Shown: piece by piece, positions 1 to 64,000 of the stretch
How the letters are laid out: the number at the start of each line of letters is the position of its first letter
Numbering within the stretch: the stretch's first letter is position 1
Assembly (NCBI GenBank): GCA_003851245.1
Contig: BHEP01000004.1
Location: forward strand, 1 to 64,000
Origin: Bacteroidales bacterium
Lineage (GTDB): Bacteria; Bacteroidota; Bacteroidia; Bacteroidales; Azobacteroidaceae
DNA length: 64,000 nucleotides
Reading direction: 5' to 3'
The notes under the pieces: generated by a model
The model's database searches: none
What the model was told of the DNA's origin: nothing
Seen by the model: the letters and a program-made list of their open reading frames with translations, nothing else
Program-made: the position numbers and the translations under genes

Positions 1-2568
1 CTTCGGGTGTATGCTTCCGCAGGAGAGCCTTGGGCTCCCGCCCGTAAGGTGTGGAACCAAAATGCCTATAATCCTGTATATGTAAATGACGATTTGACTA
101 TACCCTCTCGCCCTTTGAATCCGGCAAATGCCTTTGCACGAAGCGATGGAGGATTCAATAGGCCTTTCAATAATTTCTTGCAGCAGTCTACCAATCTCAA
201 TTTAGAGGGAGGACAATTGTTTTTGGCTCCCGATTTGGCACTTGCACGCACAGCCCAGCGCTTGACCTACAATGCAGCAACAGATGTAATGAAGGTAGAT
301 CTAACGATTAATAACAATGGAAGCACCTCTTCTCCCGCAAGTTTGCAGGCCTCTATTCATACTGTTCAGGCTGGCGGTAGATACAGATTGCTCAATACAA
401 GCTCAATTTCTGGAGCTTCCATAGCTCCTGGAGCAACAAAGATTCTTACCTACAATATTCCCAATTTTTCAAATTTGGGAATACCTGCTTCTTTCGAAAG
501 CTGGCATTTGAGTATAAATTCCCGTGATTCTTCTGATAAAAAACCTACATATTATGCTGTGTTTGAGGAGTGTGCTTCGTGGAATAATAGCAGCGATAAT
601 CTATCCTTTATTTCAGGCTCTCGTGTGATGTGCCAAGGTGCTACCGAAAACTTGACTTTCACTCCTTATGACCCGAGTTCAGTTTATCGTTGGTATGATG
701 CTCCTGTAGGAGGTAATCTCGTTTACACAGGCTCTTCATATACTTTTACTAAAAATGCTTCAAAAGAACAGATCTTGTATGTAGATATTTACAATAGTGC
801 AGGCACGGTAAAAATTACGCCCATTCGCGATAGAGTGTATGCTTATCTTTCTCCCGACTCTTTGGTTTGGACAGGCTTGGGAGCTAGTGGCGATTGGCAT
901 AACCACTTGAATTGGCGTAATCCAAAGGATCCAAATGATGATTATCCTATGGCGAATATTCCCCGCTCGTGTACGCAAGTTCATATTTCGGGTAGTGGCA
1001 GCGTTTCTATTCATGCCAATCTGTATGCAGGTGCCAGTCAGACAGACTATTCGTCCTACAGTGTAGCTTCTTGCAATAATATCACTTTTGCAGAAAATGC
1101 GTCTGTAGCAGGCACGGAAAAACTCAGCTATAGCAAGGTATTTTTAGACCTCCGCCTGCTGAGCAACCGCTATTACATGATAAGCTCGCCCTTGAAGCAT
1201 ATGTATACCAGCGATTTTTATCAGTTGCAAAAAAATCCGTACGATGATCCTATTAGGGTTTTCACCCAATTGTATGGTCAAAGCAATCCTCAAGACAATT
1301 CTTATATTGAGGGCAATTTTTCAGGTACTTTTAATACCCCCGATGTAGCCCTGTCTTTGGGCAAGGGCTTGGCCTTGTGGGTAGACGATAAGCAAGCCAA
1401 TGAAAATATTCATGTGCCCCAGCTCATTAAATTGCCCAAACATGATCTTTTCACCCAGCTTTATGATGGTTCTGGCCCTAGCAATTATCCTAAATATCCA
1501 TTGGAACGAGGCAATGAACACCGCTTTATATACGAGGGTTATAATTTGGATAATATCCCGGTAAATGTAACAACAGCAAGTGCCGGACAGTATGTTATGG
1601 TGGGTAATCCATTTATGTCCCACATTGATTTTCATGCCTTCTATGCCGAGAACTCCTCATTGATAGAGAACAACTTTAAGGTATTAGATGGCGCAGGCTC
1701 AATGCTGTCTTATTCAATGCAGACTGGGGGAACAGGAAGCCCCGCCTTGAGTCGCTATATTGCGCCTCTGCAATCGTTCTTAGTGCAGGTAAAAAGCAGT
1801 AGTATCAATGAGTTGAAGATGGCTGTTTCAATGTCGCAAGTCGATATAGGCTCTAAACTTCGATCGGCAAACTCAGATCCTATTTTAGATGATCTTTTGA
1901 CAATAGATTTTTCTATAGGCTCTTCGCAGTCCACAAGTTTTTTAGCAATCAATAGCAACTCATTGCATATTTATGATCAATTAGACGTTATAGGTCTTTT
2001 TATGAAGGATTTGAATGGAGCTGCTGTTTACACTGTTTCGGCAGATGGTAAGAAATTAGACATCAATCAGATTCCTGAGGTTTCCCACGATTTGAATATT
2101 GGTCTGGGTCTTCGTACAGATTCTGTAGGTGATTTCCGCCTCAGTTTTGGTGGTTTGTCTAATTTTGCTCCGGGCTATGATATTTTCTTGAACGATCATT
2201 CTACAGAGAAGTTCTACAACCTTCGCTCGGGCTCGGTTCTTACTTTCAGCAAGATGAGTTCCGACTTATTTTTGGATGGTCGATTTAGCCTATCTTTCAA
2301 GAGTACAAATGGAGAGACAGGCATAGTCAACAATAATCATCAAAGCGGAATAATAGGATATAGTCAAGATGGTCTTTTGGAAGTTTTGAGTACTGATGGA
2401 AGCTTGTTGCAAGAAGTTAATATCTATGATCTGCAAGGAAGGCTCTTGCACTCAATCAAGGATGTAGGGAGTGCCAGATATAGCATTCCTATCGACAAGC
2501 ATAAAACCTATATTGTGAGGGCTCAAAATGCACTAACAACAAGTTCTATAAAGCTTGTAGGCAAATAA
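1..2568 (+). CDS. Large secreted surface protein with T9SS sorting domain, 5' truncated
   Basis: The reading frame is open from the first base of the window, so the N-terminus lies upstream and the visible part is about 855 codons. The protein is rich in Ser, Asn, Gly and Tyr and has no enzyme motif I recognise. A stretch around residues 200-280 (VMCQGATENLTF, YRWYDAPVGG) resembles the Ig-like or PKD-type modules of Bacteroidetes adhesins. The last ~75 residues match a type A type IX secretion sorting domain, with the typical IYDLQGRLL strand, a following IP strand and a C-terminal SIKLVGK. Such domains take the protein across the outer membrane and are then removed as it is attached to the surface. 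An adhesin or matrix protein is the likely role; the substrate is unknown. No gene follows closely on the same strand. Confidence 0.8.
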   Translation, partial: LRVYASAGEPWAPARKVWNQNAYNPVYVNDDLTIPSRPLNPANAFARSDGGFNRPFNNFLQQSTNLNLEGGQLFLAPDLALARTAQRLTYNAATDVMKVDLTINNNGSTSSPASLQASIHTVQAGGRYRLLNTSSISGASIAPGATKILTYNIPNFSNLGIPASFESWHLSINSRDSSDKKPTYYAVFEECASWNNSSDNLSFISGSRVMCQGATENLTFTPYDPSSVYRWYDAPVGGNLVYTGSSYTFTKNASKEQILYVDIYNSAGTVKITPIRDRVYAYLSPDSLVWTGLGASGDWHNHLNWRNPKDPNDDYPMANIPRSCTQVHISGSGSVSIHANLYAGASQTDYSSYSVASCNNITFAENASVAGTEKLSYSKVFLDLRLLSNRYYMISSPLKHMYTSDFYQLQKNPYDDPIRVFTQLYGQSNPQDNSYIEGNFSGTFNTPDVALSLGKGLALWVDDKQANENIHVPQLIKLPKHDLFTQLYDGSGPSNYPKYPLERGNEHRFIYEGYNLDNIPVNVTTASAGQYVMVGNPFMSHIDFHAFYAENSSLIENNFKVLDGAGSMLSYSMQTGGTGSPALSRYIAPLQSFLVQVKSSSINELKMAVSMSQVDIGSKLRSANSDPILDDLLTIDFSIGSSQSTSFLAINSNSLHIYDQLDVIGLFMKDLNGAAVYTVSADGKKLDINQIPEVSHDLNIGLGLRTDSVGDFRLSFGGLSNFAPGYDIFLNDHSTEKFYNLRSGSVLTFSKMSSDLFLDGRFSLSFKSTNGETGIVNNNHQSGIIGYSQDGLLEVLSTDGSLLQEVNIYDLQGRLLHSIKDVGSARYSIPIDKHKTYIVRAQNALTTSSIKLVGK

Positions 2569-2645
2569 AGATTGCATCTCATAGAAACAAGGGCTCTGAT
2601 AAGGTTTTAAGGATTTAATTGTCAAAATGATGATATTCTTAGCGT

Positions 2646-2873
2646 TTATTTGCTCATGTTGTCAAAATGTATGATTATCTGGGATATAGATTGCCCCCCC
2701 ATAGGGGGCAATCTATTCTCAATATTATAGTACCACGTCCATAAAAAAGGCATGTTTCTCTTCAAACTGAGATATGCACTGCGTAGTTTTTTGTGAATAA
2801 ATCGACTTTTGCCTGCCGTAGGATCTTTGGCTCTCTCCTTATAGGGCACATTAGCTTTGTTAGTGCCAACAGC
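2646..2873 (-). pseudogene. Transposase C-terminal fragment (remnant)
   Basis: The minus-strand translation contains KDPTAGKSRFIHKKLRSAY followed by LSLKRNMPFLWTW. From memory this resembles the C-terminal part of Bacteroidetes transposases of the mutator/IS256-like kind, where the motif is followed by a PELxIPNTNNALEG-type sequence. Here similarity ends after about 50 residues, at the GC-rich inverted repeat, and the rest of the frame (to 2646) looks unrelated. No upstream part of a transposase and no terminal inverted repeats were found, so this is a scar and not an element. A database search should show whether the family assignment is right. Confidence 0.45.
2686..2716. repeat. GC-rich perfect 13-bp inverted repeat
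   Basis: The arms 2686-2698 (ATAGATTGCCCCC) and 2704-2716 are perfectly complementary and separated by 5 nt. The run of C and G contrasts with the AT-rich surroundings. There is no clear T-run on either side, so a classic terminator is uncertain. It could end transcription of the surface protein gene 120 bp upstream. It also lies where similarity to the transposase remnant stops. Confidence 0.6.
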
Positions 2874-2895
2874 TCAATAGAAGCATATTTTATGC

Positions 2896-2962
2896 TGTTT
2901 TCCCAGTAAAATACAAGATTGTATCGGCTTTTATCATTACTAAAAATGCTTTAGGGCAATAG
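2896..2962 (+). repeat. 67-bp direct repeat, copy 1
   Basis: This copy matches 5851-5917 at 63 of 67 positions and ends in the same GGGCAATAG. It appears to be a fragment of the decayed lipoprotein gene at 5755-6139, joined here to the start of an unrelated broken barrel gene. The two copies bracket a 2.9 kb segment that contains the barrel pseudogene and the metallopeptidase gene. Confidence 0.8.
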
Positions 2963-3613
2963 GATACTGATTTTTTTAGGCTTAATTTGCAGCCGCAATT
3001 AAAGACGCTGAGTCGATTGACAAACGATGATCTTAGGGCTCTCAATTTAAACGATTTGATTGTTTCAGACACTCTGTATTTGGATATTATTGAGTCCAAA
3101 CCCTATTTGAAAAATATGGATAGGGGCAGTCTTAATTGCACAGAATCAAGTTTTCAGCCAATATTGTTGTCAAATCTTAATGAAACCCAAGCTTTAGGAC
3201 TGCGAGGCAATTATACAAATTATGGATTTGAGGGAGCTCGTTCGGTGGGTTTCTATTTTAAAAGTGATATTGGAGATAAGATAAGTTTGATGGTCAATCC
3301 CTATGTTGCAAGCTATTTTTCGGGACCTCATAATCTTTCTCCTGTGATGGCTTCGGCAATTCAATTGAATTTAAATTATTAATTAAGCTACAGAATATTG
3401 ATAAAAGGCCGAGGACAATATGCTCTAAATGCCAGTAATAAGGACTTCCATCCGTCTTTATTGAGTCCTAAGAACTCCTTTGGAGGCTCTGTTACTTTCA
3501 AAATCAATGACAATTTTGGCATTGAGGCAGGTATGGATTACGTCTACCATATGGGCAAGTGGGAGCCTGTGTGTTATATTCGACCTGTTTTTTATTCTAA
3601 AAAGAATCGTTGA
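2963..3613 (+). pseudogene. Outer-membrane beta-barrel-like protein, broken by an in-frame stop
   Basis: One frame runs from 2963 to 3613, interrupted only by TAA at 3380-3382. The first part ends with IQLNLNY and the continuation reads LSYRILIKGRGQYALN, so restoring the stop to a sense codon (CAA, Gln, needs one C-to-T change) gives a continuous protein of about 215 residues. Alternating hydrophobic and aromatic strands (VGFYFKSDIG, ISLMVNPYVASYF, FGIEAGMDYVYH, PVCYIRPVFY) and an aromatic end suggest an outer-membrane barrel. There is no start codon or signal peptide; just upstream lies TAG at 2960-2962 and then the 67-bp repeat. The gene has therefore lost its 5' end as well. The family is not recognised. 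Confidence 0.6.
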
Positions 3614-3728
3614 GTAAATTTATTTTCCGACACCTCCAATATGATGCCATGGATTGTGGGGCTAGCTGCTTGCTTGTGAATGTTTTCGCATTTTCTGTCG
3701 ATTTAACATTCAAAAATATATAATTAAA

Positions 3729-3759
3729 TTTGTAGGCTTCGTTTTTTTTTCTACATTTG
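3729..3759 (+). promoter_or_regulatory. Bacteroidetes-type promoter (TTTG-N19-TACATTTG)
   Basis: TTTG at 3729-3732 and TACATTTG at 3752-3759 are separated by 19 nt, matching the -33/-7 consensus known for Bacteroides. Transcription would begin near 3766, but no convincing gene starts within 300 nt. Confidence 0.6.
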
Positions 3760-4077
3760 TACTGGATTACGATGACAAGTATAGTCTAGCCAGCTAAAAA
3801 AGCCTCCTTGCAAGAGCAGTCACTTCCAAATCAACTAACAAAAGGGTGATTAGAAGAAAGTGTAAAAGTATTCACTAAAACACAAGAAGGATCCGCAAAG
3901 GTGCGATTAAAATTTAAGATCCAGAATTTCTGAACAGTTTCAGATGGCTTTGGCATGTGCGTTTTGATATTTCACAATTTTGATATTTCAAAAGGCTTGT
4001 GTAAAACAAAGAAGACCTAAGCGGATGCCGAAAAGCTTATCAATAAAAAGAGTCGGCGAAATTAAGAAATTATTGTG

Positions 4078-4149
4078 ATGAAAAAGTTTAATGTAATAGA
4101 AGAAGGTAGGTTCGAGAAATAAGAAATGGCTATGTTATCTCGGATCTAA
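4078..4149 (+). pseudogene. Possible interrupted leader-type small peptide gene
   Basis: ATG at 4078 opens a 14-codon frame (MKKFNVIEEGRFEK) ending in TAA at 4120-4122. The same frame continues as EMAMLSRI and then stops at 4147-4149. The charged start with FEK followed by EMAxL is reminiscent of Bacteroidetes double-glycine natural-product leader peptides, in which the stop would replace a Gln or similar codon. No GG motif or core peptide remains. The reading is weak and rests on a short match from memory. Confidence 0.2.
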
Positions 4150-4161
4150 TTCCTAATATTA

Positions 4162-4176
4162 GGACTTTAGAAGTCC
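4162..4176 (+). terminator. Stem-loop followed by T-rich tract
   Basis: GGACTT-TAG-AAGTCC forms a 6-bp hairpin followed by a T-rich stretch (TTTAATTTAATTTTATT). It lies downstream of the 3729 promoter and would end any transcript made from it. A short palindrome, CCTAATATTAGG, directly precedes it at 4152-4163. Confidence 0.4.
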
Positions 4177-4248
4177 CGTTTAATTTAATTTTATTGTAAA
4201 GTGTAATCTCTTTTAATTTTGTATGTTTTGAACATATAGCTTAATTCT

Positions 4249-4282
4249 AATTTGTCCAAGGATGAATGACCTTGGGCAAATT
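4249..4282 (+). promoter_or_regulatory. 13-bp stem-loop in the leader of the metallopeptidase gene
   Basis: The arms 4249-4261 and 4270-4282 pair over 13 positions with a single G-U wobble and an 8-nt loop, and are followed by TTATATTTA. If transcription starts from the -7-like box TAATTTTG at 4214-4221, the hairpin lies in the 5' leader, 26 bp before the ATG. It could be an attenuator or a terminator of upstream transcription. Confidence 0.45.
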
Positions 4283-4308
4283 TATATTTACCGTTGTAAT
4301 TATTTAAA

Positions 4309-5733
4309 ATGAAAAAACGAAAATTAATTATTTTTCTAGCATCCTTACTTTTCTTTGTTCCATGTTATGGCCAAATTAGCTCGAGTGTAGACAAAAGATT
4401 CGAATTAATGAGCATTGTCTTTCGATTGGCAGAGGCAGAGGAATATACCGACAATTCGGTTGTTGCATACATGCGAGATGTTGATGAATATTTCTCGGAG
4501 TATATAGACCATCCTTTGGTAGTCTATACCAAGGAGGTTCGTAGGCAAAATAAGATTGGATTTGATGCTGTTTCTTTGCTTGCTTTCTATTTAGAAATAG
4601 AAGGCAATAGGCTTACTCTCAATAAAGATGCCGATATGAATGCGTTTTTTGAAAATGATTTTCGGTGGTCTCCAAAGATTATTTCACATTATATAGAATT
4701 ATTAGATCGTTTTTATAGAGATTCAGATTTTGAATATTTTTTCAAAAAGCACCAAAGCTTGTATTTATTGTCTGAGGAAAATTTCGATCTCGTGTTGAAT
4801 GATCTTGATTTAGAATGGTTCAATTCATTTTTCGGAACGCCGATATCTCCCAAGATAATTGTTAGCCTTTGCAATGGGCATAGCAGTTACAGTTCATCTC
4901 TAAAAATGAAAGACGGATCTATTTCCGTTGGTGCTGTTATTGGTACAACAATGATTAATTCAAAAGGGATTCCTCAATATGAAGGTATGGGCTCAAGCAT
5001 TATTTCTTTTATAGTTCATGAGATTTGCCATAGCTATGTCAATCCGATTGTTGACAGATACATGAATCGAATGTTGCCAGCTGCCGAAACAATACTTCCT
5101 TTTGTAAGTGAAGCATTGTTGCAGTCGCATTATTCCTCAGCCCAAACTATGCTCTATGAGAGTTTTGTGCGGGTCTGTACTTTGGCTTATATAGAACATG
5201 ACACGCTTAATTATGGAGGAGGTGATGTTTATTTTCATGTAGCCGCAAGCGAATTTAGTGGATTTATTTGGATGCAGAATAAACTTAATTTTCTTGCAAG
5301 CTTCAATCATAATAGAATTTTGTATCCTTATTTCGAGTCATTTATGGAGCAATTGGCAGTATATATGGATCAGTTAGCAGATAATATATCGCTTGAAGCG
5401 TCGGCAGCTAAGGCAAAACGACCTTGGGTAACAGGGATTTTCCCCGAGATAAACAGCACTGTATCAAACGAAGTAAAAGAAATAAGGATCAATTTCTCAC
5501 ATCCGATGATTCTACGTGATGGAGAAATAAAAAAAATGCTTGATTCCGATTGTATGAATCCTATAGATTCGCAAGCTCAAATTAAATGGAGTAAGGATAA
5601 AAAAACCTTGTCTTATGCCGTGAATTTAGAAAAGGATAAGAAATATGGTTTTATACTGAATAGATATAGTTTTCAATCAAATGTTTTATTTCCAATGAAG
5701 GAAAATTTTGAAGTTAAATTTCAAACAAAATAG
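4309..5733 (+). CDS. Secreted HExxH metallopeptidase-like protein (DUF4932-type) with Ig-like C-terminus
   Basis: The protein has 474 residues and a clear signal peptide (MKKRKLIIFLASLLFFVPCYGQ). The sequence SFIVHEICHSYVNP carries an HExxH zinc motif at residues 237-241. From memory this context matches the Bacteroidetes family DUF4932, which I take to be a zinc peptidase on the basis of the motif. The last ~100 residues (PWVTGIFPEINSTVSNEV onwards) resemble a bacterial Ig-like (Big_5/SbsA-type) domain, a common attachment or spacing module. The likely location is periplasmic or surface. The gene stands alone between degraded genes and inside the 67-bp repeat pair. Its substrate cannot be told from the sequence. 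A candidate third zinc ligand is a downstream Glu or His, for example in AYIEHD, but this is not certain. Confidence 0.65.
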   Translation: MKKRKLIIFLASLLFFVPCYGQISSSVDKRFELMSIVFRLAEAEEYTDNSVVAYMRDVDEYFSEYIDHPLVVYTKEVRRQNKIGFDAVSLLAFYLEIEGNRLTLNKDADMNAFFENDFRWSPKIISHYIELLDRFYRDSDFEYFFKKHQSLYLLSEENFDLVLNDLDLEWFNSFFGTPISPKIIVSLCNGHSSYSSSLKMKDGSISVGAVIGTTMINSKGIPQYEGMGSSIISFIVHEICHSYVNPIVDRYMNRMLPAAETILPFVSEALLQSHYSSAQTMLYESFVRVCTLAYIEHDTLNYGGGDVYFHVAASEFSGFIWMQNKLNFLASFNHNRILYPYFESFMEQLAVYMDQLADNISLEASAAKAKRPWVTGIFPEINSTVSNEVKEIRINFSHPMILRDGEIKKMLDSDCMNPIDSQAQIKWSKDKKTLSYAVNLEKDKKYGFILNRYSFQSNVLFPMKENFEVKFQTK

Positions 5734-5754
5734 AAGCAATGCACATATCTAAAT

Positions 5755-6139
5755 GTTGGGATTGCTAAAAGTCGCCCTTGGTATCAAATGTATTTTTATG
5801 GACAAATTGTATATTTTAGCTTCGGCATTTTTATTTTTTCTCCTTAGGTTTGTTTTCCCAGCAAAATACAGGATCGTATCGGCTTTTATCATTACGAAAA
5901 ATGCTTTAGGGCAATAGATTTGTTTATGCAGCATTCTATGGAAAAATTCTATCTATTTATAATATCAATGACTTAAAATTGGAGTGTTTTTTTTGGAGTT
6001 TATTAGGTTTCCTTCCTATGTGCCAAAATTAGATAAGGATGTATCAGGCTTGTGTGTGGATACGAAAAATACTTGTATTTATGGTCTGCATACGGATCCT
6101 ATAAGTGACAAGGTGAAGATTGTTCGTTATTTTTTATAA
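5755..6139 (+). pseudogene. Decayed lipoprotein gene, probably BF3164/TolB-like beta-propeller type
   Basis: Coding-like sequence is spread over three frames. Near 5755-5850 one frame reads GIKCIFMDKLYILAS. Another reads FSQQNTGSYRLLSLRKML, then TAG, then GNRFVYAAFYGKILSIYNINDLKLE. A third (5984-6139) reads FPSYVPKLDKDVSGL and VDTKNTCIYGLHTDP. Read together they resemble the six-bladed propeller lipoproteins of Bacteroidetes (BF3164-like), where such RF-YAAFYGK and D-YIYALYS patterns recur. Several frameshifts and at least one stop make it non-functional, and the 5' signal region is missing. The family is assigned from memory and is uncertain; the decay itself is plain. Confidence 0.5.
5851..5917 (+). 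repeat. 67-bp direct repeat, copy 2
   Basis: This is the partner of 2896-2962, with four substitutions. It lies inside the decayed propeller lipoprotein gene and appears to be the parental location, because coding-like sequence continues on both sides here but not around copy 1. Confidence 0.8.
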
Positions 6140-6185
6140 AAGGAGTTCTTTTATCTAGGGTAGCAAATTTATTTGCGGCGTGCTC

Positions 6186-7316
6186 TTATATAAAATAACT
6201 ATTTTTAAGCCAATAATAATACATAGGGTCTTGAAATGAAATAACATTTGCTCTGTTGTCCAGTATGTCTTTTGTAAGTAAGGCTTTGCGGGCACGGCTT
6301 ACGTTGGCGGAAGATGTCAAGCGATATTTGGCTATGGTTGCAGCTGAGGATAATTCTACTTCACCCGCTACCATTGCTTTGAGGAAATTTATTTGATTGT
6401 TGTTCAGAGATTCTGTGATTGTAACAAAGAGCAGGCTTAATTGGTCAATAATGGTCGTGTGAGCCAGTATTATTATTTCTTCAGAGCACTCCTTACTTGT
6501 TCTTAGCCATGCTTGTTGTGAAAGCTGTTGCACGTAGTAGGGGTGATTGTCTGAAAGCCTAATAATAAGTTCCGCTTGTTTTTGAGAGATTAATTTATTG
6601 GTTGCATCAAAGCGCTCAATTATAAAACTTATCCAAGAGGGGGTATCTATTTTCTCCAAAAATAGGAGGTCTCCAAACTTATAGAAAGGCATAGATGTGT
6701 TTGTAAATACATCAAGCATCATGTGCCGCTTGCTTCCATACAAACAGTACGACACGTTCTGATGCTGTTGCCAATGTGCGCGCAGTTGTTTTTGAAAGTA
6801 TTGCGGATTGTTAAATTCGGAAATATTTTGGAACTCATCAACACAGACAACGATTTTTATGCCCTTGTCGATGGCTATTTTTTCCGCTAAATCTAGTATC
6901 TCATCGGGTTTTTTCTTTATTTCATTCCAGTCGAAGTCTAATGAGATTTCATTTCGCAGCTCTCCAGCGATAATGATTTTAGGAATGAGGTAGGAGAAAA
7001 ATTTCTTAGCCGATTCCACCGATTCTTCCCATTTTGATGATGTTACTTTCAGAATGTTGTGTGCTAAGAGTTCATAAAAATGCTCCTCATTGCGAACGTT
7101 GAAAAGATCTATTGTGCATATCTTCAAGTTTTTGTCTTGTTCTGTTGCTATATCTATCGCCTTAGATACGAGAGAACTTTTGCCCCAGCGGCGGGGAGAA
7201 ATGATGATTGTATTGATCAAGGATTTGAAATTAGAAACCAGCAATGCAGTTTCGTCTTCTCTATCTGTAAAATTTTCGGATCGGGCTATTTTGCCAAAAA
7301 CAAAAGGGGTATTCAT
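6186..7316 (-). CDS. AAA-family ATPase (ATPase_2 type)
   Basis: The protein has 376 residues. An N-terminal FTDRE motif precedes the Walker A sequence SPRRWGKSS at about residues 40-48. Walker B follows (IKIVVCVDEF, near 160), then a sensor-like CLYGSKRHMM and a C-terminal winged-helix-like region (AGEVELSSAATIAKYRLTSSAN). This is the standard layout of the STAND-like archaeal-type ATPases that are abundant in Bacteroidales; their cellular role is mostly unknown. The gene is alone on its strand with its own promoter 20 bp upstream. The start ATG is favoured because the conserved N-terminal FVFGKI-x-FTDRE pattern begins directly after it. Confidence 0.75.
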   Translation of the reverse strand: MNTPFVFGKIARSENFTDREDETALLVSNFKSLINTIIISPRRWGKSSLVSKAIDIATEQDKNLKICTIDLFNVRNEEHFYELLAHNILKVTSSKWEESVESAKKFFSYLIPKIIIAGELRNEISLDFDWNEIKKKPDEILDLAEKIAIDKGIKIVVCVDEFQNISEFNNPQYFQKQLRAHWQQHQNVSYCLYGSKRHMMLDVFTNTSMPFYKFGDLLFLEKIDTPSWISFIIERFDATNKLISQKQAELIIRLSDNHPYYVQQLSQQAWLRTSKECSEEIIILAHTTIIDQLSLLFVTITESLNNNQINFLKAMVAGEVELSSAATIAKYRLTSSANVSRARKALLTKDILDNRANVISFQDPMYYYWLKNSYFI

Positions 7317-7336
7317 GTGATGTTCGTTTTATGGTA

Positions 7337-7368
7337 CAAATATATGAACTATTTTTGTGTGAAACAAA
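7337..7368 (-). promoter_or_regulatory. Promoter of the AAA ATPase gene
   Basis: On the minus strand, TTTG (7365-7368) and TATATTTG (7337-7344) are separated by 20 nt, a full match to the Bacteroidetes consensus. The expected start is near 7330, giving a leader of about 14 nt. Confidence 0.65.
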
Positions 7369-7748
7369 TTTGTTTCCTCATCTTACTGGTATCTTCAAGC
7401 TTCATTTCTGATATCTGCTGCCCATACTTGATTGCTACGCTCTATTTTTAGATCTCTCAGCAAATAGGGGTACTTCTTATGCTCTTTATTACCAATTGTA
7501 GTTTGGGGTTTTTGGTAAATTAGTCTTAAACTTGGGGTTTAATTTTCTTCTTGTTGTCGTAATAAAATTTTAAAACGTAGCTCTACGATTATTATCTTAA
7601 TGAGCTGTATAGTTATTGGGGAGTATTATAGTTCAAAAAATTGGGCTTATTTAGACCAAAATACCTTACCTTTGCTCTAGGCTTAGGTGCTTACTAATCT
7701 CTGTAATCTATAATTTGCATTTGCAAGTTGAACTCAAATAACATAAAG
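7369..7748. other. Intergenic region upstream of the methyltransferase gene
   Basis: No intact gene is visible. The region contains a 39-bp repeat (7596-7634) and a -7-like box TACCTTTG at 7667-7674, about 75 bp before the methyltransferase ATG. A short frame around 7545-7680 reads IIILMSCIVIGEYYSSKNWAY without a usable start and may be another remnant. Confidence 0.4.
7596..7634 (+). repeat. 39-bp dispersed intergenic repeat, copy A
   Basis: The sequence from CTTAATGAGCTG to ATTATAGTTC recurs on the minus strand at 21161-21200 with one substitution and one inserted base. A weaker relative lies at 63076-63104 (minus). All three are intergenic. Confidence 0.7.
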
Positions 7749-8741
7749 ATGAATATCCAATATATCAAACGTCAATCCGATATTTGTATGAAAGCCATTA
7801 TGCAAATAGACTTCAATAGCATGCCTATCAGCGAATATAATAAGCAATATATAGATAGCCTATTGCCTAATTTGCAATATTATTTTCAAATTTATTCTGC
7901 GGCAATTAAGGATTTATTGCCAGCAAAGGAGGGCGGCGTTTTGATTGTAGATTATGGAGGGGGGCATGGTTTTTTTAGTTTGTTTCTGAAGTGCTTGGGT
8001 TTTGATGTTGTTTATTGCGACTACAATCCCCTGTCTGTGCATACGGCAATGCTAATCAAGCAAGAGCTTGGCTTTGGTCCAGACCACATTGTGGAAGGCG
8101 ACAGTGCGGCTCTTTTAGCTTACTGTAGTGCAAATAAATTGAAGGTTCAATATTTGGCTGCCACCGATTTGATAGAACATGTTTATGATCTAAATATTTT
8201 TTTCTCGGATTTGAGCAAGCTCAATCCTCACTTAGAAATGATATTCACTACAGGATCCAATCCTTGCAATTCCACCAAGTCGGCTCGCTTGCGCAAGATG
8301 ATGTTGGAAATGGAGCGAGAATATTTTCTTCCAATGAGACAAGAATATATATCAAAAAAAAATACGAATTTAAATTCTGACGACATTCTTACAATTGCGA
8401 AATTTACTAGGGGATTGACTTACGAGGATATTGATAAATATATAGCCATCTATGCCGAAGATAGTCGTCTGCCAGTAGCAACAAAAGATCCATACAACAC
8501 ATGCGATCCAGCCAGTGGCAATTGGATGGAGAGGATACTGCCTTTGGAGGCTTATCGACAAATTTTGGGGCAATATGGTTTCGAGGTACAATTTAAAAAG
8601 GGCTTTTACAACGAGCAAAGGTCTAATATATTCCTTTCCATCCTTGTAAAAGCCCTTAATATCGGCATTGGCATTCTTCCTTTCTACGGACTTAATTTTG
8701 CCCCATATTTGGTGCTTCTGATAAAGCCTCTACGAAGATAA
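7749..8741 (+). CDS. SAM-dependent class I methyltransferase
   Basis: ATG at 7749 gives 330 residues; an in-frame TTG at 7728 is less likely. The SAM-binding loop VDYGGGHGFFSLF lies near residues 65-77 and is followed by VVYCDYNP, whose Asp is the expected ribose-binding acidic residue. A DLIEHVYD motif resembles the methyltransferase post-II region. The C-terminus is hydrophobic (IGIGILPFYGLNFAPYLVLL) and could touch the membrane. The substrate is unknown. The gene has no operon partner and its end lies 4 bp from the convergent S41 protease gene. Confidence 0.7.
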   Translation: MNIQYIKRQSDICMKAIMQIDFNSMPISEYNKQYIDSLLPNLQYYFQIYSAAIKDLLPAKEGGVLIVDYGGGHGFFSLFLKCLGFDVVYCDYNPLSVHTAMLIKQELGFGPDHIVEGDSAALLAYCSANKLKVQYLAATDLIEHVYDLNIFFSDLSKLNPHLEMIFTTGSNPCNSTKSARLRKMMLEMEREYFLPMRQEYISKKNTNLNSDDILTIAKFTRGLTYEDIDKYIAIYAEDSRLPVATKDPYNTCDPASGNWMERILPLEAYRQILGQYGFEVQFKKGFYNEQRSNIFLSILVKALNIGIGILPFYGLNFAPYLVLLIKPLRR

Positions 8742-8745
8742 TGTA

Positions 8746-10395
8746 CTAGTTGGTGCCTAAAAGTTTATTGTATTCCTTTTCATCATTAATAATTTCTACT
8801 GCTTTTAGAAATGATGCGTTGTCTTGATTCATAATTCTGTAGTACTCGTTTATTTCCCACAAATCTCTAGCTACCAGTGCTTTTAATTGAAGACTGATGA
8901 GTGTCTTAGATTTTTTCAAATCCTCCATATCCTTGGCTGTAAATATAGAGTCGGCAGAAACTTTTGAAGAATCTGTTTGCTCGCTCAATCTTTCGGTTTT
9001 CACTGCATCTATTAGTTCATCAATAAAAGTTTCATTGATGGAAAATTTACTTGAGAAACTTTCGAAGTTCTTATACTTTTTCCTTAGTTCATCCCTGTGT
9101 GTGTCGATATAATTCATCGTCACCTTATTGATAATACCTTTATAGCTTATTTCCCTATGCAGAGGAGTGTATCTGCTTGTGTCGAAAGGAACGAAATAGT
9201 CAGGCATGATGCCCCCGCCTCCATATACCACACGTTTGTTTACCAAGGTATTGTATTTCAGAGAATCAGGAAAATGAATGCTGTCGGCATGAAGCATCTC
9301 CCCATTGTTGTATCTCTCAACAAGATCTTTGTTGTATGAGTCTTGGTCTCCATTTTCGTAATGTTTTTGTATGCATCTTCCTGTGGGAGTGTAGTATCTC
9401 GCTGTTGTAAGGCGAATCATAGAGCCATCGGGAAGAGGCAGGGGTCTTTGTACCAATCCTTTTCCGAAACTTCTTCTGCCTACCACTACGGCTCTGTCCC
9501 AATCTTGTACAGCTCCAGCTACAATCTCGCTAGCCGAAGCCGAAGTTTCGTCGATTAATACGACCAATTTGCCAGTTTCAAAACCCCCTTTTTGTGTTGC
9601 CTTGGCATCTTCTCTTTTTTGGCTAGCTCCTTCTGTATATACTATTGTTTTGTTTGCAGCCAGAAACTCGTTGCAAATATCTATGGCTATATTGAGGTAG
9701 CCTCCACCATTGCCTTGCAGGTCTAGTATTAGATTCTTCATTCCCAGGTCTTTTAGTTCCTTAAATGATTTTAGATACTCTTGGTGTGATGTTGCTGCGA
9801 AACGATTGAGGCGTATATATCCAGTTTCTTTGTCCGCCATGTAGGCAGCATCAAGGCTATAGATAGGTATTTTATCTCTAATGATTCTAAATTCTATTAG
9901 AGGGGGCGTGTTTTGGCGTAGAACTTTCACCCTTACGGTAGTGCCCTTAGTTCCACGAAGTCGTTTCATGATGTCTGGGGTTTTCATTTTCACACCCGAG
10001 ATTATTGTGTCGTCAACTTCTATTATTCTATCGCCAGCTCTCATGCCCACTTTTTCGGAAGGGCCTCCCGATATTACTTGTATCACATACAAGGTGTCGG
10101 TAAGCATGTTGAACTGCACGCCTATCCCATCAAAATTGCCTTGTAGGGGCTCGTTCATTTCCTTTACCTCTTCTTTATTGAGGTAGTTGGAGTGCGGGTC
10201 TAATTTTTCGAGGAGTGCTACTATGGCATCTTCCGCCAATTTATCCTGGTCTACTTTGTCGACATACATGTTTTCAATAGCATACATGACCATACTAATT
10301 TTTTGTATACCTTGATTTTGGGCGTTTCCCTGTGCCAAAAGCAAATAATGGCTACATGCGAATAAACACGCTACGAAAATAATTAATCTATTCAT
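8746..10395 (-). CDS. S41 family C-terminal processing peptidase (CtpA/Prc-like)
   Basis: The protein has 549 residues with a signal peptide (MNRLIIFVACLFACSHYLLLAQ), so it acts in the periplasm or at the surface. A PDZ domain covers about residues 85-170 (NFDGIGVQFNM, GGPSEKVGMRAGDRI), and the S41 catalytic domain about 185-370. The DETSASASEIVAG segment (282-294) carries the catalytic Ser, and Lys312 in SFGKGLVQ is the general base, so the Ser-Lys dyad is intact. Such proteases trim or degrade proteins from the C-terminus. The gene lies 2 bp upstream of nothing else on its strand but directly follows coaD, with which it is probably cotranscribed. Confidence 0.9.
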   Translation of the reverse strand: MNRLIIFVACLFACSHYLLLAQGNAQNQGIQKISMVMYAIENMYVDKVDQDKLAEDAIVALLEKLDPHSNYLNKEEVKEMNEPLQGNFDGIGVQFNMLTDTLYVIQVISGGPSEKVGMRAGDRIIEVDDTIISGVKMKTPDIMKRLRGTKGTTVRVKVLRQNTPPLIEFRIIRDKIPIYSLDAAYMADKETGYIRLNRFAATSHQEYLKSFKELKDLGMKNLILDLQGNGGGYLNIAIDICNEFLAANKTIVYTEGASQKREDAKATQKGGFETGKLVVLIDETSASASEIVAGAVQDWDRAVVVGRRSFGKGLVQRPLPLPDGSMIRLTTARYYTPTGRCIQKHYENGDQDSYNKDLVERYNNGEMLHADSIHFPDSLKYNTLVNKRVVYGGGGIMPDYFVPFDTSRYTPLHREISYKGIINKVTMNYIDTHRDELRKKYKNFESFSSKFSINETFIDELIDAVKTERLSEQTDSSKVSADSIFTAKDMEDLKKSKTLISLQLKALVARDLWEINEYYRIMNQDNASFLKAVEIINDEKEYNKLLGTN

Positions 10396-10397
10396 AT

Positions 10398-10871
10398 TTA
10401 TTTTATTAGGTATTTGTATATATTTAATTTTTTGGGTACAAATTCGTCGACATTTTTTTCAAATGTCAATAGCTCTCTTACAATTGACGAGCTGATATGT
10501 ATAAACTTGGGCTTGGTAAAAAGCACAAGTGTTTCTATTTTTGAAATGCAGTGATTGACATCGGCTATACTTTTTTCAAACTCAAAATCATTCATTGATC
10601 TAATGCCCCTCAAAATAAATTTAGCCCCAACTTGCGATGCAAAGTCAAGGGTGAGGCAGTTGTAAGTTTGAACCTTTATTCTTGGTTCGTTGGCATAAAG
10701 ATTTTCCAACATTTCGAGTCTTTGTTCCAGGCTGAAATGTGTTTTTTTATTGGTGTTGATGCCAATGGCAATAATGAGCTCGTCGACCAAGTTCAGGCCC
10801 CTTTCAACGATAGATTCATGTCCTAGGGTGAAGGGGTCAAATGTCCCTGGAAATAATGCTATTTTCTTCAC
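10398..10871 (-). CDS. coaD: Pantetheine-phosphate adenylyltransferase
   Basis: The 157 residues are the normal length. The nucleotidyltransferase motif FPGTFDPFTLGH near the start carries the T/HxGH signature, and ISSSIVREL near the C-terminus is the second ATP-binding motif. The enzyme makes dephospho-CoA from 4'-phosphopantetheine and ATP in the cytoplasm. The following S41 protease gene begins 2 bp after the coaD stop, which suggests one transcript. Confidence 0.95.
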   Translation of the reverse strand: MKKIALFPGTFDPFTLGHESIVERGLNLVDELIIAIGINTNKKTHFSLEQRLEMLENLYANEPRIKVQTYNCLTLDFASQVGAKFILRGIRSMNDFEFEKSIADVNHCISKIETLVLFTKPKFIHISSSIVRELLTFEKNVDEFVPKKLNIYKYLIK

Positions 10872-11055
10872 GTTCTAAATGTTGGTAGTTTATAAATTTT
10901 AAAATAATTCACTGTCCCTAATTATGAGGGGTTCTAAAAATTATATTTTTCGACTCTGTCAAGGCTGATAACGAAGGGAGTTTGCCTTTGCAAATAACCT
11001 AGTTATAGTCCCGTATGACAAGTAAGAAAAAGCAATTTGTAGGAGTCCCCTTATT

Positions 11056-12918
11056 TTATATTTCTTCTTCAACAACTAGGTTGTCGATGATAAAATTCTG
11101 CCTATCCATCGTATTTTTGCCCATATAAAATTCTAGCATTTCTTTTACAGCATCTTGTTTTTTCATTGTCACGGGATCTAGCCTAATATCCTTTCCAATA
11201 AAATTTTTGAACTCCGAGGGGGAGATTTCTCCCAAGCCCTTGAAGCGTGTAATTTCGGGATTGGGTTTTAATTTCTCTATGGCATTTATTCTTTCCTCTT
11301 CAGAATAGCAATAAATGGTTTCTTTTTTATTTCTCACCCTAAAAAGCGGTGTTTGTAGGATAAAAACATGATTGTTCTTGATCAAATCGGGGAAAAATTG
11401 CAAGAAAAATGTGATGATGAGGAGCCTAATGTGCATGCCATCTACATCAGCATCGGTAGAAATTATAACTTTATTGTACCGAAGCGATTCCAGTCCATCC
11501 TCAATATTGAGAGCCGCCTGTAGGAGGTTGAACTCTTCGTTTTCGTAAACTATTTTTTTAGTCAATCCAAAAGTGTTTAGGGGCTTTCCTCTAAGGCTAA
11601 AAACTGCCTGGTAGTTAGGATCCCTACTCTGCGTTATTGAGCCGCTGGCAGAATCACCCTCGGTGATAAAAACACAGGATTGATCGAGATTTTCGCCCTT
11701 GGTATCATTGTAATGTAGGCGACAATCTCTGAGTTTTTTGTTGTGGAGGTTGGCTTTCTTGGCTCGGTCTCGCGCAAGTTTTGTTACGCCCGCTATGGCC
11801 TTCCTTTCTTTCTCGGATTCTAGTATTTTCTTTAGCAAGCTCTCCGCAATGTGGGGATTTTTGTGCAAGAAATTGTCTAGTTCTTTTTTAACGAAATCTC
11901 CAATAAATTTTGCTACAGTAGGCCCTTTGGGTCCCATTTCTTTAGAGCCTAGTTTGGTTTTTGTTTGGGATTCAAAAATAGGCTCCTCTACCTTGATGCT
12001 AATTGCCGCAGTAAGTCCACTTCTAATATCGGCAAATTCAAAATTTTTGTTGAAATATTCCTTGATAACCCTACTTATAGCCTCTCTGAATGTGCTTAGG
12101 TGTGTGCCTCCTTGCGCTGTATGTTGGCCGTTTACGAAAGAGTAGTACTCTTCTCCATATTGATTGGCGTGGGTGAGTGCCAGCTCAATATCTTCGCCCT
12201 GCAGGTGAATAATAGGATACCGGGACTCGGCAGTCATATTTTCGTTGAGTAGGTCTTGCAGTCCATTTTTCGAAAAAAACCTTTTGCCATTATAATTTAT
12301 TACGAGGCCAGAATTGAGGAAGACATAGTTTTTAAGCAGTGCTTCTACATACTCGTCTTTGTAGGCATATTCTTTGAAAACTTCAATGTCGGGAATAAAT
12401 TCTACGAGGGTGCCATTGGCCTTGTCGCATTTTTCTATTGGAGGGTTTTCAGTTATTTGAGCTTGCGCATACTGCACAGCTTTTACCTCACTTTCTCTAT
12501 AGCTCTCTACCCTCATGTATGAAGATAGGGCATTAACGGCTTTTATTCCTACGCCGTTCAACCCTACAGATTTTTTGAAGGCCTTGGAGTCATACTTCCC
12601 TCCAGTATTCATTTTTGAAGAAGCGTCTACGACTTTTCCTAGGGGTATGCCCCTACCGAAATCCCTTACGGATACATGCTTGTCATTAATTTTTATTTCT
12701 ACTACTTTGCCATAGCCCATCATATATTCGTCCATAGCATTGTCTAGTACTTCTTTCAGTAGGACATAAATTCCATCGTCGGCATAGCATCCATCTCCCA
12801 ACTTGCCAATATACATTCCCGGGCGGTGGCGAATATGTTCCCACCACTCCAAGGTTTTTATATTGTCGTCAGCATATACTACCTCTGTCGGTATTGATTT
12901 TATTTCCTTTTCTTCCAT
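11056..12918 (-). CDS. parE: DNA topoisomerase IV subunit B
   Basis: The protein has 620 residues. The GHKL ATPase comes first: EVLDNAMDE around 56-64 with the catalytic Glu and Mg-binding Asn, then DFGRGIP and [14 protein letters not shown]. The transducer follows, with the QTKTKLGS loop. The TOPRIM domain has EGDSASGS near 419 and DADVDG near 491. ParE pairs with ParC to unlink daughter chromosomes. The length lacks the insert seen in many GyrB proteins, which favours ParE. ParC is not in the window. The upstream acetyltransferase gene ends 1 bp before this ATG, so the two are coupled. Confidence 0.9.
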
Positions 12919-12919
12919 T

Positions 12920-14050
12920 TTATTTTTCTATATGTCTGATGTAGGCTCTTCTTGTTTTGTGATGCTCCGACTCATAGTCTTCCCATTGCGATTGCACTTT
13001 CATATTCATTTCTAGCTCAGGATTGCTTTCCGCATATTTGAAGCCCCATTTATTATAGGTGGGAATTAAATCAGCGAAAAGGGCTGCATTAATTCCCTTG
13101 TTTTGAAACTCAGGCACAACGCCAATGATATATAGGTCTACCACATCATTTTTGCCATATAGAGCCTTTAGTAGGTGTATCCACCCAAAGGGGAATAGAC
13201 TTCCCTTAGCCTTTTGTAAGGCTTTGGATAGGTTTGGAAGTGTTATTCCTACACCAATAACGGCATCGTCACTTTCCCTAACAATGACAGGTACAAGGTC
13301 GAGCCTAAGCATGGGAATATACATTTTGATATAGTAGTCTATCTGTTTGTCCGAGAGTTCTGAGTATCCATAGAGAGGTTTGTAGGCCTCGTTAAGAAGT
13401 TGGAATATTTTTTTTGCGTAGGGCCAAATTTCCTTGGTATTTTTGAATTTCATAATCTTTAGTCCATATTTTTTCAATACTATATCAGAAATTCTTTTGT
13501 ATTTGGTGGGTATTTCTTTAGATATTTGTATTTTGAACTCATGCCAATCTTGGTCTTTAACGAATCCTAATTTTTCAAAATGCTGAGCATAATACGGGAA
13601 GCTGTAACTTGTAGACATGGTGCTTATCTGGTCGAAACCTTTCACAAGAAGTCCCTCGTGATCAAAATCGGTGAAGCCCATTGGCCCTTGTAGGCAGTAC
13701 AGTTGTTTTTCTTTAGCCCAAGTATCAACAGCTAAAAATAGTGCGCTAGACACATTTATATCGTCTATAAAATCTATAAAGCCAAATCGCATATTTTTTA
13801 GATTCCATATCTCGTTGGCTTTATGGTTTATGATGGCAGCAATTCGGCCAACAATTTTTCCCTCCTTGTAAGCTAGAAAATATTTGGATTCGCAGAAGTC
13901 GAATGCTGGATTCTTTTCTTTGCTAAGTGTCATCATCTCATCAGAAATGAGGCCAGGAACGTGGTACGGGCAGCCCTTGTAAAGCTGAATATTGAATTTT
14001 ACAAATTGCTTTAGTTCTGATTTGCTGTTTACTTCTCTTACTTCTATCAC
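12920..14050 (-). CDS. GNAT-like acetyltransferase family protein
   Basis: The 376-residue protein has an N-terminal acyltransferase-like part ([20 protein letters not shown]) and a C-terminal one ([29 protein letters not shown]), whose Q-x-x-G/A pattern resembles the acetyl-CoA-binding turn of GNAT enzymes. It may be a tandem GNAT fold. It is a conserved Bacteroidetes protein of unknown substrate. It ends directly before parE (1-bp gap), and I infer cotranscription. There is no signal peptide, so it is cytoplasmic. Confidence 0.7.
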
Positions 14051-14189
14051 TGTTTTATTTGCTTATTCTTTTTGTTATAATTCATTTAGTCGCCTTTAGC
14101 GCGTATATTTTTTCGTTCTCTTGCTTGGGCTCTTAGTATTTTCTATGGCGTGCTCAAGTGAGTTTGTCGAATTGGACAAAGGTAAACAA

Positions 14190-14699
14190 TTATTTTAATA
14201 TGTTTGAGTCCTTGCTCGAATCTAAAAAAGAATCCTCGCCAAAATGCAGGGGCAGTAGATCTTTTGCTTTTTCGACAATCAATATTTCCTTTTCTCCATA
14301 TAGAAGTATCTTTATGGGAGAGACTTGGAGGTTTTCATACTCCAATAGCACCTGCCTGCAAGCACCACAGGGGGATATTGCTTGCTTGGTGAAGTGTTCT
14401 TCATAAAAAGCAGTTATGGCAATGTGTAGCACTTTTTGCTGGGGATATTGAGATTTTGCGTAAAATAGTGCTGTTCGTTCGGCACAGAGCCCCGATGGGT
14501 AGGCAGCATTTTCTTGATTGTTGCCAGTAATAAATTCCCCATTTCCTAGCAAAACAGCTGCCCCTACTTTAAAATTAGAATATGGGGCATAAGCGTCCTG
14601 CGAAGCCACCTTTGCCAAATCTATTGTTTTTTTTTCATCCTCATTTAAGTCTTCATAAGAACAAACCATTATCTTTGTATAAATTTTTCTTTCTTTCAT
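14190..14699 (-). CDS. cdd: Cytidine deaminase
   Basis: The zinc-binding motifs CAERTAL and PCGACRQVL are both present, with Glu in CAE as the proton shuttle. The substrate-binding segment AYAPYSNFKVGAAV precedes them. The enzyme converts cytidine and deoxycytidine to uridine forms in pyrimidine salvage. I start at ATG 14699 (MKERKIYTK), which gives about 170 residues and matches the family's N-terminus. A longer frame to 14747 would overlap the divergent gene and adds a hydrophobic stretch that does not belong. TATATTTG on the minus strand (14724-14731) is a suitable -7 box. Confidence 0.9.
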   Translation of the reverse strand: MKERKIYTKIMVCSYEDLNEDEKKTIDLAKVASQDAYAPYSNFKVGAAVLLGNGEFITGNNQENAAYPSGLCAERTALFYAKSQYPQQKVLHIAITAFYEEHFTKQAISPCGACRQVLLEYENLQVSPIKILLYGEKEILIVEKAKDLLPLHFGEDSFLDSSKDSNILK

Positions 14700-14731
14700 A
14701 TCGCCTAAGTGTATTAAAAACAACAAATATA
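14670..14731. promoter_or_regulatory. Divergent cdd / glucosaminidase promoter region
   Basis: A minus-strand -7 box TATATTTG (14724-14731) suits cdd. A plus-strand TATCTTTG (14670-14677), inside the 5' end of cdd, suits the glucosaminidase gene at 14747. No good TTTG -33 box is seen for either, so confidence is moderate. Confidence 0.4.
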
Positions 14732-14746
14732 AACAAAACATTGACA

Positions 14747-15784
14747 ATGAAGACCCTTTTGCATTATTTTTTTCTAGTTTCTTTTCTACTCTTCTTCTCT
14801 ATTATATCATTTGCGCAAAAAAAAAATGCAAATTATGAGGCTTATATACACAAACATTCAGGCTTGGCGGTAGCTCACCAAAAGAAGTATAAAATTCCAG
14901 CAAGTGTTACCTTGGCACAGGCTGTTTTGGAGTCTGGTGCAGGGATGAGTTCTTTTGTTAAGAAATCTAACAACCATTTTGGAATAAAATGCCATAGTGA
15001 TTGGAAGGGCGCAAGGGTTTATCACGACGACGACAATCCCAATGACTGTTTTCGCAAGTATAAAAAAGTAGAAGATTCTTTTGAGGATCATTCCCTGTTT
15101 CTGACGCAAAAACCGCGCTATGCACCATTATTCAAACTCAATATTAGAGATTATAAGGCATGGAGTAAGGGTCTGCAAAAAACAGGTTATGCCACCGATA
15201 AGGCCTATGCCAATAAGCTTATTAAAATTATTGAGGTTTACGAGCTTTATATCTATGACAATGAGGGTGCTGTAGACAATAAGCAGGCAAAAAAGGCAAA
15301 AGAATTGAGGGAGAAAGAGGCAAGCGAGGCAAGGAAAAAAACAGAAGCCGCAAATAAAAGACAAGAGAAGGAGGACAAGGAAAAAAAGAAAAATAAGGGT
15401 GTAAAGACTAATGCTGGACAAGAGACTGCGAATAAAACCCCAATTTATCGCGATGTGTTCAAGACTCACGGCTTGATATATGTGATTGCTAATGATGGCG
15501 ATACTTTCGACCAAATAGCCTCCGACATGCGATTTAACACACAAGAAATGCTGAATTATAATGAGGTGCCAAAGGAGTTTCCCCTCTACAATGGCGATAT
15601 TGTGTACTTAGAAGCTAAGAAGATAAAAGCTGACAGACCCTATTATGAGCATCTTGTTCAAATTGGAGAGTCAATGCACGGCATCTCACAGAGGTATGGA
15701 ATGCAAGTCAAAAGCATTTATAAACTCAATGGCAAAGATGAGGATTATGTGCCGGAAGAAGGTGATGTATTGAGACTGAGGTAG
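14747..15784 (+). CDS. Peptidoglycan glucosaminidase (GH73-like) with two LysM domains
   Basis: Starting at ATG 14747 the protein has 345 residues and a signal peptide (MKTLLHYFFLVSFLLFFSIISFAQ). The glucosaminidase domain (ASVTLAQAVLESGAG, NNHFGIKC, YKKVEDSFEDHSLFL) spans about residues 45-165; the Glu of AVLESG is the expected acid. A Lys/Glu-rich linker (KAKELREKEASEARKK) follows. Two C-terminal LysM motifs (VIANDGDTFDQIASDM and HLVQIGESMHGISQRY) bind peptidoglycan. It probably cuts N-acetylglucosaminyl bonds during cell-wall turnover. The earlier in-frame start would lie inside cdd and is rejected. Confidence 0.9.
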   Translation: MKTLLHYFFLVSFLLFFSIISFAQKKNANYEAYIHKHSGLAVAHQKKYKIPASVTLAQAVLESGAGMSSFVKKSNNHFGIKCHSDWKGARVYHDDDNPNDCFRKYKKVEDSFEDHSLFLTQKPRYAPLFKLNIRDYKAWSKGLQKTGYATDKAYANKLIKIIEVYELYIYDNEGAVDNKQAKKAKELREKEASEARKKTEAANKRQEKEDKEKKKNKGVKTNAGQETANKTPIYRDVFKTHGLIYVIANDGDTFDQIASDMRFNTQEMLNYNEVPKEFPLYNGDIVYLEAKKIKADRPYYEHLVQIGESMHGISQRYGMQVKSIYKLNGKDEDYVPEEGDVLRLR

Positions 15785-15830
15785 ACGGATGGCATCTTGG
15801 AAATATTTCAAAAACTTTTAAATAGAAAAA

Positions 15831-15850
15831 GGGAATTCTCACGAATTCCC
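15831..15850 (+). terminator. 8-bp stem-loop after the glucosaminidase gene
   Basis: GGGAATTC-TCAC-GAATTCCC is a perfect stem with a 4-nt loop, about 45 bp after the stop codon. No T-run follows directly. The sequence after it (TTAACCTTAAATCTAATAC, then a 20-codon frame MKKPQYKDKACRSLI ending at TAA near 15949) looks deliberate, but no RNA family was assigned. Confidence 0.5.
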
Positions 15851-16018
15851 TAATCCAATCTTTGTTAACCTTAAATCTAATACTATTATGAAAAAACCAC
15901 AGTACAAAGATAAGGCTTGTAGGAGTCTAATTCCAAATTATTTTGGACAATAATTGTTAAAAAAATAGAATGTGTGTATATTTGACGCAAAGAGAACTGC
16001 CAGAGCATTATTAGACAG

Positions 16019-16990
16019 CTAGCAATTGATGGCATCCATAATTTCAAACAGTTGTTCTTGAGTATCTGCCTTAAGCAGGGCAATTCTTGTTGGCTTAAAA
16101 TTGGGGATGGATTTTAATAGAGGAGTCATCGCAATATGTCGGCGAATATGAAGGATGCCTCTTCTTTCGTCAAGCAGGTTTACGCTGTTTACTACCTGTT
16201 CTTTCAGCACATTTAGATACCAAGAAAAATCAGCCTCAGGCAATTTTTCGCCAGTGCTCATAAAATGTTTAGCCTCTTTAAAAATCCATGGTCGCCCAAT
16301 GCTAGCTCTGCCAATCATTATTGCGTCTACTCCATATTTGTCAAAAGCATTCTTGCATTCTTCTGCACTTGTGATGTCGCCATTACCGATTATCGGAATG
16401 TGCATGCGAGCATTGTTTTTAACCTCACCAATAAGAGTCCAGTCGGCAATGCCTGTATACATCTGGCTCCTGGTGCGCCCGTGTATTGTGAGCGCCATGA
16501 TGCCACAGTCCTGAAGTTTTTCTGCCAAGTCTACAATTATTTTGCTGTCATTGTCCCATCCCAGGCGAGTTTTTACGGTTACGGGAATGTTTACCGCTTT
16601 CACCACCGCACTAACTATTTCTAGCATCAGCGGAGTGTTTTGAAGCATTCCAGATCCAGCACCCTTGCCCGCAATTTTCTTTACAGGGCAGCCAAAATTG
16701 AGATCTATAATATCGGCTTTAGCCTCTTCACAAATTTTTGCAGCCTCTACCATGGCCTCTACTTCTTTGCCATATATTTGCATTGCAAGAGGTCGTTCTT
16801 GGTCTGAAATATGGGTTTTGAGCATGGTCTTGCTGATGTTTCTTACCAAGGCATCGCAAGAAATAAATTCTGTATAGACTAGGTCTGCACCAAAATTTTT
16901 GCACATAAGTCTGAAAGAAATATCTGTAACATCTTCCATAGGAGCTAAAAAGATGGGATATTTGTCAAAAGTTATATTTCCTATTTTCAT
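16019..16990 (-). CDS. dusB: tRNA-dihydrouridine synthase
   Basis: The 323 residues begin with the flavin-binding start LAPMEDVTDISFR, typical of Dus enzymes. The active-site Cys101 lies in LNFGCPVKKIAGKGAGS, and TVKTRLGWD, TIHGRTRSQMY and IGNGDI follow in the expected order of the TIM barrel. The enzyme reduces uridines in tRNA with FMN and NADPH. DusB is the usual Bacteroidetes paralogue. The gene is transcribed divergently from the U32 peptidase gene; a -7-like TAATTTTG lies at 17022-17029 (minus). Confidence 0.9.
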   Translation of the reverse strand: MKIGNITFDKYPIFLAPMEDVTDISFRLMCKNFGADLVYTEFISCDALVRNISKTMLKTHISDQERPLAMQIYGKEVEAMVEAAKICEEAKADIIDLNFGCPVKKIAGKGAGSGMLQNTPLMLEIVSAVVKAVNIPVTVKTRLGWDNDSKIIVDLAEKLQDCGIMALTIHGRTRSQMYTGIADWTLIGEVKNNARMHIPIIGNGDITSAEECKNAFDKYGVDAIMIGRASIGRPWIFKEAKHFMSTGEKLPEADFSWYLNVLKEQVVNSVNLLDERRGILHIRRHIAMTPLLKSIPNFKPTRIALLKADTQEQLFEIMDAINC

Positions 16991-17021
16991 TTTGTTTTAT
17001 TTTTTAAAAGGCGTATTCGTG

Positions 17022-17082
17022 CAAAATTACTCTATTATTTTGAAAACCTTATTAGGGAGATGAGATTTTATGAGTACATTTG
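17022..17082. promoter_or_regulatory. Divergent -7 boxes for dusB and the U32 peptidase gene
   Basis: TAATTTTG on the minus strand (17022-17029) and TACATTTG on the plus strand (17075-17082) fit the TAnnTTTG element. They give leaders of about 25 nt for each gene. Neither has a well-placed TTTG. Confidence 0.45.
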
Positions 17083-17107
17083 TAATCTTGAAGAAAAACT
17101 TTAATGT

Positions 17108-18376
17108 ATGAAAAAAAACGATAGCACTTATGAGATAATGTCTCCCGTGGGTTCTTATGAGTCTTTGGCAGCAGCCATTAAGGCTGGAGCTGATTCGGTA
17201 TATTTTGGAATAACGGGCTTGAATATGCGTTCGCGTTCTGCCAACAATTTTACTGTAGACGACCTACACAAGATTGTTGATATTTGTAAGCAAAATGGCT
17301 TAAAATCGTATCTTACCGTCAATACCATTGTCTATGATGAGGATATGGATTTGATGAAACAGATTATTGATGCCGCTAAAGCCTCGCAGCTAACCGCCAT
17401 TATTGCTGCCGATGTATCGGGAATGATGTATGCTCGCAGCCTTGGCGTGGAAGTTCATCTCTCCACTCAGCTAAATATTTCTAATATTGAATCCCTTAAG
17501 TTCTATTCCCAATTTGCCGATGTCGTTGTTTTGGCAAGGGAGTTGAGCCTCGAGCAGGTGCGAGAAATTTATGAGCAAATAGAAAAACAGGGCATCAAGG
17601 GTCCAGGTGGCGAGCTTGTTCGCATAGAAATGTTTTCTCACGGAGCTCTCTGCATGGCGGTTTCTGGCAAATGCTACCTCAGTCTCCACGAGATGAATGC
17701 CTCGGCCAATAGGGGGGCTTGCAATCAGTTGTGTAGAAGGGGCTATGTGGTAAAAGATAAGGAATCTAATGCCGAGTTTGATGTCGATAATCAATATATA
17801 ATGTCGCCCAAAGATCTTAAGACTATACATTTTATGAATAAAATGATAGATGCAGGAGTGAGGGTGTTTAAGATAGAGGGGCGTGCACGGGGCCCTGAAT
17901 ATGTGCGCACGGTTACTGAATGCTACAAGGAAGCCCTTGCAGCCTATGGGGATGGAAGTTTCGGCGAAGATAAAATAAATAATTGGGATGAGCGTCTAAA
18001 AACGGTGTTTAACAGGGGTTTCTGGGATGGATATTACCTGGGGCAGAGGCTAGGGGAGTGGAGCCATAAATATGGAAATGAGGCTACAGAGAAAAAAATG
18101 TACGCAGCAAAAGCCATTAAATATTTTTCTAAGCTTCAGGTGGCAGAATTTTTGGTGGAAACGCAATCTGTAAAAGTAGGGGATAAAATACTTATTACAG
18201 GGCCTACCACTGGTGCCGTTTTTCATACCGTAGATGAAATAAGAGTAGACATGAAAAAGGTTGAAGAGGCCATGAAAGGTGAATCTTTTTCCATAAAAAT
18301 AAGTGATAAAATTAGGCCTTCCGATAAGCTTTACAAGCTTATTGTTAGCAATGAAAAGGCAAAAATAAAAATATAG
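17108..18376 (+). CDS. Peptidase U32 family protein
   Basis: The 422-residue protein opens with a TIM-barrel-like start (SPVGSYESLAAAIKAGADSVYFG). It carries the U32 signature region MFSHGALCMAVSGKCYLS around residues 175-195, with further conserved Cys in NRGACNQLCRRGY that may hold an iron-sulfur cluster. U32 members include collagenase-like proteases and RNA hydroxylation enzymes (RlhA, TrhP). The Cys-rich motif makes an RNA hydroxylase role plausible, but the sequence does not decide it. The thioesterase gene begins at the next base after its stop. Confidence 0.8.
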   Translation: MKKNDSTYEIMSPVGSYESLAAAIKAGADSVYFGITGLNMRSRSANNFTVDDLHKIVDICKQNGLKSYLTVNTIVYDEDMDLMKQIIDAAKASQLTAIIAADVSGMMYARSLGVEVHLSTQLNISNIESLKFYSQFADVVVLARELSLEQVREIYEQIEKQGIKGPGGELVRIEMFSHGALCMAVSGKCYLSLHEMNASANRGACNQLCRRGYVVKDKESNAEFDVDNQYIMSPKDLKTIHFMNKMIDAGVRVFKIEGRARGPEYVRTVTECYKEALAAYGDGSFGEDKINNWDERLKTVFNRGFWDGYYLGQRLGEWSHKYGNEATEKKMYAAKAIKYFSKLQVAEFLVETQSVKVGDKILITGPTTGAVFHTVDEIRVDMKKVEEAMKGESFSIKISDKIRPSDKLYKLIVSNEKAKIKI

Positions 18377-18778
18377 ATGAAAGAATGTGTTTTTGAGGTC
18401 GAAATGAAGGTTCGCGATTATGAGTGTGACATACAAGGAATTGTCAATAACGCCAACTATCAGCATTATATAGAGCATGCTAGGCATGAGTTTTTGCGTA
18501 GCTTTGGCGCAGATTTTGCTCAACTTCATAGAGACGGAGTTGATGCGGTAGTTTCTAAAATTGCCATAGAATACAAGCAGTCGCTTGTTGGAGGAGAGCG
18601 ATTCGTTTGCAAAATAAGGATCTCCAAAAAAGGGCCAAAGATGGTGTTTTATCAAGACATTTTTAGTCTCGACAATCATTGTCTTGCTGCAAGAGCCGAG
18701 GTCGATGTTGTTATAAAACATCATGGGCAACTCACAAGGGGTGAATATTTTGATATCTTATTTAAAGATTTTTTATAG
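18377..18778 (+). CDS. Acyl-CoA thioesterase, 4HBT/YbgC-type hotdog protein
   Basis: The 133-residue length is typical. The hotdog active-site motif appears as YECDIQGIVNNANYQHYIEHAR, with Asp18 the catalytic candidate. The enzyme probably hydrolyses a short or medium acyl-CoA; the substrate is unknown. The ATG directly follows the U32 stop, and dprA starts 15 bp after its end, so a U32-thioesterase-dprA operon is likely. Confidence 0.85.
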   Translation: MKECVFEVEMKVRDYECDIQGIVNNANYQHYIEHARHEFLRSFGADFAQLHRDGVDAVVSKIAIEYKQSLVGGERFVCKIRISKKGPKMVFYQDIFSLDNHCLAARAEVDVVIKHHGQLTRGEYFDILFKDFL

Positions 18779-18793
18779 AAATGCCAATAGCTC

Positions 18794-19903
18794 ATGCCAA
18801 ACCAAGACTTCTTATATAAAATAGCACTAACACTTGTCAAGGGTATAGGGAATATAAGGGCTAGGCAGGTGATAGATAATCTGGGCGATCCTGCGATATT
18901 ATTTAAAGAGAAAGCAAGACTTTTGGAACTCATTCCGGGTATTTCTGCACGTATCGTAAGCGAAATAAGAAAACCCGAGGTACTCATAAGGGCTGAAAGG
19001 GAACTTGATTTTATTGAAAAAAATAAGATTCAGGCATTGTTTATCTCTGATGAGGCCTATCCCTCTCGCCTTAGAGAATGCGTCGATGCCCCGGTTGTGC
19101 TATATTATAGGGGTAATTCTAGCCTCAATGCGCCCAAAATTATCAGTGTGGTAGGTACTCGCCATGCCACGGCTTATGGGAAACATTTGGTGAGAGAGAT
19201 GATCAGAGATTTTGCAGCCTATGATTCGGAAATTCTTGTGGTCAGTGGCTTGGCCTATGGCGTAGATATTTTGGCCCACCAAGCGGCACTTGACGAGGGC
19301 TTGTCCACAGTGGCGGTAGTGGCACATGGATTGGATAGGATATATCCTGCCGAGCATAGAAATATAGCCGTAAAAATGCTTGAGCAGGGAGGACTCATTA
19401 GTGACTTTGTAAGTGAAACAAGTCCCGAGAGATCCAATTTTGTGAAGAGAAACCGTATCATTGCGGGTATTGCCGACTGTACCATTGTTGTAGAATCAGC
19501 GTCCAAAGGCGGCGCTCTGATTACTGCCAATATAGCTGATTCTTATGGTCGCGATGTTTTTGCTTTCCCTGGAAATACGAAAGATAAATACTCCATGGGT
19601 TGCAATCTCTTGATCAAGGAGCGCAAGGCGGCATTGGTTGAGAGCGCCGAGGACATTTTGCGAGAAATGCGTTGGATAACAGAAAAGAAAGCGCCGATTC
19701 CCATACAAAAGGGACTGATGCTAGACGTTTCGCCAGAGGAAATGATGATAGTAGACATTCTTGCTAAAACTGGCAGTATGCAAATAAATTTACTCGCCAT
19801 AGAGCTCAATACTCCTATTTCTCATTTGGCTAGCCTATTGTTTGGACTAGAAATGAAAGGCCTCGTGAGGTGTATGCCTGGAGGTTTGTATAAGCTCCTA
19901 TAG
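18794..19903 (+). CDS. dprA: DNA-processing protein A
   Basis: The 369 residues comprise an N-terminal helix-hairpin-helix-like part (LVKGIGNIRARQVIDNL), the Rossmann domain with VVGTRHATAYG, GLAYGVDILAHQAAL, RNRIIAGIAD and SKGGALITA, and a C-terminal winged-helix DML1-like domain (MQINLLAIELNTPISHLASLLFGLEMKGLV). DprA loads RecA onto incoming single-stranded DNA during natural transformation. The full domain set is present. Confidence 0.93.
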   Translation: MPNQDFLYKIALTLVKGIGNIRARQVIDNLGDPAILFKEKARLLELIPGISARIVSEIRKPEVLIRAERELDFIEKNKIQALFISDEAYPSRLRECVDAPVVLYYRGNSSLNAPKIISVVGTRHATAYGKHLVREMIRDFAAYDSEILVVSGLAYGVDILAHQAALDEGLSTVAVVAHGLDRIYPAEHRNIAVKMLEQGGLISDFVSETSPERSNFVKRNRIIAGIADCTIVVESASKGGALITANIADSYGRDVFAFPGNTKDKYSMGCNLLIKERKAALVESAEDILREMRWITEKKAPIPIQKGLMLDVSPEEMMIVDILAKTGSMQINLLAIELNTPISHLASLLFGLEMKGLVRCMPGGLYKLL

Positions 19904-19924
19904 TTTTTCTGCACTATTATAATT

Positions 19925-20689
19925 TTAAAAAGTTGCAGACATGCTTATTCCGCAGTCATATGGGGTATAATATGGCAGCACAAGAGCTTGGAGCGAGCTC
20001 TTACGTTTGTAGAGTTTGCTCAATTGTGGGTGTATCCAATAGGATATCTTGGTGCTAATAATACCTACTCCCGCACCAACGAGTATGTCAGAACTCCAGT
20101 GCCTATTGTTGTAGATGCGCATAAGTCCCGTGCAAGAGGCCATGCTGTAGCCTGCTATGCCGTACCATATGGATTGATCTTTGTATTCTTGTCGTAGAAA
20201 CTCTGCTCCAGCGAAGGCTAGGGCAGTATGCCCCGAAGGGAAGGAGTTGTTGGCGCTGTGGTCTGGTCGTTCTACTCCCGTAATCGACTTGAGGCTCTCC
20301 GAGCTAGCAAAAGCCAAAAAGGAAGCTGTTCCGTAGATTACTGTTTTATCAACAAAATTGTGCTTACCTTTTATACCGGCAAATCCAAGGGCATATACCG
20401 TAGCTCCAGGTCCGAAAAGCAAGAAATCATCTATCCTTGTTTTTTTGAAGTCTTTTTCAATAATCTTCTCACTTATTTTCTTGTCCAAAGAGCCATCAAT
20501 TGCCAAATAAGTGCCTATAAGAGCGAGGCTGGCAGGAAGAATTATTTGCTGGCTGCTGAACTTTAAACCCTTGTCGGGGATATAATATAATGAGTCTACC
20601 TGCAAAGAGTCTTGTCCCTGTGTGCTCAAGCACGAAAGGCATGAAAATGCAAGTATGATGTATTTTTTTAGAACGGATGTTTTTCCCAT
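19925..20689 (-). CDS. PAP2 family phosphatase
   Basis: The 254-residue protein has a signal peptide (MGKTSVLKKYIILAFSCLSCLSTQG). The three acid-phosphatase motifs are KSITGVERP, SFPSGHTAL and MRIYNNRHWSSD, with the essential His and Asp present. It probably removes phosphate from a lipid (phosphatidic acid or undecaprenyl pyrophosphate class) in the envelope. It is convergent with dprA (21-bp gap). A minus-strand TAAATTTG (20710-20717) with TTTG 22 nt further upstream can serve as promoter. Confidence 0.88.
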   Translation of the reverse strand: MGKTSVLKKYIILAFSCLSCLSTQGQDSLQVDSLYYIPDKGLKFSSQQIILPASLALIGTYLAIDGSLDKKISEKIIEKDFKKTRIDDFLLFGPGATVYALGFAGIKGKHNFVDKTVIYGTASFLAFASSESLKSITGVERPDHSANNSFPSGHTALAFAGAEFLRQEYKDQSIWYGIAGYSMASCTGLMRIYNNRHWSSDILVGAGVGIISTKISYWIHPQLSKLYKRKSSLQALVLPYYTPYDCGISMSATF

Positions 20690-20709
20690 ATTGAAAATTA
20701 TTGAGAGCT

Positions 20710-20743
20710 CAAATTTACGATATTAATTTGAAATTAATGCAAA
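20710..20743 (-). promoter_or_regulatory. Promoter of the PAP2 phosphatase gene
   Basis: On the minus strand TTTG (20740-20743) and TAAATTTG (20710-20717) are spaced by 22 nt, slightly longer than usual. The leader is about 15-20 nt. Confidence 0.5.
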
Positions 20744-20804
20744 ACAAATTCACTCTTAATGGATTGGGCTATTATTTTAGAGTTTAAATTCAATAATTTT
20801 AGGT

Positions 20805-20821
20805 CTGCCAAAGATTGGCAG
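20805..20821. repeat. 7-bp stem-loop between PAP2 and peptidase remnant
   Basis: CTGCCAA-AGA-TTGGCAG is a perfect hairpin. It lies downstream of the minus-strand C11 remnant and may end transcription of the DUF2339-DUF3999 operon, although no T-run follows on that strand. Confidence 0.4.
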
Positions 20822-20895
20822 GTTCTGATAGGAGTAAAATTATTTACCTGCCTTGTTTGCCAATACCAGCGAACGAAATGTCGTATTTAGGTATA

Positions 20896-21180
20896 TCAAT
20901 ATGCAAATAAACTTGACCAATTACTTTTTTTACACCATTCCAAAGTATTATAATACTGATTCTGATATTCATAATTTTTATTGGGTACATAACAGCTTAT
21001 ACCACAAAAGGAATTAATTGACAACTTGTCCAGGAATTTCTCTGTGTGTGCTTTGTAAATTATTGTTCTTGAGAGTTGATTTTCAAGTTCAAATAAGGCC
21101 TCGGAGGGATAGTTTTTGTGTAAAAAATCTAAATAATCAAATATCACTGGGGTATCATACGAATCTATAATACTCCCCAA
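20896..21180 (-). pseudogene. C-terminal fragment of a clostripain-like (C11) peptidase
   Basis: The 94-codon frame has no ATG (TTG start) and a TAG stop just upstream. Its end, INSFCGISCYVP followed by YQNQYYNTLEWCKKSNWSS, resembles the C-terminal NGLSIYIP and YYKxLEWYxxxxW pattern of Bacteroidetes C11 peptidases. The catalytic His-Cys part is absent, so it cannot be active. It directly abuts a 40-bp repeat copy and the end of the DUF3999 gene. The assignment is from memory of the family's end and is moderate. Confidence 0.4.
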
Positions 21181-21200
21181 TAACTAGACAGCTCATTAAG
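21161..21200 (-). repeat. 40-bp dispersed intergenic repeat, copy B
   Basis: On the minus strand this matches 7596-7634 except for one substitution and one extra A. It begins 5 bp after the DUF3999 stop codon and runs into the C11 fragment. Confidence 0.7.
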
Positions 21201-21204
21201 TGCC

Positions 21205-22419
21205 CTATCCCCTCTTTTTCATTTCTTGTATCATCGTGTAGCACATCAGGGCAATCAATGCCCCTACACCAAGGATTACAGACCACAAGAAGATAGGTCT
21301 TTCAAACCAAGCGGTGGCTCTTACTTCTTCTTCTACCTCTACAAAAGGAATCTCCTCCAGTGCTCCCAAGGAAATGATAGGCAGGCTATTGGGAATTTCT
21401 GTCGTAAAATACGAAAGATCATACTGCGGACTAGGCAGAGAGGCATCGCCACAATAAAAGGAGTAGTCAACATCCTTTTCGAGGTACACACAAATATAAC
21501 GCTTCAAAGAAAATGCCTTGATGTCATTGATATGCAATGCCTTATTGTCTCTATTTTCTATCTCAATACAAAAAACAGAATCAAGCCTCGCTCGTGGTGT
21601 CTGAATGATGTTTTCTTTTGTAGAAGACAGCACAAAGCCCAAATCCCATGAGTGGATATAAACATCTCGCCTAAAAACCTGCTTTTGCTCAATGGAGAAA
21701 ACCAACTTGTCTATCCAATACGCCTTTTTTGACCAATTAAAGTGTATGTAAGAAACTTTATTGCTGCTGTCAATTTGAGCGAAATTGCCCAAAGGAACAT
21801 CAGTATACTCTCCCAATATCTCGCTGTATTTGTATTTTCCGACATCTAAAATATTGAGTGGTAGTCGCTGGCTATTACTCAAACTTATTTCATAGTAGCG
21901 GTAAGCTCCTTTTGGAAAATTGTAGACAATCATCTCTGTTATATCGTCATAAGGTAGAGACATTGGAGCTGGCGCTTTTTGTTTTACCACATACCAGCTC
22001 AGTCCATCATCACTGCCTTTCAGGGCAATGGCTTTATACACATCGGCATTATTCATGCGAATACAAAATTGTGAGAGCTCTTCCTTTTTAGCATTGTCCA
22101 CGACAATGCGTGAAGTGCTATCCTTGATTACAAACTCATTGGATTGCAGGGTATACAAGTCAAACAAAACAGCTTCCTGCTTAGGACTTTCTGCTCGTAT
22201 AAAATAGGACTGCTCTTCACCCTTTGCATCTTTGATGCGTATGTCGGACAAATCATTCTTTCTAGCAACTGCCAAAGCATCGATACTTATCTGCAAATGA
22301 TAATATCCACTTTCTGACACCTTCTCAATGGAACTTTTGTAGCTAGCTTTAGTCTCCGAAAATACCCCTAGAGCAAGGGAAATTCCAAGACATACAAGCA
22401 AAATTTTCAATCTATTCAT
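21205..22419 (-). CDS. DUF3999-type envelope protein
   Basis: The 404-residue protein has a signal peptide (MNRLKILLVCLGISLALGVFS), a long periplasmic beta-rich region (YHLQISIDALAVARKNDLSDIRIKD) and a C-terminal transmembrane helix (FLWSVILGVGALIALMCYTMI) followed by KKRG. This matches DUF3999, a family often found beside DUF2339. Its start overlaps the end of the DUF2339 gene by 4 bp (ATGA), so the pair is translationally coupled. Function is unknown; a joint envelope role is inferred from the pairing. Confidence 0.75.
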   Translation of the reverse strand: MNRLKILLVCLGISLALGVFSETKASYKSSIEKVSESGYYHLQISIDALAVARKNDLSDIRIKDAKGEEQSYFIRAESPKQEAVLFDLYTLQSNEFVIKDSTSRIVVDNAKKEELSQFCIRMNNADVYKAIALKGSDDGLSWYVVKQKAPAPMSLPYDDITEMIVYNFPKGAYRYYEISLSNSQRLPLNILDVGKYKYSEILGEYTDVPLGNFAQIDSSNKVSYIHFNWSKKAYWIDKLVFSIEQKQVFRRDVYIHSWDLGFVLSSTKENIIQTPRARLDSVFCIEIENRDNKALHINDIKAFSLKRYICVYLEKDVDYSFYCGDASLPSPQYDLSYFTTEIPNSLPIISLGALEEIPFVEVEEEVRATAWFERPIFLWSVILGVGALIALMCYTMIQEMKKRG

Positions 22420-24935
22420 TTTTCAATCTCCTCATTTTCTTTAGTTTCAGCATTGTCATTGTTTTTGTCATCTAATGCCGTTTTATTTGCAAGCAATCGT
22501 TTTAATTTTTGGTACAAGAAAGACACAAACAAGAGTACCATACCCAAGAATATAAATGCGACAATACGCCCGGTTTGCGACATGCTCCACACATCTATCA
22601 AATAGAGTTTGCCAATGATAAGTCCAAACAAACTCAAAGAAATGATTCGCAGGGTTTTGATTTCTTGTCGCATACCCAGCAGCATCAAAACAAAGGAACA
22701 GACTGCCCAAAGTATTGGATACCCAATAGTATGGCTGTTGTACAAAACAACAAAAATATTATTTTCATTGCCAAACAAAAGCAATAGTAAGTTATCCATT
22801 TCTACACTAAGCACTAGCACTGCCAAAAGGCAGACAAACCAATAAACCCAATTTTGCGGCGTCGGGGATTTAAAAGCTGCGTCCTTATTTTTTAATAAAT
22901 AAATCAGGAACAGAATAAATGAGGGTAGGCTCAAATAGTGCATAGCAAAATACGACCACGACGACATAATACCATAAATAACCTCTTCTCCCAAATTATT
23001 TATTATAGCCATATAAAAACTCGAATAAAAGAATGCCGTTATAGCAAGTATCCAATATAAAAGACTTCTAAATGCTGCCTTCTTCCACCTGTAAATCGCC
23101 ATGATGGCTATAAAAGTGAAAATGTAGAGTCCATAAATAGATTGCCTAAAAGTGAGTGTGTCGTAAAAACGATCTACCTGGTAGGTTAGTTCTAAGAAGG
23201 GCACAAGAAAGAGCAGTATCAAACCAATGATTTGCAAGCCAAATTTTATGCCTTTTACATCGCTAATAAAAAAGCTAGTTCCCTTCTTCTCCTTATTTAA
23301 AAGATATATATTACAATAAATGCTAGCCGTGACGATAAGTCCTGTAATAAATATTCTGTTGAGAACGACAGATAAAGGGGACACTTCCAGTGCGTGATAA
23401 TTGAGATATACCTTTGTCCAATCCATAAATAGGGAGAGCAATACCAAGACCTCAACAATTACAAATCCTACCTGGAAGACTTTTATAGCCGATTTTTGCC
23501 ATAGCCAAAGAAGAATAATAGCCTCAACAGCCCAAAACATGCTTATTGCATAGCCGTCGAGCTGTATGGGCACTGCCAAACTAACAAAACCAAGCACCAA
23601 AGCGATTAGGAGGTAGAGCATGTTTTTATCTAACTCTTGCCGCCTAAACAAAACCCACATCGGCAAAGCATTCAACAAGGCAATACCGATAGTGATCACT
23701 CCCTTCACATTCACCGCATAATCGGCATATATATAGAGGCTGGAGGCAAACAGTGAGAGGCTATTGCCCAAGATAACAAAGGCCTGAAAGGCTGAGAGCT
23801 TCTGCTTATTGTTAAAATGCTCTGCAAAAGCCAATAAATAAAACTGAACAAAAAATAGCAAGCCGAATATAATTGCACCAAGAGTCTGATCGTGGAAAGA
23901 GTTTAAAAGCCATACCCAATAAAATGCTTGTGTGAAAACATAGGAAACAAAACTCACAGCCCGCCAGTTTTTTATATAAGCCAATACCAACATCCCTGTA
24001 TTCAATATAAGAATGTAGGAGAAGAGTACTATGTAATTGCCTGCGCCTGTACTGATCATCAGAGGTGAGGCAAAACCTCCCAACAAAGAAAATAAGGCCA
24101 ATTCTTTGCGGTCGTAGTAAACACTCAGCAATACTGAAAAGGCTGTGATGGCAATCAATAATATAAATGCTACCGTCTGCGAAAAAATTTCGTATTCTCT
24201 AAATGCGAGTGTAATTGTTACATAAAGAATGGCTATTCCGCCCCCCACCAAGATGGATGAGAAGGTGCGGTAGTTGTCGCGTAATTTATGCGCTACGGCA
24301 ATAATTCCAGCACCTGTAAGTATGCCTATGGCAACCCTTCCAATTTCATTGATCCAATCTTGGTCGATGGCATGTTTTACAAAATACGCTATGCCTAAAA
24401 CCAGAGTTGCGATACCAATCTTACTCAATAGATTTTCACCAATATATTTTTCAAAGTCGTTTTTCTCCTTTTTCTCCTTTTTTATTGATTCAGGTTTTTT
24501 AGACAGGAGTGGATTATGGGAAATCTCATCTCTTTCTTCAGCTGTATATATCAATGCCAGAGCCTCAGACTCTGAATGCTCTGATTCTGAATGCTCTGAT
24601 TCTGATTCAATAGGCTCTTGCGCCAACATACTCGCAGCAACTTCCAGCTCTGCTGGAGCATAAGGAGATGTGACTATTGGAGCCTCATCGTGAACTTCTT
24701 TAGGCTTATAAGATTCATGCGAAAGAATACCAGCTCCTTCGTTCTTTGCATCGTTTTTCTCCAAAAGCCCTCTAAGTATGGCTATCTCTTCCTGTACATT
24801 CTTAAACTGCTTGGATAAGCCCTCAAATCCTTTTCTTGTTTTGCTGCTTAGCGATCCCAGAAAGAAAATAAGGGCAATAAAACAGGAAAAACCGATAAGA
24901 AACAATAAATCGAAAAAATCGGATATATCAAACAT
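22416..24935 (-). CDS. DUF2339 polytopic membrane protein
   Basis: The 839-residue protein has an N-terminal transmembrane helix and a coiled-coil-like segment (FEGLSKQFKNVQEEIAILRGLLEKND). An acidic linker with the tandem repeat SESEHSESEHSE follows, and then more than twenty hydrophobic helices (from YIGENLLSKIGIATLVLGIAYF onwards). This is the layout of DUF2339. It probably works with the DUF3999 protein encoded immediately after it. No catalytic motif is known. The minus-strand box TACCTTTG at 24952-24959 is a possible -7 element, although it lies close to the start. Confidence 0.8.
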   Translation of the reverse strand: MFDISDFFDLLFLIGFSCFIALIFFLGSLSSKTRKGFEGLSKQFKNVQEEIAILRGLLEKNDAKNEGAGILSHESYKPKEVHDEAPIVTSPYAPAELEVAASMLAQEPIESESEHSESEHSESEALALIYTAEERDEISHNPLLSKKPESIKKEKKEKNDFEKYIGENLLSKIGIATLVLGIAYFVKHAIDQDWINEIGRVAIGILTGAGIIAVAHKLRDNYRTFSSILVGGGIAILYVTITLAFREYEIFSQTVAFILLIAITAFSVLLSVYYDRKELALFSLLGGFASPLMISTGAGNYIVLFSYILILNTGMLVLAYIKNWRAVSFVSYVFTQAFYWVWLLNSFHDQTLGAIIFGLLFFVQFYLLAFAEHFNNKQKLSAFQAFVILGNSLSLFASSLYIYADYAVNVKGVITIGIALLNALPMWVLFRRQELDKNMLYLLIALVLGFVSLAVPIQLDGYAISMFWAVEAIILLWLWQKSAIKVFQVGFVIVEVLVLLSLFMDWTKVYLNYHALEVSPLSVVLNRIFITGLIVTASIYCNIYLLNKEKKGTSFFISDVKGIKFGLQIIGLILLFLVPFLELTYQVDRFYDTLTFRQSIYGLYIFTFIAIMAIYRWKKAAFRSLLYWILAITAFFYSSFYMAIINNLGEEVIYGIMSSWSYFAMHYLSLPSFILFLIYLLKNKDAAFKSPTPQNWVYWFVCLLAVLVLSVEMDNLLLLLFGNENNIFVVLYNSHTIGYPILWAVCSFVLMLLGMRQEIKTLRIISLSLFGLIIGKLYLIDVWSMSQTGRIVAFIFLGMVLLFVSFLYQKLKRLLANKTALDDKNNDNAETKENEEIEK

Positions 24936-25015
24936 ACTATTATTTTTTTTACAAAGGTAGCCTTTTATTAATAATAAGCGATAATATTTTGGATGAGTAA
25001 CATTTTATAAAACAT

Positions 25016-25053
25016 GTAATATTATTCCAAATAGGTGTAATATAATGCCAAAT
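25016..25053 (+). promoter_or_regulatory. Pair of 17-bp direct repeats (putative HTCS operator, block A)
   Basis: Two copies, GTAATATTATTCCAAAT (25016-25032) and GTAATATAATGCCAAAT (25037-25053), agree at 15 of 17 positions with a period of exactly 21 bp, two helical turns. The same arrangement occurs upstream of the block B SusC gene (47190-47227). Distance from the end of the pair to the -7 box is 90 bp here and 88 bp there. Direct repeats are what AraC-type domains of hybrid regulators bind. Confidence 0.7.
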
Positions 25054-25142
25054 GCACTATCTATTTACAATAATGTCCTTTTTTGACAAGATATTACATC
25101 TTTATTTATATAGTAAATTAACATTTATAGACAAATATGGTA

Positions 25143-25150
25143 TACTTTTG
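25143..25150 (+). promoter_or_regulatory. -7 box of block A promoter (TACTTTTG)
   Basis: TACTTTTG fits TAnnTTTG. The sequence between it and the operator shares further blocks with the block B promoter, namely TACATCnTTATT (25095) and AATTAAC. No TTTG -33 box is seen, as expected for an activator-dependent promoter. Confidence 0.6.
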
Positions 25151-25216
25151 TATCTATATCCAATATTTTAAATACAAATTAATAAATACAAGTTAATAAT
25201 TACAAAATATTACAAC

Positions 25217-27736
25217 ATGAAAAAAATATTGATCTTACTAGCTCTATCCTGCCTCAGTATGGGTGCAAGCCTTGCTACAGATTTGTTTAAAACGACAAAA
25301 AAAATTGATCTTAGAGCTCCCTCAGTTCCCTTGATCACCTCCGACCCCTACCTCTCGATATGGTCGCCCTACAACAAACTAACAGAAGGCAATACCGAAC
25401 ACTGGACTGCCGCCGAACATCCATTGATTGGTGCTATAAGGGTAGATGGGCAAGTTTATCGCTTTATGGGCAAAGACAATATGGACTTGAAGCCAATAGC
25501 AGCAATGACTCATTTTGAACATTGGGAAGCATCCTATACCAATGTCAAACCCAGCGCTGCATGGTTTGAGCCAGATTTCGACGACAGCTCCTGGAAAAAA
25601 GGAGAGGCGGCTTTTGGTAGCGAGGGTATGAAAAGAATTAAAACTCCCTGGAAAGATGGCGATATATGGATAAGAAGAGAGATTGACCTGAGCACGGATA
25701 TATCCAAAGAAAGTCTTTTCCTAAAATACTCACACGACGATGAATTTGAGCTCTATCTCAATGGTGAAAAACTTATAGAAACTGGATACTCATGGAAAGA
25801 CGATGTAGTACTACAGCTCTCCGAACAAACAAAGAAGAACCTTCGCAAGGGAAAAAACGTAATTGCCGCCCATTGCGCCAACAAGGCTGGAGGTGCCTAT
25901 GTAGATTTTGGATTGTATAGCAAGGCCGAAGTAAACACCAACTTCAACAAAGAAGCCATACAAACTGCCCTCAACGTGATGCCCACCCAAACATATTATA
26001 CCTTCACTTGTGGAGCGGTAGAACTGGATCTTGTATTTACCTCTCCTCTATTGATGGACGATCTAGACCTCATATCTACGCCCATCTCCTACATATCATA
26101 TCGTGTGCGAGCCTTAGACAAAAAGGCACATGAGGTGCAGGTATACATACACACCAGCCCCGAACTTGCTGTTCACCAAACTACACAAGCCACGGTTTCT
26201 GAAACTATTGCTAAAAATGGAATGATGTATCTCAAAACGGGAACCATAGATCAGGCAATCACGGAGCGCATAGGCGACAATACCCGCATAGACTGGGGCT
26301 ATGCCTACTTGGCAAGCGACAAGGAAGGCAAGAAAAATCTTTGCCTAGGCAAGGCCGCTGATATAAAAGAATCCTTTATTGCCTCAGGAAAATTGCCGCG
26401 CAGCCAACAGTCCTACACCACTAGAGCTGGCATAGAATGGCCTATTATGGCTTATGTAGATAATCTTGGCATGGTGGATGGCGAGGGTAAGTCGGGCTAT
26501 CTTATGCTAGGGTATGATGATATTTATGCCATAGAATATTTTCATAAGAAAAAAATGGCCTATTGGAAACACAATGGGGCAATTGGTATTTTTGATGCCT
26601 TCGAAAGAGCCAAATCCAACTACCAATCAGTAATGAATCGCTGTAGAAGCTTTGACCTAGAGTTAATAAGCGAAGCGGAAAATGCTGGTGGAAAAGAATA
26701 TGCAGAAATATGCGCCCTCACATATCGCCAAACCATTGCAGCCCACAAGCTACTTACCGACGACGATGGCAATCTACTCTTCTTGTCCAAAGAAAACCAC
26801 AGCAATGGATGTATCAATACTGTTGATCTAACCTACCCCTCGGCTCCCTTGTTTTTGCTCTACAATACCGACTTGCTTAAGGGTATGCTTACCCCAATTT
26901 TCTACTACAGCGAAAGCGGAAGGTGGAATAAGCCCTTTCCAGCACATGACCTCGGCACATATCCTATTGCCAATGGACAACTATATGGAGGAGATATGCC
27001 CGTAGAAGAAGCGGGAAACATGATACTCGCCACAGCTGCAGCATCTATCATTGATGGAAATGCTGATTATGCAATGAAACACTGGAAAACCCTCTCTATA
27101 TGGGTAGAATACCTCGCGGAAAAAGGATTGGATCCGGAAAACCAACTATGTACCGATGACTTTGCAGGACACCTTGCTCACAATGCCAACCTCTCGGCTA
27201 AGGCTATAATGGCTATTGCGGCATATGGCGAAATGGCCAAAATGATGGGCATGGTAGAAACACACAAGCAATACAACAACTTGGCTAGGACGATGGCTAA
27301 GGAATGGGAGGCGATGGCTAAAGATGGGGATCATTACAAACTGGCTTTCGACAAAAGCGGATCGTGGAGCCAAAAATATAATATGGTATGGGATGATATT
27401 TTTGATTGGAATATATTCCCTTCACAAATCATTAAAACCGAAATCCCTTTCTACCTAAGCAAACAGAAAAAATATGGACTTCCCCTCGATTCAAGAATGG
27501 ATTATACCAAATCGGATTGGGTGATATGGACAGCTTGCATGGCCGACAATGACGAAACTTTTGCCAAATTTATTGCTCCTATATACAAGTATGCCAACGA
27601 AACCTCTTCGAGAGTGCCTATGAGCGATTGGCACGATACGAATACAGGCAATTCTATCAATTTCAAAGCCCGTTCGGTAGTAGGAGGGTACTATATGAAA
27701 ATGCTCAAAGAACGAGTGAAATCCCAGAGTTATTGA
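25217..27736 (+). CDS. Glutaminase-like protein (DUF4964/DUF5127/DUF4965/DUF1793 layout)
   Basis: The 839-residue protein has a signal peptide (MKKILILLALSCLSMGASLA). The segment VPLITSDPYLSIWSP is the DUF4964 start. A galactose-binding-like insert (WFEPDFDDSSWKKGEAAFG, IWIRREIDLS) is followed by DUF5127 and by the (alpha/alpha)-barrel region DUF4965/DUF1793 (WKTLSIWVEYLAEKGLDPENQLCTDDFAGH, NLSAKAIMAIAAYGEMAKMMG). Relatives include fungal glutaminase A, but in polysaccharide loci the activity is unproven and a glycosidase role is possible. It is the first gene of block A, directly behind the operator and promoter. Confidence 0.8.
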   Translation: MKKILILLALSCLSMGASLATDLFKTTKKIDLRAPSVPLITSDPYLSIWSPYNKLTEGNTEHWTAAEHPLIGAIRVDGQVYRFMGKDNMDLKPIAAMTHFEHWEASYTNVKPSAAWFEPDFDDSSWKKGEAAFGSEGMKRIKTPWKDGDIWIRREIDLSTDISKESLFLKYSHDDEFELYLNGEKLIETGYSWKDDVVLQLSEQTKKNLRKGKNVIAAHCANKAGGAYVDFGLYSKAEVNTNFNKEAIQTALNVMPTQTYYTFTCGAVELDLVFTSPLLMDDLDLISTPISYISYRVRALDKKAHEVQVYIHTSPELAVHQTTQATVSETIAKNGMMYLKTGTIDQAITERIGDNTRIDWGYAYLASDKEGKKNLCLGKAADIKESFIASGKLPRSQQSYTTRAGIEWPIMAYVDNLGMVDGEGKSGYLMLGYDDIYAIEYFHKKKMAYWKHNGAIGIFDAFERAKSNYQSVMNRCRSFDLELISEAENAGGKEYAEICALTYRQTIAAHKLLTDDDGNLLFLSKENHSNGCINTVDLTYPSAPLFLLYNTDLLKGMLTPIFYYSESGRWNKPFPAHDLGTYPIANGQLYGGDMPVEEAGNMILATAAASIIDGNADYAMKHWKTLSIWVEYLAEKGLDPENQLCTDDFAGHLAHNANLSAKAIMAIAAYGEMAKMMGMVETHKQYNNLARTMAKEWEAMAKDGDHYKLAFDKSGSWSQKYNMVWDDIFDWNIFPSQIIKTEIPFYLSKQKKYGLPLDSRMDYTKSDWVIWTACMADNDETFAKFIAPIYKYANETSSRVPMSDWHDTNTGNSINFKARSVVGGYYMKMLKERVKSQSY

Positions 27737-27796
27737 AAACCCCTAGAATAATTCTGTAACAAAACATTTTTTCTAATCTATAAAAATAAAAAACCA

Positions 27797-29185
27797 ATGA
27801 AGAAAGACTTTAAAAAGATCAAGCGGCAGGCATTGACTATTCTCTGCTGCGCCATCTCTGCATTTTTTGTCGCCTGCGACAGTGGTTCTACAACTGTAGA
27901 TATTGGCAAAGGACACGATGCGACCCACAATCCCTCTCAGCCTGTGACAGTGGTATCATTCGAGCCAGAGAGCGGCGGTGTAGGAGCCCAAATTCTGGTC
28001 TCGGGGTCTAATTTTGGAAGCGACACCTCTGCCATCAAAGTAATGATGGACGATGTTTATTTGAATGTTATACAATCCAACGGCAAGATCATTTATGCTA
28101 TTATCCCTGCCGGCCAGCCCTCCCCTAGCAATGAGGCTGGTGTCATTTCTGTGCATATAGGAAAAGGCAGTGACCTTAAAGAGGTAAGAGCCCCCGGATT
28201 ATTTAAGTATGACATTACTCCTTTTGTATCTACCTTGGCCGGATACATAGACGAGAAAGGAAACACGTCGGTAAAAGACGGACCCATCAACGAAGCCCAA
28301 TTTGAAGAGCCTCATTGGCTAACATTCGACCAGCACAAAAATCTATATATATTGGAAGAGGGCAGAGGCATGAGGTTTATAGACAAGGACCGCAGCGAGG
28401 TAACAACCAAATTTAGAACCTCCAGCGGTATTGATCGTGTAAGAACAATTTCATTTACAAACGACTATTCTAAAATGTATATCACCAACGATGATGGCGA
28501 CGAAAACTGGAATGGTATAGGCACTATCGAGCTTTCTGAGGAGAGCGATTTTACATTCTGGAAACGGGCTATCAACTCTAGGCAGTGCAATGGGGGAGAT
28601 GTGCACCCACAAGACAATAGCTACTTCTTTGGAAGCTATGAACAAGGGCAGGTATTTAAGTGGGATGGCAGGTCCAACCCCATATCAGCCAAAGAAAATT
28701 CCAAAGAACTCTTCAAGATACAAGACCGATCATGGGAGTTTAACATACAATTTCATCCAAGCGGCGATTTTGCATACATCGTAGTGATCAACAAACACTA
28801 CATTCTCAAATCTTACTACAACAGCGAAAGACAAGAACTGGAGCTGCCCGTGCTCTTTGCTGGCTACCCCGATCAAGCAGGCCATAGAGATGGAGTTGCT
28901 ACAGCTGCACGTTTTAACCAGCCCTACCAAGGAACTTTCGACAAAGAGGGCAATTTCTATGTCTGCGATAGAGATAACCACTGCATACGCAAAGTAACGC
29001 CCCAAGGAATTGTAAGCACTTTTGCTGGGCGACCACAGAACCATGGATACACCGATGGGACTCTCAGAGATGCCCAATTCGATCGTCCCAATGGCATTGT
29101 GTATGATACCGACAACAATGAGTTCTTTATTGCAGACCGTCAAAACAGACGTATACGCAAAATAAGCATGCCTAAAAACAATTAA
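27797..29185 (+). CDS. IPT/TIG and NHL-repeat lipoprotein
   Basis: The 462-residue protein carries a lipobox FVAC with Cys27. An IPT/TIG Ig-like domain (VVSFEPESGGVGAQILVSGSNFG) covers about residues 50-135, and NHL propeller repeats cover 140-460 (DGVATAARFNQPYQGTFDKEGNFYVCDRDNHCIRKVT, then a second such unit near the end). Such proteins sit at the cell surface next to SusCD and are thought to bind glycan. The stop overlaps the SusC start by one base (TAATG), so translation is coupled. Confidence 0.85.
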   Translation: MKKDFKKIKRQALTILCCAISAFFVACDSGSTTVDIGKGHDATHNPSQPVTVVSFEPESGGVGAQILVSGSNFGSDTSAIKVMMDDVYLNVIQSNGKIIYAIIPAGQPSPSNEAGVISVHIGKGSDLKEVRAPGLFKYDITPFVSTLAGYIDEKGNTSVKDGPINEAQFEEPHWLTFDQHKNLYILEEGRGMRFIDKDRSEVTTKFRTSSGIDRVRTISFTNDYSKMYITNDDGDENWNGIGTIELSEESDFTFWKRAINSRQCNGGDVHPQDNSYFFGSYEQGQVFKWDGRSNPISAKENSKELFKIQDRSWEFNIQFHPSGDFAYIVVINKHYILKSYYNSERQELELPVLFAGYPDQAGHRDGVATAARFNQPYQGTFDKEGNFYVCDRDNHCIRKVTPQGIVSTFAGRPQNHGYTDGTLRDAQFDRPNGIVYDTDNNEFFIADRQNRRIRKISMPKNN

Positions 29186-32100
29186 TGATGAAGAGACAAA
29201 TATATACTCTGCTACTCACATTGCTGCTATTTCCCTTGGGGATTTCAGCACAACAGACAGTCACACTTACTGGTATGGTCAATGACATAGACAACGAACC
29301 TCTCATAGGTGTATCCATTGCGGTGAAAGACCAAGTAAGTAGCGGCACCGTGACCGACATGGACGGAAAATTCTCAATTGTAGTACGCCCTTATAGTTCC
29401 CTCATATTTAGCTATGTAGGCTACAATAAGCAGGAAGTAAACATAGGCGACAAAACCACAATCAATGTGCGAATGGAAAGCGCTAGCATATTGGATGAGG
29501 TGGTAATTACGGCGGCTGGCACCCAGCGCAAAATATCCTCCACGGGAGCCATCACAAGCGTCGACATAAAGACCCTCAATGTATCTTCATCCAACCTCAC
29601 CAACGCCCTAGTTGGCAATGTGGCAGGGATAATTGCCGTGCAAGGATCGGGCGAGCCTGGAAGCAATAATTCCGAATTTTGGATACGTGGTATATCTACC
29701 TTTGGAGCCAATCAGAGCGCCCTAGTATTGGTCGATGGATTTGAGCGTAACTTCAATGAGATAAATGTTGAAGACATCGCCGAATTTTCCATCCTCAAAG
29801 ATGCCTCCGCAACAGCAATATATGGCTCTAAAGGAGCCAATGGCGTTGTTCTTATCACCACAAAAAGGGGAAATGCAGGGAAAATAAATATCAATGCAAA
29901 GGTAGAATATGGATACAATGCACGCACACGAACACCCGAGTTTGTAGATGGTATAGGCTATGCCAATATGGTAAATGAGGCATTGGTCACAAGAAACAGG
30001 GAGCCCCTCTACAGCCCTCAAGAAATTGATATTATAAGATACCAACTCGATCCCGACCTATATCCCAATGTAGATTGGATGGATCTTCTTCTTCGTGAGG
30101 GGGCAAGCACACGAAGAGCATCGCTCAACTTTGATGGAGGAGGTACTACGGCACGATATTTTGTGTCTGGAAGCTATGTCGATGAGGGTGGAATGTACAA
30201 GACCGACAAAATGATGAGCGACTACAATACAAACTCCAACCTCCAACGCTGGAACTATAGAACCAACTTTGATATGGATTTGACAAAAACCACCTTAATC
30301 AGTGTAGGTGTTTCTGGACACTTACAGAAGCACAACAAGGCTGGCTTGGGTCACGACATATGGCATTCACTAGTAGGGCAAACTCCCGTAGATATTCCAG
30401 TAATGTACTCCAATGGGAGAACGCCAAGCTCTGGCATAGGAAGCAGGACAAATCCATGGGTACTTGCCACACAAACGGGCTTTGTAGAAAACTGGGAAAA
30501 TATAGCGCAGATAAACGTAAGCATCAAACAAGACCTCAAGTTTATTGCTGAAGGTCTGAGATTTGAAGGGCGATTGGGCCTGGACTCTAAAAATACAAAC
30601 TATATAGGCCGCACCAAATGGCCAGAGCAGTATAATGTAGAAAGAAGGAGGGACTTAGAGGGTAATTTGGTAATGAAACGCATAGCTACCGAGCGATTTT
30701 TAGAGCAACAAACTGGGAGCAGTGGCGAACGCTTCTACAACATGGAGCTAGAAATGCACTACAATCGTGTATTTGCCGAAAAACATAGATTTGGAGCTCT
30801 ATTGAAGTCCTTTCAAAACGAGAAGACAGAAGTTATAGAAAAAGGTGACGAGAGCGAACTCCAATTCCTTATAAGGGGAATGCCCCGACGAAATCTCGGA
30901 ATGTCGGGACGCAGCACCTATGGATATATGGATCGCTACCTCCTAGAATTTAACTTCGGATACACAGGCTCTGAAAATTTCAAAAAGGGACATCAGTTCG
31001 GATTCTTTCCTGCCGTTTCTGTAGGATGGAACATTGCCGAAGAAGGTTTTGTTAAAAAAAGCCTCCCGTGGCTCTCTATGGCTAAGGTAAGGTATTCCTA
31101 CGGAGAGGTGGGCAACGAAAGGATAGATACACGATTTCCATACCTCACCCAAATTAACGAAAGGGGAGACTACAACTTTGCCGATATTGGACAAGACTAC
31201 ATAATTAATGGACTCCATCTTGCCACAGTTGCAGCCAATAGCCTCACTTGGGAGGTAGCTAAAAAACACAACCTAGGCTTCGACATCAACGTAAAAAATG
31301 GACTTTTTACAGCCACCGTAGATCTCTTCAAAGACACCCGCGAAGACATTTATATGCAACGCAAAAACCTTCCTGGCATGGTAGGTATCACCAGCCAGCC
31401 TTGGGCAAATGTAGGGAAGATGGAAAGCCAGGGCTTTGATGGAAGCCTTGCATTTAGCAAGAAAATAAGCGATGTGCAGCTAACCTTCCGTGGCAATATA
31501 ACCTATGCAAAAAATGAGGTAATAGAATTTGACGAAGAAACAAGTGCCCTACCCTATAGAATGACACAGGGATACCGACACCGACAGGTGAAAGGACTCG
31601 TCGCCCTAGGTCTCTTTGAAGACTACGACGATATACGAAACTCGCCCAAGCAAACCTTTGGCAACTACATGCCCGGCGACATCAAATACAAGGATGTTAA
31701 CGGCGATGGTGTAATCAACGACCTCGACATTGTGGCTATAGGAGCTACCGAAGTTCCCAGCCTTGTATACGGCCTAGGCCTATCATTGGTATGGACGGGC
31801 TTTGATTTCAATATCCATTTTCAGGGAGCTGGCAAATCATCCAAAATGATCAATGGGTCGAGTGTATACCCATTTGTTGACGGCTCTTGGGGCAATATAT
31901 TTACCGAAGTCGCTGCCGATGGCAATAGATGGATATCTAAAGAAATATCGGGAGACCCTGCTACCGAAAATCCCAATGCCAAATATCCCCGCTTAAGTAT
32001 GGGTGGGAACGACAACAATTACAGGGGGTCTACATTTTGGCTCAGAGATGGCAAATATATACGTCTCAAAACCCTAGAATTTGGCTACACCATTCCAAAA

Positions 32101-32268
32101 CGCATATTGGCAAAAGCTCATGCCTCTGGTGCTCGAGTGTTTTTTGTTGGCAACAACCTTGCACTGTGGGATAGCCTCAAGCTTTGGGATCCTGAATTAG
32201 ACACCTCCAATGGTCAGAAGTATCCTCTCAACAAGAGCCTCACCTTTGGACTTACATTGAATTTCTAA
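29185..32268 (+). CDS. SusC-like TonB-dependent outer-membrane transporter (block A)
   Basis: The 1027 residues comprise a signal peptide, a carboxypeptidase-regulatory-like domain (LTGMVNDIDNEPLIGVSIAV, DMDGKFSI), the plug (with the family hallmark EFSILKDASATAIYGSKGANG) and the 22-stranded barrel ending in LTFGLTLNF with the terminal aromatic residue. It imports glycan fragments together with the SusD protein that follows 29 bp downstream. The signal region MKRQIYTLLLTLLLFPLGISAQ supports the start. Confidence 0.95.
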   Translation: MMKRQIYTLLLTLLLFPLGISAQQTVTLTGMVNDIDNEPLIGVSIAVKDQVSSGTVTDMDGKFSIVVRPYSSLIFSYVGYNKQEVNIGDKTTINVRMESASILDEVVITAAGTQRKISSTGAITSVDIKTLNVSSSNLTNALVGNVAGIIAVQGSGEPGSNNSEFWIRGISTFGANQSALVLVDGFERNFNEINVEDIAEFSILKDASATAIYGSKGANGVVLITTKRGNAGKININAKVEYGYNARTRTPEFVDGIGYANMVNEALVTRNREPLYSPQEIDIIRYQLDPDLYPNVDWMDLLLREGASTRRASLNFDGGGTTARYFVSGSYVDEGGMYKTDKMMSDYNTNSNLQRWNYRTNFDMDLTKTTLISVGVSGHLQKHNKAGLGHDIWHSLVGQTPVDIPVMYSNGRTPSSGIGSRTNPWVLATQTGFVENWENIAQINVSIKQDLKFIAEGLRFEGRLGLDSKNTNYIGRTKWPEQYNVERRRDLEGNLVMKRIATERFLEQQTGSSGERFYNMELEMHYNRVFAEKHRFGALLKSFQNEKTEVIEKGDESELQFLIRGMPRRNLGMSGRSTYGYMDRYLLEFNFGYTGSENFKKGHQFGFFPAVSVGWNIAEEGFVKKSLPWLSMAKVRYSYGEVGNERIDTRFPYLTQINERGDYNFADIGQDYIINGLHLATVAANSLTWEVAKKHNLGFDINVKNGLFTATVDLFKDTREDIYMQRKNLPGMVGITSQPWANVGKMESQGFDGSLAFSKKISDVQLTFRGNITYAKNEVIEFDEETSALPYRMTQGYRHRQVKGLVALGLFEDYDDIRNSPKQTFGNYMPGDIKYKDVNGDGVINDLDIVAIGATEVPSLVYGLGLSLVWTGFDFNIHFQGAGKSSKMINGSSVYPFVDGSWGNIFTEVAADGNRWISKEISGDPATENPNAKYPRLSMGGNDNNYRGSTFWLRDGKYIRLKTLEFGYTIPKRILAKAHASGARVFFVGNNLALWDSLKLWDPELDTSNGQKYPLNKSLTFGLTLNF

Positions 32269-32297
32269 GAGGCAAACAAAAAAAATAAAAAAATAAT

Positions 32298-34319
32298 ATG
32301 AAAAAAATAATATATTCATCAATAATTGCAGGATGCGCCTTCATCATAAGCCTATCCTCCTGTGCAGATTATCTCGATGTAGAATACATATTCAAGGATC
32401 AACAAGACATAGAAGGCACCTTTGCAAGTAAGGACTACTCCGAGCAATGGCTTGCCGACGTATATTCCCGCCTTAGCGATGGCGAAAATGTGATAGTTGC
32501 AAGCAAGGGGCATCAGCCCTTCAATTTTCTTGCCGACGACATGTTTTTTGGCGATAGGGGTTCTACTTACGAGGATCTCAAGAATTGCAAATACAATGAA
32601 AATGACAGACAAGGAAGCTGGAACTCTTGCTACGAGGGCATACGCAATGCCTCTACCTTTATCCATAACATAGATAAAAATGTAGAAATGACCCCTATCG
32701 AAATACTCGACAACAAGGCTCAGGCTAGATTCCTCAGAGCCTACTACTACTGGATGTTGCTGCGCAAATACGGACCTATTCCAATCCTCGACGATGAGGG
32801 CCTCGACCATACCTTGGCTTATGAAGCCCTCGCAAGACCTCGAAACACCTATCTCGAATGTGCCGAGTTTATAGCAAGTGAAATGGCACTCGCTGCCAAA
32901 GATCTCTTAGACACACGCACCAGCAGAGAAATAGCACGTGCCACAAAGGGAGCTGCCCTAGCAGTAAGAGCCAGAGTATATTTGTATGCTGCCAGCCCCC
33001 TATTCAATGGCAATAGCGACACTTGGGCTAGCCAACTTACCGACCACAGTGGACGTGCCCTTATTTCGGCACAATACAATGAGGAGCTATGGGCTAAGGC
33101 TGCTGCTGCTGCCAAAGAGGTAATAGACCTGCAAGTATACCGCATACATACCGCCCCCTTTAGGGCTGAGGATCAAGGGCAATCTTATCCCAAAACGATG
33201 ATTCCCCCATACCATCCTCAATATTCAAATGCCAGCTTTCCCGATGGATGGAAAGACATAGACCCCTTTGAATCATACCGTGAGGTATTCAATGGAGCTC
33301 TTCCCATTACTAGCAACAGCGAAATGATATTTTCCAGAGGAGTCAATACGAACTCCGAAGATATTACTATAATGCTCCTGCACCAAACACCCAGATCGCT
33401 CAATGGATGGAATACCCATGGAGTGAGTCTTAAGCATGCCAACACCTACTACATGAACGACGGAAGCGATTTTCATGCCTATGGCAAAAGCGACCCCAGA
33501 GAGGGCAGGCCTGAATATGAGCTCACCGCCGACAGCGAAGAGTGCCGCCCCCTATCATCAGGGGTATCCAAAGAATATGCAGGGAGAGAAGCCCGTTTCT
33601 ATGCCTCCATAGCATACAATGGCAGCATTTGGGAGTGCGAAAATGCCCCCGAAAGCGAGAACAAGAAATATTCGCAAGTCTTCTACTGGAGGGGCTCTCA
33701 AGATGGCAAGCTATCTACTGCCCCAGGCTTCTATATACGAACGGGCCTAGGAATAAAGAAGTTTAATCATCCACGCGACTATTTCTATAGCTCCCAATCC
33801 TTTTCTGGGTTTCCTAAGGTCGATATAGATATTAGATATGCCGAAATATTGCTCATCTATGCCGAAGCTCTCAACGAACTCAATGCCTCCTATTCCATAC
33901 CCAACTATCTGGGCAATGCCTCAATAGAAGTAGGCAGAAATATTTCCGAAATGAGTAAGTATATGAGCCAAATACGTTTCAGAGCGGGACTGGTAGACCT
34001 AAGCAATGATGTATATGCCAATCCTACGGCCTTTAGGAAGGCTCTCAAAAGAGAAAGGCAGCTAGAACTATTTGCCGAAACGCATAGATACTACGACCTT
34101 AGGCGCTGGAAAGATGCAGCAATAGAAGAAACAATGCCTGTGTGGGGCTGCAATATGAACATGACAGAAGCCCAAAAGGAGCAATTTCATATGCCTGTGC
34201 TAGTGCCCTCATTGCCTACCATATTCATCGACAAGATGTATCTATGGCCCCTATCGCATGACGAATTGCGTAGAAACAAGAAGCTTACACAAAACCCTGG
34301 TTGGACTTCTTACGATTAA
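32298..34319 (+). CDS. SusD/RagB-like surface glycan-binding lipoprotein (block A)
   Basis: The 673-residue protein begins MKKIIYSSIIAGCAFIISLSSC, a lipoprotein signal. The SusD fold is shown by the tetratricopeptide-like helices (AQARFLRAYYYWMLLRKYGPIP, ATKGAALAVRARVYLYAASPLFNG) and by the C-terminal RERQLELFAETHRYYDLRRW motif. It caps the SusC barrel and binds substrate. Its length exceeds the usual 500-600 residues because of extra loops. It follows SusC closely in the same operon. Confidence 0.95.
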   Translation: MKKIIYSSIIAGCAFIISLSSCADYLDVEYIFKDQQDIEGTFASKDYSEQWLADVYSRLSDGENVIVASKGHQPFNFLADDMFFGDRGSTYEDLKNCKYNENDRQGSWNSCYEGIRNASTFIHNIDKNVEMTPIEILDNKAQARFLRAYYYWMLLRKYGPIPILDDEGLDHTLAYEALARPRNTYLECAEFIASEMALAAKDLLDTRTSREIARATKGAALAVRARVYLYAASPLFNGNSDTWASQLTDHSGRALISAQYNEELWAKAAAAAKEVIDLQVYRIHTAPFRAEDQGQSYPKTMIPPYHPQYSNASFPDGWKDIDPFESYREVFNGALPITSNSEMIFSRGVNTNSEDITIMLLHQTPRSLNGWNTHGVSLKHANTYYMNDGSDFHAYGKSDPREGRPEYELTADSEECRPLSSGVSKEYAGREARFYASIAYNGSIWECENAPESENKKYSQVFYWRGSQDGKLSTAPGFYIRTGLGIKKFNHPRDYFYSSQSFSGFPKVDIDIRYAEILLIYAEALNELNASYSIPNYLGNASIEVGRNISEMSKYMSQIRFRAGLVDLSNDVYANPTAFRKALKRERQLELFAETHRYYDLRRWKDAAIEETMPVWGCNMNMTEAQKEQFHMPVLVPSLPTIFIDKMYLWPLSHDELRRNKKLTQNPGWTSYD

Positions 34320-34363
34320 TTGCAATGAATTATAATATGAAATACATACTAAAAACATTCAAT

Positions 34364-35350
34364 ATGAAACCTACATACAAATGGCTAACAGCCCTCACTT
34401 GCCTCTTCCTACTTGGAGGATGCAATGACGAATGGAACGATGAGCAGTACGAGAAGTATATTTCCTTTGTTCACAGCGGAGACAATAGAGTATATCTTAA
34501 ATACGAGGCGCAAGGAGGAAATAAAACCTACCACCTGCCAGTGCAAATCAGTGGTTCTCAAAGCAATTCTAGCGATGTAAGAGTCACTATTGCTGTGGAT
34601 CCTGATACCTTGGTGAAATACAATTTCGACAACTTCCGCTCTCGAGAAGACCTATACTTCAAAGAGTTGGATGCCAAACACTATGCCCTAAAGTCGTGGT
34701 CGGCAACAATTCCTGCGGGTTCTACCAAAACGTCTATAGACATAGATTTCTCCTTTCTTGGTCTCGACAACTTCGACAAGCATATGCTCCCTCTATCCAT
34801 TGATGCCTCTTCTGAGCTTATGCCAAATCCCAACAAGCATTACAAAAAATCGCTTATGCAAATTATATTGTTTAACGACTATTCGGGCAAGTATGAAGTT
34901 ACAGCCGAAATGACTGAAGTAAACAATGATGGGCATGAGGTAGGCGACAAAATAAAGGTAGAATCTCGCAACTCATGGGTAGAAGACGAAAATACAGTGT
35001 TTTTCTATGCTGGTTTCACCGAAGAGCAAGCCATTGACAGGAAAGATTATAGAGTATATGCCAAATTTGAAAAACGCGACGACTTGTCGGGTATTGTAGA
35101 GCTCTATACCGACAATCCCGATATGGAATTGACTTGGGTGCCTGCCGAATGCTTCTTTATAATTCAAGAGGAAATGGACGAGCTCCAACCCTACCTCAAG
35201 AGGCGCTATATCACAATGAACGTCAATTACACTTACCTCGATATATCAAACAAAAACTTCCCCATACGATACAAGTATGCTGGCACAATGATTCTCGAAC
35301 GTGTGCTCAATATACTTATGCCCGAGGAGGATCAATATATTTTTGATTGA
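34364..35350 (+). CDS. Surface lipoprotein, DUF1735/DUF4973-type putative glycan-binding protein
   Basis: I choose ATG 34364 because MKPTYKWLTALTCLFLLGGC then forms an ideal lipoprotein signal with Cys20. In-frame ATGs at 34325 and 34337 remain possible. The DUF1735-like domain (YLKYEAQGGNKTYHLPVQISGS, LVKYNFDNF, IPAGSTKTSIDIDF) is followed by a lipocalin-like DUF4973-type part (NDYSGKYEVTAEMTEV). Proteins in this position act as surface glycan-binding proteins. The gene follows SusD and precedes GH76. Confidence 0.7.
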   Translation: MKPTYKWLTALTCLFLLGGCNDEWNDEQYEKYISFVHSGDNRVYLKYEAQGGNKTYHLPVQISGSQSNSSDVRVTIAVDPDTLVKYNFDNFRSREDLYFKELDAKHYALKSWSATIPAGSTKTSIDIDFSFLGLDNFDKHMLPLSIDASSELMPNPNKHYKKSLMQIILFNDYSGKYEVTAEMTEVNNDGHEVGDKIKVESRNSWVEDENTVFFYAGFTEEQAIDRKDYRVYAKFEKRDDLSGIVELYTDNPDMELTWVPAECFFIIQEEMDELQPYLKRRYITMNVNYTYLDISNKNFPIRYKYAGTMILERVLNILMPEEDQYIFD

Positions 35351-35462
35351 CATTTCCGTTTGCATTAGCTTCTAAAAGGACTACAGACACCCACTAGGAG
35401 CTGTCGCCATTTCAGAACTTACTTTTATATGTATTATTCATTCATTATTATTCATTACAAGG

Positions 35463-36569
35463 ATGTTTAAAATCTATCTAAGTCTCCTACTCAGCCTCAG
35501 TATCTGTATGCCAATTGCTGCAAATAATCCAAAAGACATTGCATTCGACGCATTCAATGACAGCTATCTCGATAAAGAGCTGCACATATACCGAGCAAAT
35601 TCAGACACCTCAAAAAGCGGTGTAGCTGCCATATGGACTCAAGCCATATATTGGGATATGGCAATGAACGCCTACAAGCGAACCAAAGACACCAAATACA
35701 AGCAATTGATGGACAATATATTTGAGGGAAATGCCAATTATTACGATCACTTCAATTGGGACAATGGGAAAGTATGGTTTATATACGACGACATCATGTG
35801 GTGGACTGTCTCCTTGGCAAGAGCCTACGAAATAAGCAAGGAAGAGAAATACCTTACTCTCTCAGAAACATCTTTTGAGAGAGTCTGGATAGGCTCTCCT
35901 GTGGTAGGCGACCTAGGCTCCTACGATGCCGCAAATGGGGGAATGTTTTGGCATTGGGATCAAAAAAATCCTGGAGTCAGAGATCCTAATGAGGGCAAAA
36001 TGGCCTGCATCAACTATCCCACTGTTATTGCTGCAGCTACGCTATATAATATAACAAAAAAGAAAGACTATCTCGACAAGGCTAAGGAAATATATGCCTG
36101 GTCGCGCAATGCCCTTTTTGACCCCGCCTCTGGGAGAGTTGCCGACTCAAGGCATGGGGCTGGTGAGCCAAACTGGACCATCAATCTATACAACCAAGGC
36201 ACTTTTATAGGAGCTGGAGTGATTTTATTTAAAGAAACCAAGGATAGCATATACTTAAAAGATGCCATTGCTGCTGCCGATTATGTAAAAAATAAGATGT
36301 CTAGTCCCAAAGGTGCATTGCCCATCAAAAATGGAATCGAACAAGGCGTCTATGCTGCAATATTTGCACAATATATAGGCGAGCTCATCACCTCTTGTGG
36401 GCAATACCAATACCTCGATTGGATACACTACAACATAGACCAAGCATGGGATAAAAGAGACGAAAAAAGAAACCTTACCTTCAAAAATATTTATGTGAAA
36501 TGCCCAACAGGAAATATTGAAGTCTACGATGCCAGCGCCTGCCCTGCTCTGATGCAGGTAGTGCCTTAG
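35463..36569 (+). CDS. GH76 endo-alpha-1,6-mannanase
   Basis: The 368 residues begin with a signal peptide (MFKIYLSLLLSLSICMPIAA), so it is periplasmic or secreted. The (alpha/alpha)6 barrel shows GVAAIWTQAIYWDMAMNAY and the GH76 catalytic pair Asp109-Asp110 in FIYDDIMWW. YNQGTFIGAGVILF is also typical. GH76 enzymes cut the alpha-1,6-mannan backbone of yeast or mycobacterial mannans. It is the last gene of block A and gives the best clue to the substrate. No promoter of its own is seen, only a 112-bp gap. Confidence 0.88.
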   Translation: MFKIYLSLLLSLSICMPIAANNPKDIAFDAFNDSYLDKELHIYRANSDTSKSGVAAIWTQAIYWDMAMNAYKRTKDTKYKQLMDNIFEGNANYYDHFNWDNGKVWFIYDDIMWWTVSLARAYEISKEEKYLTLSETSFERVWIGSPVVGDLGSYDAANGGMFWHWDQKNPGVRDPNEGKMACINYPTVIAAATLYNITKKKDYLDKAKEIYAWSRNALFDPASGRVADSRHGAGEPNWTINLYNQGTFIGAGVILFKETKDSIYLKDAIAAADYVKNKMSSPKGALPIKNGIEQGVYAAIFAQYIGELITSCGQYQYLDWIHYNIDQAWDKRDEKRNLTFKNIYVKCPTGNIEVYDASACPALMQVVP

Positions 36570-36636
36570 CAAAGGAGTTCATAAGCTCGGGCAATTCCAT
36601 ACATTGGTGTTGAAGTGGGCTTCTTGCAGCTTTCAT

Positions 36637-36668
36637 TTTGGCAGTCTCAAAAAAAAGACCTACCTTTG
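36637..36668 (+). promoter_or_regulatory. Promoter of the thioredoxin-lipoprotein gene
   Basis: TTTG (36637-36640) and TACCTTTG (36661-36668) are spaced by 20 nt, a full consensus match. It separates this gene from the upstream saccharolytic operon. Confidence 0.7.
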
Positions 36669-36724
36669 TATATTCTGAATGTTTGGCAGTAATCACTAGG
36701 TATAAATTAAATTAAATAAAAAAA

Positions 36725-37192
36725 ATGAAGAAAATAACATTATTTCTTGCAGTAATTTCACTTTTTCTCGTTGCTTGCAACAATTCATCAAGCCAGTCAG
36801 AGAACTCGGAAACAGCTGAAGGCAAAGAGGCACAATCCTCCAAGGTTATACACCTAACTAAGGCGGAGTTCCTTGAGAAGGTGGTGAGTTATGAGACAGA
36901 CTTCGATGAGTGGGAATACCTTGGCGATAAGCCTTGTATTCTTGATTTTTATGCCGACTGGTGTCCTCCCTGCAAAAAAATAGCTCCCATATTGGACGCA
37001 CTATCCAATGAATATGATGGACAAATATATATCTATAAAATAGATACCGACGAGGAGGGCGAATTGGCAGCTGCATTTGGTATTAAAAGCATACCTACAC
37101 TATATTTTATTCCTATGAAAGGTAATCCTACCCTTTCTGAAGGCGAACTTACCAAGTCAGAATTGAAAAAAAGGATAGAAGCTATTCTGTAA
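36725..37192 (+). CDS. Thioredoxin-like lipoprotein
   Basis: The 155-residue protein has the lipobox LVAC (MKKITLFLAVISLFLVACNN) and a Ser-rich spacer, followed by a thioredoxin fold with the active site DWCPPCKK near residues 78-85 and the cis-Pro SIPTLYF. It acts as an envelope disulfide oxidoreductase. The redox partner is unknown. It has its own promoter and a strong terminator, so it is a single-gene unit inserted between the two saccharolytic blocks. Confidence 0.88.
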   Translation: MKKITLFLAVISLFLVACNNSSSQSENSETAEGKEAQSSKVIHLTKAEFLEKVVSYETDFDEWEYLGDKPCILDFYADWCPPCKKIAPILDALSNEYDGQIYIYKIDTDEEGELAAAFGIKSIPTLYFIPMKGNPTLSEGELTKSELKKRIEAIL

Positions 37193-37213
37193 ATAAAGGA
37201 ATAAAAAATGATT

Positions 37214-37267
37214 AATGATCAATGGATAATTTTGCTTACGCATGTTTGCTATTATCCATTGATCATT
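37214..37267 (+). terminator. Strong terminator after the thioredoxin gene
   Basis: The arms 37214-37230 and 37251-37267 are perfectly complementary over 17 bp with a 20-nt loop, followed by a run of T. It is the clearest rho-independent terminator in the window. Confidence 0.85.
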
Positions 37268-37305
37268 TTTTTATTTAATACTGTATCTTATAAAACCCAT
37301 ACAAT

Positions 37306-40300
37306 ATGAAGAGCAAAATAATCCTTATAGGCATCGTCATAAGTATTTCTACGATGTTAGCATTTAGCATTATCAATAAAAATAGTACTAAAGATAATCC
37401 CTTAAGCTATGAAATGTTGTTGGATTGGGTCGCAGAGTTTGAAAAAGAGGCATTGTCCGCCTCGTCACAGAAGGTAGCACAAGAGATATACTCAAAGGCA
37501 AGCAGGGAGCAAAACGGACCTCAGGCATGCATGGCCTTGCTTCGTAAGATGGAATTTGAAAGTGCAATAGACAGCGAAAACCAGATACAAGTGCTAGCAC
37601 AGATCGAAGAGCATACTGCCGAAACCACCGATATCATAGAAAAATCTGTGCTGCATTCGCTTACAGCCAGAATATATGCCAATTACTACCTTAGCAAGCA
37701 ATACGAGATAGACCAAAGGACAAATATTGACGACATAATTCCCAAGGATATAAGAGAGTGGTCGTCCAATATGTTTACCAACAAAATAATACGAGAAATC
37801 GAGAGCTCGCTACATGCCAAGGACTTACTAGCCAATGCCAGCACCAAAGAATACGAAATGATAATAGACAAGGGAGAAAGCTCAGCAGAGATGCAACTCT
37901 CCCTATTGGATTTTCTGGCACATGAGTCAATAGAAACTCTTTCGTCAATAGAAGCAAGCAAGCAATATAGCGGTACTCAGTCGGAAATATCCGCCATCCA
38001 GAACCTTAAAATTAGCATATACCAACAATTACTGCAATTCAGATCGGAGATAGACAATATACCCGCCTTGGTAAATATTTCCTTAGAAAGGCTACAATAC
38101 ACATACGAAATATCAAAAGACCAAGACCGCAGAGATATTTACCTAAGTGCGCTTGGTGAAATGGAAGGGAAATATGAGAACAATGAAATATGTGTAGAAA
38201 TATACAATCAGCAAGCTAAAATATACCTTGAGCAAGAAGACAAAAAAGAAGCTTACCAAATTTGTATAAAGGGCATAGAACGCTTTCCTGACTATAAACG
38301 TATAAATATACTGCATGCTACCATAGCAAGCATCACTCAGCCAGCAGCGAATGTAGAGTCTAAGAGCGCAGTGTATCCGGGGAAGTCCTTAGAGCTACGA
38401 TTTTCATACACCAACATAGACTCCCTCCGCCTAGAAATATATAGGATAGAGAATGTATTGATGAAGTCAAAATCGGGCTGGGGCCGCGACACATATTTTG
38501 AAGAATATGGCTCCTTAGTGAGCTCTGAGACCATAAAGCTCATAAACCTCTTTCCATACCTTGATCAAGACAGCTGCATAAAACTTCAAATACTGCCACT
38601 TGGCAACTACGAATATGTGTTTCGACATATATCTAGGGGCAATTTGACCGAGGACACTACTGCTATGGATCCACTGGCAACAGGAAGCTTCTCTGTAAGT
38701 CGATTGGCAACACAATCGAGAGGGTATACCAAAGAGATAGAAATACTGGTAGTAGACCGAATGACCGGAAAACCAATTAAGGGAGCCTTGGTAGATTTTT
38801 ATGAGACAAATTACATAGCAGGACAAAAGCGAATACAGGAAATACAATCGTCGGCAAAAAGCGATAAATATGGTTTGGCAAAATATATGCCCACAGAAAA
38901 GCGGGTAGATTTTTATAGACTTAGCTACAAAGACGATAAGCCCCTAATTCTTTCTTCGGCTCCATGGCTTAGCGGAGCAAGAATGGCAGAAAAAACACAG
39001 CAGTCAATACAGCTGCTCACCGACAGGGGTATTTATCGCCCCGGGCAAATAGTGTACGTAAAGGGTATTGCCTCTAAAAAAGACAATGGGCAGGAAATAG
39101 TAGCAGCAGAAATAGCACTTACCCTGGTTTTGCGCGATGCCAACAATACCGAATTGCAGCGTCAGCAATTGCAGACTAACGATTTTGGCTCGTTTTACTG
39201 CGATTTTATCCTTCCTCCTAGTTCTATGAATGGCATATTTACCATTGCTATTGAAGGAGAAAATAGCCTTTGCCGAATTAGGGTAGAAGAATACAAACGC
39301 CCCAAATTTTATATCTCCTTGCTGCCCATTGAAGGAACTTATACTTTTGGTGATAAGCTAAATGTCAGGGGCGAAGCAGGCTCTTTTTCTGGCATCAATT
39401 TGCAGCATTCATCTATTAAATACCGCATATTCAAACAGTCCCCCTGGTATTGGCGTGCATGGAGAGCTCCTCAGAGAGAGATTGCTCAAGGAGAAGTTAA
39501 AACCGACGAAAAGGGGCAGTTTGAGATAAGTTTTATTCCAGAGAAGGGCATTGGAAATGACAAATACCGCACTAATTTGCATTCCTATATGCTGCAAGTG
39601 TCTATAACCGATGCCAGTGGCGAAACACAGCAAGAGGATAAGTACATCAGGGTAGACAGCTCAGCCTTTGCCTTAGAGATAAAGGATATTGACCAGCGTA
39701 TTGACAAAAACGCACACAATACAATACTTATAAAGACCAATAATTTAGACGATAATCCAGTAGAAGTGAGTGGAGATTATGAAATTTACAGACTACAAAC
39801 ACCCTCTTTGCTGGAGGAGGGCGCTCCAACAAAGGATCTAAAAACATCAGAAAGAGTATTTGCTGCTCCCTTTGTAGGCAATAAAGAACTTGAACTCGCA
39901 AGCCTTACGAAGCTTCCTTCGGGAATGTACCGATTTATTGGCACAGGCACAGACAGCAAAGGAAGGGCAGCGAGCACAAGTAAAGATTTTATACTCTACG
40001 ACCAAAAAGACAAGAAACCCCCAGTGCCCTTATATTTTTGGATGCTTCCGCTAAAAACAGAAGTGCCCGTGGGGGGAGATGCGGAAATTGTTTTTGGATC
40101 TTCGGCAAAGGGCGCATATATACTTTGCGAGATATTTAAAGGCTACGAAAGACTATCCATACAGCGATTTGTGCTGAGCAATAAATGCAAGTTGCTAAAA
40201 ATACCATACGAAAAATCCTATGGCGATCAGGTGGGCGTAATGTTTAGCATGGTAAAAGACGAAAAAATATTCTCCAAGAAAACCGTCATATTGCGGGCAC

Positions 40301-43119
40301 TGCCTCCCGAGAAGCTCTACCTAAACCTCGACGTGTTTAGAGATAGGCTGATGCCTGGTCAAAAAGAAGAGTGGACGCTATCGGTGAAAGACCAAGACAA
40401 TAAAGCTGTTGATGCCGAAGTCCTTGCCAGCATGTACGACTTTTCATTAGACGCAATATCTCCATTCGACTTCCGCTTTGGACGTATAGCCAAGGCATAT
40501 ATGCCAAGCCCATACGCTGTGGGAGGAAAAGAGTTTGCCACCCAAGACGCGTTTATTCACTACCCCTACAAGGATTATATTGAGAAATTGCTGCTCTTTG
40601 ATAGATTCAATCTCTTTGGCCCAAAAGAGGTATACACCGAGAGTTTAAAATTTGCAGCTGCCAATGGCCGAGCTCCCGAGCTTGCTGCTATGGAGGGTTC
40701 GGTGTCAGACAATGCTACTGTTGTTGCTCCAGCCCTTGCTAAAGGCAGTGATACTACGTCGCCACAGATACGCCGCAATTTCAATGAGACAGCATTTTTC
40801 TATCCCCAGCTGCGAACCAATGCCCTTGGCGAAACCCTCATCTCATTTGTCGTGCCCGAGAGTAATACTACATGGAAATTTCAGGCGCTGGCGCATACCA
40901 AGGACATGAAATATGGGCAAATCGAAGCCAAGGCAATTAGCCAAAAGAAACTTATGCTTGCTCCCAACATCCCTCGTTTTGTGAGGCAGGGCGATAAAAC
41001 AAGCCTCGTCACCAATATATACAACCTTTCTGACCAGCTGATGGAAGGTAGGGTGAGCCTATCTTTTGCAGATCCTGCAACAGGCAATAGCATTGCAATG
41101 CCCGAGTTTGTCAATGCCTCACAAAGCTTTAGTATAGAAGCCGGCAGCACCACTACTGCCGAATGGAGATTCGATATACCCGAAAGCATTGACCTGCTAA
41201 CCTGCAAGCTTGTAGCACAAACAGAGGGATTTAGCGATGGAGAACAGCATATGATACCCATTCTTCCTAGGCGCATTCTCATCACCGAGAGCCTTCCTCT
41301 TTTTGTAAGTGGCAGACAAACGAAAGAATTTCCCTTAAACTACTTATTCAAAAATGAATCTCTTACTACCATTCCCTACAAGCTAAGTCTTGAATATGCT
41401 TCAAACCCTACTTGGTATGCCGTGCAGGCCTTACCCAAGATAAGTGCGCCCCAAAGCAACAATGCCATTGATTGGTTTGCTGCCTATTATGCCAATGTAT
41501 TGGCAAGTTCTATAGCCAATACTACTCCCAGATTGAAAGAAATAGTTGAAGCATGGACACAGCAAGGAGGCACAAAGCAAGACCTGGTGTCGAACTTAGA
41601 AAAAAATCAGGAACTAAAAGTTGTGCTCTTGGAAGAAACTCCCTGGCTCATGGAAGCCAAAAATGAAACCGAGCAGCAGCAATCTTTGGCACTGCTATTC
41701 GACACAAATCGTTCGGCAATGCTTGGACAGCAATCTTTAGACAAACTAAGGGAACTTCAAAATCCCGATGGTGGATGGTCCTGGTTTAAGGGCATGCCCT
41801 CCTCGCAATCTATTACGCAATGGATTCTCTATGGCATGGCTCATTTGGTAGAACTTCAAGCTATCTCCTACCCGCAGGATGTTAGGGAAATGCAAATGAG
41901 TGCACTGGCATTTATTGACCGCCGTTTTGCCGATAATTTCCTTGTTTTCAAGGAGCAAATGCCCCAATGGAAATCTACGAAGCAGGTTTCTACCCCTATA
42001 TTTGAATATCTCTTCGTAAGGAGCTATTATCAAGACATCCCATTGGGAGAGGCTAGGGAAGCCAGGCAGTTCTATCACCAATTGGCCCAACAATATTGGG
42101 CAGAAGTGATGATCAGGAATGCGTCTACAAAGAATCCTCAGCTCTATACCGCTGCCATCAATGCCATGCTAATGCAGAGATCGGGGGAGAGAGAGACGGC
42201 TCAAAAAATCATCAAATCGCTAGGAGAGCATGCCACGCGCAGCAATGAAATGGGCATGTATTGGGCAAACAATCAGGCCTCGCCATTTATGTTTCAGGAT
42301 GCCGTTTGTACTCACACCATTATTATGCAAGCCTTTGAAGAAGTGGGCTGTAGTGAGCAAGATATGAACCAGATGAAGCAATGGCTGCTATTTCAAAAAC
42401 AAACACAGGCCTGGGGCAATACGCCTGCTACCGTCAATGCCGTTTATGCCTTGCTTAAAGCGGGTAGCACGAACTGGCTTGCCAGTGAAGGAGGTGTAGA
42501 TATTGAGCTAGGCAAAACAAAGATAAACTCCCAATCTAGGGCTGCAGGAACAGGCTATTTTAAGCAGGTTTTAGATGCCAAGACCATTGGCCATTCTATC
42601 GACAAGCTGAATATTACTTCCCAAAGCGATGCCCCTATCTGGGGAGCTCTATATTGGCAATACTATCAAGACGTAGACAAAGTTAGCGGCTCCAAAACAG
42701 GACTGCTAGTAGATAAAGCGATTTTTATCGAAGGTACCGGCGACAAGTCCAAAGTATTGCAAGCTCCCAGTGCTAGCAATCCCATAAGGGTGGGCGACAA
42801 AATTGTGGTGCGCCTCACCGTCCGCAGCAATAGAGACCTGCAGTATGTGGCCCTCAAAGATATGCACTCGGCCTGCATGGAGCCTGCCGAACAGCTCTCT
42901 GGATACAAATGGAGGCAGTCGGTAGGGTATTATCAGACCAGCAAGGATGCTTCTACCAGCTTTTATTTTGAAAATCTTCCTCGGGGAGCTTACGTCTTTG
43001 AATACTCATTGTTTGCCAGTAGAGCTGGCGAGTACAGTGCAGGAATCACCAGTGTTCAGTGCCTCTATGCCCCACAATATAGTGCGAATAGCGAGGGTAG
43101 GAGGGTGGTAGTTCATTAG
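37306..43119 (+). CDS. Alpha-2-macroglobulin-like protein without thioester
   Basis: The protein has 1937 residues with an N-terminal signal or anchor (ILIGIVISISTMLAFSII). An alpha-helical region covers roughly the first 350 residues. The MG2-type segment SIQLLTDRGIYRPGQIVYVKGIA lies near residue 570, the A2M core (FYPQLRTNALGETLISFVVPESNTTWKFQ) near 1165, and the terpenoid-cyclase-like helical domain, with LQNPDGGWSWF, near 1485. The thioester motif CxEQ is absent: the region where it should fall reads SAPQSNNAIDWFAAYY. Bacterial members trap proteases in the periplasm, and Bacteroidetes have many thioester-less forms. The usual partner pbpC is not present. The gene ends 7 bp from the convergent HTCS gene. 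Confidence 0.85.
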   Translation: MKSKIILIGIVISISTMLAFSIINKNSTKDNPLSYEMLLDWVAEFEKEALSASSQKVAQEIYSKASREQNGPQACMALLRKMEFESAIDSENQIQVLAQIEEHTAETTDIIEKSVLHSLTARIYANYYLSKQYEIDQRTNIDDIIPKDIREWSSNMFTNKIIREIESSLHAKDLLANASTKEYEMIIDKGESSAEMQLSLLDFLAHESIETLSSIEASKQYSGTQSEISAIQNLKISIYQQLLQFRSEIDNIPALVNISLERLQYTYEISKDQDRRDIYLSALGEMEGKYENNEICVEIYNQQAKIYLEQEDKKEAYQICIKGIERFPDYKRINILHATIASITQPAANVESKSAVYPGKSLELRFSYTNIDSLRLEIYRIENVLMKSKSGWGRDTYFEEYGSLVSSETIKLINLFPYLDQDSCIKLQILPLGNYEYVFRHISRGNLTEDTTAMDPLATGSFSVSRLATQSRGYTKEIEILVVDRMTGKPIKGALVDFYETNYIAGQKRIQEIQSSAKSDKYGLAKYMPTEKRVDFYRLSYKDDKPLILSSAPWLSGARMAEKTQQSIQLLTDRGIYRPGQIVYVKGIASKKDNGQEIVAAEIALTLVLRDANNTELQRQQLQTNDFGSFYCDFILPPSSMNGIFTIAIEGENSLCRIRVEEYKRPKFYISLLPIEGTYTFGDKLNVRGEAGSFSGINLQHSSIKYRIFKQSPWYWRAWRAPQREIAQGEVKTDEKGQFEISFIPEKGIGNDKYRTNLHSYMLQVSITDASGETQQEDKYIRVDSSAFALEIKDIDQRIDKNAHNTILIKTNNLDDNPVEVSGDYEIYRLQTPSLLEEGAPTKDLKTSERVFAAPFVGNKELELASLTKLPSGMYRFIGTGTDSKGRAASTSKDFILYDQKDKKPPVPLYFWMLPLKTEVPVGGDAEIVFGSSAKGAYILCEIFKGYERLSIQRFVLSNKCKLLKIPYEKSYGDQVGVMFSMVKDEKIFSKKTVILRALPPEKLYLNLDVFRDRLMPGQKEEWTLSVKDQDNKAVDAEVLASMYDFSLDAISPFDFRFGRIAKAYMPSPYAVGGKEFATQDAFIHYPYKDYIEKLLLFDRFNLFGPKEVYTESLKFAAANGRAPELAAMEGSVSDNATVVAPALAKGSDTTSPQIRRNFNETAFFYPQLRTNALGETLISFVVPESNTTWKFQALAHTKDMKYGQIEAKAISQKKLMLAPNIPRFVRQGDKTSLVTNIYNLSDQLMEGRVSLSFADPATGNSIAMPEFVNASQSFSIEAGSTTTAEWRFDIPESIDLLTCKLVAQTEGFSDGEQHMIPILPRRILITESLPLFVSGRQTKEFPLNYLFKNESLTTIPYKLSLEYASNPTWYAVQALPKISAPQSNNAIDWFAAYYANVLASSIANTTPRLKEIVEAWTQQGGTKQDLVSNLEKNQELKVVLLEETPWLMEAKNETEQQQSLALLFDTNRSAMLGQQSLDKLRELQNPDGGWSWFKGMPSSQSITQWILYGMAHLVELQAISYPQDVREMQMSALAFIDRRFADNFLVFKEQMPQWKSTKQVSTPIFEYLFVRSYYQDIPLGEAREARQFYHQLAQQYWAEVMIRNASTKNPQLYTAAINAMLMQRSGERETAQKIIKSLGEHATRSNEMGMYWANNQASPFMFQDAVCTHTIIMQAFEEVGCSEQDMNQMKQWLLFQKQTQAWGNTPATVNAVYALLKAGSTNWLASEGGVDIELGKTKINSQSRAAGTGYFKQVLDAKTIGHSIDKLNITSQSDAPIWGALYWQYYQDVDKVSGSKTGLLVDKAIFIEGTGDKSKVLQAPSASNPIRVGDKIVVRLTVRSNRDLQYVALKDMHSACMEPAEQLSGYKWRQSVGYYQTSKDASTSFYFENLPRGAYVFEYSLFASRAGEYSAGITSVQCLYAPQYSANSEGRRVVVH

Positions 43120-43126
43120 TCCTATT

Positions 43127-46100
43127 CTACTCTTTCTCTTGCTTCACATAGTCTTTGGGGCTCATGCCAAACTGCTTTTTGAAGCTTTTAGAAAAATATG
43201 AAGAAGAACTAAATCCCACAATATGGCAAACTTCATTGATACGATAAGAACCTTCAGCGAGCAATTCCGCAGCCTTTTTGAGGCGTATTAGTGAGATGAA
43301 ATCGCTGGGGGTGAGCTCCGAGATTCCTCGTATCTTGCGGTGAAGGCTAGAACGGCTCATTCCCAAATCTTCTGCAAGCATCTCTATCTTAAAATGCTTG
43401 TCCGCTAAATTTTTGTGAATAATATCGCTTACTCTAAACAAGAAATTCTCATCGGCATTGGTAAGAGCAATACTGTCTATAGCCTGTTGAGGCAGATTCA
43501 TAAAAGCTTTTTTAACAGTGAGCCTATTTGCCAATAAATTTGAGATTTGAGCCAGCAAATGATCCATTGAAAAGGGCTTGTCTACATAGGCATCGGCCCC
43601 TGCACTGAGTCCCTCAATACGAGGCTCCAAGCCAACTTTGGCCGTCAGCAAGATAATGGGGATATGGCTAAAGTTTACGTTAGATTTAATTTCGCTACAA
43701 AGCTGCAGTCCATCCATCAAGGGCATCATTACGTCCGAAATAACCAGATCTACTATTTCCTTTTGCAGGGTTTCCAGGGCCTCCAGCCCATTTTTTGCCT
43801 TTCTCACGCAATAGATATCCTTCAATCTATTATATATAAATTGTCGCATTTCGTTGTCGTCCTCCACCAGTAATATTGTAAGCTTAGAATCTTGTCCGCT
43901 GTCTTCAAAATAAGAGCTGTCGGATTCTTGCTTTAAGCTATCGGATTCTTTTAGTGCCACCACATTTTCTTGTTTTATTGGGAGTTTTAGCAGAAATACA
44001 TTTGCATGCTCCAAGCTCTCATCCATTTTCAAAGAGCCATGATGCAGTTCGGCAAGAGAGCGTGCCAGGGGCAGGCCAAGCCCAGTTCCTGATTTTATTC
44101 TATTTCCCTCAGTTTCTTCAAGTTGATAAAAAGGTTCAAAGATCTTTTCCTTTTCGCTATTCTTTATCAAGTTGCCATCACTAGAAATGCGAATAAGAAA
44201 CTCATTGCTATTTTCTATTTCTATAAAGAGAGTCAATAGAATCTCGGACTTAGCATATTTTAAGGCATTATTAAAAAGGTTGCTCAATATCTTAGTGAGA
44301 GCCTCTTGATCAACATCGGCAAAAAAGCTGTCCTGGGGAATTTCTATGGTCATATTCAAGCCTCTTCTCATGGCACTGGGTTTGAATCGGCTATGTGTTT
44401 CCTTAATCAATCGGGAAATATCTGTTTTCACATAATTTAGTCTAAAACCTTCGATTTCGGTCTTTCTAAAATCTAGCAACTGATTGCTTAAATCAAGCAA
44501 TCTATTGGTGTTGCGTTCAATAATTTGCAGGTGCTCTTTTTGTTCTTCTACATCCAATTGCTCTTGTAGAATATGCTCCAAGGGACCTTTTATAAGCGTT
44601 AGGGGAGTTCGTATCTCATGGGCAATATTGGTAAAAAAACTTATTTTAGCATTGTAGAGTTCGCGCTCTTTTTCATTCTCAAATTGCTCTAGTCGGTCTT
44701 TATTTTTTCTTTCCATACGCCTTCTGTATGTGCTAATCAAGAAGACTACAATAGACAATGTAGCAATAAGATAGGTCATATACGCAATGCCTGTTTGGAA
44801 AAAAGGAGGACGAATCACCACAAACACATCCCTACTATTTTCGTTCCATAGTCCATCACTATTACTCGCCTTCACCCTAAAAGTGTATTTGCCTGGAGGC
44901 AGGTTGGAATAAGTTACCTTTTGTTTCTGCGCCATTGTATTCCATTCTTTTTCAAAACCTTGGAGTATATATTGGTATTTATTTTTGGTGGGTACAGCAA
45001 AACTTAATGCTGCAAACGCGAAGCTAAAAGACGATTGCTTATAGTTTAGCTCAATGCTATCTGTATAGGTAATGGATTGCTTAAGGGGAGAGTTCTCTGT
45101 GCCAACTTCCACCTCCTTATTTAAAAGATAAAAATCGGTAATCACCACGGGAGGTATATATCTATTTTCAACAAAAGTAGATGGGTCGAATGAAATAAAT
45201 CCATTGAGGCAGCCAAAATAAAGTCGCCCATCAGCAGTTTTTATTCCCGATTTATAGTTGAATTGATCGCCAAGAAGACCATTGTTTGTAGTGAAAATCT
45301 TAAGCTCCTTATTCTTAGGGTTGAAACGGATCAATCCATTATTGCTGGTCATCCAGAGAAGGCCAGCCTTATCCTCAAGTATTTTGTATATAATATTGCT
45401 CGGCAGACCATCCTCGGTAGTAAAAGACGTAAAAGTTTCGTCCTTTGCATGATATTGAGATATACCTCCGCCCTCAGTAGCGAACCACAAGAGATTATTG
45501 CTATCTTCAAAAATAGAAATTATCTTGTCTTGCGCCAAGCTTGTAGAATCCTTTGCGTTGTGCCTAAAACTCTTCCATTCTGTGGTGCGCGGATTATATC
45601 TAAAAAGCCCACTTCCAAAACTGGCAAACCAAAGGAGCCCATCTTGCGACTGAAATATGTCATATATGAAGCTGTTTCCTATGAAATCTACTTTTGTAAA
45701 ATTATCCTGTTGCCGATTATAAAGAGACAGGCCTCCCGTAGTACCTACCCATATATTGTTGGAAATATCTTTGTAAAGGGCAAAGATATTTTTATCGCTT
45801 AGCGAAAGGCTATCATCAGTTTTATCGTAATGCCTGATTACCCTTTGCGTTTTCATATCCATGACATCCAATCCGTGCATAAAAGTGCCAATCCACAAGT
45901 TATTGCCATCTACCATTAGCCCATGAATATTGTGGTACGAAATATCTCCTGGCCTTCCCAAGGGAGAAAAGTTCTTGGCAAGGCCTGTCGATGGAGAGTA
46001 ATAATTAAGTCCCTCATCCTCTGTGCCTATCCACAAAGCTCCATGTGTATCTTGCTGAAATTCCCTAATTCTTTTTCCTTTAATCATACTCGACTTATTG

Positions 46101-47134
46101 CGAGGGTAGTGTCTTGAAAATGCACTGTTTTGAGGAGGATAATAGTTGAGTCCTCCAAAATAGCTGCCTGCCCAAATTCCTCCTTCTCTATCCTTGTAGA
46201 GTGAATATACAGCATTGTCCGACAGAGAATGTGAATCATATTGATCATGAACAATATGCGTATAGCTACCATTTTTTGTGTTGTAGACATAAATTCCCGA
46301 CTCGCTACTTATCCAAAGTTCCTTGTCGTCTACTCTTATAATTGACCTAACAAATAAGGACTGCATCTCCTCATCCTGCACCAGCGGACTCACTTCTCCG
46401 TCTATAGCGCTCAATTTTTGAACTCCCTTGTCGGCCGATCCAATAAGTAGATTGTTGTAGCTATCTTGATATAAAAGGCTTATATCCTGCGAAAGCATAT
46501 CTTTATTAAGCCCTCTAGCAAGGTAGGCATCAAATGCCCCGGTCTTTTCATTGAATAGGCACAAGCCTCCCTTGTTTGTGCCAAGCCAAATTTTATTTTC
46601 CCTATCAAAACAAATACTTCTAGCATTAAACTCCGAAGGAATGGGATGAAAAAAAAGCTCTTTACTACCAATATTGTATGAAAAAACTCCCTTCCAATCG
46701 GCAGCAAACCAAAGATTTCCTTCGGCATCCGATTTTATATCTTTCACAGATTGGGTAATTTCATGGCCCTCCCTTGTTTTTTTATAGAAAGAAGTCAAGC
46801 TCTCATCCTTTGGATCATAAATGGCAAGACCCTCTTCGGTTCCTATCCATATATTTCCCTCAATGTCCTCATATAAGGACGAGATAAAGTTATTCCTCAG
46901 GCTTCTTTCGTTTCCTATTTCATTCCTAAATATTTTAAAAGAATATCCATCATAACGACCTATACCATCTTTTGTGCCAAACCACATAAACCCTTGCTTG
47001 TCTTGAAGGATACAATAAACGGTATTGTTAGGCAGGCCACTTTCAACTCCAAAGCGAACAAAATGATTGTTAATTGCCTTGAGCGAACAACAAGAACAAG
47101 ACAAGAACAAAACAATAATAAAGATATTTCTCAT
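43127..47134 (-). CDS. Hybrid two-component system regulator (HTCS)
   Basis: The 1335-residue protein combines sensor and regulator. It has a signal peptide, then about fourteen two-component propeller repeats (residues 30-690, typified by MWFGTKDGIGRYDGYSF) and a Y_Y_Y domain (about 715-775). A transmembrane helix lies near 780-803. HisKA follows with the phospho-His near 840 (IAHEIRTPLTL), then HATPase (LSNLFNNALKYA, GTGLGLPLARS), a receiver with DVMMPLMDG near 1140, and an AraC-type HTH at the C-terminus (MLAEDLGMSRSSLHRKI, VGFSSSSYFSKSF). It binds a glycan fragment in the periplasm and activates its locus. It is divergent from the block B SusC gene, and the paired repeats lie 55 bp from its start. 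Confidence 0.95.
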   Translation of the reverse strand: MRNIFIIVLFLSCSCCSLKAINNHFVRFGVESGLPNNTVYCILQDKQGFMWFGTKDGIGRYDGYSFKIFRNEIGNERSLRNNFISSLYEDIEGNIWIGTEEGLAIYDPKDESLTSFYKKTREGHEITQSVKDIKSDAEGNLWFAADWKGVFSYNIGSKELFFHPIPSEFNARSICFDRENKIWLGTNKGGLCLFNEKTGAFDAYLARGLNKDMLSQDISLLYQDSYNNLLIGSADKGVQKLSAIDGEVSPLVQDEEMQSLFVRSIIRVDDKELWISSESGIYVYNTKNGSYTHIVHDQYDSHSLSDNAVYSLYKDREGGIWAGSYFGGLNYYPPQNSAFSRHYPRNKSSMIKGKRIREFQQDTHGALWIGTEDEGLNYYSPSTGLAKNFSPLGRPGDISYHNIHGLMVDGNNLWIGTFMHGLDVMDMKTQRVIRHYDKTDDSLSLSDKNIFALYKDISNNIWVGTTGGLSLYNRQQDNFTKVDFIGNSFIYDIFQSQDGLLWFASFGSGLFRYNPRTTEWKSFRHNAKDSTSLAQDKIISIFEDSNNLLWFATEGGGISQYHAKDETFTSFTTEDGLPSNIIYKILEDKAGLLWMTSNNGLIRFNPKNKELKIFTTNNGLLGDQFNYKSGIKTADGRLYFGCLNGFISFDPSTFVENRYIPPVVITDFYLLNKEVEVGTENSPLKQSITYTDSIELNYKQSSFSFAFAALSFAVPTKNKYQYILQGFEKEWNTMAQKQKVTYSNLPPGKYTFRVKASNSDGLWNENSRDVFVVIRPPFFQTGIAYMTYLIATLSIVVFLISTYRRRMERKNKDRLEQFENEKERELYNAKISFFTNIAHEIRTPLTLIKGPLEHILQEQLDVEEQKEHLQIIERNTNRLLDLSNQLLDFRKTEIEGFRLNYVKTDISRLIKETHSRFKPSAMRRGLNMTIEIPQDSFFADVDQEALTKILSNLFNNALKYAKSEILLTLFIEIENSNEFLIRISSDGNLIKNSEKEKIFEPFYQLEETEGNRIKSGTGLGLPLARSLAELHHGSLKMDESLEHANVFLLKLPIKQENVVALKESDSLKQESDSSYFEDSGQDSKLTILLVEDDNEMRQFIYNRLKDIYCVRKAKNGLEALETLQKEIVDLVISDVMMPLMDGLQLCSEIKSNVNFSHIPIILLTAKVGLEPRIEGLSAGADAYVDKPFSMDHLLAQISNLLANRLTVKKAFMNLPQQAIDSIALTNADENFLFRVSDIIHKNLADKHFKIEMLAEDLGMSRSSLHRKIRGISELTPSDFISLIRLKKAAELLAEGSYRINEVCHIVGFSSSSYFSKSFKKQFGMSPKDYVKQEKE

Positions 47135-47168
47135 ATTTTGTTGGCCTTAATAAAAAAATAAAGGCATA

Positions 47169-47176
47169 CAAAGGTA
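47169..47176 (-). promoter_or_regulatory. -7 box of the HTCS gene (TACCTTTG)
   Basis: On the minus strand TACCTTTG fits the consensus, 35 bp before the HTCS start. The first operator repeat lies 14 bp upstream, over the -33 region, which suggests autoregulation. Confidence 0.5.
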
Positions 47177-47189
47177 ATAATTGAAAATG

Positions 47190-47227
47190 GTAATATTATG
47201 TCAAATACATGTAATATCGTGCCAAAG
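47190..47227 (+). promoter_or_regulatory. Pair of 17-bp direct repeats (putative HTCS operator, block B)
   Basis: GTAATATTATGTCAAAT (47190-47206) and GTAATATCGTGCCAAAG (47211-47227) have a period of 21 bp, as upstream of block A. The four copies give the consensus GTAATATnnTGCCAAAT. The pair lies between the divergent HTCS and SusC genes. Confidence 0.7.
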
Positions 47228-47301
47228 ATGCTCATAGAATGAATATTGCATCCTTTTGACTCAAAAATACATCGTTATTCTTTAGTTTAATTAACTTTTT
47301 T

Positions 47302-47317
47302 GTAAACTTAAGTTTAC
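47302..47317. promoter_or_regulatory. Perfect 16-bp palindrome over the block B -7 box
   Basis: GTAAACTTAAGTTTAC is fully palindromic and overlaps the first three bases of the -7 element TACTTTTG (47315-47322). A dimeric repressor bound here would block transcription. The block A promoter lacks it. Confidence 0.55.
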
Positions 47318-47322
47318 TTTTG
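47315..47322 (+). promoter_or_regulatory. -7 box of block B promoter (TACTTTTG)
   Basis: Identical to the block A -7 box. Upstream, TACATCGTTATT (47268) and AATTAAC match the block A promoter in order and spacing (47 versus 48 bp to the -7 box). The leader before the SusC ATG is about 75 nt. Confidence 0.6.
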
Positions 47323-47402
47323 TCAAAGTAAAACACGCTAATATTTAACACGCTAACAAAAAATAATACTGAGTATAAAAAACAATTAAGAACTCTTAGT
47401 GT

Positions 47403-50400
47403 ATGAAAAAAACATTTTTTTTATTTAAAAGACAGACTTATTATGCTCTCTTGGTGCTGACTGCACTGGGACTGCAAACTCCTGCTTTTGCAGAGGGGGA
47501 GGCTGCCAATCATTTGTCGAGTACTGAATCCCTCCAACAAGAAAAAAGAAAAATTTCAGGACTTGTCACCGATGCCACCGGGGAAGCCCTTATTGGGGTG
47601 AGTGTAGAATTGAAAGGTGCCCGTGTAGGTACTGTGACCGATCTGGACGGAAAGTTTTCCTTGGATGTGCCCCTGCCTTCAAGCCTTACTTTTACCTATA
47701 TCGGTTATGAAACAAGAACAGTAAATGTTGCCAATGCCACCATGCTGTCAATTGTTATGCAAGAGAGCAGCAACCTACTAAACGAGCTTGTGGTAACAGG
47801 TATTGGTAATGCTCAGAAAAAAGCCTCACTTACAGGAGCTATTTCCAACATAAATTCTGATGATATTACCCGCACCTCCGCCACCACAACTTCGGGAGCA
47901 TTGGTTGGTAAGATAGCTGGTGTCAATACACGAATGCCTGATGGACGACCTGGCAGTAATACCTGGATAAATATACGGAATATGGGTACGCCACTTTTCG
48001 TTATTGATGGAATACAAATGGATGAAGGACAATTCAACAACATCGACTACAACGATGTGGAGAGTATTTCCATTCTTAAAGATGCTTCGGCATCCATCTA
48101 TGGGGTGCGTGCGGCAAATGGAGTAGTAGTTGTGACCACAAAAAAAGGGAAAATAGGAAGTGCCAATGTGGTATCTATCAATAGTCATTTGGGCATACAG
48201 AGCCTCTACGATTTTCCGCGTCCTGCCAATGCAGCAACTTATGTGGAGGCAATGATGAATTCGGATGCAATCGGGGGAGTGAAAAATCCTAAGTACAGCC
48301 AGCAAGATTTAGAAAAATGGAAACAAGGAACTGAAAAAGGATACCAACCTTTCGACTGGTTTGATTATATCTTTAATTCTGCTCCTCAATATTATGTGGG
48401 TGCCAATATCACTGGAGGATCCGAAAAGATCAATTATTACCTTGCTGTAGCTCACCTCAACCAAGATGCCATTATTAAAAATTATGGGGGCTTTGAAAGA
48501 ACCAATGTGCAGATGAGTGTGGAAGGAACAGTGATGGATAGGTTGAAAATAGGGGCAAACATGAATGCCCGCATCGAATCCAGAAAAAACCCAGGAGTGC
48601 CTGGTCCTGATGATTATTGGGCTCCCATCTATGCATCTTTTCGCAATCTACCAACCTCACGTCCATTTGCCAACGACAATCCCAATTATCCAGCGCAAAC
48701 TTCGTCGGATGCTAGTTCCAATTTCGCAATGCTTAACTACGAGAGGTCAGGGAAATTTGAAGAGACTTGGAGGGTGATACAAATGAATTTTACGGCAGAC
48801 TATGATATTGGTGCTGGATTTAAAGCAAAGGCTCTTGGATCCTACTATTTTGGTCAGAAATATATGAATAACCACGAATATACCTACAAGCTCTATGGCT
48901 ACGACGAAACAACAGATACCTACCCTGTAGTGTTTCACAACACCAATCCGTGGAGAGAAAGAAAAACCGAAATGGTGGAAGAAATCAACACACAAATACA
49001 GTTGCTCTACGACAAAGAGTTTGGTTTACATGGATTTAGTGGAGTTGCTGGCTTTGAAACAAAAGAAAGAAATACTCCCCAAAATTGGATACACTCCATA
49101 CCCACTTCCAATGCTTTGTCCTTGATTGACTACCCCACAATGGATACTTATAATGATGACGGAAATCGCACAGAGGCAAGAATGGGCTCCTTTGGGCGGA
49201 TCAACTACAATTATGCACAAAAATATCTTCTAGAACTTTCTGGTCGTTATGACGGTTCTTGGTTGTTTCCTCCCGGAAAGCGTTGGGGCTTTTTTCCATC
49301 AGCTTCTGTAGGATGGCGTATTTCTGAAGAGGACTTCTGGCAGGGCGATAAACTCAAGCATGCTGTAAGCGACTTGAAAATCAGGGCTTCTTACGGAATG
49401 GTAGGTGACGATAAAAATGGAGATAACTATATTGTAAATCCTTTTGCATTTATGGAAGGCTACGACTACAAAGAAGGGGGCTCCGTAATAGATGGCAAAT
49501 ATGTGATAGGCTCCTCGCCTAGAGGCTTGCCCGTAAGAGAACTGAGCTGGTTGAAAGCCAAAATATTGGATGTCGGTATTGATTATGGATTCTTTGGTGG
49601 TAAGGTATACGGAACCTTAGACTATTTTAGAAGAGAACGCACAGGATTGCCTGCTGCCAGATACGATGTACTGATCCCTTCTGAAGTTGGTTTTGGTCTA
49701 CCTAATGAAAACCTTAACTCTGATTTGCATACAGGGATGGATGGTGCGATTGCATATAAAAGCAAGGCTGGTGATCTAAACTATACCTTAGGAGGAAATT
49801 TTAGCTATGCTAGAATGTACGATTGGCATCAATACAAACCTAGATTTGGCAATTCTATAAATGAGTACCGCAACTCTATCAACGAACGTCTTTCTCATAT
49901 AAGTTGGGGCTTGGAAGCCATTGGGCAGTTTCAATCGTGGGAACAAATTGCAAACTACACCGTAGACAACGACCGTCAAGGCAACAAAACCATACGCCCT
50001 GGCGACATCATGTATAAAGATGTTAACGGAGATGGAGTAATCAACGATTCCGATGTAAGGCCTATAGGATATAGAGGAGGCTCTCTTCCCATACTCAATT
50101 TTGGTCTTAATTTTGCCTTCGACTACAAATATTTTGATTTGGCTTTTGACCTTACAGGATCTTCCTATTCAAGTTATTTTAAAAATTGGGAATTGAGAAA
50201 CCCATTCCAAAACGGAGCAAATAGCCCACAAGATATGTTGAGTGATCAATGGCATCTTGCCGACATCAATCAACCTAATGGTGACTTGATTCCAGGGAAA
50301 TACCCTACCGCTTTGGAAGGAAATGCAGGTCATAGCAACTACTGGCCAAGTACGTTTTGGATGACCAATGTTAGATACATCAAACTTAGAAATCTTGAGC

Positions 50401-50588
50401 TGGGATACAAACTGCCAAAAAAAATACTTGCTGCCTCCAAAATGACTAGTGCTAGAATCTATGTTTCAGGACAAAACTTATTCGGTTTCGACAATGTAGG
50501 TGGAATTGATCCGGAAATAACCTCAGAAAACGGCTTGCAATATTCTACAATGCGTGTGTACACAATTGGACTAAATATTAAATTCTAA
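47403..50588 (+). CDS. SusC-like TonB-dependent outer-membrane transporter (block B)
   Basis: The 1061 residues include a long signal region (LFKRQTYYALLVLTALGLQTPAFA), a carboxypeptidase-regulatory-like domain (ISGLVTDATGEALIGVSVEL, DLDGKFSLDV), a plug with SISILKDASASIYGVRAANG and the barrel ending in YTIGLNIKF. It forms a transporter with the SusD protein encoded 8 bp later. It differs clearly from the block A SusC, so the two pairs probably take different fragments. Confidence 0.95.
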   Translation: MKKTFFLFKRQTYYALLVLTALGLQTPAFAEGEAANHLSSTESLQQEKRKISGLVTDATGEALIGVSVELKGARVGTVTDLDGKFSLDVPLPSSLTFTYIGYETRTVNVANATMLSIVMQESSNLLNELVVTGIGNAQKKASLTGAISNINSDDITRTSATTTSGALVGKIAGVNTRMPDGRPGSNTWINIRNMGTPLFVIDGIQMDEGQFNNIDYNDVESISILKDASASIYGVRAANGVVVVTTKKGKIGSANVVSINSHLGIQSLYDFPRPANAATYVEAMMNSDAIGGVKNPKYSQQDLEKWKQGTEKGYQPFDWFDYIFNSAPQYYVGANITGGSEKINYYLAVAHLNQDAIIKNYGGFERTNVQMSVEGTVMDRLKIGANMNARIESRKNPGVPGPDDYWAPIYASFRNLPTSRPFANDNPNYPAQTSSDASSNFAMLNYERSGKFEETWRVIQMNFTADYDIGAGFKAKALGSYYFGQKYMNNHEYTYKLYGYDETTDTYPVVFHNTNPWRERKTEMVEEINTQIQLLYDKEFGLHGFSGVAGFETKERNTPQNWIHSIPTSNALSLIDYPTMDTYNDDGNRTEARMGSFGRINYNYAQKYLLELSGRYDGSWLFPPGKRWGFFPSASVGWRISEEDFWQGDKLKHAVSDLKIRASYGMVGDDKNGDNYIVNPFAFMEGYDYKEGGSVIDGKYVIGSSPRGLPVRELSWLKAKILDVGIDYGFFGGKVYGTLDYFRRERTGLPAARYDVLIPSEVGFGLPNENLNSDLHTGMDGAIAYKSKAGDLNYTLGGNFSYARMYDWHQYKPRFGNSINEYRNSINERLSHISWGLEAIGQFQSWEQIANYTVDNDRQGNKTIRPGDIMYKDVNGDGVINDSDVRPIGYRGGSLPILNFGLNFAFDYKYFDLAFDLTGSSYSSYFKNWELRNPFQNGANSPQDMLSDQWHLADINQPNGDLIPGKYPTALEGNAGHSNYWPSTFWMTNVRYIKLRNLELGYKLPKKILAASKMTSARIYVSGQNLFGFDNVGGIDPEITSENGLQYSTMRVYTIGLNIKF

Positions 50589-50595
50589 AACGACA

Positions 50596-52422
50596 ATGAA
50601 AAAAATAATTTATCGCTTCTTACTCGCCATCATATCGTCTGCTTCATTCGTGGCTTGTAGTGACTTCCTAGACAGAGATCCCGATAAGATTCTTTCCAAC
50701 GAGCAGATATTCAGTGAAGAGATCATGATAAAATCAGTGATCGCAAATTTTTATGGACGCATCAATTGGGGGCAGCATGTCAGAGACTATGAACAATATA
50801 TCTATATTGACGAAGCATGCTCATCAAGAGAAAATCCAGACCAAACAAAGGATTTTGGAAATGGTCATTGGAGAGTCTACGATTACGGCTTGATTCGTGA
50901 AATCAATCTCTTTCTAAAAGATTTGAGGGCAACAGAAGTATTGTCAGATACAGAGAAAAAACAATACGAAGCAGAAGTTCGGTTTATAAGGGCTTGGACA
51001 TACTTCAATATGTGCCGATCGATGGGAGGAATGCCTATTGTAGGCGATGTGATTTTCGACTACAAGCCTGGTATGGATGTTACTACTCTTCAGTACTCCC
51101 GATCTACCGAGGCTGAGCTCTATGACTACATTATTAAAGAGTGCGAAGAAATTGCTCCTATGATGAGCGATGCGCCCACAGTCAACGGAGCGAGAGCCAA
51201 CCGATGGACAGCCCAAATGCTGAGAGCTCGTGCTGCCATCTATGCTGGATCTATTGCCAAATACAATAGCCTGATTACTCCTCAGATTACAACAGAAGGA
51301 GCAGAGGTGGGAATTGCTGCAGACAAGGCAAATGGATATTATCAAATTGCACTGGCAGCTTCTCAGGAGGTAATAAAGTCAGGGAAGTATACCCTGCAAG
51401 ATGCCAGGTCAGATAAGGGAGTGAATTTCTATGAGGCTGTTACTGTAAAAGACAACAATACAGAGATAATTTGGTCGCAAGACAATAAGTATCCTGGCTA
51501 TGCACATGAATTTACGACTGGCAACAGCCCTTTTTCTCACAAAGAAGACATCGATGCCAATAATATAGTGCCCGTGCTAAATCTAGTAGAAGATTTTGAG
51601 TACAAAACACAGAGAAATGGATCACTAAAATTGAGAGATGACAATGGCGAATACATCTACTACGACAATGCAAAAGATGTTTTTGCAGACAAAGATGCCC
51701 GTCTTTATGGAACTGTGATTTATCCAGGCTCTGTGTATAAAGGAAAAGAGGTGTATTATCAATCAGGACAAAAATACATGGAAGATGGTGTCTGGAAAAA
51801 TCGAATAGGAGCAAGGGGTTCTGTAGATAGCGAGGGAGATATTCTTACTGCCGAAAATGGCCCTATAAGAGACAATACCAATTTTACAAACAAGTCGGGA
51901 TTCAATATTCGAAAGTTTATCGACGAAACGCCCGCTTCTGGAACTAGAGGCCGCGGAAGTGAAGTTTGGTTCACCCGTTTTCGTTTTTCTGAAGCTTTAC
52001 TTATTGCTGCTGAGGCTAATATGGAATTGGGAAATGCTGCCGATGCCATCACTCAAATAAATAAGGTGAGAGCCCGCGGAGGAATACAAGATCTAACAAG
52101 CATTGACTTGGAAGATATTGTAAGAGAGAGAAGGGTAGAATTTGCCTATGAAAACCACAGATATTGGGATTTGAAGCGCTGGAGAAAGGCACACACTGTG
52201 TGGAATGGGGAAGACGGAAATCCTAAAGCCAAGATGTATGCCCTATTTCCATACAAAATAAAAGATGCTACGCATCCTCAAAATGGCAAATGGGTTTTCG
52301 ACAAGCAAGCAGCACACATGGCTCCATATCCCAGGTATTTCCAATATAGAAATTATTATAATTTCATAGATCAATCTTGGATAAACAACAATCCTAAGTT
52401 AGTTAAAAACCCTTACCAGTAA
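50596..52422 (+). CDS. SusD/RagB-like surface glycan-binding lipoprotein (block B)
   Basis: The 608-residue protein has the lipobox SFVACSDFLDRDP at its start, characteristic of SusD proteins. Helical repeats (AEVRFIRAWTYFNMCRSMGGMP, ANRWTAQMLRARAAIYAGSIA) and the C-terminal RERRVEFAYENHRYWDLKRW complete the fold. It binds glycan at the surface above the preceding SusC. Confidence 0.95.
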   Translation: MKKIIYRFLLAIISSASFVACSDFLDRDPDKILSNEQIFSEEIMIKSVIANFYGRINWGQHVRDYEQYIYIDEACSSRENPDQTKDFGNGHWRVYDYGLIREINLFLKDLRATEVLSDTEKKQYEAEVRFIRAWTYFNMCRSMGGMPIVGDVIFDYKPGMDVTTLQYSRSTEAELYDYIIKECEEIAPMMSDAPTVNGARANRWTAQMLRARAAIYAGSIAKYNSLITPQITTEGAEVGIAADKANGYYQIALAASQEVIKSGKYTLQDARSDKGVNFYEAVTVKDNNTEIIWSQDNKYPGYAHEFTTGNSPFSHKEDIDANNIVPVLNLVEDFEYKTQRNGSLKLRDDNGEYIYYDNAKDVFADKDARLYGTVIYPGSVYKGKEVYYQSGQKYMEDGVWKNRIGARGSVDSEGDILTAENGPIRDNTNFTNKSGFNIRKFIDETPASGTRGRGSEVWFTRFRFSEALLIAAEANMELGNAADAITQINKVRARGGIQDLTSIDLEDIVRERRVEFAYENHRYWDLKRWRKAHTVWNGEDGNPKAKMYALFPYKIKDATHPQNGKWVFDKQAAHMAPYPRYFQYRNYYNFIDQSWINNNPKLVKNPYQ

Positions 52423-52444
52423 TCAATAATAAACTCATAAATAT

Positions 52445-53110
52445 ATGAAACTTAAATATAAAGCAATTTCTATTATCTTGTTTATACTATGCTTGAGTTC
52501 TTGCGGACTAGATAATTACGATGAACCCTCTTCTGAGCTGAGTGGAAAAGTTACATACAATGGTGAAGCCATTGGAGTGAAAGGTACAGTAGAGTCTGTG
52601 CAATTGCACCTATTTCAAGATGGCTACGACCTGCGTACTGAAATCCCTGTTTTTGTTGGGCAAGATGGAAGCTTCAAGGCCTTACTTTTTGATGGTGTCT
52701 ACAAAATGGTTGCCCGCGATAGAAATGGCCCTTGGCTAAACACTCGTGATACAGTGCTTGTAGTTGTGAAAGGAAGCTCCACCTGCCAATATCCAGTGAC
52801 TCCATACTATATGATAAACAATACAATGTTTGATGTAGACAACGACAACAAGCTCACAGCATCCTTCGAGGTGGAAAAAATTGCAGGCAACAACACTATT
52901 GAAAGTATTTTTCTATTAGTAAGCAAAACAAGCTTTGTAGACAATGTGAGTCAGGTAGCAAGGGTTAATTTAGAGAAGCCTACAACAGGTTTGGCGAATA
53001 TATCCCTTGATCTAAACTCCCTAAACGAGCGATTTCTATTTGCCCGTGTAGGTGTCAAAATCGATGGAGTAGATGAAGCCATTTATTCAAAAATAGAGAA
53101 GATAAAATAA
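52445..53110 (+). CDS. DUF3823 lipoprotein, putative surface glycan-binding protein
   Basis: The 221-residue protein has the lipobox CLSSC (MKLKYKAISIILFILCLSSC). The core (SGKVTYNGEAIGVKGTVESVQLHLFQDGYDL, FVGQDGSFKALLFDGVYKMV) matches DUF3823, a family usually found just after SusD. Two Ig-like or carboxypeptidase-regulatory-like beta domains are likely. It probably helps capture substrate. The gaps on either side are only 22 and 20 bp. Confidence 0.85.
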   Translation: MKLKYKAISIILFILCLSSCGLDNYDEPSSELSGKVTYNGEAIGVKGTVESVQLHLFQDGYDLRTEIPVFVGQDGSFKALLFDGVYKMVARDRNGPWLNTRDTVLVVVKGSSTCQYPVTPYYMINNTMFDVDNDNKLTASFEVEKIAGNNTIESIFLLVSKTSFVDNVSQVARVNLEKPTTGLANISLDLNSLNERFLFARVGVKIDGVDEAIYSKIEKIK

Positions 53111-53130
53111 AATACCTAAGAACAAAAAAC

Positions 53131-55167
53131 ATGAAACGAACAATCTTTTTTATCTCTCTGATCTCTGCTTTATTTTCCTGTAGACAGGAAAATAAAGCAG
53201 TAGTGGAAATTGTAGATCGAAGCGACATCTCGCAGACAAACGCCAACTACATTGGCAATAGAGAACCACTCAAGCCACTGCATTTCATAAAGCTACCCGT
53301 AGGAAGTATTGAGCCCGAAGGATGGGTAAAGCAGTATCTTGTATTGCAAAAAGAGGGACTCACGGGTCAGCTGGGCGAAATTAGTGCCTGGCTTGCCAAG
53401 GAAAACAATGCATGGCTCAAAACTGGAGGTGATCATGGCTGGGAAGAGGTTCCCTACTGGCTCAAAGGCTATGGCAATTTGGCATACATCCTCAATGATC
53501 AGAAGATGATAGATGAAACTAAAATATGGTTGGAGGGTGCTTTTGCCAGCCAGCGACCCGATGGATACTTCGGACCAGTAAACGAAAGAAACGGGAAATA
53601 CGAAATTTGGGCAAATATGATAATGCTCAATTGCTTGCAATCTTACTACGAGCACAGCAACGACCAAAGGGTGATAGAGCTGATGACGAAGTATTTTGCC
53701 TGGGAGATGAGCGTTCCCGACGACCAGTTTCTCGAAGATTATTGGGAAAAAAGCCGTGGGGGCGACAACTTAGCCAGCGTATATTGGCTATACAATATTA
53801 CTGGCGATGCCTTCCTATTAGAACTGGCGCACAAGCTACACCGCAACACCGCCGACTGGACGCAAGAAACAAACCTGCCCAACTGGCATAATGTCAATAT
53901 AGCACAATGTTTTAGAGAACCCGCTACCTACTATATGCAGACAGGAGATTCGGCATTGCTGCGTGCTACCTACAACAACCAAGATCTTATACGACGAACC
54001 TTTGGACAAGTTCCTGGAGGTATGTTTGGCAGCGACGAAAATTGTCGCCTCGGCTATATCGATCCTCGCCAGGGAGTAGAAACCTGTGGCATGGTCGAAC
54101 AGATGGCTTCCGACGAAATACTCCTGCGCATTACGGGCGATGGATACTGGGCAGAAAACTGCGAAGATGTTGCCTTCAATACATACCCTGCGGCGGTGAT
54201 GGACGATTTTAAGTCCTTGCGCTACATAACCTGTCCAAACCATGTGCTCAGCGATAGCAAAAATCATCACCCTGGCATAGACAATGGTGGACCTTTTCTT
54301 ATGATGAACCCATTCAGCAGCCGCTGTTGCCAGCACAACCATGCACAAGGATGGCCATACTATGCCGAAAATTTGGTGATGGCTAGTCCCGACAATGGCT
54401 TGGCTGCTCTGCTATATAATGCTTCTGTGACCAAGGCTAAGGTAGCCGACGGCAAAGAGATTACCCTCACACAGGAAACAAACTACCCCTTTGAAGAAGA
54501 CATCCGCTTCACTATTAATACCAGCCAAGAACTGGCTTTTCCCCTATACCTTCGCATTCCCTCTTGGTGCACAAATGCCTCTATCAATATCAATGGCGAA
54601 AAAATTGCTCTCAAAGATGCTGCAGGAAAATATGCCAAAGTGGATAGGATGTGGAAGGATGGTGACAAGATTACTCTATACCTACCTATGGAGTTGAGCC
54701 TAAGAACCTGGCAAACAAACAAAAATAGTGTAAGCGTCGATTACGGGCCACTCACCTTATCCCTGAAGATAGACGAAAAAAATATCAGAATGGACAGCAA
54801 AGAATCGGCCATTGGAGATTCCAGGTGGCAAGCGGGAGTAGACGCTGAGAAATGGCCCTCTTTCGAGATTTATCCAAATTCTCCTTGGAACTACGCACTG
54901 GTATTGAGCGATGCCCCACTATCTCAGCAGTTTGTAATAAGCCGAAAGGAATGGCCCAGCGACAATTTCCCTTTCTCCTTGGCAAGCGTTCCTCTGGAGT
55001 TCAAAGCCAAAGGCAAGCAAATACCCCAATGGACAATTGACCAATTCGGACTATGCAGCGTCTTGCCTCAAAGCCCCATCAGCCTCGACACTCCCGAAGA
55101 AGAAATAACATTGATCCCCATGGGAGCAGCTAGATTGAGAATATCGGCATTCCCAAACACAAAATAA
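53131..55167 (+). CDS. GH127/GH146-type beta-L-arabinofuranosidase-like lipoprotein
   Basis: The 678-residue protein begins with a short lipoprotein signal (MKRTIFFISLISALFSC). The (alpha/alpha)-barrel (WLKGYGNLAYILNDQKMIDE, SQRPDGYFGP) carries the zinc-site pattern of the family: Glu317 and Cys319 in VETCG, then Cys399-Cys400 in SSRCCQHNH. This matches the Glu-x-Cys and Cys-Cys ligands of the Bifidobacterium enzyme HypBA1 with nearly the same spacing. It probably removes beta-L-arabinofuranose, but some relatives have other specificities. Just after the lipobox, the coding DNA holds a perfect 17-bp inverted repeat (53165-53200). Confidence 0.8.
   Translation: MKRTIFFISLISALFSCRQENKAVVEIVDRSDISQTNANYIGNREPLKPLHFIKLPVGSIEPEGWVKQYLVLQKEGLTGQLGEISAWLAKENNAWLKTGGDHGWEEVPYWLKGYGNLAYILNDQKMIDETKIWLEGAFASQRPDGYFGPVNERNGKYEIWANMIMLNCLQSYYEHSNDQRVIELMTKYFAWEMSVPDDQFLEDYWEKSRGGDNLASVYWLYNITGDAFLLELAHKLHRNTADWTQETNLPNWHNVNIAQCFREPATYYMQTGDSALLRATYNNQDLIRRTFGQVPGGMFGSDENCRLGYIDPRQGVETCGMVEQMASDEILLRITGDGYWAENCEDVAFNTYPAAVMDDFKSLRYITCPNHVLSDSKNHHPGIDNGGPFLMMNPFSSRCCQHNHAQGWPYYAENLVMASPDNGLAALLYNASVTKAKVADGKEITLTQETNYPFEEDIRFTINTSQELAFPLYLRIPSWCTNASININGEKIALKDAAGKYAKVDRMWKDGDKITLYLPMELSLRTWQTNKNSVSVDYGPLTLSLKIDEKNIRMDSKESAIGDSRWQAGVDAEKWPSFEIYPNSPWNYALVLSDAPLSQQFVISRKEWPSDNFPFSLASVPLEFKAKGKQIPQWTIDQFGLCSVLPQSPISLDTPEEEITLIPMGAARLRISAFPNTK
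53165..53200. repeat. Perfect 17-bp inverted repeat within the 5' end of the GH127 gene
   Basis: CTGCTTTATTTTCCTGT (53165-53181) and its exact reverse complement (53184-53200) are separated only by AG. The mRNA hairpin would begin about 35 nt after the start codon. It encodes residues 12-24 around the lipobox, and the palindrome makes the antisense frame read almost the same peptide. Confidence 0.9.
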
Positions 55168-55188
55168 AGAATATATTTTTAAAATTAT

Positions 55189-57003
55189 ATGAAAATGAAG
55201 AAGTTAGTATTATCAGCAGGAATATTATTCCTCACATTAAGTGCGTCTGCACAATGGAAGGCGGCAGGCGACAAGTTAAAAACGCCCTGGGCAGAGCAGA
55301 TCAATCCTCAAAACGTATTGCCTGAATACCCCCGACCTATTATGGAAAGAGGCGAATGGCAAAACTTAAATGGACTCTGGGATTACGCCATATTACCTGC
55401 AGGAGAGAAAGAGCCCAACTCCTTCGATGGGAAAATATTGGTGCCTTTTGCCGTAGAGTCCAGCTTGTCGGGCGTTCAAAAATCTGTGGGAGATACCAAG
55501 GAGCTTTGGTATAAACGTACATTTACTGTGCCTGCAGCCTGGAAAGGCAAGCAATTGCTGCTGCATTTTGGTGCCGTAGATTGGAAAACCGAAGTGTATG
55601 TAAACGACATAAAAGTGGGCTCACACACTGGAGGTTATACCCCTTTTTATTTCGACATCAGCCCTTTTCTAAAATCGGGAGAACAAAAACTTGTGGTCAA
55701 GGTATGGGATGGTACCGACAATGGATACCAGCCACGAGGAAAGCAAATAAATAATCCTCATGGTATTTGGTATACGCCAGTGACAGGCATCTGGCAAACA
55801 GTGTGGTTGGAGCCCGTCAACAACCTACACATAGCCAATCTGCAAACAGTGCCCGACATCGACAAAAATCGCCTCACGGTAAAGGTATGTGCACAAAATA
55901 GTACTGCGGCCGACATTGTGGAGCTTAAAGTTATGGACGGCGGCAAGCTTGTAGCTTCAGCAAAAGCTGCGGTAGGACAATCCCTAGAACTCAATCTTGC
56001 AAATGCCAAACTATGGTCGCCAGAGTCGCCCTTCCTATATGATATGGAAGTTAGCCTAATCCGCAACGGAAAGGTACTCGACAAGGTAAGTAGCTACTGT
56101 GCGATGCGAAAAATTTCTAAGGCGAAAGACCAAAATGGCATCGTTCGCATGCAACTCAACAACAAAGACTACTTCCACTTCGGCCCGCTAGACCAAGGGT
56201 GGTGGCCCGATGGTTTGTATACCGCTCCTTCGGATGAGGCTTTGGTTTACGACATTCAAAAAACAAAAGATTTTGGCTTCAATATGATACGCAAACACGT
56301 AAAAGTAGAGCCTGCACGCTGGTACACGCATTGCGACAGGTTGGGTATCCTCGTTTGGCAAGACATGCCCAATGGAGGAAGCTCTCCGCAATGGCAAATG
56401 CACAACTACTATACTGGCAACGATCAGATACGTACGCCTGAATCTGAAAACAACTTCCGCAAAGAATGGAAGGAAATAATGGACTACCTATATTCCTACC
56501 CTTCTATTGCTGTATGGGTGCCATTTAATGAGGCTTGGGGCCAATTCAAAACATCCGAAATATCTGATTGGACAAAAGCCCACGACCCCTCGCGATTGGT
56601 AAATCCTGCCAGTGGAGGAAATCATTACTACACAGGCGATATACTCGACTTACACAACTATCCTGATCCTAAAATGTATCTCTACGATGCCGAAAGAGTA
56701 ACCGTACTTGGTGAGTATGGAGGCATAGGTCTTCCTTTGGAAGGGCATCTATGGCAAACAGATAAGAACTGGGGGTATGTGCAGTTCAAAAGCTCAAAGG
56801 AAGTGACCGACGAATACGTCAAATACGGAGAATCCCTAAAAACAATGATTAAGGCTGGTTTCTCTGGTGCGGTTTATACCCAAACTACCGACGTCGAGGG
56901 CGAGGTAAACGGACTAATTACCTACGACAGAAAGGTGATTAAAATAGACGAAGCTAGGGTCAGGAAAATAAATCAGGAAATTTGTAGAATGCTTGATAAG
57001 TAA
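55189..57003 (+). CDS. GH2 family glycoside hydrolase
   Basis: The 604-residue protein has a signal peptide (LVLSAGILFLTLSASA). It shows the GH2 order: a sugar-binding jelly roll (NLNGLWDYAI, WYKRTFTVP, LLLHFGAVDWKTEVYVND), an Ig-like middle domain and the TIM barrel. Glu448 in VPFNEAWGQF is the acid/base and Glu509 in VLGEYGGIG the nucleophile. It is shorter than classical LacZ-type enzymes because the C-terminal domains are absent. The target may be beta-galactoside, beta-mannoside or alpha-L-arabinopyranoside; the sequence does not decide. It ends the first transcript of block B at a hairpin. Confidence 0.85.
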   Translation: MKMKKLVLSAGILFLTLSASAQWKAAGDKLKTPWAEQINPQNVLPEYPRPIMERGEWQNLNGLWDYAILPAGEKEPNSFDGKILVPFAVESSLSGVQKSVGDTKELWYKRTFTVPAAWKGKQLLLHFGAVDWKTEVYVNDIKVGSHTGGYTPFYFDISPFLKSGEQKLVVKVWDGTDNGYQPRGKQINNPHGIWYTPVTGIWQTVWLEPVNNLHIANLQTVPDIDKNRLTVKVCAQNSTAADIVELKVMDGGKLVASAKAAVGQSLELNLANAKLWSPESPFLYDMEVSLIRNGKVLDKVSSYCAMRKISKAKDQNGIVRMQLNNKDYFHFGPLDQGWWPDGLYTAPSDEALVYDIQKTKDFGFNMIRKHVKVEPARWYTHCDRLGILVWQDMPNGGSSPQWQMHNYYTGNDQIRTPESENNFRKEWKEIMDYLYSYPSIAVWVPFNEAWGQFKTSEISDWTKAHDPSRLVNPASGGNHYYTGDILDLHNYPDPKMYLYDAERVTVLGEYGGIGLPLEGHLWQTDKNWGYVQFKSSKEVTDEYVKYGESLKTMIKAGFSGAVYTQTTDVEGEVNGLITYDRKVIKIDEARVRKINQEICRMLDK

Positions 57004-57033
57004 AACTAATGTGAGGTAAATAATTTGATCTAT

Positions 57034-57070
57034 ACAAAGGGTATTTGGCATAAAACTAAGTACCCTTTGT
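57034..57070 (+). terminator. 10-bp stem-loop after the GH2 gene
   Basis: ACAAAGGGTA (57034-57043) pairs with TACCCTTTGT (57061-57070), loop 17 nt. No T-run follows directly. The right arm contains the -33 box of the next promoter, so termination and initiation overlap here. Confidence 0.5.
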
Positions 57071-57096
57071 GTAAATCAAATTTATAATTATCTTTG
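57066..57096 (+). promoter_or_regulatory. Internal promoter of block B (TTTG-N19-TATCTTTG)
   Basis: TTTG at 57066-57069 and TATCTTTG at 57089-57096 with 19 nt between match the consensus. It would drive the lipoprotein-GH43-GH43-GH43-GH92 unit. A sequence 13/17 like the HTCS repeat, inverted, lies at 57043-57059. Confidence 0.65.
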
Positions 57097-57124
57097 TACA
57101 TTACTATTCAAATATTTATAATTT

Positions 57125-57560
57125 ATGAAATCATTTATTAATTACTATTTTCTATTGGGTCTATTTTTTTTTAGTCCTAACTGCCTGTGAAGACGATAAA
57201 AAAGAAATACTCGTAAGTATTCCCCTTGAAGTGTCAGATGTAAACTTAGCTGATATAGGAAGAACCAATCCTATAACCTTTGCATTCAATACTATGGCAG
57301 AGGTAGGGAATATACAAAGATGCACGATAAGAACTAGTAACATATATATAAATGATAGTATAGGATCAATAAAGGTGTCTCTGAAGGGGAAGTATCTTAC
57401 AATAAAAGTAGTATCTTCGCCATACGATTGGGGCTGTGGCGATTGCCGTACTATGCACATTCTTGATTTTCAACTTCCTAGTTTAGATGCAGGAGAATAC
57501 ACTGTTAATACAGATATAAACAACAATGACCGACATAGTTTTAAGCACACATTTTTTTAA
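57125..57560 (+). pseudogene. Small lipoprotein gene frameshifted in a run of nine T
   Basis: ATG 57125 opens a signal peptide (MKSFINYYFLLGLFFF) that hits a stop at the lipobox. Removing one T from the nine-T run at 57164-57172 restores the frame to LTACEDDKKEILVSIPLEV and on to 57560, giving a lipoprotein of about 145 residues. Its body (SDVNLADIGRTNPITFAFNT, DWGCGDCRTMHILDF) is beta-rich with a CxxC. The family is not recognised. The precise repair at a homopolymer suggests either phase variation, a sequencing error or a recent loss. It lies between the internal promoter and the first GH43 gene. Confidence 0.75.
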
Positions 57561-57573
57561 GACATCTAAATTC

Positions 57574-58677
57574 ATGATGAAAACTTTCAAGACATCAACA
57601 CTCCTTATTTTGTGCATTGTATGCCTTTCAGCATGCAAAAAGCATCCCCAAACATATCAAAATCCATTGCCCATCGCTTTTGGCGATCCTTATATTCTTG
57701 CAGCATCCGACGGAAAGTACTATATGTATGGTACCGGAGGAGTGGAAGATGGTTTCAGAGCCTGTGTTTCTGACGACTTGCTGTCGTGGAAAGAGCTGGG
57801 ACAAATTTTTAAGGGTAATACAAAAACCTCTTGGAGTACTGCCAATTTTTGGGCTCCCGAAGTTTACGAAATAAAGGGCAAGTACTACATGCTATACAGT
57901 GCCGACTGGCGAGAAAACCCCAACAATGAAGGCGAAAACTTTAGAATAGGCATAGCCGTAGCAGACAAGGCCCAAGGCCCCTTTCTTGATCTGATGGACA
58001 GACCTATATTTGACCCTGGATACCCTATTATTGATGGCAATTTGCTATTTGAACCCGATGGCAAGATTTACCTTTATTATTCGCGCTGCTGCTATAAAAA
58101 CCCCGTAGAAAGCGAAGTCGCCGACTGGGCAAAAAAACAGGGATTATTTGAAGAAATAGAAGAAAGTTGGATTTATGGTGTCGAACTAGCTCCCGACTTT
58201 TCTGGAATTATTGGTGAACCCCAACTCCTACTCCAGCCCCCCTTCAAAATGGACGACAAGCAAGCAGAATGGGAAAGCCGATCCGTCACAAGCAAAGAAA
58301 TCAATCGCCGCTGGACCGAGGGTTCGTTCATCTTCAAAAACAAAAATACTTATTATATGATGTATTCTGCCAATTATTTTGGTGGAAAAAATTATGCCGT
58401 CGGCTATGCCACTGCAGACAGTCCTTTGGGCCCCTTTGTAAAGGCAGAAAACAACCCCATTTTGCAAGCCAACACCAAAGAAGGAGGCGTGGTTACAGGC
58501 ACTGGGCACAACATGGTGTTTACATCGCCCTCAGGGCAGATGTATTGCGTATATCATGGCAGAACAGAAGCCACTGGCGATGAGAGGCTGGTATTCATTG
58601 ACCGAATGGATATTCAAGAAAATGGGCAACTAATTGTTCATGGACCTACCACAAGCCAACAAACAATCTCTAAATAG
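57574..58677 (+). CDS. GH43 family glycosidase 1 (lipoprotein)
   Basis: Starting at ATG 57574 (a second ATG follows at 57577), the protein has 367 residues and a lipobox CLSAC. The five-bladed propeller carries the GH43 triad: Asp38 in FGDPYI (base), Asp154 in IIDGNLLFE (pKa modulator) and Glu249 in WTEGSFIF (acid). The family cuts arabinofuranosyl, xylosyl or galactosyl bonds, and an arabinofuranosidase role fits the locus. The upstream in-frame start at 57526 is rejected because it overlaps the frameshifted lipoprotein and destroys the signal peptide. Confidence 0.88.
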   Translation: MMKTFKTSTLLILCIVCLSACKKHPQTYQNPLPIAFGDPYILAASDGKYYMYGTGGVEDGFRACVSDDLLSWKELGQIFKGNTKTSWSTANFWAPEVYEIKGKYYMLYSADWRENPNNEGENFRIGIAVADKAQGPFLDLMDRPIFDPGYPIIDGNLLFEPDGKIYLYYSRCCYKNPVESEVADWAKKQGLFEEIEESWIYGVELAPDFSGIIGEPQLLLQPPFKMDDKQAEWESRSVTSKEINRRWTEGSFIFKNKNTYYMMYSANYFGGKNYAVGYATADSPLGPFVKAENNPILQANTKEGGVVTGTGHNMVFTSPSGQMYCVYHGRTEATGDERLVFIDRMDIQENGQLIVHGPTTSQQTISK

Positions 58678-58685
58678 AGGTAGAT

Positions 58686-59726
58686 ATGCAAACTTACCAC
58701 AAATTCAATTGTCATAAGGTGCGCAGACTAGCCTGCATATTACTTTTTGTCCCTCTCCTTTTTTTTATTCTGTCCTCATTTAAAAAAGGAACTCCCCAGA
58801 AAGAGGAGCAAAGATTGTATACAAATCCTGTAGTTGATGTCAGCTTGCCCGATCCAAGTATTATTAGAGATGCTGATGGAACTTTCTATCTTTATGCCAC
58901 CGAAAACACCCGAAATGTACCCATATACAAGTCGTCCAACCTTGTTGATTGGTCTTTTGTAGGAACTGCATTTAATGATCAAAGCCGACCCACGTTTGAA
59001 GAGAAAGGAGCTATTTGGGCTCCCGACATCAATTTTATTGATGGACAATATGTACTTTACTACTCAATGTCTGTTTGGGGTGGAGAGTGGACCTGCGGTA
59101 TTGGTCTAGCAACAGCAAAAGAGCCCCAAGGTCCTTTCGTTGATCATGGCAAGCTGTTTAGAAGCAATGAAATTGCTGTGCAAAACTCTATAGATCCTTT
59201 TTATATAGAACAAGATGACAAAAAATTTCTCTTCTGGGGAAGTTTTAGTGGCATTTATGCCATTCAACTCAGCCAAAATGGACTTCTCCTGATGTCCGAA
59301 GCCCAAAAACAGCAAGTAGCAGGCAGTGCCTATGAAGGGGTCTACATACACAAAAAGGACGACTACTACTACCTGTTTGCGTCCATAGGATCTTGTTGCG
59401 AGGGAGTAAAAAGCACATATACCACTGTCGTTGGGCGATCCAAACAAGTCCTTGGGCCTTACCTCAACAAGCAAGGAGCATCTATGATGGACAACCAGCA
59501 TGAGGTAATCTTATCGAAGAATGCCCATTTCGTTGGTGCTGGACATAATTCCGAAATTGTTCAAGACGAAGATGGCAAGGACTGGTTTCTATACCATGCA
59601 GTAGACCTAAAAAATCCCTCTGGAAGAGTACTCATGCTAGACGAAATAAAATGGGTAGAAGGCTGGCCAAGTATCAATGATGGAAGCCCAAGCTCAGAAT
59701 ATAAGATACCTAGATTTTTAAAATAA
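58686..59726 (+). CDS. GH43 family glycosidase 2
   Basis: The 346 residues begin with a basic segment and one hydrophobic helix (LACILLFVPLLFFILSSF), possibly an uncleaved anchor. The triad is Asp56 in LPDPSII, Asp170 in NSIDPFYI and Glu217 in AYEGVYI. WAPDINFIDGQYVLYYS is typical of the endo-arabinanase-like subfamilies. It follows the first GH43 by 8 bp. Confidence 0.88.
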   Translation: MQTYHKFNCHKVRRLACILLFVPLLFFILSSFKKGTPQKEEQRLYTNPVVDVSLPDPSIIRDADGTFYLYATENTRNVPIYKSSNLVDWSFVGTAFNDQSRPTFEEKGAIWAPDINFIDGQYVLYYSMSVWGGEWTCGIGLATAKEPQGPFVDHGKLFRSNEIAVQNSIDPFYIEQDDKKFLFWGSFSGIYAIQLSQNGLLLMSEAQKQQVAGSAYEGVYIHKKDDYYYLFASIGSCCEGVKSTYTTVVGRSKQVLGPYLNKQGASMMDNQHEVILSKNAHFVGAGHNSEIVQDEDGKDWFLYHAVDLKNPSGRVLMLDEIKWVEGWPSINDGSPSSEYKIPRFLK

Positions 59727-59736
59727 CAACATACTT

Positions 59737-60714
59737 ATGAAACAATTAATTATTCCCTTCGTTTTCGCCTTCATGGCACTACAATCTTGCGAAGAGAAGC
59801 CCAAAGCAAAGGCTGGAAATCCCGTTTTTCCTGGCTGGTATGCCGATCCCGAAGGTATTATCTTCGACCAAAAGTATTGGATATATCCCACCTATTCGGC
59901 TCCCTACGACGAGCAAGTATTTATGGATGCCTATTCCTCGTCCGACCTAGTAAATTGGACAAAGCATCCTAAAATTATTGATACAGTAGCCGTTCCTTGG
60001 GTCAAGCGTGCCATGTGGGCTCCCTCCATCATAAAGAAGGAAAATGATTACTTCCTCTTCTTTGCTGGCAACGATATTCAAAGCGACGACGAATATGGCG
60101 GCATAGGGGTGGCAATAGCCGATAGACCTGAAGGGCCTTACAAAGATTATCTTGGAAAACCCCTAATCGATAAATTCCACAACGGGGCACAGCCCATAGA
60201 TCAATTTGTGTTTTGCGACAAAGATGGAACCTACTACATCTATTATGGGGGCTGGAAACATTGCAATGTGGCAATTCTTAAAAAAGATTTTACTGGTTTT
60301 GAAGCCCTTCCTTCTGGCGAAACTTTTATGGAAGTTACTCCCGAATCCTACGTTGAAGGCCCCTTTATGTTTGTGCGCAATGGCAAATACTATTTCATGT
60401 GGTCGGAAGGTGGATGGACAGGGCCCAATTATTCTGTGGCTTATGCCATAGCCGACAGCCCTCTAGGGCCTTTCAAACGAGTAGATAGAATTTTACAGCA
60501 AGATCCCAATGTGGCTACAGGAGCCGGACACCATTCGGTAATCCATGAGCCCAAAAGCGACAAATATTACATGGTTTATCACCGCCGTCCCCTCAGCGAA
60601 ACCGATGGAAATCACAGAGAAACCTGTATTGATGAAATGTTTTTTGATGAAAATGGATTCATCTTGCCCGTAGTAATTACACACGAGGGAGTGGAAGAAA
60701 ATAACTTGAACTAA
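59737..60714 (+). CDS. GH43 family glycosidase 3 (lipoprotein)
   Basis: The 325-residue protein has a lipobox LQSC (MKQLIIPFVFAFMALQSCEE). The triad is Asp37 in WYADPEGI, Asp155 in QPIDQFVF and Glu207 in YVEGPFMF. Its start (NPVFPGWYADPEG) differs from the other two, so it is another subfamily, and probably another linkage. It follows the second GH43 by 10 bp. A tandem repeat lies between its stop and the GH92 start. Confidence 0.88.
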   Translation: MKQLIIPFVFAFMALQSCEEKPKAKAGNPVFPGWYADPEGIIFDQKYWIYPTYSAPYDEQVFMDAYSSSDLVNWTKHPKIIDTVAVPWVKRAMWAPSIIKKENDYFLFFAGNDIQSDDEYGGIGVAIADRPEGPYKDYLGKPLIDKFHNGAQPIDQFVFCDKDGTYYIYYGGWKHCNVAILKKDFTGFEALPSGETFMEVTPESYVEGPFMFVRNGKYYFMWSEGGWTGPNYSVAYAIADSPLGPFKRVDRILQQDPNVATGAGHHSVIHEPKSDKYYMVYHRRPLSETDGNHRETCIDEMFFDENGFILPVVITHEGVEENNLN

Positions 60715-60746
60715 ACAATAAAATAACAATAAAATAACAATAAAAT
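60714..60746 (+). repeat. Three tandem 11-bp units at the GH92 start
   Basis: AACAATAAAAT occurs three times without a gap and the last copy supplies the AT of the GH92 start codon. It fills the whole 30-bp gap between the third GH43 gene and GH92. Copy-number change would alter the A-rich initiation region. Confidence 0.85.
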
Positions 60747-63027
60747 GAGAAAAATTATTTTAGTATGTCTTGTATTGTCTTGCTTCAAGCTTTCGGCGCA
60801 AGAAGTAATCAGTCTGAGCAATCCTGTAGACTTCGTCAATCCCCTGATGGGAACAGCCTCCAAACATTCATTGTCCACAGGCAATACTTATCCTTCTATT
60901 TCTCTTCCCTGGGGAATGAATTGCTGGATGCCACAAACAGGAAAAATGGGAGATGGCTGGGCATATACCTACGATGCCGACAAGATCAGAGGATTCAAAC
61001 AAACACACCAACCCAGTCCATGGATCAACGATTATGGGCAATTTGCCCTCATGGCAGTAACAGGAAAGCTGGTATTTGATCAGGATGAAAGAGCTAGCTG
61101 GTTTTCGCATAAGTCAGAAACAGCAAGACCTTATTACTACAAAACCTATCTTGCCGATTTCGACGTTTCGGTAGAAATAACACCGACAGAACGATGCGCC
61201 GCATTTCGTTTTACCTTTCCTCAAAATGACAGCTCATTCATCATTGTAGATGCAATGGACAAGGGATCATATATCAAAATTATTCCCGAAGAAAAAAAGA
61301 TAATCGGCTATACCACAAAGAACAGTGGTGGCGTGCCCGAAAATTTTAAAAACTATTTCGTTATCTATTTCGACAAGGCCTTTGAATACAAACAGGCTTG
61401 GGAAAATGGCAAGAAGCTTAGCCAGGCATTGGAAATAAGCTGCGATCACTCTGGGGCAAGCATAGGATTCAAAACCCACAAAGGGGAAGTCGTAAATGCA
61501 AAAATTGCATCGTCCTTCATTAGCTTTGAGCAAGCCGAACTAAACCTCAAAGAACTCGGTGCTAGAGATTTTGAAGCAATCAAAACAGATGCAAAAGCCA
61601 TATGGAATAAGGAACTTGGACGTATGAAGGCCGAGGGTGGAAGTATAGACCAAATACGTACGTTTTATTCTTGCCTATACCGCACGATGCTATTTCCTAG
61701 GAGCTTTTACGAATACGACAAAGACGGAAAGGTTATGCACTACAGCCCCTACAATGGACAGGTATTGCCTGGATATATGTTTACCGACAATGGTTTTTGG
61801 GATACTTTTCGCGCCGTATTTCCTCTCTTCAATTTGATGTATCCTTCACTAAATGCCAAAATACAAGAGGGTTTGGTCAATGCCTACAAAGAAAGTGGCT
61901 GGCTTCCCGAATGGGCAAGTCCAGGTCATAGAGATTGTATGATAGGCTCTAATTCTGCATCCATCGTTGCCGATGCCTACCTAAAAGGAGCTAGAGGCTA
62001 CGACATAGAAACGCTGTATGAGGCCTTACTGAAAAACTCTGAAAACGAAGGACCCTTGAGTTCCGTTGGGCGCAAAGGAGTTGCCTACTACAATAAACTT
62101 GGATATATTCCATACAATGTAGGGGTGCACGAAAATGCAGCACGCACTCTTGAATATGCCTACAACGACTATTGTATCTACGAACTTGCCAAAGTGCTCA
62201 AAAGACCACAAGAAGAACTCGACAGATTTGCCAAAAGATCGCAAAACTATCGCAATCTATACGACCCCTCAACAAAATTGATGCGTGGCAAGAATGAAGA
62301 TGGCACTTTTCAATCGCCCTTCAATCCCTACAAATGGGGTGATGCTTTTACCGAAGGAAATAGCTGGCACTACACCTGGAGCGTGTTTCATGATGTGGAG
62401 GGCTTGGTTGATCTGATGGGCGGCAAAAAACCTTTCGTAGAAATGCTGGATTCCATTTTTGTCGTTCCCCCCATTTATGACGATTCGTACTATGGATTCT
62501 GTATACACGAAATCAAGGAAATGCAAATCATGAATATGGGAAATTATGCCCACGGCAACCAACCCATACAGCACATGATATATCTTTATAATTATGCTGG
62601 TGAACCGTGGAAAACGCAGTACTGGTCGCGCGAAATAATGAACAGAATGTATACTCCCACCCCCGATGGATATTGTGGCGACGAAGACAACGGGCAAACA
62701 TCGGCTTGGTATGTATTCTCTGCCATGGGCTTTTATCCCGTTTGTCCCGCTACTGATCAATATGTGATAGGGGCTCCTCTATTCAAAAAGATGACCCTCA
62801 CCCTAGAAAATGGCAACAAGATCCTTATAAATGCGCCAAAAAATAGCGAAGACAATAAATATGTACAAGCAGTTCAATATAAGGGGACGCCATACTCTAA
62901 AAATTGGTTGAGCCACAAGGAATTAATGAAGGGTGCTATCATCGACTTCAATATGTCGCCAACTCCCAGTAAGACTAGAGGCACTCAGAAGAAAGATTAT
63001 CCCTATTCCTTCTCTGATAGTAAATAA
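60745..63027 (+). CDS. GH92 family alpha-mannosidase
   Basis: The 760-residue protein has a signal peptide (MRKIILVCLVLSCFKLSAQ). The family start VDFVNPLMGTASKHSLSTGNTYPSISLPWGMN, the (alpha/alpha)6 barrel (TDNGFWDTFRAVFPLFNLMYP) and the catalytic GDEDNGQTSAWY (Asp646-Asp648 region) are present. GH92 enzymes are calcium-dependent exo-alpha-mannosidases. The usual GNEPSHH motif reads GNQPIQH here (Gln606), which could shift linkage preference. With the GH76 of block A it would degrade an alpha-mannan. It is the last gene of block B. Confidence 0.92.
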   Translation: MRKIILVCLVLSCFKLSAQEVISLSNPVDFVNPLMGTASKHSLSTGNTYPSISLPWGMNCWMPQTGKMGDGWAYTYDADKIRGFKQTHQPSPWINDYGQFALMAVTGKLVFDQDERASWFSHKSETARPYYYKTYLADFDVSVEITPTERCAAFRFTFPQNDSSFIIVDAMDKGSYIKIIPEEKKIIGYTTKNSGGVPENFKNYFVIYFDKAFEYKQAWENGKKLSQALEISCDHSGASIGFKTHKGEVVNAKIASSFISFEQAELNLKELGARDFEAIKTDAKAIWNKELGRMKAEGGSIDQIRTFYSCLYRTMLFPRSFYEYDKDGKVMHYSPYNGQVLPGYMFTDNGFWDTFRAVFPLFNLMYPSLNAKIQEGLVNAYKESGWLPEWASPGHRDCMIGSNSASIVADAYLKGARGYDIETLYEALLKNSENEGPLSSVGRKGVAYYNKLGYIPYNVGVHENAARTLEYAYNDYCIYELAKVLKRPQEELDRFAKRSQNYRNLYDPSTKLMRGKNEDGTFQSPFNPYKWGDAFTEGNSWHYTWSVFHDVEGLVDLMGGKKPFVEMLDSIFVVPPIYDDSYYGFCIHEIKEMQIMNMGNYAHGNQPIQHMIYLYNYAGEPWKTQYWSREIMNRMYTPTPDGYCGDEDNGQTSAWYVFSAMGFYPVCPATDQYVIGAPLFKKMTLTLENGNKILINAPKNSEDNKYVQAVQYKGTPYSKNWLSHKELMKGAIIDFNMSPTPSKTRGTQKKDYPYSFSDSK

Positions 63028-63604
63028 TAGTTGTTTGCATCTCTTTATGAAAATCAAAGTAAGCATAAAGAGATGCAATAATATTCCCCAATCACTCAGC
63101 TCCCGAAGGCTTGTATTTTTAGTGTTGATTCATAATTTGCGTGTGTTTAGTTAGGCTTCTATTTCGTATATGCTCGGTAGCGTCCCCTTAAATGCCTGCT
63201 CCAATTCACGCTCATCGGCTCAGGCAGCATTCTATTTAAATAGGTCGATGCCTTAACTACAACCTTTTTCGATACTAACAGATGCTTAGGCTTAAGCTCC
63301 TGCCAATAAAGTAATAGACTCAAAGTATTTATAATTAGATATATAAAGAATAAACAGATAAGAAAAACGTGATATAAATTAATTAAATATCGATATAGTC
63401 AACTATATTTGCGCCACAATTACGTTGCAGCAATAGGGAGTAAGGCTTACTTTTTTTATTGTCGCAACAAAAAAACAAATTTTAGACGCCGCCTTAATTT
63501 ATTGTTGTTTGGTTTTTTTGTTGTAAATTTGTAGATTGTTACTACTCGTTAAACAAAATCAAGTAGCCTTTGCAAGTTTAATTCAGCAATAATATAAAAT
63601 TAAA
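63028..63604. other. 577-bp intergenic region after block B
   Basis: It holds a strong hairpin (63035-63078), a weak relative of the dispersed repeat (63076-63104, minus), and an unassigned minus-strand open stretch ending at 63159. That stretch reads KVVVKASTYLNRMLPEPMS and then NWSRHLRGRYRAYTK and has no ATG. A short AGTAA-GGC-TTACT stem followed by seven T lies near 63451-63470, and a -7-like TAAATTTG at 63524-63531 precedes the last gene. No tRNA or known RNA was recognised. Confidence 0.45.
63035..63078 (+). terminator. 15-bp stem-loop after GH92
   Basis: TTGCATCTCTTTATG (63035-63049) and its exact complement (63064-63078) flank a 14-nt loop, 8 bp after the GH92 stop. It is followed by TAATATT and no long T-run, but position and strength make it the likely end of the block B transcript. 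Confidence 0.65.
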
Positions 63605-64000
63605 ATGACTAAAAAATTATTTTTTCCTTTTTTCCTTTTTATCGCATTGGCGATGGGAGCATGTTCAGATGACGATGACAATATCACAGGTGGAGTTGTC
63701 GAAGTCAAAAAACAGATTGTAAAATATGATGGCTCTGCTTTGGGCGATGATATTTTTGAATTTAAGTATGATAGCAAACACACACTTTCTTCCTTTGTTC
63801 AATATTATGGGAGATCCGAGATGGTAATAAACTATGCATTGACGTTTGATTCTGAGAATAAATTACAGTCTCTCAAAAAGACTAGGCCAGATGGGCGCTC
63901 AACAACAAGAGAATTTACCTATAGTGCGAATAAGCTTGTAGTCAAAAATATTTACGCCTATTATGAAGGCGATGTATATGAATATACCGATACATTGCAT
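63605..64000 (+). CDS. Lipoprotein, 3' truncated by window end
   Basis: ATG 63605 gives MTKKLFFPFFLFIALAMGAC, a lipoprotein signal with Cys20, then an acidic SDDDDN tether. The visible 132 residues contain YDS and Y-rich strands (FEFKYDSKHTLSSFVQYYG, EFTYSANKLVV) similar to the DUF4595 lipoproteins that mimic RHS/YD-like beta repeats. The frame is open to the last base. Function is unknown; surface exposure is likely from the acidic tether. The -7-like box TAAATTTG at 63524-63531 is a possible promoter. Confidence 0.7.
   Translation, partial: MTKKLFFPFFLFIALAMGACSDDDDNITGGVVEVKKQIVKYDGSALGDDIFEFKYDSKHTLSSFVQYYGRSEMVINYALTFDSENKLQSLKKTRPDGRSTTREFTYSANKLVVKNIYAYYEGDVYEYTDTLH

What the first reader, a model, noticed from the sequence alone, without database searches (positions are those of the whole stretch)
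25016..47227. Identical paired direct repeats upstream of both saccharolytic blocks: a two-block regulon under one HTCS
Seen: GTAATATnnTGCCAAAT-like units occur twice at 25016-25053 and twice at 47190-47227, with a 21-bp period both times, and lie 90 and 88 bp from identical TACTTTTG boxes. Further blocks (TACATCnTTATT, AATTAAC) are collinear. Known: HTCS AraC domains bind direct repeats. Inferred: the single HTCS at 43127-47134 controls GH76-containing block A and GH92/GH43-containing block B as one programme, although they are 22 kb apart and separated by unrelated genes.
Basis: partly seen in the sequence, partly recalled or inferred. Interest (0 to 1): 0.8.

Follow-up and report, generated by a model that had tools for sequence, protein, structure and literature searches.

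The report
Shared sugar-sensor switch for two operons
Two sugar-digestion gene blocks 22 kb apart carry the same rare control element, found nowhere else in this bacterium's held genome, so one sugar sensor probably switches both on together; that is a known style of control, but the element has an extra reversed third copy that I did not find described.

Summary
16-bp units (GTAATATnnTGYCAAA) form tandem pairs with an exact 21-bp period at 25016-25052 and 47190-47226, 90 and 88 bp before identical TACTTTTG -7 boxes. The pair occurs exactly twice in the held 2.94-Mb genome. The interpretation, one HTCS driving both blocks, is well supported but unproven. The same element lies beside the orthologous HTCS of another species (59% identity overall, 73% in the DNA-binding domain). 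Other HTCS DNA-binding domains of this genome are only 32-37% identical. Genes of both blocks cluster around HTCS orthologues elsewhere. The architecture (16+5+16 bp direct repeat, period 21, distant operons in one regulon) is the published one for Bacteroides HTCSs (Ravcheev 2013), so this is a new member of a known kind. Across 96 HTCS-linked promoters, direct pairs end about 69 or about 88 bp before the -7 box; A and B belong to the second class. Whether the inverted unit is general is suggested, not shown.

The parts
25016..25031 (+). Direct unit 1 of operator A, GTAATATTATTCCAAA
25037..25052 (+). Direct unit 2 of operator A, GTAATATAATGCCAAA (period 21)
25082..25097 (-). Inverted third unit of operator A, GTAATATCTTGTCAAA; 45 bp before the -7 box
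25116..25122 (+). AATTAAC at the -33 position of promoter A, 20 bp before the -7 box
   Evidence: Bacteroidetes promoter type from established knowledge
25143..25150 (+). TACTTTTG, -7 box (TAnnTTTG type) of block A
25217..36569 (+). Block A: GtaA-like six-hairpin protein, NHL/TIG protein, SusC, SusD, BT_3987/DUF4973-type lipoprotein, GH76
36725..43119 (+). Genes between the blocks: thioredoxin (own TACCTTTG box at 36661) and alpha-2-macroglobulin-like protein (TAATTTTG at 37227); probably separate from block A
   Evidence: separate promoters inferred
43127..47134 (-). HTCS: propeller sensor, Y_Y_Y, HisKA, HATPase, receiver, AraC-type DNA-binding domain
47169..47176 (-). TACCTTTG, probable -7 box of the HTCS gene itself, 13 bp from direct unit 1 of operator B
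   Evidence: role inferred
47190..47205 (+). Direct unit 1 of operator B, GTAATATTATGTCAAA
47211..47226 (+). Direct unit 2 of operator B, GTAATATCGTGCCAAA
47255..47270 (-). Inverted third unit of operator B, GTATTTTTGAGTCAAA (3 mismatches); 44 bp before the -7 box
47289..47295 (+). AATTAAC at the -33 position of promoter B, 19 bp before the -7 box
47315..47322 (+). TACTTTTG, -7 box of block B
47403..63027 (+). Block B: SusC, SusD, DUF3823, GH127, GH2, three GH43, GH92

Best explanation
The two elements are operators of the HTCS at 43127-47134. On binding an oligosaccharide in the periplasm the HTCS phosphorylates its receiver domain, frees its AraC-type domain, and occupies the tandem 16-bp units on one face of the DNA two helical turns apart. 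It probably also occupies the inverted unit nearer the promoter. This activates the weak TAnnTTTG promoters of block A and block B together. Shown: the elements, their uniqueness in the genome, their fixed geometry, their conservation beside the orthologous HTCS, and the clustering of both blocks' genes around HTCS orthologues. Inferred: binding, activation, and use of the inverted unit by the same protein.
For: Two genome-wide hits only; the unit is found nowhere else without mismatch. Similarity between A and B runs from unit 1 to the -7 box, while 5' leaders match at shuffle level. The nearest HTCS orthologue (G029, 59%; DBD 73%) has units at 109, 88 and 44 bp from its box, against 109/88/44 in B and 111/90/45 in A. 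Plebeiobacterium sediminum (L104; HTCS 52%, DBD 64%) has two such promoters, one on each side of its HTCS. The grid recurs in 5 promoters at total mismatch 10 or less; 0 of 54 shifted grids give any. Published HTCS sites are 21-bp-period direct repeats and HTCS_Man sites are 16+5+16 bp, with distant operons in some regulons (PMC3878776). Purified HTCS response-regulator parts bind susCD promoters carrying such predicted sites (PMC11253607). HTCS orthologues adjoin GtaA plus GH127 plus SusC_B in G005 and G007, and GtaA plus GH127 in G151 and G333.
Against: No binding or expression data. HTCS orthologues at about 40-45% identity (G005, G007) show no clear direct pair of this sequence, so the site type is limited to a narrow clade. 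G039 (DBD 65%) has no such element upstream of its HTCS. In other genomes block A-type loci occur without the HTCS on the contigs held (short contigs). Another HTCS of this genome could in principle contribute.
Confidence: 0.82

Rival explanations
1. Operator A is bound by a different, paralogous HTCS, or by several, and the two blocks are only partly co-regulated.
For: The genome has at least five HTCSs, and related HTCSs can share similar motifs (PMC3878776). A degenerate period-22 pair lies downstream of the C37 HTCS.
Against: DNA-binding domains of the other four are only 32-37% identical to this one, whereas A and B units match 14/16 and share the whole grid. No other HTCS gene lies in the window.
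Confidence: 0.1
2. The similarity is residual homology: one promoter was copied to the other block by duplication, and the copy is no longer, or only fortuitously, regulated.
For: The stretch between unit 2 and the inverted unit is also somewhat similar (18 matches against 11 in shuffles), so promoter transfer is a plausible origin.
Against: Each block's SusC and SusD has its own distinct set of orthologues, leaders do not match beyond shuffles, and the functional positions are conserved across species. A copied promoter would in any case carry the same operator.
Confidence: 0.05
3. The repeats are a chance or general AT-rich promoter feature not bound by an HTCS.
For: The region is AT-rich and TAnnTTTG boxes are common (110 in the window).
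Against: Only two sites in the genome, alignment far above shuffles, phylogenetic conservation.
Confidence: 0.03

Closest known systems
HTCS_Man-type operators of Bacteroides thetaiotaomicron (BT2628, BT3302, BT3786; Ravcheev et al. 2013, PMC3878776)
   Same: Direct repeat of two 16-bp sites with a 5-bp spacer (period 21) upstream of susC-type operons; AraC-type HTCS nearby.
   Different: I could not compare the base sequences (logos and supplements not available). The inverted third unit is not mentioned in the passages I read. The gene set here mixes GH127/GH43 with GH76/GH92.
HTCS_Hep (BT4663) and HTCS_Rgu-1 regulons (PMC3878776)
   Same: One HTCS-type site upstream of several operons, including one away from the main locus (BT4675; BT4187-85).
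   Different: Different substrates and units (12+9 bp for Rgu-1).
BT4124 and BT4663 response-regulator parts (mBio 2024, PMC11253607)
   Same: Receiver plus AraC-type DNA-binding domain; DNA binding to susCD promoters shown by EMSA.
   Different: Other proteins; no such experiment exists for this one.

Membership tests
AraC-type hybrid two-component system (HTCS) | Propeller sensor, Y_Y_Y, histidine kinase, receiver and AraC HTH in one chain | tested here: met
   All Pfam domains above cut-off in 43127-47134
HTCS operator (Ravcheev 2013 type) | Direct repeat of two conserved sites with about 21-bp period upstream of a susC-type operon | tested here: met
   literature; period 21 also stands out across 96 HTCS-linked boxes
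HTCS operator (Ravcheev 2013 type) | Conserved in orthologous loci (phylogenetic footprint) | tested here: met
   G029 and L104 promoters; absent upstream of G039's HTCS
HTCS operator (Ravcheev 2013 type) | Bound by the cognate HTCS DNA-binding domain | not testable with these tools
   Needs EMSA or footprinting
HTCS regulon spanning separate operons | Same operator at each operon and nowhere unrelated | tested here: met
   Exactly two sites in the genome
HTCS regulon spanning separate operons | Co-induction lost in an HTCS mutant | not testable with these tools
   Needs RNA-seq
HTCS_Man (alpha-mannan) subgroup | HTCS orthologous to BT2628/BT3302/BT3786, same unit sequence | not tested
   Those sequences and logos were not fetched

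The most novel reading that the evidence does not exclude
HTCS operators are tripartite: two direct 21-bp-period half-sites plus one inverted half-site held 44-45 bp from the -7 box. The direct pair sits either next to the inverted one or two helical turns further out, so the activator may bridge or loop DNA, and 'direct repeat' is an incomplete description of the whole class.
Probability: 0.35. Interest if true: 0.55.

Novelty: new member of a known kind. Interest (0 to 1): 0.38.

Why it matters
HTCSs are a major class of regulators of glycan use in Bacteroidetes, and PULs are usually assigned by proximity. Here sequence shows a shared operator linking a block that would be annotated as regulator-less to an HTCS about 20 kb away, so its inducing glycan should be one that both enzyme sets act on. 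The inverted third unit and the two-position spacing rule give a testable promoter grammar for predicting other such links.

Tried and rejected
The single-unit pattern with 3 mismatches is uninformative in the window (14 found, 12 expected). The eight other 1-mismatch units in the genome were read and show no period-21 partner; some lie inside coding sequence. HTCS orthologues at 40-45% identity did not give the same unit, so no wide consensus could be built. A fully general inverted unit was tested three ways: box-aligned dyads (best axis 64, the predicted one, but 12 of 92 control windows reach the windowed value), consensus matching (no clear peak), and inverted copies versus shuffles (about 5-10 promoters against 1-2 expected at 31-47 bp, but heterogeneous on inspection). 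I therefore call it suggestive only. NCBIfam gave no name for the GtaA-like or GH76 proteins, and PDB no relative of the GtaA-like protein. Papers on an inverted HTCS half-site: none found in the held library.

Full report
WHAT IS THERE. The claimed units are present exactly where stated. Operator A: GTAATATTATTCCAAA (25016-25031) and GTAATATAATGCCAAA (25037-25052). Operator B: GTAATATTATGTCAAA (47190-47205) and GTAATATCGTGCCAAA (47211-47226). Both pairs have a period of 21 bp (16-bp unit plus 5-bp spacer). Both end 88-90 bp before TACTTTTG, which fits the Bacteroidetes -7 consensus TAnnTTTG, and AATTAAC sits 19-20 bp before that box, at the -33 position. A-versus-B alignment scores 60; the maximum in 2000 dinucleotide shuffles is 40. 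Outside the operator-promoter stretch, the 5' leaders match no better than shuffles (41 against 39).

UNIQUENESS. In the window's own genome (2.94 Mb, 99.7% complete, 118 contigs) the tandem pattern with up to 3 mismatches hits exactly these two places, with no reversed-pattern control hit. The unit GTAATATNNTGYCAAA without mismatch has four hits, all in the two promoters. Eight further 1-mismatch units show no period-21 partner; one of them has a degenerate period-22 partner.

A THIRD, INVERTED UNIT. One of the four exact hits is on the other strand: 25082-25097 reads GTAATATCTTGTCAAA. The equivalent place in B (47255-47270) is GTATTTTTGAGTCAAA, 3 mismatches. Distances from unit end to -7 box are 111/90 direct and 45 inverted in A, and 109/88 and 44 in B. 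In the nearest HTCS orthologue (G029, 59% identity), in the gap between HTCS and its divergent susC, they are 109/88 and 44. In Plebeiobacterium sediminum (HTCS 52%) the two promoters flanking the HTCS have direct units at 90/69 with the inverted one at 45, and a direct unit at 68 with the inverted one at 44. Scanning 2530 distinct TAnnTTTG boxes in all fetched DNA, five promoters reach a total of 10 mismatches or fewer on this grid, against none in 54 shifted control grids. The unit pattern was derived from A and B, so the independent evidence is the other three promoters. The inverted unit is thus fixed relative to the promoter, while the direct pair stands in one of two registers about 20 bp (two turns) apart.

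GENERAL GRAMMAR. Over 184 non-redundant regions next to HTCS genes, with 96 boxes, 16-bp direct repeats show a strong preference for period 21 (203 counts against 15-48 for periods 18-20 and 22-24). They peak at 67-71 bp and again at 86-91 bp before the box. This reproduces, in other species, the 21-bp average reported for Bacteroides HTCS sites (PMC3878776), and places A and B in the further class. An inverted unit is suggested more widely but not proven.

WHICH REGULATOR. The only HTCS gene in the window is at 43127-47134, with all domains of the class. The genome has at least four more HTCSs, but their DNA-binding domains are 32-37% identical to this one, against 73% for G029 and 64% for P. 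sediminum, the species that share the operator. At operator B, the probable -7 box of the HTCS gene (TACCTTTG, minus strand, 47169-47176) lies 13 bp from unit 1, so its -33 region overlaps unit 1; negative autoregulation is possible (inference).

GENE CONTEXT. Block A: GtaA-like, NHL/TIG, SusC, SusD, BT_3987/DUF4973-type lipoprotein, GH76. Block B: SusC, SusD, DUF3823, GH127, GH2, three GH43, GH92. In G005 and G007, relatives of the same family, the HTCS orthologue is flanked by GH127, by GtaA (the first gene of block A) and then by SusC_B (with SusD_B and DUF3823 in G005; G007 also has a GH43); in G151 and G333 by GtaA and GH127. In Proteiniphilum (L147) SusD_A and DUF4973 relatives lie with two GH43s and the HTCS. 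G043 keeps the block A order GtaA-NHL-SusC-SusD-DUF4973. Genes of the two blocks are thus drawn to the same regulator in other genomes. The thioredoxin and A2M genes between the blocks have TAnnTTTG boxes of their own upstream (36661, 37227) and are probably not part of the programme (inference).

MECHANISM. Most likely (0.82): ligand-bound, phosphorylated HTCS occupies the direct pair as two same-facing DNA-binding domains, and probably the inverted unit, and activates both promoters together. Shown: sequence, uniqueness, geometry, conservation, gene association. Inferred: binding, activation, ligand. For related HTCSs, DNA binding of the response-regulator part to susCD promoters has been shown (PMC11253607). 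The ligand cannot be fixed: one GH43 (58686-59726) is nearest to endo-1,5-alpha-L-arabinanases and the GH127 to beta-L-arabinofuranosidases, while GH76 and GH92 act on alpha-mannans by family.

NOVELTY. The two-operon HTCS regulon and the 16+5+16 architecture are known kinds; this is a new member. The inverted third unit and the two-register rule were not found in the papers I could search, a library that lacks most subscription journals; they are the part worth a specialist's time.

Noticed in passing
window 57125-57560: Between GH2 and the first GH43 lies a small gene starting MKSFINYYFLLG whose frame breaks in a run of nine T (57164-57172) and continues in the next frame as a lipoprotein-like sequence (LTACEDDKKE...). 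It has its own TATCTTTG box at 57089. Either a homopolymer slip that could act as an on/off switch, or an assembly error.
   Followed up: partly
window 15821-15900 (-): Match to Rfam RF04319, BTncRNA_FopS (family of paralogous sRNAs of Bacteroidetes), 59 bits against a 56-bit cut-off.
   Followed up: no
window 47169-47176 (-) and 24952-24959 (-): The divergent gene on the other side of each operator (the HTCS at B, the DUF2339 membrane protein at A) has a TACCTTTG box; at B its -33 region would overlap direct unit 1, hinting at autoregulation.
   Followed up: no
L079 13207-13244 (own genome, contig C37): A degenerate pair of similar units with period 22, followed by TATATTTG, downstream of another HTCS gene; no long open frame follows on that strand within about 1.4 kb.
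   Followed up: partly
L073 10486-10544 (G015:C44): Another direct-direct-inverted arrangement of similar units (GTAATCGTATTCCAAA, GTAATATTATCCCAAT, then TTTGAAAAAAAAATAC), about 44-45 bp before TTACTTTG, upstream of a 712-aa gene; its regulator was not identified.
   Followed up: partly
window 25217-27736 and relatives L069, L093, L095, L229, L231, L234: The GtaA-like six-hairpin protein recurs in this kind of locus in several species beside HTCS, GH127 or SusC/SusD genes, yet has no PDB relative by sequence; it may be a glycosidase rather than a glutaminase.
   Followed up: no
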